Notes under the pieces: model-generated
Told to the model about the DNA's origin: nothing
The model's database searches: none
Seen by the model: the letters and a program-made list of their open reading frames with translations, nothing else
Shown: positions 1 to 60,000 of the stretch, piece by piece
Layout of the letters: each line of letters opens with the position of its first letter
How positions within the stretch are numbered: position 1 is the stretch's first letter
Program-made: the position numbers and the translations under genes
Source: Bolinopsis microptera
Taxonomy: Eukaryota > Ctenophora > Tentaculata > Lobata > Bolinopsidae
DNA: 60,000 nt
Reading direction: 5' to 3'
NCBI RefSeq assembly: GCF_026151205.1
Contig: NC_087081.1
Location: forward strand, 7,623,246-7,683,245

Positions 1-2260
1 CATCAACAACTTTGAACGAAAAAAATGTTTTAAGCTAAAGACTAAAGCTAATCAGGATCTATCAGAGAAATAACACTGCAGTCTAAAGAACCTGTTTTCA
101 AACAAAGCAAAGCATCTCAATGGGTTAACTTATACCACAACATGATAACACTAGTAAAGGCCTTTCATAAGAGCAGAGAGGTTTGCACGACTACAATAAG
201 CATTTATCAGCAGTACTTATGATGCTGCCCTACTTCGCGCAGCTGGAGGGGACAGTATGCAAAAGCTTTAAGACTGTATATGGGAGCAATGACTGCTATT
301 TTTAAAGTCAAGTGATGGGGCGCTTAAAAGACCTATAAAGACTGGGCTTTCACACGGTTGTTACAACGACCACGAGTGGGCCGAGTGTGGACTGACCACT
401 CATAAGAGCAAGACTTATGAGTGCAGCCAAAAATCTAGTGGTGGATTAACAATTAGGGGGGAATTGGAATGATATGCGTAATCGATGATCCCGCTCACAA
501 TTTAAGGGTGGACCACCCTGAATCAGATGGCTTTAATAAAGTCATTTATTGGAGTATTCATTACTAATTCATCGAATCGAGGAGTACGCACCTAAACTGC
601 CATCCAACTCAGATCTTCCCAAGTCAATCAACAAGAAAAACTGTGATGTATTGGAAAATTATTAACTTGTTTAAAGTACTGTCGACTTTTACAGAATCAG
701 AAGCATAAGACTAAGTTAATAACATTTTCGACCTGGTCATTATATCACAGCCGGGAACGATGAGGTGGAATCCCTAGAATGTTTGGCCGTTGGGGCTGTC
801 CTTCAACGTGAGCTAGCTGGGTTAACATTCAACGAAAAGATAAGTTGTTCAAAGGTAAAGTAAAGTAACTTGACACAACTAAGATAGCAGTAAAGTGAAT
901 AATCAAAGACGTTGCGTCGATCTGTTGATAGTGTTTTAACCGTCGAGTACTTGTTGCTATGATAGAGAACTTCAATAGAGGAAATGCCTAACATACGAGT
1001 TAACTGATGTGCCGATGAGCTTATTTGCTCAATATCAGATGAGGAGAAATCTACTAAAGGCTGCTCTTGTATAAACCGAATCTACACTTAAAATTTGCAG
1101 CTACACGATCCACTAGTCATTGATGGAGTGTTGGGCTAATTCATCCAACTAAGCTCAAGTTAAAGTGGACAATTATGGTGAGGTAGCACATGGAGTAGAC
1201 TTGAAGCTTATCCCTAAAAATCGGCAAGATATACTGTGTATTTTTGATGGATATAGCCTTCCTACTAAAGATGCACGACACAAGAGAGAGTAAAAGCGTT
1301 TCTGTGCTAATATTGTCTTGTAAATGAAATCCACCTTTTGTACTGTCACAAAACAACTATTTCTGATAAACAACAATACATAAAAGAACTGATCGACCTT
1401 ATATCTCAAGCATTTTTTACTGTAAATGGTAATGAAGTGATCAAGCTTGTAACGATGCCTGATACGAATAAAGCAAAGAAAACATGAAATGTCATTCCCT
1501 TGGCGAGTGTGGAATTGATGCGCAGAGGATACCTGATTATAGTTCAAGTCTATTAAAACATCATTTCACAGTGACCATCACAATGATATTATCTAATAAC
1601 GAAGAAGGTAAATAGTACAATCAAAGAAATATCACGTCAACTAGATCATAAAGAAAAGGAGATACTTCCTCTAATTCATAGTATTTTCAGGTTGTATAGC
1701 GTCAGTGGACTGTTTTTGTTTTAGCACGTTAAAAGTGCTATAGACAGCTCTCACTTTGATGAGCAAGTTCAGTTGGCAACAATACTTTCGGTGAGAGAAA
1801 TCAAAAGAAAATATTATTGAGCAGGCCACTGTTTCTTGACAGTTACATTTATGGGACAAGAAAAAGACTCATTCTGCTTGAGATTCCTAGCAAACAATAA
1901 GGATGGTAGCGAAAAGAGTCTCAATCCGAATAGCTACCACCAACAATAGCTTCAGCAACGAGCAACATCCTTAGAGCTTACTTTACATACCATAACTGAG
2001 TCATGCTTAACGCTGACAGACTGAATCCCTTGACTACGGCTGAAATTGCTCCTGTGGCACTTACGAACCAGTTGCCACCAGAGTCTAATTTGTGAACTAT
2101 ATAGTTGTACTAGTTCTGTCCGAATGTGGAGAAAGGCCTGTATGACTTCAGATGTATCATGTTAGGAAATATGGCTTCAATTGTTTTGCAGCTTGGGACG
2201 ATGCCATGGTATGAACTTGCGCTAACATTAGACATGATAACCTGAAAACAAGCGAATTTT
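1..2260 (+). pseudogene. Large TIR transposon: broken CXC-domain protein gene (arm 1, partial)
   Basis: This is the 3' part of a long transposon-borne gene, readable only by hopping frames. Around 150-300 it encodes an AER-type segment and then GQYAKALRLYM in a single frame at 250-282. Further on are a YELTxVPMSLF-like segment near 990-1030 and a segment near 1640-1720 where a glycine-cysteine-aspartate motif can be pieced together from the arms. It ends near 2100-2240 in a cysteine-rich region that is clearest in arm 2. From memory, the order resembles long uncharacterised proteins repeated in arthropod, mollusc and cnidarian genomes that end in a tesmin/TSO1-like CXC domain. CXC domains bind DNA through zinc, so a role in binding transposon ends is possible but inferred. 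The start lies before the window. Many frameshifts are present; whether they are biological or sequencing errors cannot be told here. Confidence 0.68.
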
Positions 2261-2329
2261 GATTAATATTAACTGTGTATTAATAATTGTCCATGGTACT
2301 TACTGAAGAATACACAATTAAGACTAACT

Positions 2330-2790
2330 GAATTTGTTATTTGTAGATAAGGAGTTCTTTTATTAATTAGATTTGAAAATAAGCGTAAAAATAATTTGGT
2401 TATATATTTTTTCGAAATTCAATAAAATTGAGAAAAATTTCGAAAAATCCATTTATTTCGAAAATAATGTACTCCCAATCGTTCTGAACTATCATTCGCC
2501 GGCCATAAGTGGCCATTGCGGTCATTTTTCACCCCCTATGAGATCTCCAAGACCTCTGGGAGCCGATTAACAATATTATGGAGGGCGTATGGGTTTCCTG
2601 GAGAAAATGACTATAAAAATTATATGCCTAAATGTTTCAGCTGGACGGTTTTATTTTGATGGTTCCTGGGACCATGACAACACATTCCTGTAGACCAAAC
2701 CTTTGTTACGAATTTGTTTCCACAAGATTGACCCAAAAACACAAATCTTGCCCAAATATTTAGTAAGGTCCCGGGATTAGTAAGTCGTAA
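2330..2790. repeat. Terminal inverted repeat of the large transposon, right end (arm 1)
   Basis: This block matches the reverse complement of the block at the other end of the same element, which is seen complete in arms 2 and 3. Landmarks are a GAGAAAAATTTCGAAAAAT-like stretch, CATTCGCC followed by GGCCATTGCGGTCATTTTTC, and CAGCTGGACGGTTTT. The outer end is close to CTTGCCCTAACTA. The left partner of this arm lies before the window. Confidence 0.78.
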
Positions 2791-2799
2791 ATGTAGCTT

Positions 2800-3540
2800 C
2801 GCATGACTCACAATCTGCGACGTCCGTCCGTGACTTTAATTCCGCTCACTGAAGCACATCTCACAAAACTTGCTACCTATATTCAGTCTAATGCTGTATT
2901 TGCCAACTTATAACCTCGAATCCTACAAGCTTTCTTTGATAGTATAGTAAGCTAACTTTGAATAGAAAATCTTCTTCCTATGCCTTGCAGTTTGCACGTA
3001 AACGAGATTAAGGTGTATCGAAGGAGCGACACAATCGCCCGTGTCGCTCCTGCACAAGGCACACACTCACACTAACCTGGAGGGGGATATTTAAAACATA
3101 CAAGGATATGAAAGGGAATTTTATTAGCAGAGCTTCAAAATACTTGTGTAAATTGTCTATCAGCTCACACTGCAACACTAAGCTCTGCTCCTGTCAACTG
3201 AGCACTTAAGTCCCTTATTAGCACAAATATATCTCTCGCATCATTTCAGTGTCAATGTTTAAACTAAACTCACAACGCTCTTAAAATTAAATACATTTAT
3301 TTGAAAGAATATTATTAGTTCCACATATTCTCCCTAACTATCCCAGTTCATCCGATCGTGCTAGTATAAAAGACAAAATGTATCTTACGCATATTAAATA
3401 TTAGCACGATCAGTGATAGTGGCTGAAATATACATTTGCTTGTTATACGTAACAGATAGATAATAACATTTACAGAAGAGTAAAAATGTCAAATGACAAC
3501 ATGTACTTTTTCATCATCCGGTCGGAGTTGGGCCTCAGAA
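2800..3540. other. Non-coding flank of the large transposon
   Basis: This is AT-rich DNA repeated in arm 2 (about 34990-35780) and arm 3 (about 52150-52985). It includes a CpG-containing stretch near 2815-2830 and a CACAATCGCCCGTGTCGCTCC segment near 3030-3055. I recognise no gene or RNA. Confidence 0.5.
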
Positions 3541-3775
3541 ATGAACCCGTTTCTTACTGATTACGAAGTCAATGTTGTGGACTGCTAGATCTAACCTGTT
3601 TCTTACTGATCACGAAAGTCACTTTGACTGATAGATCTAACCTATTTCTTACTGATCGCGTAAGTGATTGTTGCGGCCGGAGGATTGTTTTCCGGTCACC
3701 GGATTGATTAATATTTAATGTTAGCAAATGAATCCGTTTCTTGCTGATCACGAGTGTTGATAGTAATCTCGTTAA
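3540..3775. repeat. Tandem repeat with TTTCTTACTGATCACGA core (arm 1)
   Basis: At least four imperfect copies of a 45-55 bp unit lie here, starting near 3543, 3593, 3638 and 3729. Each carries the core (G/A)TTTCTTACTGATCACGA followed by AGTCA and then AGATCTAACC. The fourth copy is separated from the third by a roughly 60-bp GC-richer insert. The same array is in arms 2 and 3, so it belongs to the unit. Confidence 0.75.
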
Positions 3776-3789
3776 ACATTTATACTTCA

Positions 3790-4380
3790 TTTGTAATCTC
3801 CGTAATCATTTCTAAAGAAATTGTCTTTATTATTTAGTACAAATTATTGTTATGTAACGAATTGTTTTAGCATCATGACAAATCGATTTGAAAATTATTA
3901 CATGCAATTTCAAATTGTAAAAACTAACTCTACTATAATTCTAGAATAATCTTTGTACATTTACGACCGTCCACGTGAAAGTTGTTAAAACGACATTATT
4001 ATCGGTTTTGGGTAATTATACTTGTGTTAATTATACGTTGTGTTCATTGCGAGCTATATTTAATGGCTGTATACTCGTCGTGAAAGAAATTTTATATGCG
4101 ATAAAAACTGACTAAAAAGAATACTATAAGCTTCCCTTTGTGTGGACCACGGCTTTTTATGTTGCTATTAAAATATACAGAAGAATACTTATATTATTAT
4201 GTAATCCCGTTGGTAAATCTAATTGTATCCAATCGTTGGATTTTAAAAATTTTCAAATTTCTTATTGTACCTACAATTCTCAGTCTTTCAGATTTCCACG
4301 TCTAAAAAACTTCTTGGAATATACATAAACCCTCAATAGAAACCAACATCGCACACGAGTACTGTAAAACCCGGGTTAAC
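3790..4380. other. AT-rich stretch without a gene
   Basis: This AT-rich DNA holds only short open frames that differ between arms. Repeated fragments such as TTAATTATACGTTGTG occur near 4025. I see nothing I can name. Confidence 0.5.
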
Positions 4381-4740
4381 TACGACCTATTGTCAGCAAC
4401 TGCGCGCGCGCACACGTACCATCCTTATGTGTGCTGATCTGTATTGCCTATTCCTACTTGTGAAACAAGCGCGTCACGCAGTACGCGTGGCACAGGCTAT
4501 GTGAAACTTCTGAGTCATCAACTTCTTTCGGAACCCCTTCAAGGACATCGTCGAAGGGATACGAACACTGCATCCTCCCTTAGACATATATTGACATTTA
4601 ACGGTGATACTCGTAGAAATATGTTGTTGACCTACGTTGCATGCCACTTTGTGCGCGTGAGCGCGCGCCGCCGGAAGGCGGAAAATATCTTTGATATTTG
4701 GATACGAATACATATATCAGAAATATTTTTTCTTGAGTGA
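4380..4740. other. GC- and CpG-rich block with hairpin-forming segments (arm 1)
   Basis: A local rise in CpG is set in AT-rich DNA: GCGCGCGCACAC near 4402, ACGCAGTACGCGTGGCAC near 4476, and a run of GCGCGCGCCGCCGG near 4660. The arms agree on a hairpin with arms close to CCCCTTC and GAAGGGG around 4533-4560. It is followed by one copy of block P (TTAACGG then TGATACTCGT) at 4597. The open frames across it are not conserved between arms, so I treat it as non-coding. Confidence 0.55.
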
Positions 4741-4850
4741 CGATGTCAATCCTACGCATTTCGCGATCTGCTTAAGATCTGTGGGGTTTTTTGCGATAAG
4801 CCTTATCTTGATGCGCCACGACCCATAGTGCAGCGCGCCTACAATATTTG

Positions 4851-4900
4851 TTCCAATGAGGTTCCAAAACGCGCTCGTACCTGTTAGGATATAAACCACA
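4851..4900 (+). repeat. Dispersed block Q, copy m1 (arm 1)
   Basis: This is a diverged copy of a short repeat whose consensus over all arms is GACGAGTCCAA, then TCGGCGCGCGTCC, then TGGTAGGTTATAAACCTAC. It is preceded by ATATTTGTTCCA, the tail of block P. The corresponding copies are 33590-33645 and 54301-54347. Confidence 0.7.
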
Positions 4901-5057
4901 AATGACATCCTTCGGAGGACACGGAGCTTGACGTCAGCATGAGCAATTCCAGGAAATTCACAAATTCATGCTGGATAGACATATTTGGAAAAAAACATCT
5001 CTGTTCGGACGTTGACGCCGCCCCTAATTCTAGTCTAGTCGGATAATTAAATTCCTT

Positions 5058-5155
5058 AACGGTGGATAACTCGTAAAATATTTGTTCCATTTTCCATTTT
5101 ACCGCTGACGCGTCCAATTCAGGGCGCGCGTCCCTGGTAGGTAATAAACCTACAA
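5058..5155 (+). repeat. Dispersed blocks P and Q, copy m2 (arm 1)
   Basis: Block P (TTAACGG, then GATAACTCGTAAAATATTTG) starts at about 5056. It is followed about 40 bp later by block Q with ACCGCTGACG, GGCGCGCGTCC and a hairpin close to GTAGGTTATAAACCTAC. ACTCGT in P is complementary to ACGAGT in Q, so the pair could fold. It lies just upstream of the truncated 5' end of LINE-A. Confidence 0.75.
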
Positions 5156-5209
5156 GATCAAAGATAAGTCGAGTAATTATATTTTGCACTCAGTTGAAGC
5201 CATGCCCCT

Positions 5210-6060
5210 CAACTCCTCAGTGAATTACATAGAAGTCCTGTCATAGCAAAAAACTGCATGTACAATGGAATTTGATTGGATCTATCTAAAGCGTTTGACA
5301 CGATCTCACATGAAAAACACTTAATAAAACTAGACAACATGGAATACGTGAAACCCAATAACTCATCGTAGTTAGCTCTCTAATAGATATCACTATGCTC
5401 TGTAATGGCGAAGATCGACAAGCTGCTGTTCTCTTTGGAGTTCCCCAAGGCTTTCTTTTCTCGGACCCTTGCTATTTATAATATTTGTAACGGACTTATT
5501 TAGAACATCTGATCTGGGCAAGTTCATAACTAAATTGCAGATGACACAAACATATTCGTAGTAATGATGTAAAAAAAACTGTATAGAAAGAGCAAACGAA
5601 ATTCTCCGTTTTACACCAGTACATAGATAATAGCAATCTAATACATATAAAATATAAAGAAATGCTGCTACATCACTTCAAACTGTCACGTACCGCTACT
5701 GATAAAGAGGCAGTTTAACGATCAGAATATATTCTAACTCTGAATAATACGTAATACAGCAAGTTATAGAGACCAGTTTTTAGGTTTATTTATGACGATA
5801 GCTAAAATGGAGTGTCCAAATAAGAAGATACAACAACAAATTTCAATGAAAAACAACAATGTTCTTTAGTATCAATTAAAGCAGACAAAAGAATATTTTC
5901 TATATAAATATTACTAGCGACGAACTTATTAGATCAGTATATTAGGGGACATGGAGTAGCAAGAGATTTGACTAAAGGATATACTTTTACAAAGATACGT
6001 ACGAGGAAGAATCCAGGTGTGATACAGGATCGGAGAGTGTCAAGACCAAAAGTTACGCAC
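5210..6060 (+). pseudogene. LINE-A: 5'-truncated non-LTR reverse transcriptase (arm 1)
   Basis: This is a fragment of a LINE reverse transcriptase, the enzyme that copies retrotransposon RNA at a nicked target. Visible motifs in order are DLSKAFDTI(S)H near 5275-5305, LFGVPQG near 5430-5451 (palm motif), and a diverged catalytic F/YADDT segment near 5530-5550. A thumb-like region then encodes FLGVLIDEKLKW-type residues near 5770-5800. There is no endonuclease domain, so the element is truncated within the RT fingers. Frame changes occur every 50-100 bp. The family resembles Jockey/I-group LINEs of invertebrates. About 260 bp of 3'-UTR-like AT-rich DNA follows, up to a T-run. It is clearest in arm 2, where one frame holds most of the domain. 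Confidence 0.85.
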
Positions 6061-6320
6061 CCACCTTTTGCGCCTGAGTTCTTGGTTGGATAGAAATTTA
6101 TGCAAACTTGGTCGTTTATACCTCCAAGTCCCTTTCTTAAAAAGAAGTAGTATTAACTATGTCTAGAGTTTAGCATTCTTTCAATAATAACAATATCCAA
6201 TAAACTCAATATCAATACCAGATAAACCTACCGACTAAATTATTAAATATCATCAATTTAATTCTTCGATAAAAAATTTTATAATTTAAGATATTTAGTA
6301 ACTAAAAACATACAACAGAT

Positions 6321-6322
<2 letters not shown>

Positions 6323-6375
<53 letters not shown>
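6323..6375 (-). repeat. Poly(A) tail of a minus-strand retroposon (T-run, arm 1)
   Basis: A run of 53 T residues marks the 3' end of an element reading on the minus strand. The A-run at 32081-32136 and the T-run at 55787-55840 are the same tail in the other arms. Lengths agree closely, so the tail itself is real. GATGG directly precedes the T-run. Confidence 0.88.
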
Positions 6376-6377
<2 letters not shown>

Positions 6378-6900
6378 CGCGACACCCACTGAACACCGTC
6401 ATATAGAGGTTGCGACCACCACTTGGGGAGCTTCCTACTGGAACCTACATCGCATTAAGCCCCTTCCCTGAGGGCCACTGGATGATAATACCTGCCAGGT
6501 ATCAGCCAATCGGGGGTTGCACTCCTAGAGATTTTACTAACTTGGTCCTAGGGAAGTTCTGGTGTTACCCTGCGCTCAAACACCATGAAAGGATGACCCC
6601 GTGTGCTTATAATGCTGGCTCTTTAGACCGGTGAACGAGGTTTGCTGAAAGGCGGTTGCGGTGTGCTAACGTAGATAGGTGTTGTGTGGGGAACTGTAAT
6701 TGATACATATCTCCTTTTGGTGCCTGAGCTAAAACGTGAGGTTTGTGACGCTCACGTGAGGTGGACTCTCACTCAGTCCAGAAATAACGGACATGGGATC
6801 CATATTTACGACACAGGAAATACTGTTCTGATCCAGGGCCAATTCTGCCATTATCACACATTACACACCGGTTGGAGTGTAACTGTGATGGTAACTACTA
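6376..6900 (-). mobile_element. 3' module of the poly(A)-tailed retroposon (arm 1)
   Basis: About 520 bp lie between the tail and the minisatellite and are conserved in all three arms. Read on the minus strand, it ends in GGTGTCGCG directly before the tail. It includes GGCTGATACCT(T)GGCAGGTAT near 6500 and a TGACGTCACAAACCTCACG-like segment near 6740. Short frames differ between arms. Either it is the 3' UTR of LINE-B, or it is a SINE-like module of a composite element. Confidence 0.6.
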
Positions 6901-6902
6901 TA

Positions 6903-7432
6903 CATTACTCCCATAAAACTCCCACAATTAGCGATACTCCCATTGCACTCCCACATTGTAACGATACTCCCCATTACACTCCCACAATGTAGCGATACTC
7001 CCAAACACTCCAACATTGTAGCATACTCCAAATCACTCCGCACCAATGTAGCGATACTCCCATTACACTCCCATATTGTAGCGATACTCCCATTACACAC
7101 CCACATGTAGCGATACTCCCATTCACCCCATATTGTAGCGACTCCCGTTAAAACTCCCACATTGTAGCGATACTCCATTACACTCCCACTTGGTAAGCTG
7201 ATACTCCATTACAATCCCATAATAGTAGCGATGACTCCCTATTACACCCATATTGTAGCGATACTCCCATTACACTCCCACAATGAAGCGATTACTCCCA
7301 TTACACTCCCATAGTTGTTATCGATACTCCCCATTACACTCCCACATAGTACGATACTCCATTACACTCCCAGATGTAGCGATACACCCATACACTCCCA
7401 CATTGTAGCGATACTCCCATTACACTCTCCGA
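6903..7432. repeat. 30-bp minisatellite (arm 1)
   Basis: There are about 17-18 tandem copies of a 30-base monomer starting GTAGCGATACTCCCATTA and continuing CACTCCCAC/TATT. Many adjacent copies alternate between CCCACATT and CCCATATT, which suggests a 60-bp higher-order unit. Because 30 is a multiple of 3, two minus-strand frames stay open through perfect monomers. One gives the decapeptide ECNGSIATMW. Copy number is nearly equal in the three arms. Confidence 0.93.
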
Positions 7433-7439
7433 GGGGGGC

Positions 7440-7958
7440 GGCAAATTTGCAAACAGGGGGGCTGCAAAAACCCAGCGGGCTAATTAAGTAGAACTGCAAG
7501 CAGAACGTCTAATATTATCAATGGTTTATATCCGTTAGGCTTGTCATGATCGAAATACCGCTCCGCGCGTGAGTAGTGTCAAGTGGGAGAGACCAGGTGA
7601 GTGTTATTGGTACTACGGGAAGCCATTCTGTGCGCGCACCCGCTGTTTATGACTGCGCGCCAATCTTTGCATATATCTGGGCGTTAGTCGATTCGATGCC
7701 GTAAGTCCTGGTTACATAAGGGCGCCACTAGCAGCTGTCGGCTCAAAGTAGACCCGAGAGCTGGCTATACAAGGCCCACATGGCTTTTGCTATAGCCTCT
7801 TGAGTTAAACTGTTGATTCATACCACCATGCATTGGCGAGTCCACTCGCAGCACTAGATTCTTTTATAGACACTAATGCTTCCTCGCCACATAGTGCAAT
7901 GCGGACAGACAAGAGCCCTGAAGAACAGTAAAACCTGACAAGGATTACCTCACCCAAC
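7440..7958 (-). mobile_element. CpG-containing module between minisatellite and LINE-B coding region (arm 1)
   Basis: This segment is conserved in three arms (30440-30990 and 56910-57450). It contains GCAAACAGGGGG next to the minisatellite and TGTTTATGACTGCGCGCCAA near 7645. At its far edge, about 7950, lies CAACAGATGG, which resembles the AAAAGATGG at the T-run. It could be the distal part of LINE-B or the 5' module of a composite retroposon. No stable open frame is shared by the arms. Confidence 0.5.
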
Positions 7959-7959
7959 A

Positions 7960-10490
7960 GATGGTTAAAAAGCCCCAAAATCGATTTAAAGATTATTCTG
8001 TCTATAGAACAATCATGATAGTAATAGTAAGTTGCGCCGATGCAATTAGACTTGATAACTGCAATTTAAAATTGTTGGATCCAAGATCTGTTAAGTCTGC
8101 TTGCCTTGCTTGTTATAATAGTGCTTTTTTCCTCAGTTTTTATCAAGCTAATGGACGTTTCTAAATCAATGCTGAAGTAAAAAATTTTTTAGAACAGCGT
8201 CAAAGCTGGCTGCATAACAAAAAGGTATTTGATTTATTTAGGGAGAATAACCGAGACACGTTCACGGTTTGAAATGTGATAGTCTCATAAGGAGTAGGGC
8301 ATGGTACTTGATAATCTTGAAAATCTAAGATGCAGGAATATTTGTACAAGTTTTATCCGTATTATTTTAATCTAATTAAAAATGGGTTTTTGTATGTTTT
8401 CCTTTTCAAAGTGTTTATTGGTCCCAGTTTTGCATACCGTATGGTCTAAGTATTGCACATGTGGATTGTTATCTAAATATAGTCCAGTCGCCAAAAGATC
8501 CTATACATGCTTCTGTGTGATAAAAGACTATCATTGACGGGGTTTATATTTTGGGGGGGGGGGGGGTGATTTTTTCTTTTTGAGGACAACAGCCCCACAC
8601 CCGTAAACCGGTACCTGAATGTATTCAAAAAGAGCATTTATATATTTTCAAAAAATAGTTCAGAGGTATCGTAGTGCCGCAGGTCTGCATATTGGCACCA
8701 GTCAAAAATAAAAAAGAACGCAGTGTTTTTACGGATGTAGTGCATTGGCAATACCCAATTATTACTTACTAGCTATCACACACCTAAGAATTTTTATATC
8801 TTTGGTAATCCTTGACTTTAGTAAAACCTACCAATGATGAATATTGATCAAGAATCACTAGCCGGATAGCAAATGGTCTGTCCGTGCACAGGTTCATCAA
8901 TATTCAGAGGCAGGTAAATGTAGTATGCACATTGGACCTTTGATATGAAGTAATTACATTCATGTAAATCGTGAGACATGTTTAAGTACTAAGTAGGCTT
9001 TTATGAGAGTTGCTTCTCTATATGGGTCCTGATATAAGATATTAGTGTCATACAGCATAAAGTAACAAAGTTCATCTCACTGTCTGAAACATTTTTACTA
9101 TATCGTTCAAATACAATAGGAAGAGTAACGGCCCTAGAATTGACCCTTGAGGTACTCCCAAAATTCACGTCCATTGTTTCTGATGGTACATGCGTATACA
9201 GTACATACTGCTTTCTGTTAGTCAAATAGCTATTTAGTCAGGTAAGTGCTGTGCCCCTAATACCGGTGATGAATTTAATTGCATAAAAGAATATCGTTGA
9301 TCAAGGGTATCCGAAGGCTTTGCTCCAAGTCATGCATATCCCTAGTACATGTTTTATTTGCTTTGCAGAGACTAGTACGGAGGTCTATAGATTTGTCAGA
9401 GCATGGGTGGATATAATGGCCTATTCCAATCAAACTTGTAGTCCTGTAGTACAACCTTGTAGATGTGAAGAAAAAAAATGTGAATAAGGCGTTGTTAAAT
9501 AACCTCTCGAATATCTGATCCAAATAAAGGTAAATTGATACAGCCGATAATTTTCAGCATTCTTTATTGTCTTTCTTGTAAATGAAATAACTTTACCTGT
9601 TTTATAAAAATACTTGGGAATGAACCACTTTGTAATACAATGTGTTGAAAGCCTAGCAAAAGTACCTGCAATGATTTTGCCGTTTTATACAACAACTACA
9701 GGTTGTCAATGGCCTTACCCATTTGAAAATCTCGGAACACCTCTTAAAATTTTCTCTTCATTAGTTTTCTTCCAGGTATATGGATCTATACCGTAATATA
9801 GACATAAACTGACAATGAATTCAACTGGTTCCAGAGAAAAACTAGTGTTTTGACAGTACATTTTTAATTGGAGATTACTCAAGCTAGATTTAAATTCACA
9901 GAATTTGTTACAATAATTCGTCTGCAAGTAACTCTCTGGAGCCACTATGACGAAAAACGTCTTTACATCAGAATAATTTTGCACGGAGTTCCATTATAAT
10001 TTCCAGGTCTTTTTTGAGTTCATGCTTGTACTGATCTCAATTTTGAGTAAAGCACAGATCCTATGCCATCTTTATTGAGCTCTTGAAAACTGTCGAATTC
10101 CTAGTATATATGTGCTGTTGGATCCGCCATCAGGTAGTTTAATGTACAAGGTCTTCTTCCATTCGAAATACAACCAGGCTTTCTTGTCGATGAGTTAATA
10201 TGCCCTAGGGTGATCCAAGGTTGGTTATGCTATTACGTTAGTGGTTCAAGAGTGAGCAGTTTGCAAGACAAATCTATCTTTCTTGAAATAACTCACGTAA
10301 AGATCAAATGTGTTCAGCTGTGGAGTGGAACCTATCTTAATCGTTTTCTATGTCAAAACAGAGCTTCTCTGAAGTTAGCATTACTATATCTAGTGTATAG
10401 TAATTTTGTACTGATGAATTCAGGTTTGGCACAGAGTCAGGGGACAGTACAATAAGAGTATATAGGGTGATGGTGGAGATCTGGTTCAAT
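7960..10490 (-). pseudogene. LINE-B: non-LTR reverse transcriptase with upstream linker (arm 1)
   Basis: This is a LINE polyprotein on the minus strand, heavily frameshifted. From its 5' side the linker region near 10180-10050 encodes DKKAxLYFEWKKTLY-like residues followed by NSxKTWE, typical of the endonuclease-RT spacer. FP(K/S)xFKTGKV-type residues follow near 9630-9600, then NYRPIS-like and IFExxxxNxLF residues near 9560-9480. DLSKAFDT(L)DH lies near 9330-9290. [10 protein letters not shown] is intact at 9129-9158, and a YADD-region remnant lies near 9050-9075. The distal part down to about 8180 is the RT C-terminal region. I could not identify an endonuclease domain upstream of 10490. 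The family is Jockey/I- or CR1-like. It probably continues to the tail at 6323. Confidence 0.85.
8545..8580. other. Arm-1-specific G/T-rich insertion
   Basis: A segment with a run of about 13 G residues interrupts LINE-B here. It is absent at the same place in arm 2 (about 29830) and arm 3 (about 58045), where the flanks join directly. This is probably a sequencing artefact. Confidence 0.75.
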
Positions 10491-11540
10491 AGAGCTCTTG
10501 TGGGTTTTTATCTTTTGGTTAACTTTCTGTGATTGGACTCGGTATTTTCGTCCCAGCCGAGTGGGACGATGCTTGCTCGCCAGTTAAGCTATACGCAGTA
10601 GATGACACTAATTTTCTACCAACCACAAAATATTAAATATAAAAAGTGTCCAGTAGCGCAAAGCGATAATTGATAATATATCGACGCCGGTCCGTCGTGG
10701 TGAGAGTTATCTGAACCAACAGCAAGCCCCTACGATTGCGTCACCACTGGTGACAAGCATTTTGGTTTGTTGTTTATTGTGTGAAAGGGAACAGTACTGA
10801 TTAATTCATCATTCGAATTTTAATAACGACGAGCTATATATACCGTTTCATCTTAGACTAATGGATTCAATCTTTTATTATATGATTAGATTTTATAAAC
10901 GAACTTGGCATACAATAGATTATAATGCGGAGGTTGGCTGGCTCTTCTATAATAAATACGACACTTCAATTTACAAGGAATGCTGCTAGAGATAAGACAA
11001 AATGATTTATCAACTATACATGCAGCATGAGTAGACTGGTGGATAGCCTCGTAAAAACGATCCGTAAAAGTCAATGCGGACTCGGTCCTTGGTATAGTCT
11101 GTCGGAATAATGTCCATTAACTAACGTTACTGCTTCGTATTTTAAACCAATAGTGAGTATCTAAAATATGACAGCTTTAAAACCGATTAAGTGATGAAAT
11201 GAAATGAAATACCTGACAAATCACACTCTTATAAGCGCAAAAGCAAGAGTCACTCGTAGTGAAGTATGATTTCTAGAAACTGTTAAATTAATTTTGGCGC
11301 TCACAGGTCCTCATGAAATGATTGCCGGCATAAGGTTCGTAAATGCCAGGGCCCTTCAAGCTTAATTATCAACCTTATGAGCAGTCAACCAACGCGTGGG
11401 CTTATTTTTATTATTGAATGTTTTGAATGTTATTAATAAAATACCAAAATTATAAAAATTTTGTTTTCCAAAAAAATTTGTTTTCTCAAATTTCGACAAA
11501 AATTTTAACTGGCGATACTTGTAAAATATTTGATTTAAAT
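10490..11540. other. Possible 5' part of LINE-B, unresolved
   Basis: On the minus strand, 10886-11074 has a 62-codon open frame that is partly conserved in arm 2 (27300-27520), and the joining segment near 10530-10580 matches 27820-27870. Position would suit the endonuclease domain of LINE-B, but I see no endonuclease catalytic motif. The rest is AT-rich without recognisable content. Confidence 0.35.
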
Positions 11541-11596
11541 AATACCGAGGACGAGTCCAAATCGGCGCGCGTCCTTGGTAGGTTATAAACCTACAC
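11509..11596 (+). repeat. Dispersed blocks P and Q, copy m3 (arm 1)
   Basis: This is the cleanest copy of the repeat. Block P-like ACTGGCGATACTTGTAAAA is at 11508. Block Q at 11541-11596 has GGACGAGTCCAAA, TCGGCGCGCGTCC and the perfect hairpin GTAGGTTATAAACCTAC (7-bp stem, 3-base loop). The mirror copy is 26810-26862. Confidence 0.78.
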
Positions 11597-11599
11597 AAA

Positions 11600-12030
11600 A
11601 AAGTGATCAACGAAGTCCAACTCATAATAGTTGCAAAACAACAATCTAGGCGATGCGAAGCAATGCATATATATAAATATTCGCAAAAGCGATATTCACG
11701 CAATCACAATAAATTGTGCTTTTTACGGAGAAAAAAGTGAAACTGTAAACAATATATTTATTATGCTTTTTTTTCTAGCTTTCAAAATCACGAGTGATAT
11801 ACTCGAAAAATAGTTGTTTCAGTTTTTTAAATACTTACAACACTACATATAACAAAAAAAATATTAGGTCCCAATGTCAAAGCGATAGAAGATGACAGAC
11901 GTGACCGTATTAATCCTAAGCAACGCATCTACTTCCTGGCTTCCAGATAATGACTTCGCCATTTCTCCCTCCCTCACCGCCATTTCTCCTCCCTCTTCCT
12001 CACATCACTATGGATCTGTGAATTCTGTTA
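11600..12030. other. AT-rich stretch without a gene
   Basis: I see no conserved frame here. A pyrimidine-rich stretch (CTCCCTCCCTCACCGCC) at about 11964-12000 has a purine-rich mirror near 26410-26450 in arm 2. Confidence 0.45.
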
Positions 12031-13010
12031 CCAATGTTTTTAAACTCGATTTCATTAAATGAGCTGACAGCTCTCAAGCCAGTGTTGATGAATGTCTTGA
12101 AATTAGAGAAATTCTTAATGCAGGACTCTTGGAGTATGCATCAATTTTTGTTCAGAACAAGAGTGTCAACATGGCACGTTGATGTTCTGAACTTGAAACA
12201 CTTATGGCCAAGCGAAACTGTCTGTGAAAACTGCCACAAAGAGGCCCCACTTCGACTGAGACAGAATATGTATGGTTCTTCCTCAAATGGTACACACACA
12301 CTAGGAGCCATCGATATTTTAAATTATCCTGGAATATCAGAGCTAATGCAAGATAATCAACTCCAAGTTTGGCTGCAAGCAAACGCATTCCTACAAGCAA
12401 GAACAAGTCGGTTCTTGATGCAACTAGAAATACCACGAACGACGACGAGGTGTCACTTGACCACAACGGCAAGTATTTATGTAGTTTCATTTTGAGCTGA
12501 GAGGACATCGACATAATTCCAGAAAATGGATAGCCGATGTAACAGGTAAATGCTATATCACCCCAAAGGACTGGTTAGTATGTATAATATGGAAACCGGG
12601 TGTCAGGAATATAGTCTTCACAAGGTTCGTGCATAGAGCGCAGTATAAGTGTACTTCGGTATAGCTTATCTTTTCGCTGCATATACCGAAGACAATACAA
12701 ATGTAGTCAAGGAGCAGAATGCCCCACTACAATTCCTATGCCCCCACCACCACCTCAACACCACCCTTTACACGAAAATACTCCAAGAAAACCGAAGAGC
12801 AGAAAACCACTGTCCTGATTTTACGTCAATGACAAAATTCGTACGGTACAAACAAGTTGGGATTCCGGGAGAGAAAGTATCAGTGATGTGTCTCAATGGT
12901 CAAAATTAGAGACATCACTGAAAACAGCATAATTTTCATAAAACTCATGCAGCTGCAGAAGCTGACGATATTGAAAAATATATTGAGTGTTTGGTACAAA
13001 TGACATTAAA
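12030..13010 (+). pseudogene. Unassigned coding-like remnant (arm 1)
   Basis: The longest open frame (12034-12495) spans 153 codons, long for this noisy sequence. The mirror in arm 2 (about 25400-26350, minus strand) retains much of the underlying sequence but not the same frame. Segments that read similarly in both arms include NHLG/NLKHL near 12195 and AIDxLNYxGISELM near 12310-12350. A later segment near 12940-12990 reads KTHAAAEADDIEK in one frame. I do not recognise the family. It could be a transposon protein or the first ORF of a LINE, and plus strand is favoured but not certain. Confidence 0.4.
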
Positions 13011-13790
13011 CATCTAATGTATGGGGTTCAGTCCTTATGAAGAATCTCACAGAATAATTGACACCTCTAAGCAGTTATTTCCCGCAGGCATTATAATATT
13101 TATCCAAGTGTTGTCTTCCGATTAAATGTTTATATTCCTACATAAGCAAGAAATGTTTCTAGATTTAAAAATCTACTTAAAAGACTTATGCCTGAAATAA
13201 TAATTGCGTGATCTTAGACTGTTTCCACAGTCTTATTTACTCGAGACTTTAGATCATGTATGAACTTCTATAACCATGCTTGGCTCATCTCAATATGAGA
13301 GGAGTAGGTTTAACTGTCCACTTGAGCTTAGTTTGTTGTAAACGAACACGTTTTTGACAGGTTGTAAATAATCTTCTGGCATTTAAAACATTTGATCCTT
13401 TTCTCCATTTAATTTTTTGTTTAAGACGTTGCGCCTAAAATTAAAACTCAAACAAATCTCTGATTTAATCTTTTCTCAATTTATCCTCCCATTCTGGTAG
13501 CATACGTCACTGTCCATTTCATAATGTTTAGACAATGAATCGTTAGACTTAGAATAGTCTTTTTGCATTCAAAAGGACCTCGGACACAGTCAAGAAATGC
13601 AACTTATACTTATCAACACGTTTATACCTAACAAAAATTTACACATATAAGTCTCATACACCCACAATCCACTACAATTATCATAACATATGTTTCTCTT
13701 TTTTATTTTTACTCTTCTCTCATCATGACTTACTTCTCCCAATTCTTCTCTCCACTTTAGGTCCATGAACACCGATTCCCCTAATTCTAA
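13010..13790 (+). other. Stretch upstream of LINE-C endonuclease, possible ORF1 remnant
   Basis: The sequence is conserved in arm 2 (about 24640-25370). Plus-strand reading near 13790-14040 includes a proline- and serine-rich segment that runs into the LINE-C endonuclease, which would suit the end of a first ORF. No domain is visible, and no zinc-knuckle cysteines could be confirmed. Confidence 0.35.
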
Positions 13791-13799
13791 AATTCATTC

Positions 13800-16637
13800 C
13801 TCTCTACTCCTTATACAGCCCACGTTATCTATACCCATTGTCTTGCTTGCTCCCACATCAAACGTTTTCATTGAAAATTAACTCCTCATGGTTTATAAGA
13901 AATGTTCTTCTCCTGGTAAAAGAATAGAGTCAGTATTCCAGCCGCCTCAGGCGTCAAGTCTCTTTATTCATTCTTTGGGTTTTCCACTCTAACTTTCTTT
14001 GATAACTCTTGTTAATCCTTCTATGCTAATCCAGTTCCCAACTCCCTAGTGTACCTCTACCAAAATGTCAAGGCTCTCATTCCTTTCAATTAACTACGCT
14101 CCTCCCATACCTTCTTGGATGGTAATAATTTCCGAACTTCAATCCATTGCTAACATAGAGGCAGCCCTGACATAATTGCCCTAAAAGAGACTGGTCTCAA
14201 AAATCTTATGTGTCTAGCACGTAAATCTTTCTTACTTCTCCATATGAAATCTACTCTCATATGACCGCACGAGAAAGACTCAACCCTCAAGATCCAATAA
14301 CCCTCAAAAGTTAGGGAAATAGGAGGTGGTTTCTTTTGGCTGTTCGTCTGAATCTCGACGCACAACAACCCGACTACCAGCGTTTAGCCCTCGGTGCAGA
14401 AATGCTTGCCGTTAAAAGTTCTTTTCCTAACAAAGAGAGTATTGTTATCTGTACTTGGTTAAGATAGGAACTCTGGGTTACCTAATCATAAGTCATAGTT
14501 ATTTATATTCGCAAGCTGAGAGTTTCCAAAAAGAATCCCCTATAATCAATGATTATTGTTGATTTTACTCTCCCCATACAGACTGGCTATCTTCATCCAG
14601 TACCGGTAACCTATTTAGCAAACCTTCATAGATTCTCAGTGATCTTTCTCTCTCCCAGTTGATCACATCACCCACCCCTAAAAGTGGTATAAACAATAGA
14701 CAATCCTTCTCAGTAATTAATGATAACACAATCGATGAACTTGAAATGTCTGTGATACTCAAATCCGTGTGCAATCTGATCATTTTCCTGTCACTTTTCA
14801 TTAAAACTCCTTTTCCCGTAGACAACTCCTAAAACGTAAAATCTTATAATTATAAGAAAAGCCAAACTTGGGACATGATTAATCGAGATTTATGCTCGAT
14901 TAATGCAAGTCCTAGAATGCCTAGCACCTGAATCGTCTTGGAAGTTAGTTAAAGACTGCATTATGTAATTTATAGTCTGATATACATATCCTAAAGTTAA
15001 TTAATCAATCATAGTTCGCAACCCCCGTGGTTCATAGTGAACTTGTTTCTTCATCCGTAAAAACATAGACTCAGAGCATATAAAATTACTGTTCTATTTC
15101 TATGAGTTAAAGTTTGTTTACTAGCCGTAAAGAATTTAAGTAGGCTCCAAACAGCCAAAATAAAGATAATCTTTTAAATATGTGGTAAGATCCAGCGCTT
15201 AATAACTAAGAAGTTTTGAGGTATCAAATGTTAAGTAAAATCTAACTCCTGGCCGATTCCCAAATTGTGTAGTTATTCTGACAGCTTCGTTTCAATTCCC
15301 CAAAGATCAAGCTGAACTATTCAATTCATTGTTTTTATAACAGTTTTTTCGATCCTTCACTTTATGACACTGACATCCCAATTCAATGATGTTGATTTTG
15401 ATTATGACTACGATCATCGGATGTTCGTAAGCTTCTTCAAATATTAATTCAAATAAAGCCAGGGACAGATGCAACCGGTAAAAATTCTCAAATTGTTTTC
15501 CTAGTTTAGCTGTACCCACTAACATGCATTTTCGTGGATCCTACACAGCTCAACATCCACAAGAATGGAAACATGCAAATGTTGACCCAATATTTTAATG
15601 AAAGGTAAAAAAAGTGAGTTTGAAAACATAGACAATATCCCTTACTTGTTTAGTCATGAAAGTGATTTAGCCGCATTGTAAAACGGAAACTGCTTTCTTG
15701 ACAAGTACCCTTCGTGATCCCAGGCACAGGTTTTCTAATAGCACAATCATGCTCAACCAATATGGATTATTTTTTGTGATAGCCCCTGGGCATATGTCTC
15801 TTAACGCAAACATTATCATCATGTTTGTATTTTGATTTGCAAAGGGCATTTGATTCAGTAAATCATGATATCCTTCTCATAAGCTAAAGAACTTTAAATA
15901 CATTGATGGTACACTTACTCAAATTTCTTACCAATAACCTTCAAGGCCGTTACCAAGAGTGGTTATTGGTATAGGATGTCCATCTACCCTCTCAGGTTAA
16001 TTCTGGTGTCCCCCAGGCTCTATCCTTGGTCCCTACATTTTGTATATTGTTTAGCAAAGATATTCCTTCTTGGCTTTTCGGATATACTGATATTGTTTTG
16101 TTATGCCGATGAACCAAATCTGCGTAAATACATTCAACTTCTGATAATACCAATTTCAAATGGATTATAGACTATCTCTCTGACTGGGCACTTAGAAACA
16201 AAAAGCTATTCCATCAGCAAAATGTAAACGTGCTTATTGTTTCAGGAAAAACCATCTTATCTCCTCATTCGCATATAATCTTGATGGATCTCCTCTTGTA
16301 TGTAGAGTAGAAAATAACCTGGTGTCGATATTAACTCTAACTCAGTTTGAATAGTCATGCGACAAATTTATACTAAGGCCTGCCAACAACTAGGTATGGT
16401 CAAAGAGATGTGCCATATAGTCATTGATACAGAAACGTCGTCGGGCGCTTTTACCTCTCCAGGTCGTAGACCATTCGAAAATTGTCCAAATCTGGCGCCC
16501 TTGTAAAAAACACTTAGTGATAAATAGAAAGTCTCCAAAAGAGAGCTATTAATGGGATTCTGTCTGAAGAGGGCCGCAGTTATCCACCTGAGCATATTCA
16601 AAAAGTGCAAGTCTTGTCGACATTCTCCTGTGTGTGT

Positions 16638-16680
<43 letters not shown>

Positions 16681-17529
16681 GTGGTTGTTTGTGGTGGGGG
16701 GGGGGGGGGGTGGTGAGTTTGTGTGTGGGTTTGTGGTGTAGGGTGTTGTGTTGTGTTGTGTGTGTGTGGTTGGTGTTTTGGTGTGCTCAAAAGTTTGACT
16801 TGAATACTTATGTTTTCCACAAAGTCGGAACAATTTAATTCCGTATGCTGCTCACTATCTCAGCATTATATCAGGCACTTCTCGACTAACTTGCCACCTC
16901 GACATCTGTCTATTGGTCATCATTTTTACCTAGTTAAATCAAATCTCACACCTAGGTACCTCAAATAGCCAATGCAAATCATCTTTCTACTGAACTCATA
17001 TACTGTGGAATGACTCCCTTTACAGTAAGACAATTAGTTTCTACAGTGTTTTCAAAGCTTGAGTCACTAAGCATCGTATGGAATGTTTATGGATAGTGAA
17101 ACACACCCTAGCCTAGTCCTTGCTCCCCATATATTATTAGTTGTTTTATTAAGTTTTTTATCTACCTTCCTATACTATCAACATCAAACACACTTCACCC
17201 TCACAACCTCACACATTAATACCATAATCAACCTGTATCTAATGTATCTGGAATTGACGTATTGAAATACCAATTTTGACTATAAATCCACAGTTATTCA
17301 CCATGGATTTTTTGTTATTATTAGGTTTTTGTACAAATTTTTTGGATTTAATTAATTCGATGTAATGGGTCCAAGTTACTGCGGACATAAGTTCACTATT
17401 GTTTACCTGTTTTGTTTGCCCATCATATTTTAACAGATGGGGGCAATATTTTTGAACGATTCTATTTATATTACATCTTTTGCTGTACTCCCTGTAAAAT
17501 TTTGAATAGGATTAATAAAAAAAAAAAAA
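13800..17529 (+). pseudogene. LINE-C: non-LTR retrotransposon with endonuclease and RT (arm 1)
   Basis: This is the most complete LINE in the window. The apurinic-like endonuclease, which nicks target DNA, is visible as YQNVKAL at 14058-14078, SPDIIALKET at 14163-14192, a GGGVLLAVR-like segment near 14320-14345, SDLSLSQLITSPT at 14638-14676 and SDHFPVTF at 14775-14798. The linker leads to the RT: DVRKLLQ near 15422, then a SPGTDG-like segment. DFAKAFDSVNHDILL lies near 15835-15875, a [13 protein letters not shown]-like segment near 15995-16033, and CYADE (expected CYADD) at 16100-16114. After it come LSDWALRNKK near 16170-16205 and a C-terminal RAxxWILSEEGR-like stretch near 16540-16575. It ends with AATAAA and an A-run at 17517-17529. 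Frameshifts are frequent. It is Jockey-like in motif order. Confidence 0.87.
16638..16790. other. Arm-1-specific poly-G/GT insertion inside LINE-C
   Basis: About 150 bp of almost only G and T includes a run of about 40 G residues and then about 14 more. In arm 2 the flanking sequence is continuous at about 21740-21765. The insertion also breaks the LINE-C C-terminal frame. It creates spurious frames such as a proline-rich one on the minus strand. I read it as a sequencing artefact. Confidence 0.85.
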
Positions 17530-17592
17530 TATTAACAGACCGCGACGAGTCCAACTCGGCGCAGCGTCCTGATAGTTAGAATAAACCTACAA
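17530..17592 (+). repeat. Dispersed block Q, copy m4 (arm 1)
   Basis: ACGAGTCCAACTCGGCGCAGCGTCC followed by a degraded hairpin begins about 13 bp after the LINE-C A-run. The mirror copy is at 20921-20975. The immediate junction with the LINE tail is seen in both arms. Confidence 0.72.
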
Positions 17593-17594
17593 TT

Positions 17595-19144
17595 CCCAAA
17601 AGTATTCCAAGTAATTTATAAAAATGATAAATGCATGATAGTGACTTTAATACAAATCCAATGCAAAATATTTGTCACAATGCATGAAGTTGAAAACCAA
17701 TATTAAAACATTGCAATTTGAAGGAGTGTAATGCATTCCTCAGGAAATAAAACGCGCTTTTCATAACATCCATAAATTAATGTTTTTACACTCAAATCAA
17801 AATTTAACCGCGACGATGCATGCGAAGTGACGACGTCAGACGTCCTCCAACATAAATTCAGTGTTATAAGATACAAGCGCGATCACAGAAATTTTGTCTC
17901 TGTTTTTGATAAATTGTACCAAAAGTTGCCTCTAAGTGAGAATAAGGCAAATTCACCGTGTACAAATAACGTCGAGTGTACAAGTGATACAAGATACAAG
18001 GATACAAAAAGTGTATAATAATTTATTAATTCACAATAGTTATATTCTGATAGAATGTTAAGTTACTACGCTTCGAAATACATTACAAATGTGTAGGATA
18101 AAATTAGAAATGATTATAATATAATGCTATTTTTCTTTAAGTAAATCAAATTGTATGGTTCATCAATGCATCTGTAGTGGGCCTCCTGTGCAATTGCAAG
18201 AGTGTAAAAAGGACGAAAAAACAATTAATTTCTTGCTTAAAATGCATATAGCTCCTAAAATAATCAAATAATTTTGTCAGGACAACTATTGTGATTGCAA
18301 AATTTTATGATTTGTAATTTAACTGAATATTACCACTTCAATTCGGTAACCTTGATCTTTTTTAATTCTGCATGACCTTTGATTCTGTAGAGATTTAATC
18401 CAGAAATCATAGAACAATATATCACTACTCGTGACGTTATCCCGTGCCTACTGGCCGGGTCCCGTGGACTTCACTATACGCAGTTAAAATGCAGTATAAA
18501 CATGCCAATTTTATTTGAAAACACCTTTACATTTGTTCGAAGTTAAACAGTGCATGTCTAACTCCTCATTCCAATCAGACCACAAATTAATTCTTGATTG
18601 CACTCCCATAACTAAGAGTAATACTTGATATGCATATCTTTGACACTTAGAGTTCCTGCCAGAATAACTAATTATATAGCAAATCAATATGAGGGAGAGA
18701 TAGAGGGATAGTGATAGAGTACACACAGTACGACACACATTAGTTATTTGTTTCACAAAATGATCAATTAAACCACTACACACCATCGATTTAAAAAAAC
18801 CGCATATTTTGCTCGTCAAGTTTTTCTCGGCACTATAGCAGATAAAACCAGCCCCGTAACTCTTACCTTGTTTTTCTGTGATTAATTAATTTCCTCCGAC
18901 ACAAGCCAAATGAGGAAGCAAACAGAGAGACATACACACATCCTGGGATTATTATTATTTAGGTAGCATAGTAATTGCATACCTAAACCAAAAGTTGCGA
19001 ATTGTTGATTGGTTGGAGAGTTAAAAAATGTGATTCTCATTTTTCTATTATGATTACAATATATACACTATCGAACCTCTTGGAATAGAGAAAAAGATAT
19101 TATTCTTTGACTGATTTATTGAACAAATGCTTTTGCTTCAGTTC
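17595..19144. other. AT-rich stretch between LINE-C and axis A
   Basis: No conserved domain is visible. A short plus-strand frame at 17827-18018 begins just after ATGCATGCGAAGTGACGACG. Parts of it survive in arm 2, where codons for YQKLPL can be read on the minus strand near 20570. A repeated GATACAAG motif near 17990-18005 is also shared. This may be a small remnant, but I cannot assign it. Confidence 0.4.
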
Positions 19145-19380
19145 TTTTCTTTGCTTCAGGATATGTACAGAAGAAACAAACCAACAGGGGTGAAAATGTG
19201 TCATCAAATTTAAGTGTACACACAAACACTATTACTGAATAGAGTAACGCTCTAAGGAGATGCAGGAGGTTAAAGAAGCATCAGTTTCCTGACAAAACGT
19301 TTTATGAAACACTTCTGAATTGGTAACATGTCATTCTAATTAGAATCTAATTTAATTTACACAGCAATACGAATAAAAAA
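19145..19380. other. Symmetry axis A (unpaired centre)
   Basis: TCGAACCTCTTGG at 19071-19083 pairs with CCAAGAGGTTCGA at 19430-19442, giving an axis near 19257. Weaker pairing continues inward to about 19140 and 19380. The roughly 235 bp between shows no convincing self-complementarity. I see no recognisable sequencing-adapter sequence here, but at this error rate I could miss one. Confidence 0.8.
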
Positions 19381-20920
19381 GGCATTTAGTCACAAATAAA
19401 TAAGACAAAGAAAAATTCTTTTCTCTATACCAAGAGGTTCGATAGAGTATAGGAATGTCATCATAAAAGAAAATGAGAATACATTTTTTAACACTCCAAC
19501 CAATCAACAATTCGCACCACTGTGTTGTTTAGGAATGCATTATAGAGCAACATCATACTAATAATCACCAGGAATGTGTGTCTGTCTCTCTTCTGTGCCA
19601 AGTGTGGGAAATTAATTAAACAAGAAACGTAAGAGTTACGGGTCCTAGGTTTTAAATTCTGTATAGTGCCGCGAGAAAACTCTGACAAGCCAAATTTATG
19701 AAGGTTTTTTAAATCGATCGGGTGGTAAGTGATTAAATTGATCATTTGTGAACCAAATACTAGTGTGTGTTGTTGTTTCTCTATCACTCTCCCTATCACT
19801 CCCCTCATAATGAATTTCTAGATAATAGTTAATTTGGCAGGGAACTCAAGATCAATATTCCTATCAAGTATACTATTAGATATTGAGTTCACTCATAATT
19901 TAAATAGTGGTCCTGTTGGAATGATGCGAGTCAACATTTCGCACTGGTTAACAACGTAAAATGTAAAAGCGTGTTTTCAAATAAAATTGGAAGTTAATTA
20001 TACTGCAGTTTAACTGCGATATTGAATATCCCGGACCCGGCCCGTTAGGCACTGGTTCACGTTCACTATAGTGATCATATTGTCGCTAAAGAATTTCTGG
20101 ATAAATCTCCAGAATCAAATGTCCATGCAGAATTAAAAGATTCAAGTTACGAATTGAAATGGTAAAATTCAATTTACATTTCAATCATAAAATTATTGCA
20201 CTCACAATATGTCCTGTCAAAATATTCGATATTTAGGAGCTATAAGCTTTTAGAAAGCAATAAATTACAAGTTTTTCGTCCTTTTTTTTACACTCTGCAA
20301 TGCACAGGAGGCCCACATTACACGATGTCATGCATGAACCATACAAATATTGATTCTTAAAGAAAATAGCATATAATAGAACATATTCTATTTTATTCCC
20401 TACACATTTGTAAATGATTAGAAGCGGTAAACTTAAATTATACAGAATTATAACTATTGTGAATTCAATAAAATAATATATCACTTTTTTGTATCCTTTG
20501 TATCCTTGTATCCTCGGTACACCTCGACGTTATTTTGCTACAACACGTGGAATTTGCATATACCACTAGAGGCAAACTTTTGTACCAATTATCCAAATCA
20601 GGAAGACCACATTTCTGTGCTCGCGCTTGATCTTTAATAACACTGCCAATAAAGTTGGAGAACGTCTGTCGTCGTCAGTCGCATGCATCTTCCGCGTTAA
20701 ATTTTGAGTTGAGTAAAAACATTATATTCTTATTTATGAAAAAGCGCAGGTTTTTATATTTCCCTGAGAATGCAAGAACACTCCTCGAATTGCTCATGTT
20801 TGTAAATTACTTGTTCAAACTTCATGAATAGGAGTGACAATATTTTGCATGATTGTAATTTAAAGTCAATACATGCATTTATCATTTTTATAAATTACAT
20901 GAATACTTTGTAATTGATAA
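19381..20920. other. Mirror of the AT-rich stretch beside axis A (arm 2)
   Basis: This is the reverse complement of 17595-19144 with independent indels. No gene is recognised. TGTATCCTTTGTATCCTTG near 20492 mirrors the GATACAAG motif of arm 1. Confidence 0.5.
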
Positions 20921-20975
20921 GGTTTATAGACCTATCAGGACGCCCCGAGTGGACTCGTTCGACGGTCCTGTAATA
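20921..20975 (-). repeat. Dispersed block Q, copy m4 (arm 2)
   Basis: The reverse complement of the copy at 17530-17592 reads AGGTTTATAGACCTATCAGG and then GAGTGGACTCGTTCGACGG. It directly precedes the T-run that is the LINE-C tail on this strand. Confidence 0.7.
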
Positions 20976-23900
20976 TTTTTTTTTTATATACATACAATTT
21001 CAAATTTTTACAGAGTACAGCAAAGATGAATATAAAATAGAACCGTTCAAAATATGTGCCCAAATCTGTAAAATATATGGGCACTCCAAACAAGTAAACA
21101 CATAGTGAACTATGTCGCAGTAACTTGGACACCATTACATCAATTAATCTAATCCAAAAAATTTATAAAAACAATTTTAATAACAAACAAATCCCATGGT
21201 GAAAACTGTGAGTAATATCCAAGAATGGTATTCAATACTCAAATTCCAAAGATACATTAGAAACAGTCTGATATGGTCATTAATTGTGTGAGTGTGCGTG
21301 AAGTGTGATATGATGTTGAAAGTATAGGAAGGTAAATAAAAACATTAAGTAAAAAAAAATAATATATGTGGGGAGCAAAGGATACTGGCTAGCTGTTGTT
21401 TCACTATCCAATAAACATTTCATAGATTCTTATGCCCTCAGCTTTGAAAACACTTAGACACAAGCTGTCTTACCTTAAAGGAGTCCATTCCACAGTATAT
21501 GATTCCTGTAGAAAAATGATTTTGCCGAGTGGGCTATTTGAGGTAACATAGTTGGTGAAATCTGACTTAACTTAGGTAACAATGATGACCCAATAGACAG
21601 ACGGTCGATGTGGCAACGCATTAGTCGTGAAGTGCACTGATAAAATGGAGATAGTGCAGTCAGCATACAGAAAATACATTGTTCAGAACATTGTGAAGAA
21701 AAAAAAAGCTCAATTCAAGTCAAAACTATTGAGACAAACGGGGAGAATTGTTCGACAAGCTTGCACTTTTTTTGACATATTGCTCAGTGGATAACTGCGG
21801 CCCTCTTCAGACAGAATCCTTTAATTAGCTCTCTTGTTGGAGACTTTCTAATTTATCACAAAGTGATGTATTACAAGGGCGCCAATTAGTTGAACAATTT
21901 TCGAATTGCTACGAACCAGAAGTAAAGCGACCGGCGACGTTCTGAACATGACAATATTGACTTCTCTACTGCCAATAGACCAAGGTTGTTGCAGCCTTAG
22001 TAATAAATTCTGTCGCACTGACTATGTTCCTACTGAGCTAGGAGTAACCTCGACCCCAAATCTTTTTCTAATCTACATACCCAAGCAGGATAGCATCAAA
22101 GATTATATGCGAATGGAGAGAATAAAAGATGGTTTTCCTGAAACAATAAGCACTTTACATATGCTGTATGGAATCGCATTTATTGTTTACTAAGTGCCCC
22201 AGCTCAGAGATAGACCTATATCCTTTTAAATAGTATTATCCAAAGATGACTGTATTTACGCCAGAATTTTGTATCATCAGGCCTACAAAACAATATCAGG
22301 ATATTAATCCGAAAGCCAAGAGAATATCATTGATAAACAATACAAAAGTAAGGGACCAAGGAAGAGCCCCTGGGGATACACCAGAATTAACTGAAGAGGT
22401 AGATGAACATCTGCATTATTACCAATTAACCACTACTTTGGTAACGGCCTTGAACGGTAATTGTAAGAAATTTTAAGTGTACCATCCAATGTTATATAAG
22501 GTCTTTAGCTTATGAAGAAGATATCATGATTTTACAGAATCAAATCCTTTCAGTCAAAATCAAATAACACTACATGATTTATAATGTTTTCCGATAAGAG
22601 ACAATGCCCGCTATCACAAAAATCAACCATATGGTTGTGTCATGACTTGTGCTCTAGAAAACCATGCTGCCTGGATCAGACGGTACTTGTCAAAGAAAGC
22701 AGTTATACAGTTTAACAATGCGCTCAAAAACTAAAACTTTCATGACTAAACAATAAGGGAAATGGTCTAAGTTTTACAACCTCACTTTTCTTACTGTTCT
22801 TACATAAATGTGGGACATACATTTGCAAGATTCCATTCTTGTGGGAAATGTAGTCCGCTGTTGTAGGATCCACGAAAATCCATGTTATACGTGTAAGCTA
22901 AACCTACGTAACAATTTTTTATAGAATTTTACCGATATGCCATCTGTCCTGGCTTTAGTTTAAATTATATTTAGGTAAGAAGCTTACGAACATCCCGCTG
23001 ATCGAAGTCAAATCAAAATCAACATCATTGACATAGGAGATGTCATGTCATAAAGTTGAAGATCCGAAACTGGTTATAAAAAAAGAATTGAAAAATCAGC
23101 TTGACTTTGGATTGAACCGAACTGCCAAAAACTAACACATAGGAATACACGCGAGAGTTATGATGATACTTAAACATGTGACAAACTTCTTAGTTATAAA
23201 GCCGGATCATCACTATTAAAAAGATTATCTCTTATTTTGCTGATGAAGCCCTTAAATCTTTACGGCTAGTAACAAACATTACTCATCAGAATATAAACCA
23301 GAAGTCTTAAATTTAGCTCTGAGTCTATCTTTTTACGGCAGAAGAAAAAAGTACACTATCGAACCACGCGGTAGGAACCTGATAATAATACTTTAGGAAT
23401 ATAAATATCAACGAAATCATAATGCAGTCTTTAAACTAACTTCCAAGACAATCAGATCTAGGCATTCTAGACTTGCCAATTAATCGAGCATAATTCCACG
23501 ATTAATCATGTCCAGTTTGCTTTCTTAAAATTATAGATATTCATCGTTTAGAGTTTTCCTACGGGAAAAGGAGCTTTTTAATTGAAAAAGTGAACAGAAA
23601 AGATCATTTGCACACAATAGTATCACAACATTCAAGTTATCGATTGTGGTAGCATAATTACAGAGAAGAATTTCTAATGTCATTACCACTTTTATGGTTG
23701 TGATTGATCAACTGAGGAGAAGAGAAAATATCACTGAAAAATCTTTGAAGGATTGCTCAATAGTTACTGAACAGTGATTAAGATAGAGCAGTCTGTATGG
23801 GGAATTAAATCACCATAACAGAGATTTTAGGGGATTCATTTTGGAAACTAGCTTGCGAAATAACTAACTAGCAACAGAATATGTAACCCAAGAAGTTCCT

Positions 23901-24640
23901 ACTCTATAACAATACAGATTACAATCTCTCTTGTTAAGGAAAAGAAATTTTAACGGCAAGCATTTACTGCACCAGGCAAACTGTAGGCGGGTGTAGTGGC
24001 GTCGAGATCAGACCGAACAAGCCCAAAGAACACCACCTCCATTATCCCCTAAACTTTTTAGTATATTAGGATCTTGAGTTAATCATTCCGTCGTTCTGTC
24101 ATTTTTTTCGGTGAAGATTCAATTGAGAAGATGGAAAGATTTCGTTGCTAGAAATAGATTTTATTAGTAGCCAATCTCATTTCGGGGCAATTATGTCAGC
24201 TGCTCTATGTTTAGCAAAGATTGAAGTTCGGAAATCTTATTACCATCAAGAGGGGATGGAGAAGGAGCTTAGGTTACTGAAAGTAGATGAGACCTATGAC
24301 ATTTTGGGTAGAGTAACACATAGAGTTGGGGACCTGGATTAAGCATCGAAGGATTAACAAGATTATCAAAGAGAAAGTAAGAGAGAAAACCCAAAGAATG
24401 AATAAAGATACTAGACGCCTGAGACGGCTGGAATACTTTGACACTATTCAGTCTCACCAGGGGAGAAGAACGGATTTCATATAAACCGATGAGAGATAAT
24501 TACTAAGAAAAGTTTTGATGATGGGAGCAAGCAAGAAATGGTAATAAAGATACTCGTGGGCTGCCAAGGAGTATAGATGGAATGAATATTAGAATCTAGG
24601 GGGTAATAGCGTGTTCATGGACCTAACCGTGGAAGAAGAT
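20976..24640 (-). pseudogene. LINE-C: endonuclease and RT (arm 2)
   Basis: This is the inverted copy of LINE-C. The tail is a T-run at 20976-20985. The minus-strand frame at 21475-21666 carries the RT C-terminal region, ending in ILWNGLL. The VPQG region is at about 22352-22385, where the complement reads GGTGTATCCCCAGGGGC. DFNL- and SDHFPV-equivalent positions near 23740-23980 are eroded by indels. The stretch that carries the poly-G insertion in arm 1 is continuous here, so this copy is better for the C-terminal half. Confidence 0.82.
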
Positions 24641-24649
24641 TGGAGAAAA

Positions 24650-26800
24650 GAGATAAGTCATGATAGAGAATAAAGAGACACATATATTAATATAATTGTT
24701 AGTTGATGTGTGGGTGGTGTATGAGATAGCTTAAATGTGTAAATTTAGTTAGTAAAAACTGTTGATATGTAATAAGTGCATTCTTGACTGAGTACGAGCC
24801 TTTTGCATGCAAAAAGACCTATTCTAAGTCTAACCGATTTCAATGTCTAACAAATTGGAAAATAGGACAGAGACCAATGTACCGAAATTGAGCATAAAAG
24901 GATGAAAAGATAAATCAGTAGATTTGTTTGAGTTTTAATATTAGGCCAACGACTTAAGCAAAATATATATGGAGAGAAAGAGCAAAGTATTTAAATTCCC
25001 AGAAGAGTTGATTTACAACCCTGGTCCAAAACTGTGATCGATTACAAACAAACTAAGCCAATGGACATAAACCTACTCCTCTCATATGAGGATGAACGCC
25101 AATCATGTATAGAAGTTCATTACATGATCTAAAGTCTCGAGTTTTTTTAAAAAGACAGGAAACAGTCTAAGAACACCAATTATTATTTAGGCATAAGTCT
25201 TTAAGTAGATTAATAAACTAGACATTTCTTTGCTATTGTAGAAATATAAACATTTAATAGGAAACAACATTGGATAAAGTAAACTTGCAGCGGGAAATAA
25301 CTGCTTTATTGGGTCAATTAATTCAGTGAGATACATCCTAAGGATCTGTACCCCATACTTAGAATGTAAATGTCATTAGTACCAACACTCAATAAATTTT
25401 TTCAATATCGTCAGCTTCCGCAGCTGCATGAGTTTTATGAAAATTATGAATGTTACGTGATTCTCATAATTTTTGCACCACTTGAGACACATTGATTTAC
25501 TTTCCGTCCCCGGAATCCAACTTAATTGTCCCAGTACTAATTTTGTCATTGACGGTACCAAACAACAGTGGTTTTCCTGCTCTTACGGTTATCTTGGAGT
25601 ATTTCGGTAGGTAAAAGGTTGAGTGGTGTTTGAGTGGTGTGGGCGGCATAAGTGAATTGTAGTGCGGGCCTCTGGCTCTTGACATACATTATTGTATCTG
25701 TCTTGTATCTGGCCGCGAAAAGTATCAGCAATTAGCCGAGCCCATTAAACTGAGGCTCTCTGCACAACCTTGTGAAGACAAATTCCTGACACCCCGGTTT
25801 CATATATACAAACTGTCATCCTTTTGGGGTGATATAGCATTTATTGTTACATCGCTATCCGCCTTCTTCTGGAATTATGTCGATGGTCCTCTCAGCTCCA
25901 AATGAAACTACATAGAAAAATACCTTTCGACGGTCAAAACACCACGTCGTCGTTGTGGTACCTAGATTGCACAAGAACCAACTGTGTACATGCTTGCCTA
26001 GGCATTGATTTAGCTTGCAGCCAAAACTTGGAGATGTATATAAAGCATAAGCTCAGATATCCCAAGATAATTTAACAGATCGATTGGCTCCCTAGTCGTT
26101 GGTGTGACCATTTGAAGAAGACCATACATATTCTTCTCCAGTCGAAGTGAGCCACTTAGAGGCATTTTTCAACAGCAGTTTTGCTGGCCTAAGTGATTCA
26201 AGTTCAGACCATCCACGTCCATGTTAACACTCTTGTGTTCTAAACAAAATCTGATTGCAACTCCAAGAAGACCTCGCATTTTAACAGAATTTTCTCTTAA
26301 GTTTCATGACATTCTCAACACTGCCGTGAGAGCTTTCAGCTCATTGTAATGAAAACGATTTTTAAAAACATTGTAACTAGAATTCAGATCCATAGTGATG
26401 TGATGAAATGGAGGAGAAAAGGCGTGAGGAGGTGAAAATGGCGAAGTCCAATACTTGTAGCCCAGGAATAGATGCCTGGCTAGGATACAAACGGCACGTC
26501 ATATCTCTTCATCGCTTTGACATTGGGACCTAGAAATTATTGTGTTTATATAGTAGTGTTGTAAGTATTTAAAACTGAAACAACTATTTTACGAGTATCA
26601 CTCTTGATTTTTGAAAGAAGAAAAAAAAGCTCAAAAATATTATTAGTTTATCAAGTTTTCACTATTTTTCGCCCGTAAAAAGCACAATTAATATGAATTG
26701 CTGAATATAGCTTTTGTCGAAATATTTAAATTTTGCATTGCGTCGCACATCGACAATATTGTTGTTTTGCAACTATAAGATTGACTTTCGTTGATCAATT
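24650..26800 (-). pseudogene. Unassigned coding-like remnant and LINE-C upstream region (arm 2)
   Basis: This is the inverted counterpart of 11620-13790. The minus-strand frames at 25497-25685 and 25546-25731 overlap the plus-strand frame that ends near 12909 in arm 1, but they read in different phases because of indels. A TGCAGCTGCATGAG(T)TTT-type segment near 25420 mirrors KTHAAA of arm 1. No domain is recognised. Confidence 0.38.
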
Positions 26801-26809
26801 TTTTGTTGT

Positions 26810-26862
26810 AAGGTTTATAACCTACCGACCGCGCCATTTGGGACTCGTCCACGGTAATATTT
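26810..26862 (-). repeat. Dispersed block Q, copy m3 (arm 2)
   Basis: Read on the plus strand, AAGGTTTATAACCTACCGACC is followed by GGGACTCGTCCACGG, the complement of the arm-1 copy. The hairpin stem AGGTTTATAACCT is intact. Confidence 0.75.
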
Positions 26863-26869
26863 AAATCAA

Positions 26870-27900
26870 ATAACTTTTAACAAGTACGCCCGTTAAAATA
26901 TTGTCGAAAATTGGAACAACAAATTTTTTTTGTTAAAACAAATTTAAATTTTGGAATTTATTACTAAAATCAAAACTATAATATCAATAAAAATAAAGCC
27001 ACGCGTTGGTTAGACTGCCTCATAAGTTGAATAAATTTAAGCTTGAAGGTCCCTGCGCAGTTAGCAGTAACCTTAGCCGCAATCATGTCTTGAGGAACCC
27101 TGTGAGCGCCAAAATTATTAAAGTATCTAGAAATCATACATCACTACAGTTACTCATGCTTTTGGTTATAAGAGTGCTGATTGACAGTAGATTCATTCAA
27201 TTCATACTAAATCGTTTAAAGCGTATATTTAGAAACTCACTATTGTTTTATAACTACACAAGCAGTAAACGTAGATAATGGACAATAAGAAACGACCGAC
27301 ATACCAAACCCAGTGCCGCATTGACTTTTTTGTCCGATCCGCTTTTACCGAAGCTTATCCACCAGTTACTCATGCGCAGTGAAAAGTCTGATAATAATTT
27401 TGCTTACTCTATCAAGCATTCTGTAAATTGAAGTGTCGAATTTATTATAGAAATCCACCAACCCCGCATTATAATCTATTGTATGCCAAGATCGTTTGTT
27501 TTATAAAGATCTAATCATATAATAAGATTGATCCATTACTAAAGTGAATCGTTATATTCATAGCTCATCTGATTAAAATCGCGATGATGAATTAAAGTCA
27601 AGTAATTTTTCCCTTTCAACACAACACAACAACAAACAAATGCTTGAGCTCACAAGGTGAGCAATCGTAGGGGCATGCAGTGGTTCAGAATAACTCTCAC
27701 CGCCACGACGGCTCGAGAATATCAAATTATGTCCATTATGCGCCATACAGACACAATTATAATTTAATATTTTGTGGTTGTAGAAAAATTAGTGTCATCT
27801 ACTTGCAGTATAGCTGTTTTACTGGCGAGCAACAACGTCCCACTCGCTGGGACGAAAATACCGAGTCCAATCACAGAAAGTTAACCAAAAGATAAAAAAC
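26870..27900. other. Mirror of the possible 5' part of LINE-B (arm 2)
   Basis: It holds short plus-strand frames at 27006-27278 and 27680-27895. The latter reads WDENTESNHRKLTKR near its end, a sequence also recoverable in arm 1 near 10520-10580. That would fit the region just after a LINE endonuclease, but the catalytic motifs are not visible. Confidence 0.38.
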
Positions 27901-30270
27901 AACAAGAGCTCTATCAGACAAATCTCCAACCATCCCCCTATATTCACATCTATTGAAACTTTCCCCTGACTCTGTGCCAACACCTATTCATCAGACAAAA
28001 ATGACTATACACTACGACTATAGTTGAATGCTAACTTAGAGAAGCTCTGTCTGAAATATGAAAACGAATAGATAGAATCCACCAACAGCTGTAACACATT
28101 TGACTCTATCGTGCAGTTATTTCAAAAAAGATAGAAATGACTTGCAAACTTCTAAACTCCTTAACCAACGAAACGTAACACATAACCACTTGCTCCACCC
28201 AGGCCTTCTTAAACTCCATCGACAAGAAAGCTAGTGTTGTATTTCGAAGTGAAGAAGACTTTACATTAATACAACCTGATTGGGATCCAAACAAGCCGAC
28301 ATATACAACAATAATTCGACAGTTTTTCTCAAGAGCTCAATTAAATGGCAAAGGCATGTGCTATACTCAAAACATATCTAGAGTACAGCTATTGAACTCA
28401 ACAAAGACCGTGGGAAATTATAAATGAACTCGTGGCAAAAAATATATCTAGATGTAAAGACGATTTTGTCATAGATGGGCCATAGAGTACGTGCAGAACA
28501 ATAATTGTGCTAACAAAATTCTGGAATATTTGTACATCTCTTGCAAGTATTCTCATAAAAAAGTACTGTCAAACAATAGTATTTCCACTGGAACCAGTAG
28601 AAAATTTCTCAGTTTATTTCTAATATCGGTAATCTGACTACATAATGACCTGTAAGAAAACTAATGCAAAGAAAATTATATATGAGGTGATCCAGATGTT
28701 TTCAAAATGGAAAGGCCATTGACATTACTGTAGTTGTTGAAAGAAAACCGTCAAAACTCATTGCAGATAAATTTGGCTAGGCTTTACAACCACATTTATA
28801 CAAAGTGGTCATTTCCCAAGTATTTTAAAACTGGTAAAAGTTATTCAATTATACCTAGAAAGACAATAAAGAATGCATTGAAATTATCGCCTGTAACATA
28901 TTATACTTTATTTGGAAAGATCTTCGAGCAGGATAATTATATAAACCCTCTATAATTTCTTCACATCTAAAAGGTGGTAACTAACAACCACAGTTGTGGA
29001 TTAAGAAAGCCAATTCAACCACGCCAAGCTCTACACAATCATAACCCGTTACTAAGTCCTCTGCAAGCAATAAACATGTCCTACGTTTGGATATTCATTT
29101 GACTCGACAAAGCCTTCTGACACCCTTGATCACGATAGATCTTTTAATGCAAATTAAATTCCACGGTATTAGGGCACAGCTCTACCTTACTAAAAACTAT
29201 TTGTGACTAACATAAAGTGTCAGTAAGAATGTATGCACTATGTACCATCAGAAAACAATGGAACGTAAATTTGGAGTACCACAAGGGTCCAATTCTAGGG
29301 CCGTACTCATCCTATTGTAATGAACGATATATTAAACTGCTTTTCAGACAGTGAGAATAAATTTGTACTTTATGCTGCTGACAACTAGATATCTTCTATA
29401 TCAGACCATCTAGAGAACATCATACAAAAAAGCCAAACTAGTACTTAAACAAGTCCCTCGATTTACATGAAATGTAATCTAATTCATATCAAACAGGTCC
29501 AAATGCTGCTACAAACAATTTTAAACGCAGCCTCTGGAGAAATGATGACACCTGTGCACAGACCAGACCATTTGCTATCCGCAATGAATCTAGATCATAT
29601 TCAATCAATGGTAAAGTTTATTACTAGAAGTCAAGGATACCAATTCGTAGGTGTTGTTAATAAATAGTAAGCTAAACTGGATTGCCCCATCACTAACATC
29701 CGTAAAAAACTGCGATCTATGACTGGTGCAATCTGCAGAATTCGGCACTCGCTACCTTTCTGAACTATATTTGAAATAAATAATGCTCCTTATTGAATCA
29801 CATCTCAGTTACGGTATAAGTGTGTGGGTGTTGTCCTCAAAGAACGTCCAATGATATCTTTAGTAATCACACAGAATCACTGTATAAGGAAACCATTGCG
29901 TCCTTGACACATATTAATAAACACCACAATTCACCTACATACATATCGGATGCACAAACAATACCATAAACACTTTGAAATATGAACATACAAAAAAACC
30001 CATTTTTAAATAGATTATAAATACTTACGGCTCAAAACTTGTTACAAATATCACTGCAGTCATAAATTTTCTAAGATTAACAAGTACCACTTCCATACTC
30101 CCTTATGAGACAGATCACATTTTCATAACCGGCACGATTGCTCACGTTATTCTCCTACATAAATCAAATACCTTTTGTTTAAGCAGCCAAGCTTTAGGAA
30201 CGCTGTTCTATAAAAAAATTTTAACTTCAAGCAATTGCTTCGAAACGTCCCTTAGCATGATAATAACTGG
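27900..30270 (+). pseudogene. LINE-B: linker and reverse transcriptase (arm 2)
   Basis: Same element as 7960-10490, here on the plus strand. The linker shows SIDKK followed by PDWDPNK-like residues near 28215-28300. The frame at 28734-28955 carries WSFPKYFKTGK and later LFGKIFEQD, both RT-fingers signatures. A damaged DKAF(D)T(L)DH region is near 29105-29135. CCACAAGGGTCCAATTCTAGG near 29279 is the VPQGSILG site, and LYAAD near 29373 is the YADD box. The C-terminal region runs to about 30260 with SYGxSVWG-like residues near 29805-29830. The frame changes often. Confidence 0.84.
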
Positions 30271-30399
30271 AGAACACAAATGCACTATTCATACAAGAAC
30301 AGCCAGCTACTCAAAAAGAACTTGACTCCAAACAAATTTTAAATTGCGTAATCAAGTCTAATTGCAGCGGCGCACACTTTACTATTACTTTCAATGATT

Positions 30400-31000
30400 G
30401 TACTATCACAGAAATCTTTCAATCGATTTTGGGTGGCGCTTTTTAACCATCTGTGTGGGAAACCTTGTCAGGTTTTACTGGTTCTTCAGGCTCATTTCTG
30501 TCGCCTCAGTGTCACTTTGTGGCGAGGCAGCATTCGTGTCTAATAAAAGAATCATGTCCTATCGAGGACTCGCAATGCCATGGTGGCTATGAATACAACC
30601 AGTTGAACTACACAGGCAACTCGCAAAACCATGTGGCCATGATACGCCAGCTCCTCGGTTACTAAGAGCGACAGCGCTAGTGGTGGCCCCCTTCTGTACC
30701 AGGACGTCAACCGGACAAAAAACGATCGACTAACCCCAAAATAAGCAAAGATTGGCGCGCAGTCATAAACACGGTGTGCGCGCAACAGAACTTGCTTCCC
30801 CAAGTAACCAATGAACACTCACCGACATTCCCACAGTGACCACTAACCTCACGCCGCAGTGGCGGTATTTCGGATCATGACAAGCCAAACCGATTAAACC
30901 AAGTTGTTAATATAGCCAATCTGCTTGCCAGTCTCTAACAATAATTATGCCCCCAAGGGTTTGCTGCTCTCCCCTGTTTGTCAAATTTGCCGCCCCCTCG
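30400..31000 (+). mobile_element. CpG-containing module upstream of the minisatellite (arm 2)
   Basis: This is the inverted counterpart of 7440-7958. The segment near 30440-30470 reads GGGTGGCGCTTTTTAACCAT, so a site resembling AGATGG on the other strand is preserved. No stable frame is shared by the three arms. Confidence 0.5.
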
Positions 31001-31002
31001 AG

Positions 31003-31530
31003 AGTGTAATGGGAGTATTCGCTAACAATGTGTTAGTGTAATGGAGTATCGCTACAATAAGGGAGTGTAATTGGGGGAGTACGCTACAATGTGGGAGTGA
31101 TAATGGATATCCTCAATATGGTGAGTGTAATTGTGAGTTTATCTCTACATGTGGGCGTAGTACGGGATATCGCTACAATATGGAGTGTAATGGAGTAAAT
31201 CGCGACAACAATGGGATGTAATGGGAGTACCGCTACAAATTGGGAGTGTAAATGGAGTATGCGCTACATGTGGGATTATAATTGGAGTATCGCTACAATA
31301 TGGGAGGTAATGGGAATATCGGCTACAATGTGGGAAGTGTAATTGAGTATCTCTACAATATGGGAGGTGAAACGGGAGTATCGCTAATTTGGAGTGTCAT
31401 GGAGTAACGCACAAATGTGGAGTGGTATGGGAGTATCGCACATGTGGAGTGTATATGGTATATCGCTACAATGGGTAGTGCAATGGGAGTATCTGCTAAC
31501 ATTGTGGAGTGTTATGTGGAGTAATGTATA
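31003..31530. repeat. 30-bp minisatellite (arm 2)
   Basis: This is the inverted counterpart of 6903-7432. It reads GTGTAATGGGAGTATCGCTA with ACAATGTGGGA or ACAATATGGGA between repeats. There are about 17-18 monomers with scattered indels. Confidence 0.92.
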
Positions 31531-32079
31531 GTGTTACCACACCAGTTTCCACACTCAACGTGGTAATGTGTGTAATTACATAAATGAGACCCTGGATCAA
31601 ACCTGTATTTCCTGGTGCTACAATATGATCCCTGCTCCAGTTAAACTGGACAGATGTGAGAGTCCTCCTCATCGTGACGTCACAAACTCACGTTTAGCTC
31701 AGCCACCAAAGAGGAAAAAGTATACAATACATTTCCCACCACCAACAAACACACTATCCAAACGTAAGCACATCCCTCAACGCCATTATCAACCTAAGTC
31801 TCACCAAGTCTCGAAGACCACATTACTCAGACACGGGCGTCATCTTTCATGGTGTTTTTAAGACGCCAGGGTAAACCACCCAGAACTGACCTAGGGACCA
31901 GTTTAGTAACATCTCCCGGAGGTCAACCCCGATTCGGCTGATACCTTGGCAGGTATTATCATCCATGTCCCTCATGGGCAATGGTGCAAAATGCAGATGG
32001 ATGGACTCCAGTATGACGCTGCCCCCAATGGAAGTGTCGCCACCTCTATATGACTGTGGTCATTGGTGATGTATCGCGA

Positions 32080-32080
<1 letters not shown>
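31531..32080 (+). mobile_element. 3' module of the poly(A)-tailed retroposon (arm 2)
   Basis: This is the inverted counterpart of 6376-6900, now reading 5' to 3'. It contains GACGTCACAAACTCACG near 31677 and GCTGATACCTTGGCAGGTAT near 31939, and it ends GTATCGCGAC before the A-run. A 97-codon plus-strand frame (31568-31861) is present here but is not conserved in the other arms. Confidence 0.6.

Positions 32081-32136
<56 letters not shown>
32081..32136 (+). repeat. Poly(A) tail (arm 2)
   Basis: This is a run of 56 A residues, matching the T-runs at 6323 and 55787. It is followed by CCATCTTTTGTAATG, the presumed target flank. Confidence 0.9.
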
Positions 32137-32138
<2 letters not shown>

Positions 32139-32139
32139 A

Positions 32140-33250
32140 TCTTTTGTAATGTTTTTTAGATCTAAATCTCTAAATTTAATAAAATTTTTTATCGGAATAT
32201 TTAAATTGATTGATATTTACTAATTTATTCGGTAGGTTTATCTGGTAAAGATATTGATTATATAGATATTGTTATTATTGAACGAAGCTAAACTCTAGAC
32301 CATATTTAATACTACTTTCTTTTAAGAATGGGACTGAGTATAAACGACCAAGTTTGCTTAAATTCTATCCAACCAAAGAACTCAGGAGCAAAGGAGGGTG
32401 CGAAACTTTTGTCTGCACTCTCCGACCTGTATCACCCATGGATTCTTCTCGACTATAACATTGTAAAAGGTATATACCATTCTAATCAATCTCTTGCTAC
32501 GCAAATCCCTATAGATAACTGATCTAAATTTCGGTGCAAGTTATATTAATAGAAGAATATACTTTGTCTGCTTTATTGATACTAAATAAAATGTTGTTTA
32601 TACTTGATTGTTGATTCCTTTCTTCTTATTTGGATCATCCATTTAAGCTTTTCGTCAATAATAACACCGAAAAACTGTCTATCTAACTTGCTTTATTACC
32701 GTATTTATTCAGATTATATATTATTCTGATTCGTTAACTGCCTCAATATACAGTGCTGTACGTGACAGATTGATGTAAGTATCAGCATTCTTTATATTTA
32801 TATGTAATAATGTGCATTCATGAACTCTGGTGTAACAAACCGGAGAATTTCCGTTTCGCTCTTTCATACAGTTTTTTTCTACAATCAATCTACTACGAAT
32901 TTGTTTGGTGTCATCTTCAAATATATGACTTGCCCAGAAATCAGTTGTTCTAAATAAGTCGGTTAACATATTATTAAAAATAGCAAGGGTCCGAGACAAG
33001 GAGCCACAATGGAACTCCAAAGAGAACAGGGCACCCCAAAAAGCCTTTTTTTTATGGGGGTCAGACTCTTCGCCCCTTACAGAGACATATTGATATCTAT
33101 TAAGAGAGATAACACGATGATCTATTGGCGTTTCCCACGTTATTCCATAGTTGTCTAGTTTATTAAGTAGTTTTTCATGTGAGATCTTGTCAAACGCTTT
33201 AGATAGATCAATGAAATGTTCCAATTACATGCAGTTTTTTGCTAAGACAG
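32140..33250 (-). pseudogene. LINE-A: reverse transcriptase, best-preserved copy (arm 2)
   Basis: The frame at 32721-33224 is the longest in the window at 167 codons. It opens with FIDLSKAFDKISHEKLLNKL and continues through NRYQYVSVRGEESD. The VPQGSVLGP segment is frameshifted, appearing as WGALFSLEF and so on. DLFRTTD and then DDTKQI follow, the latter marking the catalytic aspartates, although the residue before them is E rather than the usual A. It ends with NLSRTALYIEAVNESE. The 3'-UTR-like stretch is 32140-32430. The element starts inside the RT domain, so it is 5'-truncated. Residue differences between arms show that these errors are not shared. Confidence 0.9.
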
Positions 33251-33340
33251 GGAATTCTATTTGTAATTCACTGAGGATTGAGGGCATGGCTTCGAACTGA
33301 TTGGCAAAATAATTATACTCGAACTAATCTTTGATCTTGT

Positions 33341-33396
33341 GAAGGTTTATAACATACCAGACGCGCGCCGAATTGGACTCCGTCAGCGGTAATAAA
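33341..33396 (-). repeat. Dispersed block Q, copy m2 (arm 2)
   Basis: The plus strand reads AGGTTTATAACATACCAG, ACGCGCGCCGAATTGGACTC and CGTCAGCGGTAATA, the complement of the arm-1 copy. The block P complement (ACGAGTATCACCCGGTTA) follows near 33420. Confidence 0.75.
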
Positions 33397-33589
33397 GGGA
33401 AAATGGAACAAATATTTGTACGAGTATCACCCGGTTACAGACTTATAATTAACCGACTCGACTAGACTTAGGGCGGATTCACCGTCCGAACAGAGAATAG
33501 TTTTTTCCAAATCTGTCTATCCAGCATGAATTTGATAATTCCTAATTGCTCATGCTGACGTCAAGCTCCTGTCCTTCCGTAGGATGTCA

Positions 33590-33645
33590 ATTTTGTAGTT
33601 TATAACCAAACCAGGACGCCGCGCGATTTGACTCCTCAATTGAAC
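33590..33645 (-). repeat. Dispersed block Q, copy m1 (arm 2)
   Basis: The plus strand reads GTAGTTTATAACCAAACCAGG and then ACGCCGCGCGATTTGACTC. It is the mirror of 4851-4900. Confidence 0.7.
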
Positions 33646-33649
33646 AAAT

Positions 33650-34735
33650 ATTGAAGCGCGAAGCACTACTGGGTCGGCGCCATCAAATAATGCTTCTCGC
33701 AACCACAGATCTAATCAATCGGCGGAAATGCGAAGAGAATGACATCGTCACTCAAGAACAAATATTTTGATATATGTGTTCTATCCAAATATCAAAGATA
33801 ATTTCCGCCTTCGCCGCGCGCATCAAGCCACCAAAGTGCATGCAACGTAGTTCAACAAATATTTACGAGTACACCCGTTAAATTCAATATATGTAAGGTG
33901 CAGTGTAGTACTCGCCTTCGACGATTGTCCTTGAAGGGTTCCCGAAGGAGGAAGAGAAAGATGATGACTCAGAAGTTTCACATAGCCATGTGCCTACGCG
34001 TACTGCGTGACCGCATGTTTCACAAGAAAGGGATAGGCCACAAACAGATCAGCCCACATAAGATTGGTACGTGTCTGCGCGCGCGCAGTGCTGACAATTA
34101 GCGTCGTATTTAACCCCGGCACGTACATCTTGTTCGATGATTGTCTATTAGAGGGTTTATGTCTATCACGAATTTTTTGAAGACGATGAAATCAGAAATA
34201 CAGGAATTGTGTACAATAAGGAAATTAGAAATTTTTTAAAAATCCACGATTGAAATACAATTTTGAATTCAACAGAATTACATAAAAATAAAAGTATTCT
34301 TTGTTATTATAAAGAAACTAAAAGAGGGCCCGTTGTCACACAAAGGAAGCTAATCGTAATTTTTTATCATTTTTTAATCGCATCAAAAATATCTTTCACG
34401 ACCGAGTATACAGCCCATTAAAGTAAATATAGCTCGCAATGAACACAACTATAATTACCACAACGAATAATTACACAAAACCGATAAAAATGATCGTTTA
34501 ACAACTTTTCACGTGCGGTCGTACAATGTACAAAGATCATTCTAGAATTAGTAGAAAGATAGTTTTTACCAATTTGAAATTGCAGGTAAATAAGTTTCAA
34601 ATGATACGTCATGACTGCTAAATACAAATTCGTACATAAACAAATAACATGTACTAAATAACTACAGACAATTTCATAGAAATGATTACGAGATTACAAG
34701 ATTGAAAGTATAAATAAAACGAATTACATCACACT
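33650..34735. other. Mirror of GC-rich block and AT-rich stretch (arm 2)
   Basis: The GC-rich part is 33650-34110, with TTCGCCGCGCGCATCA near 33813 and GCGCGCGCAG near 34078. A second block P complement lies near 33860-33880. The rest, to 34735, is AT-rich with no gene seen. Confidence 0.5.
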
Positions 34736-34739
34736 TCGT

Positions 34740-34960
34740 GTCCGCAAGAAACGGATTCATTTATGCATAACATATAACATATAAACAATCCGTGACCGAC
34801 AACGCTATCCATCCGGCCGTCACAATAACTCGCGATCAGTAAGAAAAATAGGTAAGATCTTTCAGTCCAACATTTGACTACGTGATCATAGGAAACAGGT
34901 TATATCTGCAGTCCCAACATTGACTTCGAATCAGAAAGAAACGGGGTTCATTCCTGCAGG
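34740..34960. repeat. Tandem repeat with TTTCTTACTGATCACGA core (arm 2)
   Basis: This is the inverted counterpart of 3540-3775. The complement cores are AAGAAACGGATTC near 34747, GATCAGTAAGAAAAATAGG near 34835, a damaged GTGATCATAGGAAACAGG near 34880, and a last copy near 34925-34950. Confidence 0.72.
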
Positions 34961-35574
34961 CCAACTCCGACCGTATGCTGAAAAATACCTGCATCCATTG
35001 ACATAATTACTCAACTTAAATGTAATCTACTAAATCTGGACTACTAAAACATCAAATGATAATTTCAGCCCCTATCACATGATCGTGCAAATTTAATATG
35101 CGTAAGAACAATTTGTTCTTTACTACTGACCGATCGGATAACTGGGAAGTTAGGGAAATAGTGAACTAATAATATATTTTCACAATAAATGTATTTCAAT
35201 TTTAATTGCCGGTGTTTGTGACGTATAGTTTAAACATTGACACTGAAATGAATGCGAAGATACTCAAAGTGCAATAGAAAAGTAAGTGCTAGGTTGATCA
35301 GGACGAGCTTAGTGTTGGCAGTTGAGCTGAAGACAATTTACACAAGTATCTTTGAAAGCTCCTGCTAATAAAAACCTTCATATCACTTGTATTTTTAAAT
35401 ATCCCCTCCAGTTAGTGGTAGTGTGGTGCAGATGCAGAGCGCACGGGGGCGATGTGTCGCTCCAACGCTACACTCTTAATTCTCGGTTGACCGTGCAAAC
35501 TGCAAGGCATAAGCAGAAGATTTTCTATTTTCAAAGTAGCTACTATACTATCAAAAAAAGCTTGTAGGATCCCC

Positions 35575-35640
35575 GGGGGGGGGGGGGGGGGGGGGGGGGG
35601 CCCCCCGGAAAAAAAAAAAGGGGGGGGGGGGAGGGGGGTT
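35575..35640. other. Arm-2-specific homopolymer block and degraded sequence
   Basis: A run of about 27 G residues is followed by C, A and G runs. The same place in arms 1 (near 2930) and 3 (near 52325) has none of this. The next 150 bp or so (35641-35790) is G/T- and A-biased and aligns poorly to the other arms, consistent with a locally failed base-calling stretch. Confidence 0.82.
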
Positions 35641-35789
35641 AATTGGAAAACATAAAAGTAACTGTAAGTAGTTAATTGTTGTAGATTAGTAATGAGAGGA
35701 AATTAAAGTATAGTCAATAGAAGTTGTGTGTGTATAGTTAGTTAAGTTAACGTAGTATATAACGGTATTAAAAATAGTTTGGGAAAGAA

Positions 35790-36200
35790 TTCGTTATGTC
35801 ATCTGGAACAAATTATAACAAGTTTTGTCTACAGAATTGTTTTTGTCATGTCCCAGGAACCACAAAAAAATCCTCCACTGAAACTTTGGCAATAATTTTT
35901 ATAGTCATTTTTTCTCAGGAACACATAAACGCCCCACCCCTAAAAATTGGTTATTCGGCTCCCGAAGTTCTTGAGATCTCTCCATAAGGGTGAAAAATGA
36001 CCGCAATGGCCACATTATGGCAGTCGAATGATAAGTTTCAGAACATGGACTTTTATTTTTCGAAATAAATGAATTTTTTCGAATTTTTCTCAATTTAGTA
36101 AATTATCGAAAAAAAATACACCATATGTATTTTTAACACGCTTTATTTCAAATCTATGTAAAACTACTTACTACAAATAACAAATACAGTTAGTCTAAAA
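35790..36200. repeat. Terminal inverted repeat of the large transposon, right end (arm 2)
   Basis: This is the inverted counterpart of 2330-2790. It carries AGTTTTGTCTACAGAATTG, AAATGACCGCAATGGCCACA and TTTCGAAATAAATGAATTTT. It pairs with 38940-39345 on the same arm to bracket the transposon. Confidence 0.8.
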
Positions 36201-36249
36201 TTATTTCCCTCAGTAAGTAACATGACAATTATTAATACACATTTATATT

Positions 36250-38880
36250 TATCAAAATCGCTTGTTCTTCAGTTTCATCATGTCTAATGTTTGTGCAGTT
36301 CATACCATGCATCGGTCACAAAGCCTGCAAACATTGAAGCCATATTTCCTACATGAACATTCATAAAGTAAACAGGCCTTTTCCACATCGACAGAACAGT
36401 TACACATATAAGGTTCAAAATTAGACTCTGTGCAAACTGTTTTAAGTGCCACCAGAGCCCAATTTCCAGCCGTAGTCAAGGGATTCAGACTCTCTCACCT
36501 CTTAACATGACTCAGTTATATGGTACAGTAAGTAAGTCTCTAAGGATGTGCTTCCCGGTGCCTGAAGCTATTGTTGGAGGTAGTCCTATTTCGGATTGAT
36601 ACTCTTTTTTTCTCTACCATACCTATTGTAATCTAGGAAGCTCAAAGCAGAAAGAGTCTTTTTTCTTGTCTCCATAAATGTACTCAAGAAACATAGCCGT
36701 GCCTCAAAAATATTTTCGTTTGATTCTCTCACCGAAATAATGTTTGCCAACAGAACTAGCTCAACAAAGTGAGAGCTTTCTTTAGCACTTTACCCTAGCT
36801 AAAACCAAACAGACCACAGACGCTATCACAACCTGAAAACTATGATTAAAAAGTATCTCCTTTTCTATATCTAGTGACTTGAGATTTCTTTGATTGAAAA
36901 TTTACCCTTCTTCGTTGTAGATAAATATCATTGTGATGTCACTGTTGCATGAAGGTACTAATAGACTTGAACTATATCGGTAACCTCTCCTTCACTCAAA
37001 TCGCCCAAGGATGACATTTTCCAATGTTTTCTTTTTCAATTAAAGTATCAGCAACGTTACAAGCTCGACACTTCAATACCATAACAGTAAAAATGCTTGA
37101 GAATATAAGGTCGATCAGTTCTATTTTTGTTATTGATGTTGCTCAGAAAATTCTTTTGGTGGACAGTACAAAAGTGGGATTTCTTTACATCAATATTAGC
37201 ACAGAACTCTTTTTACTCTCCTCTTGTCTGTGATCTTTAGTATAAGTCTCAATCCCATCAAAAATCACAGTATAACTTCCGATTTTTAGGGATAAAGCTT
37301 CAATACTCCATTGCTACCGTCACCATAATTTGTCCCCACCCTTAAATTGAGCTTTTAGTGTGGTGAATTAGCCACCTCCATCAATGACTAAGTGGATCGT
37401 GAAGCTGCAAAATTTAAAAAGAGTAGATTGGTTTATACCAAGAGCATCCTTATTTAGATTTCCTCCATCATCGTGATATAGATCAAATAAGCTCATCGGT
37501 CACCACAGTAACTCGTATGGTAATTGCAAATCCTCTATTGAAGTCTCTCTACAGCAACCAAGACTAACGGTTAAAACACTTCAACGGATCGACGATGCAA
37601 AGCTTTATTATTCCCTTTAACCTCTTTCTAGTTGTGTCAAGTCTTGTACTTTACCGTTAGACCTTATCTTATCGATGAATGTCAACTCCAACTAGCTCAC
37701 GTTGAAGGACAGCCCCAACGCCAAACATTCCTCGGGATTCACCTCATCGTTCGCCGAGGCTGTGATATAAGACCATCGAAACAGATATTAACTTAGATCC
37801 TTTCTATCTTCGATTCTGTAAAGTCGACAGTAACTTTAAACCAAGTTATAAATTTTATCCAAATACATCACAGTTTTCTTGATAGATGACTTGTAAGATC
37901 TCATGGATGCCCAGCATTATTGGTACACCTCGCATCGATGAATTAGCTAAATGTAATCTCCAAAAACTGATATTCAAGCCATCTGATTCCGGTGCCACCC
38001 ATAACTGTGACGGACCTCACGATTACGCATCCTTCCACTTGTTAAAATGCCACCACTATATTAGCCGCCCTCATAAGACTCTGCTCTATGGGAGAGGACA
38101 GTCCACACTCCGGCCCACTCGTGACGTTTAACAAACCGTTGTGAAGCCCAGTTACATTATAGGTCTTATAAAGCGCCCCATACTAACTAAAAAGTAGCAT
38201 CCTGCCACCAAATACAGTCTAAAGCTTTGCATACTTCCCCTCCCCCAGCTGGCTGCAGAAGTAGCAGCATCAAAGCTACTGCTGATAAATAGCATATTGT
38301 AGTCGTGCAAAGTCAACCTCACTGCTCTATGAAGGTCCATTTACCTAGTGTAATCATGTTGAGTGGTAATAATACCCATAGAGCTGCTGTACTACTGGTT
38401 TTGAAACAGTACTTTAGAAGCAGAGTTATTTTCTCTGATAGATCCTGAATAGATATCTTAAAGTTATCGACCTATATTTTCGTTCAACGTACATTTTGAT
38501 GTAACCTACCAAGTCTATAGTACATCGTCGTAAACTTCTTCCTCTATAATGAAACACCAAAGACCGGCGTCGATCAGAAAGTGGCTCTCAACCTTTATTA
38601 GTAAGATCCTCCATCCGATAACTGGCGTGACAGTCTCCAGGATAACACTTAGTTTGAATGAGTCCACTAAACCCGATCCTGCCATTAAAATAGCCTAAGC
38701 AGCCAAGAAAAACTCGTGAATTGGAAAAGCCCTCAACCCTGACCACATAGCATCCCAGTTTCCATACTATTTCGGGTGGCCTTAAACCATAATGGCAAAT
38801 CGAATGTGATTATCATCGCTCACTGTAGGAATAACTTTTTAAAGACATTCAAACCAGAGTAGCATGTACGTCGAATAGCT
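36250..38880 (-). pseudogene. Large TIR transposon: CXC-domain protein gene (arm 2)
   Basis: This is the inverted copy of the gene, most informative at its 3' end. On the minus strand, 36304-36362 reads in one frame as ECSCRKYGFN and then VCRLCDRC. That cysteine spacing (C-x-C, RKYG, C-x2-C-x2-C) fits a tesmin/TSO1-like CXC half-repeat. Just upstream is VEKAC. Going 5', the other recognisable segments lie in positions matching arms 1 and 3, but they are shredded by indels. Plus-strand frames at 37024-37233 and 37886-38131 read antisense to this gene, and I take them as shadows. The likely product is a transposon protein of more than 800 residues. Intact function is not demonstrable here. Confidence 0.7.
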
Positions 38881-38939
38881 GTCGTGGTTGGTGCAAAAAT
38901 CGTTTGCTTGTTAGTTAACCTAGATATTGTAATTGATTT

Positions 38940-39345
38940 TATTTCCCGAGTAAGATTTGAAAAGCGTTACAAAATAATTTGTGTATTTTTTTCTGTAATA
39001 TCAATAAATTGAGCAAAATTATGAGAAAAATTCCATTTATTTCGAAAAATAAAGCCCCAAATGTTCTGAAGCTATCATTTCCCCTGGACCATAATGGTGG
39101 CCATTTGCGGTCATTTATGCACGCCCCATGGAGAGCTCAAAACAACGGAGTCCGAATAACCATATTAGGGTGGGTCGTATGGTTTTTCTCCTGGATAAAA
39201 TTGAACTATTAACAATTTTTGCCCAAAAGTTTTCAGTCTGTACGTTTTTATTGTGTTCCTGGACTATGGACAACACATTCCAGTAGACAAACCTTGTGTA
39301 CGAAGTTGTTCACAGCAAAATCGACTCTGCCCTCACTAAAGAATG
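38940..39345. repeat. Terminal inverted repeat of the large transposon, left end (arm 2)
   Basis: It reads AAAAATTCCATTTATTTCGA near 39027, GGCCATTTGCGGTCATTTAT near 39098, and a version of the CAGCTGGACGG segment (CAGTCTGTACG) near 39235. The outer limit is close to CTCTGCCCTCACTAAAG at 39324-39341. It pairs with 35790-36200. Confidence 0.8.
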
Positions 39346-39955
39346 TATTCCGAATGAAATCGCAAATTTGTAAAGAATTACTACGTTAAAACACGACATC
39401 TTGTCCGGACAGCGACTATTGTTCCGACTCAGTTATCAAAAAAAGACAATTAAATGTCCGAATTGTGATATAAATTCAATACGACACCTTTCCAATTAAG
39501 AGACATGAATCAGACTGTTACTAAGCTACTTTGTATACGAACAATTTTCAATTGAATATGAACTGAGCTGAACTCACATAGATTATTTCAATTGGATGTC
39601 GATATATTGGAACGAATGTTATAATATAAATCAGTTCAGGACATGGTCAATCGACCTTGCTTGCGTCCGAGGGGTAATACTGAGATTGGTTGCGTTTTTG
39701 ATTGCGATAACTGATTCCATTACCGGCTCTCTATATGCACTGTAGGCTGTGATGTGATCGACAGCCTGTTACAGCTTGTTAGTGTAACGGCGAGCACGAT
39801 CCTGTCCTCAAATATCAATCACGTATCGATGGATCGGGATCTCATGATCAAGATCAGTATTATGACAGTGGGAGCCACTGGTATACTTGGTCCGAAAACT
39901 GATCCGGCCCACAACGAGGGTCAGATCACCAATCACTAATAAGTGACGTTAATTA
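39345..39955. other. Stretch between two TIR elements (arm 2)
   Basis: Counterpart of 47950-48580. An open frame of 66 codons is seen on the minus strand of arm 3 (48054-48254) and includes VTLVSVRLARSPFLPMSSKL. The same sequence is present here on the plus strand near 39780-39850 but frameshifted. It may be a coding remnant; I cannot name it. Confidence 0.35.
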
Positions 39956-39959
39956 GTGA

Positions 39960-41305
39960 TGTGAATTCACTGATTCATGTGAATGAATATAATGACACAT
40001 AAAAGGGCTAGATCTGGGTAGGAGTTCACATAGTAAATTCTGTAAATCTAGCTGTACAATAAGAAGTAAACAGATCTGACGCTCGACTCGTAGGACCACA
40101 ATAAGGCACGGTAGCTCTGCTTAGAAGGGGGTTCTCGTATCAAGGGAGTGAGACGTACTTGCCAAAGGCAGGAAGGGAGTGAAGCCGATCAAGTGTTCTA
40201 GTATATAACTGGATGATAGAAGGTCGCCTTCTATCACAGACCATGCCCTACCTTCTTCCAAGTTTCCTAATTGGTTTCAAGGATCACGGATGTCAACAAG
40301 TCTGAGATTCAGAACAGAAAAACTACACCTTGAAGCAATATCCCCTGAATACAAGCGACCACTCCTCTGCTGCGGTGCCAGAAGAACAAAACTCTAAATG
40401 ATCCCTTCCACTGTTACTCGCTCTCACAGACAAAACACTCTATTCCCATTGATGTAAACCCGATTCGCTACCACCACTGAGACACGAACTCCCTAACAAA
40501 CGCACAAGAGGGAAGGCTGCAGAACAACCCCTGTCCGGCGACTCAGACACCGAAATCATAATGCCTTGTGATGCTACACATGAAGTAAACCAACGCACCT
40601 AGTCGAAGACTGACTCTTGAATTCCGTTCTTCCATCCAGCTGCATCATCTACAGAAGAGACAACAATTTATCCTCTTTGATGGGAAGACTGACAGTAGAT
40701 GAAGAAGATATTTGCCCCAAAAGTTACACCATACATACCAGAGGATGAATTTGTGTTTCTGAATCAATTCGCCCAGTATTATTCAGGATCCAGAGCTCCC
40801 TCTGTGAGTAGTTTTTTATAAAGAGTGTTTCAAAGAAGTTTCAAACCCGCTGGAATCGCCCAAATCCCTCTGTTGCAAGAATATTTTCGTGCTATTAAGA
40901 ACAAGCAGTTGTTACAGAGTTATTCATTGGATTCGGCTTGCTGTTTGAAAAAGAATCCATCCAAAAAAGAGGAATTCCCACAGTAATCCCTGTACAACCA
41001 TCTTCTACACGGCATACCCAACAAAGATTGAGTAATTGTTCGGCGTTGCGAATCCTTTAGTAATTATATTGAGTAATTTGTGTATTCTGAAGTATTATAT
41101 CATGAAATCGATTTAACGATTTAAAACATGTTATAACCAACCAATACATTGCTCAATTTGAGAAACATGTTCACATTCTTAATTTTATAGCTTCCTTCTA
41201 TGTACAGAGTTGTCATATGAAACTCTACCCCAGATCTAGCCCATTTCCGCTCAATTATATTCAATCCATGGATCAAATCACAAATTATTACGAGACAAGC
41301 GTCAA
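39960..41305 (+). mobile_element. 1.3-kb element with inverted ends and coding-like interior (arm 2)
   Basis: The left end has GATTCATGTGAATGAATATAAT, then GGGCTAGATCTGGGTAG at 40007-40023. The right end has the complement, CTACCCCAGATCTAGCCC at 41224-41241, and ATTCAATCCATGGATCA at 41259. The interior (about 40150-41040) has a bias suggesting translation. Fragments recoverable with arm 3 include RKAAEQ near 40515, EDEFVF near 40742, and SSTRHTQQRLSN near 41003-41040. I cannot assign the protein. The ends could also be a promoter-like inverted pair rather than true termini. Confidence 0.45.
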
Positions 41306-41309
41306 GCTT

Positions 41310-42085
41310 GCATGTAACTTACTAGGAATGACGTATATGGTAGTCCATACACTTCTGACCCAAGTCTGGCAAGCCGTTGTGAGCAACGTCACGAGATGTA
41401 CCCGAGAGCTTGTGAAATACGAATGTGAAACCGTAAATTACAATTGTGATCCGAAAGTCGGACAGATGACGCCAAAAATTAACTTCTGTCGAAACCGAGC
41501 TAATTCGCCTGGATTTCGGGGATAGATCACTTAGCTACTAATGCATGGTCAAGAAAAAACCATTATCCGTTAATACAGTGTACGAGATTACCATATAACA
41601 GTTACTATAACTGAAAAAAAATACGACATCGAACGTATTTCTACAATGCTCACGGGTAATGTGGGGGGGGGCTGCTAGGTGATCGAAGAAGTTAAAATAA
41701 GGAACAAAAACCAGATGTTACTGCAAAAGGTGAGGTTTAAACTTATAGCTGTAATTAACTGGTAATAGTAATACAGGAATCACAATATCTCTTACTGTTT
41801 TGACATGTCCGTGTCCTTATTTAGTTAAATCCTCCATAATCTGGTTTGGTACAATGGTCCCTTATCATAATGAGATTAACCATTTTCAAAAGTTGCTCAA
41901 TCGTTATGTGCGAGTTGAATAAAATCAATTTTCAATGAATCACTTTCGATTATCCAGTTTTATCCATTAAGTACGACATGTAAGTTGACAATTAAATACT
42001 CCGACTTATAGCTCGATAAGTCGAGACCTTCCCAGACGTTATTCTTCTCGCATTCAGAAGCTCAAACCAACCACCCCCCACGATG
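41310..42085. other. Non-coding stretch between TIR elements (arm 2)
   Basis: Counterpart of 45900-46680. A genuine G-run at 41663-41672 is shared with arm 3, where it is a C-run at 46306-46317. A 102-codon plus-strand frame (41217-41525) with several cysteines exists here, but arm 3 does not keep the frame. Nothing else is recognised. Confidence 0.45.
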
Positions 42086-42089
42086 TTCG

Positions 42090-42735
42090 GGAGCAGTATT
42101 AATAGCCCGAGCCCTGTCCGCGACGAACTGTCCACGAAACTGTCCACTCACAACTGTCCACTGAACACCTGTCTACACTTCATGTATAACTGCAAATAAC
42201 ATATCCCCTGCATCAAGCAACGGAGTTTGAGAAAAGTTATGATTTGTTACCAGATCATATACCGCAAATGTTATGAAAATTTGTGCGGTATGTATGGTAT
42301 CTAGATGCAATTAGTTAACGACTAGCTATAATCAAACTATTGATTACGATTCAAATGTGGTCCGTGGAAATAAAATGATTACAATAATATGATTATACGT
42401 AGTCTAATTCCTTGACATGGTACTCCTTCTGTACTAATGGACGAAATTAATTGAGACCCACGCCTCCTTCGAGAATGCTCGAGACTTCCTATTCCAGAAA
42501 AACCTCCAAAAGAGCACCAAGTCCTGTCTCCTGGTGTAACGCATCTATTCCCGGTTCCTGCTCGTAAGGTTGCTTAATCGTTTCATAAGCCTTGACACCA
42601 CCGGCTGATGAAAAACCGTGCGATATGTGAACCTGCTTGATTCATGATACAGTTATTATGTCAGTAATAAGATCTGGTATACAGTTTGTTCGTGGACAGT
42701 TGTCCGCGACAAGGGGTCGGCTATCTAGATACTGC
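42090..42735. mobile_element. MITE-2: 650-bp non-autonomous TIR element (arm 2)
   Basis: The left end reads GCAGTATT, then AGCCCGAGCCCTGTCCGCGAC, followed by tandem copies of ACTGTCCACGAA-like units. The right end has GTTCGTGGACAGTTGTCCGCG and then CTATCTAGATACTGC. The inverted terminal sequence is GGCAGTATCTAGAT-like. CATGT flanks the right end, and GATGT the left, so a short target duplication is possible but not proven. Confidence 0.75.
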
Positions 42736-42799
42736 ACATGTTTCATACTTAATTAATTTCACTTCAAAGTTCCAAAAGAAGTTGTCTTGCTATTTTCCG

Positions 42800-43478
42800 A
42801 TTATTTGCAGCAAAATAAAAACAAATATAACAGCAGGTCTCAATTTTACCGTTTGATTTACTTTCCTATACAGCAGCAACTTAACAAGGATCTGAGAATA
42901 ATCCGTAGAAACGTCTTCCGCCCCAGGTAATAAGTACATAAATTTCGACTCCGGCGAGACGTACAAATAGTTTTTACCTAAAACTCACAACCTGAATTCT
43001 GTAGACTTTTAAAACTAGCTCTACCCCCTTAATGTGATGATGCTGAACCATTTATTATCCCAAGATTAGCCCTTAGCTCCCCATAAGAACTGATATATCT
43101 TGTAATAATACATAAATTTTGCTCGCGAGAGGTAAAAATAGGTTGGACCTAAATACCCAACAACCTGAAGTCTGTAGACCTTTAAAACTATCTCTAACCC
43201 GACTAAAATTGATGATTCTGATCATTTTCAATACCCAAATTGATATCCTATCCTCAATCAAAGTGGAGAAATGTGGGTTAGAAATCACGAAAGCGTCAAA
43301 AGGCGTGGTCAATTTGGAGCAAACTGCCCCATAATTCAAAAAGCTACAAAGCCAAATTTTCTCGGGCGGAAGTACGGTGTACTACCGGAATGATTCTCCG
43401 AACATAGTCTAGTGCCTATGCAGTAAGAAAAATTATAGTTAAATGTGACCTGCTGTGACTATTTTAACTGCAACTAAT
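42800..43478. mobile_element. MITE-1: 675-bp non-autonomous TIR element (arm 2)
   Basis: The left end begins TTATTTGCAGC and then AACAGCAGGTCTC. The right end has GACCTGCTGTGACTA and TTAACTGCAACTAA. The inverted repeats are about 140 bp long and include a CCGCCC(C/G)AGG segment. Inside are two direct repeats about 170 bp apart, each with CAACCTGAA(T/G)TCTGTAGAC followed by TTTAAAACTA. There is no coding potential. Confidence 0.76.
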
Positions 43479-43484
43479 TGGAAA

Positions 43485-43860
43485 ATACTAGTCGTGGCTC
43501 GATTAGTAGCCACGTTTGTGGCTACTACCTGATTAGCATCCGGTTAGTAGCCGTCTAGTGACCACTGTTTCAAGTTGCCGGCAAGTATCCTTCAAGGAAG
43601 CCGTTTTGGACCCTCGAGAAGTATGGTTCTCGCATTAGAGACAAGCTAATAGCCGGCTAGTACCGCCTAGAAGCCACTTTTATGGTCAACTAGCCAGCGG
43701 CTAACCTGTTAGAAATCGTGCTCGGTGACCATACTTATTAATGCCGGTTGGTAGCTGGTTTCATGTAAAAAATCTTTTAAGTGCCCGTACAGTGCCAAAT
43801 AGACATGATAGAGGCCGTATAGAGGCGTATAAATAGTGGACCGCATAGTATAGGGCCAAA
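43485..43860. repeat. Array of GGCTAGTAGCC-like short palindromic repeats (arm 2)
   Basis: About ten irregular copies of a 20-25 bp unit carry GCCGGCTAGTAGCC or its complement, for example near 43497, 43524, 43548, 43650 and 43690. Another short repeat, GTATAG(A)GGC, follows near 43810-43855. The array continues toward axis B. Confidence 0.72.
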
Positions 43861-43962
43861 CCTAAATCGCCCATTTTCCCATAAGGGAGCATATCTACTT
43901 AACTTGGGTTACTTGGGTTCTTCCATTAGAACCACTATCGTCAACAGAACGCGGCGACCACC

Positions 43963-44058
43963 CTTGGCCGCGAAGTTGCATGTCTTTTTTCTGTCGTCTG
44001 CGCAGTACCATCAATAACTAATTCAATTCCCGTTCTCTGGCAACAACATCGGCGACAC
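43963..44058. other. Symmetry axis B (loop)
   Basis: Two outer pairings place the axis near 44010: CCCATAAGGGAGCATATCT at 43878-43896 against 44122-44140, and GGCGACCACC at 43953-43962 against GGTGGTCAGCC at 44059-44069. Only about 95 bp are left unpaired, and even these show faint similarity, so the arms extend almost to the centre. Confidence 0.8.
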
Positions 44059-44159
44059 GGTGGTCAGCCATCTGATGACCCGATATAGGATCTATGAAGC
44101 AACCCAAGAACCAATTTAAGAAGATATGCTCCCATATGGGGAAATGGCTATTAGGTTTG

Positions 44160-44512
44160 CCCAATACATGCGCCCACTATAATACGTGCCTCTATACGGT
44201 ACTCTATAGTCAATCTGGCCACAGTACGGCACTTAAAAGATATTTTACAATGAAACCAGCTACCACCGCACTTAATAAGTGGTCACTAAGCCGATTACTC
44301 ACAGGCTACTAGCCGCTAGTAACCATAACGTGATACAAGGTCGGTCACTAGCCGGCTAATACTTGTCTCTAAGCAGACCTACTATTCTCGAGGTCCCAAA
44401 CCGTCATTCTAGCAGCACTAGCCGGCACTTGAAAAGTTCACTAGACGCTACTAACCGGCAGCAAATCGGCTAGTAGCCAACAAAGGTGGCTACTAATCGG
44501 CCACTACACTAT
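44160..44512. repeat. Array of GGCTAGTAGCC-like short palindromic repeats (arm 3)
   Basis: This is the mirror of 43485-43860. Units include GGCTACTAGCCGCTAGTAACC near 44302, CACTAGCCGGCTAATAC near 44346, CGGCTAGTAGCC near 44467 and GGTGGCTACTAATCGGCC near 44485. Confidence 0.72.
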
Positions 44513-44517
44513 TTCCA

Positions 44518-45191
44518 TTAGTTGCAGTCAATAGTCTACAGCAGGTGTCACAATTTACCTTAATTCTTTCTTACAGCAGCCAACTAGACAAGTTCTGATA
44601 AATTCCGGTGACCCTCTTTCCGCCCCGAGGAAACAAATATTTGGCTTTGGTAAGACTTTCTGAATATGGGCAGTCTTGCTCAAATTGACCACGCCCTTTG
44701 TGACGCATTCGTGATTTCTAACCCACATATCTCCACTTTGTTATTGGAGAAAGGATATCAAACCTAGGTATGAAAATGACAAATCATCACCATGATTGGG
44801 TGAAGCATAGTTTTAAAGTCACAGACTTCAGGTTTTTCGAGTAATTAGGTCCAAAACCTATTTTTAACGCTCTCGCGACCAAACTCTGTACTATTTATTA
44901 CAAGATAATCTCAGCTTCTGTGGTAGCCTAAGGCTCATCTTTGGCAAAAAATTGTCCAAGCAACATCACATTAGAGTGGGGTAAGCAAAGTTTTAAAGTT
45001 ACAGAGCTTCAGTTGTTTGATATTCTTAGTCAAAACCTGTTGTACGCTCTCGCGAGTCGAAATATATGTACTTATAACCTCGGGCGGAAGACGATTACTA
45101 CCGGAAATAATCACAGATCCTTGTAAGTTGCCTGCTGTAAGAAGAATCAAAGTTAAATTGCGACTGCTGTACTATTTGGCTGCAACTAATC
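44518..45191. mobile_element. MITE-1 (arm 3)
   Basis: It opens TTAGTTGCAG and CTACAGCAGGTGTCACAATT, and closes AATTGCGACTGCTGTACTA and GGCTGCAACTAA. The internal direct repeats, TTTTAAAGT(C/T)ACAGA and then CTTCAG, are at 44812-44832 and 44990-45013. It matches arm 2 in size, which supports the boundaries. Confidence 0.78.
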
Positions 45192-45248
45192 GGAAAAAGC
45201 AAGACTCAACTTGTGCGAACATTGAAATTAATTAAGTATAAACAATGT

Positions 45249-45891
45249 GGCAGTATCATATTAAGCCCGACCCTGTCCGCGGACAACTGTCCACGAAACA
45301 ACATTATACAATCATATATACGCTAATAACAGTATCCCCTTGAATCCAGCAGGGTTCACATCATCTCACGCGAATTCAAAAAAGTCGGTGGGTTCAAGCT
45401 TGTTGAAACGATTAATCAACCTACGAGCAGGGAACCAGGACATAGATGCGTTACACCCACACAACATGGAGCTCTTTAGAGGTTTTTCTGGATAGGAAGT
45501 CTCGAGCTTCACTAAGGAGGCCGTGTGTCCATTAAACTTTCGTCATTAGACAGAAATAACCATGTCAGGAATTATACTGACCTACAATCAATATTATTCG
45601 TAACTCATTTATAACCAAGGGACCACATTTGAATCTAATCAAGTATTGATTATGCATCGAACTAATTGCCATCCAAGATACCATTCATACCATCATTTCA
45701 TAACCTTAGGCGGTCATATTTATCTGGAAACCAATCACTATTCCCAGAAACAACACCTTTGCTTGTTCAGGGTATAACTGTTATTATGCATTTTATAACA
45801 TGATCGGTAACAGGTGTTCGTGGACAGTTGTTCGTGGACATTGGTCCGTGGACCGTAGTCCGCGACAGGGTCGGGCAATCTAGATACTGCC
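45249..45891. mobile_element. MITE-2 (arm 3)
   Basis: The left end is GGCAGTATCATATTAAGC, CCGACCCTGTCCGCGGACAA and CTGTCCACGAAACA. The right end has GTTCGTGGACAGTTG, TTCGTGGACATTGGTCCG and TCGGGCAATCTAGATACTGC. The terminal repeats therefore hold a small internal tandem array of GTTCGTGGACA-like units. AATGT and ACATGT flank the two ends. Confidence 0.77.
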
Positions 45892-45899
45892 GACATGTG

Positions 45900-46680
45900 G
45901 GTGGACTGGTTTTTAGCATCTAATGCGAGAAACGTTCCTGGGATTTTGATATTCCCCTTCGACTTATCGAGCTAAAGCCGAGTATTTACTTGTCAAACTT
46001 ACATGTCGTACTTACTGGTAAAACTGGAAAATGAAATTATCATCATGGAAAATTGATTTATTCAACTCGCACCAACGTATTGAGCAACTTTTTTTGACAT
46101 GGGTTAGAATCACTATTGATAAGGGACCAATGAACCAAACCAGATAGAATTATTTAAACTAACTAAGGAAACGGCATTTCAAAAAGTAAAAAGCTATTTT
46201 TTATTCCAGTATTACTATTACCGAAGTAATAACAGCTATAAGTAACTCAACCTTGCACGTAACAGCTCGATTTTTGTTCCCGTATTTAACTTCTTCGTCT
46301 CCAGCAACCCCCCCCCCCATTCCCGGGAGCTTGTGAAATACGAATAGGATTCCGTATATTTTTTCATAAAGTAACCTTATATGGTAATAGTCACTGTATT
46401 AGCAGGATTAATTCTTTTCTTTCATGCATAATTTAGTAGCTAATGATCCTATCCGACAGCCGAATTAGCGGTTTTCGACAGAAGTAATTTTTTGGCGACA
46501 TCTGTCCGGACTTCGGATCACAATTGTAATTTCGGTCACATTCGTATTTCCACAAGTCTCACGGTAATCTCGTGACGTTGCACCCACGCTGCCAGACCTT
46601 GGGTTTCAGAAGGATAAACTGACTACCATATACGTCATCAAGTATAACCTGCAACTTAACTTTGTCTCGTATCTATATTG
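45900..46680. other. Non-coding stretch between TIR elements (arm 3)
   Basis: This is the mirror of 41310-42085, containing the real C-run at 46306-46317. No gene is recognised. Confidence 0.45.
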
Positions 46681-46684
46681 AATT

Positions 46685-47945
46685 GATCAAGGATTGAATA
46701 TATTGAGCTGTAATGGGCCTAGATTGGGGAGATTACAATATGACAACTCTACATAGAAGCATAAATTAAGAGTGAACATGTTTTGAAATTGAGACAATAT
46801 TGGTAGGTTATAAAATGTTAATAAAATGTTTAAATCGATTAATCGATATAATACCTTCAATACAACAAATTACTCAATATAATACTAAAGTATTTTCGCA
46901 ACAGCGAAACAATTACTCAATCTTTGTTGGTATGCCGTGTAGAAGAAAGGTTTACAGAGACTGCTGGAAATCCTCTTCTTTTTGGAAGATCTTTCAACAG
47001 CAAGCCGATCCAGATGAAAATCTGTAACAACCTTTGTTCCTTAATAGCAGAAAATAATCTTGAACAGAGGGCTTTGGCGATTCTTCGTAATGAACCTCTT
47101 TGAAACCTCTTTAAAAACCTCTCCGAGGGAGCTCTGGATCCGAAAAATACTGGCGAAATGATTCCAGAACACCCACATATCCTCGGTGATATGTTATGGT
47201 GTACTTTGGGGAAATATCTACTCTCATCTCATGTCATTCTTCCCATACAAAAGAGATAAATTGTTTCGTCTCTTCTTGTAGATGTGCAGCTGGGAGGAAG
47301 AAGAATTCAAGAGAAGTCTTCGACTAGATAGCGTCTGGTTACTTCTGATGAAGGCACAGGAAGGACATCAGATATCAGTTCTGATACGCCGAACAGGATG
47401 TTGTTCTGCAGCCTTCCTCATGACGTTGTAAGGAGTTCGATTCCTCAGTGGGGTAGCCGAATCTGGTTTACGTCCCAATGGAAATAGTTGGTGGTCTGTG
47501 AGAGCGTGAGGTAACAGTGGGCAGACATTAAGAGTTTGTTCTCCTGGCAACGACCAGCAGAGAAGAAGACGCTGTCATCAATTTCTTCCTGGTGTATGAT
47601 ATATCTGTCAGAATCAAGCACTTGTATGACATCCTGATGATCCTCTGAAACATTTAGACCTTAGAAAGGAGGCATGACTGTTGATAGAAGCGACCTTCTA
47701 TCTTACCAGTATAAATACCTAAAACACTTGATCGCTCCACTCCCCTTACATGCCTTTGGCAAGTACTCTCACATCCCTTAACGAAACCCCCCTTAAGCAA
47801 GAGCTCCCCGTCCCTATTTGTCTTCGATGTCGAGCAGTCAATCATTTTACTTCTTAATGTACAGCTATGATTTAACATGAATTTACATGTGAACTCTACC
47901 CCAATCTAGCCCCATTTATGTGTCACTTAAAGATTCAATCCATGA
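46685..47945 (-). mobile_element. 1.3-kb element with inverted ends and coding-like interior (arm 3)
   Basis: The inverted ends are GGATTGAATATATTGAGC with TGGGCCTAGATTGGGGAGA at 46691-46728, and CTACCCCAATCTAGCCCC with ATTCAATCCATGAATC at 47895-47946. On the minus strand, the interior frame at 47368-47550 reads through PLRNRTPYN and then RKAAEQHPVR. Codons for SSTRH lie near 46935-46950. It matches 39960-41305 in order and spacing. The protein family is not recognised. Confidence 0.45.
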
Positions 47946-47949
47946 ATCA

Positions 47950-48575
47950 GGAATCACATCACTAATTATAAAGTCCCTAATTATTGAGGTTGATCTGACC
48001 CCTCTTGGGGGCCGTATCATTTTCGAACCAAGGTCTCCCATGGCTCCACTGTCCTAATCCTGATTTGATCCATTGAGATCCGATCCATCGATACGTGTTG
48101 ACAATTTTGAGGACATGGGAAGAAAAGGAGATCGTGCTAGCCGTACACTAACAAGCGTAACAGGGCTGTCGATCACATCACAGCCTACAGTTGCAAATAA
48201 AGAGAGCGGTATGGGGAAACAAGTTATCGCAATCCAAAACCGCAACCAACTCATTTTTTACCCTCGACGCAAGCAATGCTCGAAGGACCAAAACCAGAAA
48301 CTGATTTATATAATAACATTCGTCCAATATATCGACTCAAATGAAAATAAACTATTGTCGATTCACTCAGATCATATATCAAATTGGAAATTGTTACGTA
48401 AACAAAGTAGACTAGTAACATTTCAGAACATGTCCTCTAATTGGAAAGTTGTCGTATGAAATTTTAACACAATTCGTGACAAAGTCTTTTTCAGATAACT
48501 TAGTCGGACAATAGTCGCTGTCGACCGATGTCTTGTTACCGTAACTAATTCTTTCCAAATATGCGATTTCATTGG
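47950..48575. other. Stretch between two TIR elements (arm 3)
   Basis: Mirror of 39345-39955. It holds overlapping frames on both strands: 48073-48459 plus (128 codons) and 48054-48254 minus (66 codons). The minus-strand frame is the one with partial support in arm 2. There is no identification. Confidence 0.38.
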
Positions 48576-48579
48576 AATA

Positions 48580-48990
48580 CATTTTTAGTTAGGGCAAGAG
48601 TTATTTTTCTGTGACAAATTCGTAACAAATGTTTGTCTACTTGTAATGTTGTTGTCCAGTAGTCCCCGGAACCACCACAAAAAACCGTCCAGCTGAAACT
48701 TTTGGGCAAAAAATTTTATAGTAATTTTTTCTACCAGAACCCATAACCCACCCCTAATATTGGTTATTCCGCTTCCGAAGGTCTTAGATCTTCCATAGGG
48801 TGCAAAATGACCGCAATTGGCCACATATGCAGCAATGATAGTTTCAGATCAATTGGGTGCTCTATTATTTCGAAATAAATGAATTTTGTTCTCGATTTTT
48901 TCTCAATTATTATTGAAATTTCGAACAAAAAATATACACCAAATTATTTTTAACGCTTATCAAATCTTACTCGAAATACCTTCAATTAAC
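48580..48990. repeat. Terminal inverted repeat of the large transposon, left end (arm 3)
   Basis: The outer end is TTAGTTAGGGCAAGAG at 48585-48600. Then come GACAAATTCGTAACAAATGT, AACCGTCCAGCTGAAA and GCAAAATGACCGCAATTGGC. Its complement at 51740-52150 ends CTTGCCTCTAACTA. The shared terminus therefore appears to be close to TAGTTAGGGCAAGA. A target duplication could not be fixed. Confidence 0.82.
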
Positions 48991-48999
48991 AAATATCAA

Positions 49000-51660
49000 G
49001 TTAAACTAACAAACAACAGCGATTAAGACCAACCCCCAGACAGCTATTCGACGGTACTGCTACTCTTTTGAATGTCTTTAAAAGTTATCGCTACCAGTGA
49101 GCCGATGACTAATCACATTCGATTTGCCATATGGAGTTAGCCACCGAATAGTACTGGGAAACTGATGCCTATTGTGTCAGGGTTGAGGGCTTCCACTCAC
49201 ACGAGTTATTCTTGCTGCAAACTATATCATGGCAGACTCGGGTTTAGAGGAGCTCATCAAACTCGTGTATCCTGGAGACGTCAACGCATATATCGTGATG
49301 GAGGATCTTACTATTAAGCGTTGTATAGCCACGATCTGATCCGACCCGCTCTTTGTTGATTCTTATAGAGGAAAAGTGTTACGACGATGACTAGTAGACT
49401 ATGGAAGGTATACATCAACCGAAATTGTGAACGCAAATAGAGGTGTTTTACTTTAGACCTGATAATCTATTCAGTGAATCATCATAGCAAATAACTCTGG
49501 CTTCTAAATAACCTGTATTCAAAACAGTAGAACATCAAGCACTATGGATACTTACCAAACAGTGATAACACTATAAAGGACTTCATAAGAGCAGAGAGGT
49601 TGACACGACTACTGATATCTATGATCAGCTTAGCATCTGCGATGCTGCCCTATCTTCGCAGCAGCTGTAGGGACAGTATGCAAGAAGCTTTAAGACTGGT
49701 ATTTGAAGCAGGATTGGGAAATAAAGTCAAGTATGGGGCGCCTTTAAAAGACCTTTAAAGTAAACTGGCTTCACACGTTTGTTACAACGACCACGAGTGC
49801 GGAGTGTGGGACTGACCCTCTCCATAGAGCAGAGTCATTATGAGGGCACTAAATCTAGTGGTGATTAACAAGTGGAAGGATGCGTAATCGAGATCCGCTC
49901 ACAGTTATGGGTGGGCCACCCTGAATCAATTGCTTAAATAATCAGTTTTTGGAGATTCATTAGCTAATTCATCGAAGCGATAGTACCAACTAAAGCTGCC
50001 CATCCACTCAGAATCCTTTACCATGTCAACAATCAAGAAAAACTGTGATGTAATTGAAATGTAATTAACTTGGTATTAAAGTTACTGTCGACTTACAGAA
50101 TCCGAAGATAAGACTAAGTTATTATCTTTTTCGACTGGTCTATCTCACAGCCTGGGAACGATTGAGTTGACTCCGAGGAATTTTGGCCGTTGGGCTGTCC
50201 TTCTACGGTGAGCTAGATGGTTTTGACAATCTCTTCGATAAGATAAGTGTCAAAGGTAAAGTAAAGAACTTGACACAACTATAAATCAGTTTAAAGAGAA
50301 TAATAAAAGCGTTAGCACGATCCGTTGAAGTGTTTTAACCGTCTAGTCTTTAGGTTGCTGAAGAGAGACTTCAAATAGAGGAATCCATAACATACGAGTA
50401 TAACGGTGTGCCGATGAGCTATTTGGATCAATATCAATGATAGGAAAACTAATATAGCCGCTCTTGATAAACCAATCTACACATAAATTTTGCAGCTATC
50501 ACGATCCACAGTCATTGAGATGGAGGTTGGCTAATATCAGCAACAAAGCGTCACTTAAAGGGTGGGACATTTCTGTGTGAGGGTATCAATGGAGTACTTA
50601 ATCTTATCCGCTAAAAATCGGTAGTTATACTGTATTTTTGATGATCAGGAGCCTTCTACTAAAGATCACGAGCACAAGAGGAAGTAACAGCGGTTCTGTG
50701 CGAAGAAATGCGTTAGAAGAAATCCACATTTTGTTCTGCCCTCTCAAAACAACATTCCTGAGCAAGTGAACATAACAAACAAGAACTGATCGACCTTAAA
50801 TCTCAAGCCTTTTTTACTTGTAAATGGTATTGAAGTGACATAGCCTGTAACTATGCTGATACTTAAAATAGCAAAGAAAGACATTGGAAATGTCCATTCC
50901 TGGCGATGTATGAATTGAAGTCAGAGGATCGCGATAAAGTTCAAGTCGTAGTTAGTACACATTTCAACAGTAGACCATCACAATGATATTTATCTAACAA
51001 CGAATAATGGTAAATATTCCAATTCGAAAAGAAATATCAAGTCATCTAGATCATAAAGAAAAGGAGATACTTCTTCTAATTCATAGTATTTCAGGTTGTG
51101 TATAGCGCAGTGGACAGATTGGATTTAGCAAGGTTTAAGAGTGCTAAAAAACTCTCACCTTTGATGTGAGCAAGTATCAGTTGCAACATAGCTTTCGGTG
51201 AGGAATCAAAAGAAAATATTAGTGATGCAGCGGCCTCTGTTTCTTTGGCAGTACATTTATGGTGACAAGAAAAAGACCTTTCTGCATTGAATTCCTAGCA
51301 TACAATGAGGTATGGTAGCGAAAAAGATCTCAATCGAATAGGCTACCTCCAACAATAGCTTTCAGCAACGGACACATCCTTAGAGCTTACTTACAGTACA
51401 TAACTGAGTCATGCTTAACGCTGACAGATCTGAATCCCCTTGACTACGGCAGAAATTGGCTCCTGGTGCACTTACGAACCAGATGCACCATAGTCTCATT
51501 TATGAAACCTTATATGTGTAACTTTCTGTCGATGTTGAAAAGGCCTGTTTGACTTCAGATGTTCATGTAGGAAATATCTTCAATTGTTTGCCACTTGTGG
51601 ACGATGCCTGGTTGAACCTGCAGCAAACATTAGACATATGAACTAAGAACAGCGGTATTT
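49000..51660 (+). pseudogene. Large TIR transposon: CXC-domain protein gene (arm 3, full span)
   Basis: This is the only forward copy that covers the whole interior. A frame opening with MADSGLEELIKLVYPGDVN begins at 49229, but arm 2 suggests coding sequence further upstream, so I do not treat this ATG as the true start. An AER-type segment lies near 49590. TRLLQRPR-like residues followed by WTD and EQ lie near 49770-49850. GLT and a GMRNRESA-like segment are near 49865-49890. YELTGVPMSL-type residues are near 50395-50430, and a GCDSxSG-like segment, pieced together from the arms, near 51090-51120. The final CXC region at 51530-51620 shows VEKA and then codons for scattered cysteines. The gene is frameshifted dozens of times. 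The product is probably the element's mobilisation protein; that is inferred from its place between the inverted repeats. Confidence 0.68.
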
Positions 51661-51739
51661 TGATTAAAATAAACTGGTATTAATAATAGTCTTGGTACTT
51701 TTACTGAAATACACAGTTTTTGACTAACTGTAATTGTTA

Positions 51740-52150
51740 TTTGTAGATAAGTTTTAAATAGATTGTAAAATAATCTTTAAACAAAATTAGGTGTATTTTT
51801 TTTCGAAATTTCATAAAAAATGAGAAAAATTTCAAAAAATTCCATTTATTTCAAAAATAAAGCTCCAATCGATTTTCTGAAACTATCATTCGCCGCCCAT
51901 AATGTGGCCATTGCGGTCATTATTTCACCCCCTATGGAGATCTCAAGACTTCGGAGCCGAATAACCAATATTAGTGGGTAGGGCGTATGGTCCTGTAGAA
52001 TAATACTATAAAAATTTTTCCCAAAAGTTTTCAGCTGGACGGTTTTTTTTTTTGTGGTTCCTGACATAGACAACACATTCCTGTAACAAACCTTGGTTAC
52101 GAATTTGTTCACTAGATTGAACCCATAAACAGCAATTTCTTGCCTCTAAC
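51740..52150. repeat. Terminal inverted repeat of the large transposon, right end (arm 3)
   Basis: It has AATGAGAAAAATTTCAAAAA near 51819, CATTCGCCGCCCATAATG near 51888, CAGCTGGACGG near 52032 and ACAACACATTCCTGTA near 52071. It is the complement of 48580-48990. Element length end to end is about 3.55 kb. Confidence 0.82.
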
Positions 52151-52154
52151 TATT

Positions 52155-52975
52155 TAAGTAAGGTCCGATTAGAAGTCGTAATGTAGCTCGCTGACTCACA
52201 ATCTGCGACGTCGTCGTGACATTAATTTCCGCTCCTGAAGCACATTCTCACAAAACTTGCTACCCGGGTGTGGTGGCCCCCTATATTCAGTAAGCTGTAT
52301 TTGCCAACTTCATAACCTCTGATCCACAAGCTTTCTTTGCTATAAGTAGCTAACTTTGAAATGAAAATCATCTGTCCCCTTATGCTGCCAGTGCACGTAA
52401 CCCGAGATTAAGAGGTACGAAGAGCGTCACAATCGCCCGTAGGGGTTGTGTTAATATTGTATGGTTATTTGTTTTGTGGGTTTTGGGGGTTTGTGTCGCT
52501 CCTGCACTGCACACACTCACACTAACCTGAGGGATATTTAAAACATACAAGTCACGTGAAAGGATTTTATTAGCAGACTTTCGAAAATACTTGTTAAATG
52601 TCTTCAGCGTCACACTGCACACTAAGCTCGCTCCTGATCAACCGACACTTTATGTCCTATTAGCACAAAAGAGGAATCCTCGCATCATTTCATTTTCAAT
52701 GTTTAACATCCTCACAACGCAATTAAAATTAAATACATTTTATTGTGAAAATATTATTAGTCCACTATTCTCCCCAAACTTCAAGTTCAACCGATCGTGC
52801 AGTAGTAAAGAACAAAAAGTATCTTACGCATATAAATATTAGCACGATCAAGTGATAGGGGCTAAATTATCATTGCTGTTTTACGATAACAGATTATATA
52901 TTCTACATTTACATAATAAAAGGTAAATTATGTCAAATGACAACATGTACTTTTATCAGCATCCGGTCGTAGTGT
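52155..52975. other. Non-coding flank of the large transposon (arm 3)
   Basis: Counterpart of 2800-3540. No gene is recognised. It contains the arm-specific insertion listed separately. Confidence 0.5.
52441..52496. other. Arm-3-specific G/T-rich insertion
   Basis: About 55 bp of G/T-rich sequence splits the CGCCCGTGTCGCTCC segment that is continuous at about 3037-3051 in arm 1. It is probably an artefact of the same kind as those at 8545 and 16638. Confidence 0.78.
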
Positions 52976-52984
52976 CCTGCAGAA

Positions 52985-53225
52985 AGAACCCGTTTAATTT
53001 TTTTTTTGTTTCTTACTGAATACGAAGTCAATAGTTTGGTACTGAAGAACTAACCTGTTCTTACTGAAACACGAATTCAATGATGGACTGAAAGATCGTA
53101 ACCTATTTCTTACTGAACGCGAAGTGAAATGATGCGTCCGAGGAAGATGGTGTCGTCACCGGATTTGTTATATGTTATATTTATGCAAATGAATCCGTAT
53201 CTTGCGATCACGAAGTGGTTATGTA
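52985..53225. repeat. Tandem repeat with TTTCTTACTGATCACGA core (arm 3)
   Basis: Copies begin near 53008, 53056, 53104 and 53197 and match the arm-1 array in number and order. The first is followed by ACGAAGTCAAT. Confidence 0.74.
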
Positions 53226-53229
53226 TCTC

Positions 53230-53860
53230 GTTATCATTTATACTTCAATCTGTAATCTCCGTAATTCATCTATGAAATGTCTATATTTATTTATACATAT
53301 TATTGTTTAATTTACGTAAAAAGTTTTATATAGCATTCATGACCGAATCATATGAAAATTATATACATGCAATTCAAATTGATAAATTAGTACAAATCTC
53401 TACAATAAATCTAAATTAGTCTTTGTAACAGTGTACGCCGTCCACGTGAAGTTGGGGGTTTAAAACAACATTTTATCGGTTGTGGTTAATTATACGTTGT
53501 GGAAATTATACGTTTGTGTGTCATTGCAGAGCTATATTTATTGGCGTAGTACTCGGTCGGACAGATATTTTTGATGCGATAAAAACTGACTAAAAATGAA
53601 ACTAATAGCTTCCTTGTGTGACCACGGCTTTTTAGATTTCATTATAATATACAAAGAATACTTATATTTTTATGTAATCTGTTTAATTCAAATTGTATTT
53701 CAATCGTAGATGTAAAATTTCTAATTTCTTATTGTACCACAATTCTGTAGTACTGATTTACAACGTCGAAAAACTTCTTGAAAGACATAAACCCTCAAAT
53801 AGATACCAAGCATCGCACACGTTGTACGTGCACCCGGGTTAATACGACGCTATTGTCAGC
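53230..53860. other. AT-rich stretch without a gene (arm 3)
   Basis: Counterpart of 3790-4380. Nothing is recognised. Confidence 0.5.
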
Positions 53861-53861
53861 A

Positions 53862-54180
53862 CTGCGCGCGCGCACACGTACCATCCTTATATTGGCGATC
53901 TGTATGTGCCTATCCTACTTGTGAAACAGAGCGCGTCACGCAGTACGCGTAGCACATGCTATGTGAAAACTTCTTATCATCAACTTTTTTCTGTCGGAAC
54001 CCCTTCAGACATCGTCCGAAGGGGAGTACTACACATGCACTACATATATAACATTTAACGGTGATACACGAAAATATTTTTTGACCTACGTTGCAATGCC
54101 ACTTAGTGCGCGTGAAGCGCGCGCCGCCGAAGGCGGAAAAAATCTTTGATATTTGGAGACCAACATATTCAAAATATTGG
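53862..54180. other. GC- and CpG-rich block with hairpin-forming segments (arm 3)
   Basis: It contains CTGCGCGCGCGCACACG near 53861, CGCAGTACGCGTAGCACATG near 53939, and CCCCTTC with GAAGGGG around 53999-54025 as a hairpin. Block P (TTAACGGTGATAC) is near 54056, and GCGCGCGCCGCCGAAGGCGG near 54117. The 159-codon minus-strand frame 53910-54389 crosses it but is not conserved. Confidence 0.55.
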
Positions 54181-54300
54181 TTCTGGATGACGAAGTCAAT
54201 CTTCGCTTCGCCGATCTGCTTAAGATCTGTGGTTGCGAGAAGCAGCATTTGATGCCCGCGCACGACCCAGTAGTGCATCGCGCAACAATATTTGTTCCAA

Positions 54301-54347
54301 ATTGAGGAGTCCAAATCGGCGCTCGTCCTGTAGTTATAAACCAACAA
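54301..54347 (+). repeat. Dispersed block Q, copy m1 (arm 3)
   Basis: GAGGAGTCCAAATCGGCGCT is followed by CGTCCTGTAGTTATAAACC. It is preceded by CAATATTTGTTCCAA. Confidence 0.72.
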
Positions 54348-54502
54348 ATTGACATCCTTTCGAAGGACACGAGACTCTGACGACAGCAATGAGGCAATTA
54401 GAAATTATCAAATTCGATGCTGGATAGACAGATTTGGGCTAAAAACTATCTCTGTTCGGACGTTGAAGCGCCAAAGTCTAGTCGAGTCGGATAATTATAA
54501 GT

Positions 54503-54604
54503 CTTAACGGGTTGAGATACTCGTAAAAGATTTGGTCCAATTTCCCATATATTACCGCTGACGAGTCCAATTCGTCGCGCTTCCTGTATTTAAAAACCTC
54601 CAAG
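54503..54604 (+). repeat. Dispersed blocks P and Q, copy m2 (arm 3)
   Basis: Block P is CTTAACGGGTTGAG and then ATACTCGTAAAAG. Block Q follows with TTACCGCTGACGAGTCCAAT and a damaged hairpin. It sits immediately 5' of LINE-A, as in arms 1 and 2. Confidence 0.74.
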
Positions 54605-54689
54605 ATCAAAGAAAAGTCGAGTCATTATATTTTGCACATCAGTTGAAGGCCATGCCCTCAACTCCTCAGTGAATTACAAGAAACCTGTC

Positions 54690-55525
54690 CTTAGCAAAAA
54701 CACTGCATGATACTTGGAAATATTTATTGAATCTACTAAACGTTTGACACGATCTCACATGAGAAAACTACTTAGATAAACCTAGACACCTATGGGAATA
54801 CTGGAAAACGCCAATAGACTCATCGCTTAGTTATCTCTCTAATAATATCAATATGTCTCTGAACTGTGGCGAAGAGTCTGACAGCCTGCCTGTTCTCTTT
54901 GGAGTTTCCCCAAGGCTCTTGTCTCGGACCCCTTGCTATTTATAATATAATGTTAACGACTATTTAGAACAACTGATCTGGGCAAGTTCATACTATTCAG
55001 ATGACACAAACAAAATCGAAGTAGATGAATTAGAAAAAAACTGTATGAAAGAGCAAAAACGAAAATTCTCCGTTTGGTTACACCAAGTAACAAGAAATGC
55101 ACTCTATTACAATATAAAATAAAGAAATGCTGCCTACATTCACATCAATCTGTCACGTACAGCTACAGATAATGAGCAGTAACGAATCCAAAATATACTA
55201 ACTCTGAATAATACGTAAATAAAGCAAGTTAAGAGTCCAACGTTTTTTAGGTAGATATTAATTGACGAAAGCAAAAATGGGTAGTCCAATAAGAAGAAAA
55301 CACAATTTCAAGAAACAACAATTTTATTTAGTATCATTAAAGCCGACAAAAGTATATTTTCCTATATTATATAACTAGCACTAACTTTAGATCAATATCT
55401 TATGTGGACTTGAGTAGCACGATGATTGACTATAATGTATATACATTTGTACAAAATACGTTCGAGAAGAATCCAGGTGATACAGATCGAGAGTGCAGAC
55501 CAAAAGTTTTACGCACCACACCAGA
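54690..55525 (+). pseudogene. LINE-A: 5'-truncated reverse transcriptase (arm 3)
   Basis: It contains IES(T)KRLTRSH-type remnants of the DLSKAFDTISH box near 54725-54765 and GVSPRLLSRTPCYL-type frameshifted remnants of VPQGSVLGPLL near 54898-54940. The catalytic SDDT(N) is near 55000-55014. Residues of the thumb (LIDESKN/KWVV) lie near 55255-55290. Same truncation point as in the other arms. Confidence 0.84.
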
Positions 55526-55784
55526 CCTTGCCTCCTGAGTTCATGTGTGGATAAGAAATGTTAAGAAAAAAAAACAAACTGTCGTTCATACCCAGTCCCT
55601 TCTTAAAAGAAGTATATAAACTAGTCTAATGTTTAGCTTCGTTCAATAATAACAATAATCAATATAATCAAATATCAATACCAATAACCTACCGAATACA
55701 GATATTATATATCAATCATTAATTCATTCCGAAAAAAATTTCTATTGATATAGATTTTTAGTATCTAAAAACATTACAAAAGAT

Positions 55785-55786
<2 letters not shown>

Positions 55787-55833
<47 letters not shown>

Positions 55834-55840
55834 TTTTTTT
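55787..55840 (-). repeat. Poly(A) tail of minus-strand retroposon (T-run, arm 3)
   Basis: This is a run of 53 T residues with one G. It follows ACATTACAAAAGATGG and precedes CGCGACACC. Confidence 0.9.
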
Positions 55841-56380
55841 CGCGACACCCAGACCACCGTCAATAGAGGATGGCGACCTCCACTTGGGAGCCCCCCCCCG
55901 TTCCCCCAGGAGTCCATCCATCTGCTTAAGCCCCGTCCCTGAGGCCACTGGAGATATACCTGCCAAGTATCACCGAATCGGTTGCACCTCCGGAGATTTA
56001 CTTAACTTGTCACTAGGACGTTCTGGTGTTTACCCTGGCCTGCATCAACGACCATGAACAGGATGACTTCCGTGCTGATAATGCTGCTCTTGAGACTTGG
56101 TGAGACGTAGGTTCTAATGGCGTTGCGGTGTGCTAACGTTTGATAGTGTGTTAGGTGGTGGGAACTGGGGTTTATTGAAACTACTCCATTTGGAGTGGCT
56201 GAGCTAAACGTGAGGGTTTGTGACGTCACGTGAGGTGTGACTCCTCACTCAGTCCATAAATAACAGGAGCAGGATCATATTTACGACTCCAGAAATTACA
56301 GTTCGATCCAGGGTCCATTTAATGGCCATACACACCTTACAGCACTTTTGGTGTGGTAACTGTGATGTGTAACAACTATA
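55841..56380 (-). mobile_element. 3' module of the poly(A)-tailed retroposon (arm 3)
   Basis: Counterpart of 6376-6900. The minus-strand frame 56002-56229 (75 codons) has SxxxLTHYQTLA- and RNAIRTYVSPSLK-like content, which is partly visible in arm 2. That leaves open a short coding segment. Confidence 0.58.
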
Positions 56381-56906
56381 CATTACTCCAAAACACACCA
56401 CAATGTAGCGAGACTCCCAGTGCACTCCCATCATTGTCTTGCGATACTCCAGTACACGCCCACAATGTAGCGATACTCCATAACACCCACATTGAAGCGG
56501 ATACTCCCATTACACACCCACAAAGTAGCGATACTCCCGTACACTCCCATATTGTACGATTACTCCATTACACACCCACATTGTAGCGATACTCCCATTA
56601 CACTCCCATATTGAAGCGATACTCCCATTACTCCCACAATGTAGCGATACCCCATAACACTCCCACATTGAAGCGATACTCCCATTACACTCCCATATGG
56701 TAGCGAATACTCCCATTACACTCCCATATATGCAGCGATACTCCCATACCTCCCACACTGTATGCGATACTCCCATTAACACTCCCATATTTAGCGATAC
56801 TCCCATTTACACTCCCACATTGTAGCGTACTCCCATTACACTCCATATTGTAGCGATACTCCCATTACACTCCCACATTGTAGCGATACTCCCCTTACAC
56901 TCTCCA
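56381..56906. repeat. 30-bp minisatellite (arm 3)
   Basis: This is the clearest copy of the array, with monomers of GTAGCGATACTCCCATTA plus CACTCCCACATT or CACTCCCATATT alternating. The minus-strand frame 56510-56806 stays open across about nine monomers and repeats ECNGSIAT. Confidence 0.94.
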
Positions 56907-56909
56907 TGG

Positions 56910-57450
56910 GGCGGTCACATTTGCAAACAGGGGGCAGCACAACCCACTGGCTAATTAATGTAGAGTACAGTCAAGCAAACGCTTATAATTTAACAAGTGT
57001 ATAATCCGGTGTTTGCTTGTCATGATCGACATACCGCACCGCGGCGTGAGTTAGTGACATCTTGGGGAGTCGGTGAGTGTTATTGGTACTAGCGGGAAGC
57101 AGTTCAGTGCGCCACCCGCTGTTTATGACTGCGCGCCAAATCTTTGCTTATATCTGGGCCGGTTAGTCATCGTTTGCCGGTATAGTCCTGGTACAAATAA
57201 GGTGGCCCCACTACGCTGTCGGCTCTATATGTAACCCGAGACAGGCGTAATTCAAGGCCCACCGATGGCTTGTGCGGAGTTTCCTCGAGTGTTTAAACGG
57301 TGTATTCTAGCCCACCAAGGCATTGGCAGTCCCTCGCTACACAAGATTCTTTTATAGACACAAATCTGCCTCTCCCAAAGTGCCGTATGCACAGACGATG
57401 AGCCCTGGAGAACCAAAAACCTGACAAGGATTCTCACCCAACAGTTGTTA
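56910..57450 (-). mobile_element. CpG-containing module beyond the minisatellite (arm 3)
   Basis: Counterpart of 7440-7958. It includes GTTTATGACTGCGCGCCAAA near 57120 and CACCCAACAG(T)TGTTAAAAAG near 57437. Confidence 0.5.
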
Positions 57451-60000
57451 AAAAGCGCCAAAATCGATTTGGCAAGATTTTCTGTCTATAGTACAATCAT
57501 GAAAGTAATAGTAAGTGGCGCCGCTGCAATTATACTTGATACGCAATTTAAAATTGTTTGAAGTCCGTAGTATCTTTTAAGTCATCTGCCTGTGCTTGAT
57601 TAATAGTGCTTTGTTCTCAGTTTTATCAGCTAATGACGTTTCTAAGCAATTGCTTGAAGTAAAAATTTTTTTATGAACAGCGTTTCCAAAGCATGGCTGA
57701 CATAAACAACAAGGTATTTGATTATTTTAGGAAAAACCGTGAGACTCGTTTGCACGGTTTTGAAATGTTGAAAGTCTCATAAAGGGGAGTATGGGCAGTA
57801 TGTGGGACTTGATAATCTTAGAAAATTCGAAGATGCAGTGATAATTGTACAAGTTTTGAGCGTAAGTAGTTTTATTCTATTTAAAAAATGGTTTTTGTAT
57901 GTTCCCTTTTTCAAAGTGGTTATGGTCAAGTTTTTGGCATACCGGTGTCTGGTCTAGTATGCACATGTTATTGTTTATCTAAATAGAATCAAGGTCGCCA
58001 CAAGGGATCTTATACAGTGCTTCTGTGTGATTAAAAGACTACATTGACCGTTCTTTGAGGAAACACCCCACACACTAAACCGTAACTGAGATGTGATTCC
58101 AAAAAGAAGCATTATATAATTTTCAAATAAAGTTCAGAAGGTATCGAAGCCGAAATCTGCAGATTGCACCATCATATATCGCAGTTTTTTACAAGTATCA
58201 TGTGGGCAACCAGATTTAGCTTACTATCTAAAACAACACCTAAAAGTTGGTATCCTTGGCTTATATAATAACCTTACCATTGATGAATATTGATCTATAT
58301 TTTCATCAAGCAGGATAGCAAGATGTCTGGTCCGTGCACAGGAGTCATCATATCCGAGGCAGGTTTAAAATGTAAGTAGCACATTTGGACATGATATGAA
58401 GATATGTACATTCATGTAAATCGAGACATATTAAGTACTAAGTTGGCTTTTTTGTATGTTCTTCTCTATTGTCTTATATGAAATATTAGTTCATCAGCAT
58501 AAAGTACAAATTTCAGCTCACTGTCTGAAAAGCGTTTACTATCATCGTTCAGATACAATAGAAGTAACGCCCTAGAATTGACCATGTGGTACTCAAATTG
58601 CACGTCCATTGTTTCTGATGTACATCGTTTATACATAACATACTGCATTTCTGGTTTATCAAATAGCTTTTAGTAAGTTAAGGGCTGTGCCCCAAATACC
58701 GTAGAATCAGTGATTTGCATAAAAATATCGTGATCAAGTGATCGAAGGCTGTGCTCAGTCCAATGAATAACCCTAGGACAGTTTATTGGCTTGCCAGAAC
58801 TTATAACGGAGTCTATAATTTGTGAGAACATGGGTGTAGAATGGCCTTTTCTAATCCAAACTGTGAGTCGTTTATTACACCTATAGATTGTGAAAAATTA
58901 TGATGCGTTATAAATTACCATCTCGAAGATCTTTACCAAGATAAGGTAATCTTGATACAGCCGATAATTTTCAATGCTTCTTTATTGTCTTCTGTTAATA
59001 GGAATAACATTACCGAGATTTTAAAAATACTTAGTGAATGTACCACTTTGTTATACATGTTTTTGAAAAGCTAGCCAAAGATCCCTGCAATGAGTTTTGC
59101 CGTTTATTTACAACAACTACAGGTGGGTCACTGGCTTAACCTTTTGAAAAATCTCGAATCACCTCTATAATTTCTTCTCCATATAGTTTTCACGCAGGTA
59201 TATGGAGTCAGATACCGAAAATAACAGAACTGAGCAATGATTCTACTGGTCGCAGAGAAAATACTAATTTTTGACAGTACATTTTTCTTATTGAGATTAC
59301 TTGCAAGAGAGTAAAATTTTCACAGAATTTGTTACAATTATTCGTCTGCAATAACTCTCAGCCATCTATGACAAAATCGTCTTTACATCTAGAATATTTT
59401 TGCCACGGTCAATGTAAATTTCCCAGGTCTTTTTTTGAGTCATGCGCGTACTTCTCGATTTTTTGATATACACATAGCTTTGCCATCTTTATTGAGCGTG
59501 AGAAACTTGTCGAAGTTCTTGTAGTATATGTTGCTTGTTTGGATCCCCATCAGGTAGTTTTAATGTACAAGTCTTCTTCCATAATCCGAAATACAACCTA
59601 GCTTTCTTCTTGTCGATGGAGTTAATGATGCCTGGTGATCCAAGGGTTTGGTTTTCTGTTACATAAGTGGGTTCTAGGAGTTAGAAGTTGCAAGACAATC
59701 TATCTTTATCTTGAAATAACTGCACGAAGAGACAATGTGTTACAGCTGAGTTGGAACCCTATCTATATCGTTTTCTATTCAAGACAGAGCTTCTCTAAGT
59801 TAGCATTCCTATAGTCCGTAGAGGTAAAAGTAATTTTGTCTGATGAATCAGGTGTTGGCACAGAGTGCAGGGAAAGTCTCAATAAGAGTGAATATAGGGT
59901 GCAGGTGGTAGATCTTTCAATAGAGCTCTGTTGTTTTATCTTTGCTAACTTGCAGTGATTATGGACTCGGTATTTCGTCCCTCCGAGTGGACATGCTATG
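57450..60000 (-). pseudogene. LINE-B: reverse transcriptase (arm 3, runs off the window)
   Basis: Minus-strand counterpart of 7960-10490. The VPQGSILG region is near 58570-58595, where the complement reads ACCACATGGTCAATTCTAGG, and the frame 58466-58648 includes SETMDVQF and SDSELKFVLYAD. The catalytic YAD is therefore better preserved here than in arm 1. The linker region with EWKKT-type codons lies near 59560-59590. The window ends within its 5' part. Confidence 0.84.

Follow-up and report, generated by a model that had tools for sequence, protein, structure and literature searches.

Mirrored triplicate in a Bolinopsis microptera contig: very probably a slice of one uncorrected long read of a closed dumbbell, pasted in by a gap closer

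Palindromic PacBio reads, which stem from missed SMRTbell adapters or from amplification and are the target of Pacasus, hold raw forward and reverse passes over one insert (PMC6218980). An adapter-less turn to the other strand at the same locus is described for fold-back artefacts (Breakinator, PMC12870357) and for inverted-repeat chimeras of nanopore ligation libraries (PMC13141652); in these accounts each breakpoint is judged separately, and nanopore data show such turns most often. LR_Gapcloser puts the raw read between aligned tags (PMC6324547), and its fills have a mean identity of 87.7–90.4% in the DENTIST benchmark (PMC8848313). The ODIRA dog bone is described as a linear duplex closed at its ends, whose single-strand loops lie at inverted repeats that are short (2–14 bp) and interrupted, preferably with a spacing of 40–80 bp; its outward-pointing 3′ end is linked to the recessed 5′ end (PMC4689423, PMC10766183); its authors thought this intermediate unlikely ever to be detectable in vivo (PMC4689423).

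The window analysed here, a stretch of 60,000 nucleotides of contig NC_087081.1 (positions 7,623,246 to 7,683,245; C10 below), resembles each of these systems in part. It holds raw passes of one insert in both orientations, adapter-less turns at one locus and raw letters, about 88% accurate, between flanks that were presumably placed through scattered matches, and its probable template shares with the dog bone the closed duplex, the 3′-to-5′ joint and the interrupted inverted repeats (5 and 3 bp). It differs from the palindromic reads of PMC6218980 in having no adapter, the same asymmetric loops at six turns and at least six turns per read, and from fold-back artefacts and nanopore chimeras, as described in the two accounts above, in that both ends are closed and the read circles repeatedly. 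Unlike in LR_Gapcloser-type filling as described, one read occupies nine sites, with the in-register copies 24–51 kb off and none in the flank of about 3 kb. Of the two loops, that of 47 nt fits the ODIRA spacing and that of 242 nt lies outside it, and in contrast to ODIRA there is a single insert-sized molecule, with no origin or amplicon shown. In the literature searched, we found no account of an adapter-less dumbbell read filling several gaps.

Self-comparison resolves the window into a partial forward copy (1–19378), a complete inverted copy (19378–44046) and a partial forward copy (44046–60000), which are 79–81% identical in long alignments. These self-alignments are 2–8.6 kb long with E printed as 0.0, which excludes chance as the source of the mirrored pattern. 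A sequence-only reading had described a forward/inverted/forward triplicate of a 24.7-kb unit; the pattern and its order stand, but the whole unit is found in the middle copy only, and it measures about 24.7 kb as read, against 24.4 kb for the clean copy described below. The back-and-forth pattern overruns the window (C10:7557363-7683530), the read ending on C10 at 7683530, 285 bases past the window end.

The landmarks by which the symmetry had been recognized are borne out. A run of 53 T at 6323–6375 (+) has its counterparts in 56 A at 32081–32136 and 54 T at 55787–55840, and a 30-bp minisatellite at 6906–7427 (+) recurs at 31002–31523 (−) and 56398–56902 (+; clean copy C5:4165091-4165616). 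Positions 1–2756 (+) belong to a dispersed repeat some 3.5 kb long (clean copy ~7380–10930), with counterparts at ~35770–38900 (−) and 48585–52157 (+). Copies of this repeat elsewhere are 83–88% identical to the raw letters among the matches listed; two extracted copies match the clean unit at 98% identity, and two elsewhere keep register with the read past a fill. A LINE frame encoding endonuclease and reverse transcriptase is broken in the window (13448–16985, +; inverted counterpart ~21400–24960, all positions approximate), where the longest closed ORF is 167 aa, and is intact in the clean copy (1171 aa, C5:4171658-4175173).

A single clean, non-palindromic, near-complete copy of the unit lies at C5:4152765-4177427, in a gap-free locus with continuous flanks (short clean-copy coordinates, e.g., 27427 or 2765, are counted from C5:4150001 as 1). 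Each pass is 87–89% identical to this copy, and passes are about 80% identical to one another. Pass R1 (1–19378, +) is partial and aligns to C5:4158211-4177426 in two pieces (88.6% and 87.8% identity); R2 (19378–44046, −) is complete and runs from C5:4177180 down to ~4152765 (86.95% over its whole length); R3 (44046–60000, +) is partial and covers C5:4152812-4168755 (87.6%). The two pieces of R1 (1–16628 and 16786–19378) are separated by a G-rich low-complexity burst at 16629–16785, which includes a run of 42 G and is missing from the clean copy, where the alignment steps from 24817 to 24824. Alignment with the window showed neither turn junction in the clean locus, and where sequence next to the junctions was searched, the matches listed contain mirrored pairs of full length only in fills.

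The differences between passes behave as sequencing errors. Outside homopolymers, 49 same-site, same-base substitutions were seen against 46.6 expected in the 13 of 21 piece pairs retained (the eight with fewer than 3,000 common positions were dropped; both substitutions and deletions were compared, with homopolymer positions excluded). Shared deletions between same-direction passes were above chance (85 seen, 65.9 expected) and count against the origin that we favor; taken together, errors are nearly independent from pass to pass. In the reading direction, G and T account for 70–79% of deletions in all seven aligned pieces, from six passes, with insertions longer than 15 set apart, and this bias is the same in forward and inverted passes. 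Nearly independent errors and a G/T bias common to both orientations thus argue for one raw long read. Arm differences had been described as mostly indels, which holds as a majority: of 1801 differing columns in the longest arm-to-arm alignment, 1064 are gaps (59%), yet with 737 mismatches indels are far from nearly all.

A clean run of 59 T is read as 53–59 letters in all five passes aligned there, which makes the raw read PacBio-like and points to a PacBio-type continuous long read. A nanopore platform was rejected, as the T run is retained and errors are hardly common to passes. The substitution rate of 3.2–3.7% fits less well, since PacBio continuous long reads have fewer substitutions and a stronger dominance of insertions, and this counts against the preferred origin; part of the excess may reflect the alignment of neighboring indels.

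All six independent turns seen use the same two junctions, each crossed three times, and at all six the arms abut within one base, which leaves no room for an adapter; on return the same stretch of 242 or 47 nt is absent. Loop 1 (19137–19378, +; 242 nt, start approximate) is bounded by the 5-bp inverted repeat CTTTT/AAAAG and ends at the strand switch: the forward pass ends at clean 27422–27427 and the inverted one restarts at ~27180, equally at R-1>R0, R1>R2 and R3>R4 (the last is noisy, its best split 2–5 bases away). Loop 2 (43999–44046, −; about 47 nt, start approximate) is bounded by the 3-bp inverted repeat CAA and ends at the second switch, the inverted pass ending at ~2765 and the forward one restarting at ~2818 at R-2>R-1, R0>R1 and R2>R3. 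The seamless junctions carry microhomologies of 5 bp (242-nt loop) and 3 bp (47-nt loop). The symmetry axes proposed earlier, 19257 and 44010, turn out to be the midpoints of the two loops, each read once per turn; the strand itself switches at ~19378 and ~44046.

Six independent turns at the same two seamless junctions point to a closed dumbbell lacking adapters as the probable template, and from their repetition we infer the closure of its ends. The window is very probably part of one uncorrected PacBio-type read of such a molecule, slices of which were pasted in by a gap closer. The template would be a 24.4-kb fragment of chromosome C5, both of whose ends had closed by folding back; the outward strand would have turned at the 5-bp inverted repeat on one side, leaving the 242-nt loop, and at the 3-bp repeat on the other, leaving the 47-nt loop. 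The polymerase would then round the dumbbell through at least six turns, producing alternating forward, inverted and forward copies, and, as the loops hold no adapter, the software would find no cut point and leave the read unsplit as a single read of at least 165 kb. Most likely the dumbbell formed when the ends of the fragment folded back and closed during library preparation. SMRT sequencing requires a primed, adapter-bearing template, and the unexplained priming of an adapter-less dumbbell counts against this origin. So does a survey in which, as reported, the PacBio HiFi and Mas-Seq samples examined were almost free of fold-backs and Iso-Seq showed 0.03% (PMC12870357). The suggestion that several passes of one circularized molecule had been left unsplit nevertheless gains support from the nearly independent errors, the direction bias, the single clean copy and the constant turns.

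Slices of the same read occur at no fewer than nine sites on seven contigs, altogether about 563 kb (0.21% of the assembly). Nine is a lower bound, as some full-length identical matches, in some cases the window's own place, are missing from the genome matches listed. The slices together cover 165 kb of the read (X 7549393–7714733 in C10-based coordinates, with letters from the fills on C11, C10, C12 and C13), are identical in every overlap compared and differ in their edges among the nine sites. The evidence for the fills consists of the edges, turns and matched pieces of the sites; the lower edge on C11 and the upper edge on C13 were set by comparison with the clean copy alone. Fill edges are sharp (e.g., C12:1449969 and C8:15958756). 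The paste sites were presumably gaps, and the kind of program responsible was presumably a gap-closing one.

At three of the nine sites, on one side each, a repeat copy in register with the read lies 24–51 kb from the fill. The near end of the C12 copy is in register to one base, and those on C5 and C6 to 47–48 bases with the read extrapolated by up to ~14 kb; the far end of the C6 copy is 211 bases off, and its minisatellite is shorter. Within 60 kb of an edge the matches listed include at least five repeat copies, of which three are in register and two are not. No in-register copy was found for the remaining sides among these matches; this, the two copies out of register and the shift at the far end on C6 count against the origin proposed here. 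These in-register copies suggest how the read was placed: the gap closer would have paired the repeat copies of the read with repeat copies tens of kilobases from the gaps, and uncorrected slices would then have gone into nine or more gaps, spread over seven contigs. Placement by matches right at the paste edge was rejected, as no match continuing the read in register was found in 17 flank pieces of 1–10 kb at paste edges.

Other candidate anchors were also rejected: C11:14971881 (~6 kb out of register, 37 kb from the edge), C5:5191224 (out of register, 58 kb from the edge), C13:15224405 (2–3 kb off and 83–90 kb away, where an insertion divides an ordinary repeat copy), C12:1260792 (~1 kb off, ~85 kb away) and C8:16092045 (out of register, 112 kb away). 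Short or weak repeat matches were observed in flanks to the left of C10:7557363, to the right on C6, to the left on C13, C8 and C11 and to the right of C10:14342508, as well as in the far piece C10:7693191-7703190.

A concatemer from whole-genome amplification, in which a strand-displacing polymerase folds back at both ends and rolls round before its product is sequenced once, is the least improbable alternative, though still unlikely. Rearrangements in MDA are described as more than 85% inverted, with priming at 2–21 complementary nucleotides in more than 70% of junctions (PMC1855051), and palindromic PacBio reads are known after amplification (PMC6218980); the product, of at least 165 kb, would however have to survive as one insert, and nothing here indicates that the DNA was amplified.

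The alternative raised from the letters, in which the chromosome truly carries an inverted amplicon array that one very long read crossed a single time before being pasted, has little support, and we consider it very unlikely. In its favor, the turns are identical, adapter-less and located at short interrupted inverted repeats, a kind of junction described for fold-back and ODIRA amplicons (PMC10766183). Against this, the clean C5 locus is single, gap-free and continuous with its flanks, without either junction, and mirrored pairs of full length were confined to fills among the matches listed. The array would require a linear molecule no shorter than 165 kb, whereas library inserts of 24.4 kb are ordinary. 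Moreover, slices are identical between contigs yet 20% apart within them, which evolution cannot give. Closure of the molecule in the living cell, as a hairpin-capped dog bone formed by template switching at two diverging forks (the ODIRA intermediate) and represented by a single molecule with at least six turns, has an equally small chance.

Slightly less probable again is an ordinary SMRTbell whose adapters at both ends were missed by the software, as is known to happen with PacBio reads (PMC8848313, PMC6218980). It predicts symmetric arms and adapter remains, whereas all six turns abut and are asymmetric. A letter search along the window with the SMRTbell adapter gave no signal at the two axes (best local score 13; window best 21 near 18841, at least 300 bases before the first axis; one shuffle 19); the four turns elsewhere were assessed through their abutting alignments. 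Old inverted duplications, since diverged, would account for inverted repeats about 80% identical but deserve next to no credence, as the changes are private to passes and centered on the clean copy, shared substitutions are at chance level, the 1171-aa frame is broken in the passes and the error bias tracks reading direction.

The mirrored triple pattern is thus present in the letters as an assembly artefact and is no real genome structure. The template itself, seemingly a closed dumbbell without adapters, may merit a look. The gap-closing failure would lie in the read being repeat-rich and running back and forth, so that it holds each repeat in both orientations and fits many gaps. Its pasted slices create false inverted duplications, spurious 100%-identical duplications shared by different chromosomes and transposon copies that falsely look broken, and these fills would mislead work on the duplications or the transposons of this genome.

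The assembly that holds the window comprises 264.65 Mb in 232 contigs, with the window at C10:7623246-7683245, and comparison of the window with itself returns long inverted matches about two centres and direct matches joining the outer parts, at 79-81% identity. This bears out the forward/inverted/forward pattern proposed in the sequence-only reading, and the homopolymers and the 30-bp minisatellite were found at the positions claimed for them. Its simplest interpretation, unsplit passes over one molecule, is supported as well: the pattern is an artefact, pasted into at least nine places.

Among the matches listed, and mirrored copies and dispersed repeats aside, only one locus (C5:4152765-4177427) matched both edge pieces of the unit in full at the right spacing. 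The surrounding stretch, C5:4150001-4180000, was fetched as the reference for aligning the window; "clean" positions below count from its first base. Window positions 1-19378 align to this clean copy on the plus strand in two pieces flanking a G-rich burst (88.6% and 87.8% identity), 19378-44050 on the minus strand (86.95%) and 44041-59997 again on the plus strand (87.6%); these are passes R1, R2 and R3 of one raw long read. The clean stretch is N-free past both unit ends and holds no large palindrome, the longest internal inverted repeat listed being 358 bp. A 1171-aa LINE frame (endonuclease and reverse transcriptase) is intact in the clean copy; in the window, no closed frame exceeds 167 aa.

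The LINE lies at C5:4170178-4175173 (178-5173 of the fetched piece L003), with frame 1 GDSL-esterase-like, frame 2 encoding the endonuclease/reverse transcriptase, and both open. Over ~5.6 kb, several LINE copies are 88-89% identical to the raw letters, a difference about equal to the raw error itself, and the family is therefore probably young. A 3.5-kb dispersed repeat (clean ~7380-10930) is nested in a second element (clean ~5400-8211 and 10930-12650), whose two halves are contiguous in copies on C3, C5, C7 and C8. Close to these nested repeats is an ORF (L001:5837-6448) whose FLYWCH domain scores right at the Pfam cut-off, and a frame with the Pfam TTL (tubulin-tyrosine-ligase) domain (E 4.4e-85; C5:4177583-4178701, L003:7583-8701) starts just beyond the unit's right-hand end in the clean copy. 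At C13:15224183-15230943 (L041), a ~5.4-kb insertion interrupts a copy of the repeat that carries the minisatellite.

Alignment against the clean copy, with linear scoring, covered seven pieces drawn from six passes, insertions of more than 15 bases being counted separately. Substitutions amount to 3.2-3.7%, insertions to 3.5-5.2% and deletions to 3.8-5.5%. Along the reading direction G and T together account for 70-79% of the bases deleted in all seven pieces, forward and inverted alike, and the inverted pass was therefore read in the same manner, on the opposite strand. With homopolymers excluded, 13 of the 21 piece pairs were compared, the overlap of the others being too small: 49 identical substitutions were common to two pieces (46.6 expected, summed over the 13 pairs), as were 44 deletions in opposite-direction passes (39.1 expected) and 85 in same-direction passes (65.9 expected), an excess that can be explained by context-dependent error. 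Judged by these counts, the differences between passes are errors and not divergence; copies by descent would have far more variants in common. The clean T59 run appears as 53-59 letters in all five passes aligned at that place, a length that nanopore base calling at such an error rate would lose, so that the raw read is PacBio-like. Two G-rich bursts, each in one pass (window 16629-16785, without counterpart in the clean copy, and a G26 run at 35575-35600), are probably local base-calling failures within the raw read.

Pieces of the window recur in the assembly at 100% identity. Genome searches and fetched pieces set the edges of nine such fills: C5:5248979-5312809, C5:9236904-9301933, C6:19876689-19881015, C8:15958756-15979685, C10:7557363-7683530 (containing the window), C10:14328464-14342508, C11:about 15009480-15054741, C12:1347539-1449969 and C13:15314294-about 15435043. 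They total ~563 kb, and their union covers ~165 kb of one read, its two ends coming from C11 alone and C13 alone and being assigned to the same read by continuity. Fill edges fall at differing points of the read; its in-register continuation is absent from every flank examined, several of which carry short or weak repeat matches.

A repeat copy on C12 (1473855 to at least 1476898; 98% identity to the clean unit), 23.9 kb past the fill, is the counterpart of a repeat of pass R4 still present in the C13 fill. In common, C10-based coordinates the near end of the C12 copy falls on 7708315, where the read has 7708314, and the far end deviates by 25 bases. Copies at C5:5340721-5344295 and on C6 (near end 19825854) would match pass R5, which is seen in no listed fill; with R5 extrapolated from R4 and R3, their near ends are off by 48 and 47 bases, respectively, and the C6 copy, whose minisatellite is shorter, is off by 211 bases at its far end. 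If both are correctly assigned to R5, the read is ~180 kb long. Five repeat copies were listed at no more than 60 kb from an edge, of which three agree with the read to within 60 bases and two are out of register; by a post hoc estimate, chance would give ~0.24% per copy and ~10^-7 for three of five. A gap closer therefore probably matched far repeats and then filled by coordinates. LR_Gapcloser, as described, places 300-bp tags and pastes the raw read between the nearest ones (PMC6324547), and its fills had 87.7-90.4% mean identity in a benchmark (PMC8848313). The likeness is one of style; the tool's default, that read and scaffold distances agree within 20% (PMC6324547), would require declared gaps about as long as these fills.

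Because the read extends into other fills, turns beyond those of the window are visible. Three independent turns of a first kind (R-1>R0, R1>R2, R3>R4) pass from clean 27422-27427 forward to ~27180 inverted, and three of a second kind (R-2>R-1, R0>R1, R2>R3) from ~2765 inverted to ~2818 forward. The loops between the repeat arms, 242 and 47 nt, respectively, are each read once per turn, with the strand switch located in AAAAG and CAA; at R3>R4 the raw sequence is noisy and places the best split 2-5 bases away. The arms abut to within one base at every turn, leaving no space for a 45-base adapter, and a letter search of the window found no adapter at its two turns. A missed adapter would predict adapter letters and symmetric arms, and random drop-out would vary between turns; the loops are therefore most likely part of the template, a 24.4-kb duplex closed at both ends by an outward 3′ strand folded onto the recessed 5′ end.

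This template most likely arose in the library. Long 3′ overhangs of a fragment would fold back at short complementary stretches and be filled in and ligated; the resulting end-less molecule would withstand exonuclease clean-up, and sequencing could be primed at a nick or within a loop. Whole-genome amplification can be a source of the same junctions, being described as capable of them (PMC1855051). The ODIRA dog bone also matches in anatomy: the model has ends closed at interrupted inverted repeats of 2-14 bp that already exist in the DNA, with one strand's 3′ end connected to the other's recessed 5′ end (PMC4689423, PMC10766183). Against it, however, stand the single molecule, the insert-like size and one loop far exceeding the preferred 40-80 bp, and its authors regard inverted junctions found in just one read as artefacts (PMC10766183). 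Further raw reads may be pasted in other gaps of the same assembly, and the way in which a dumbbell lacking adapters could be sequenced is a point of some interest.
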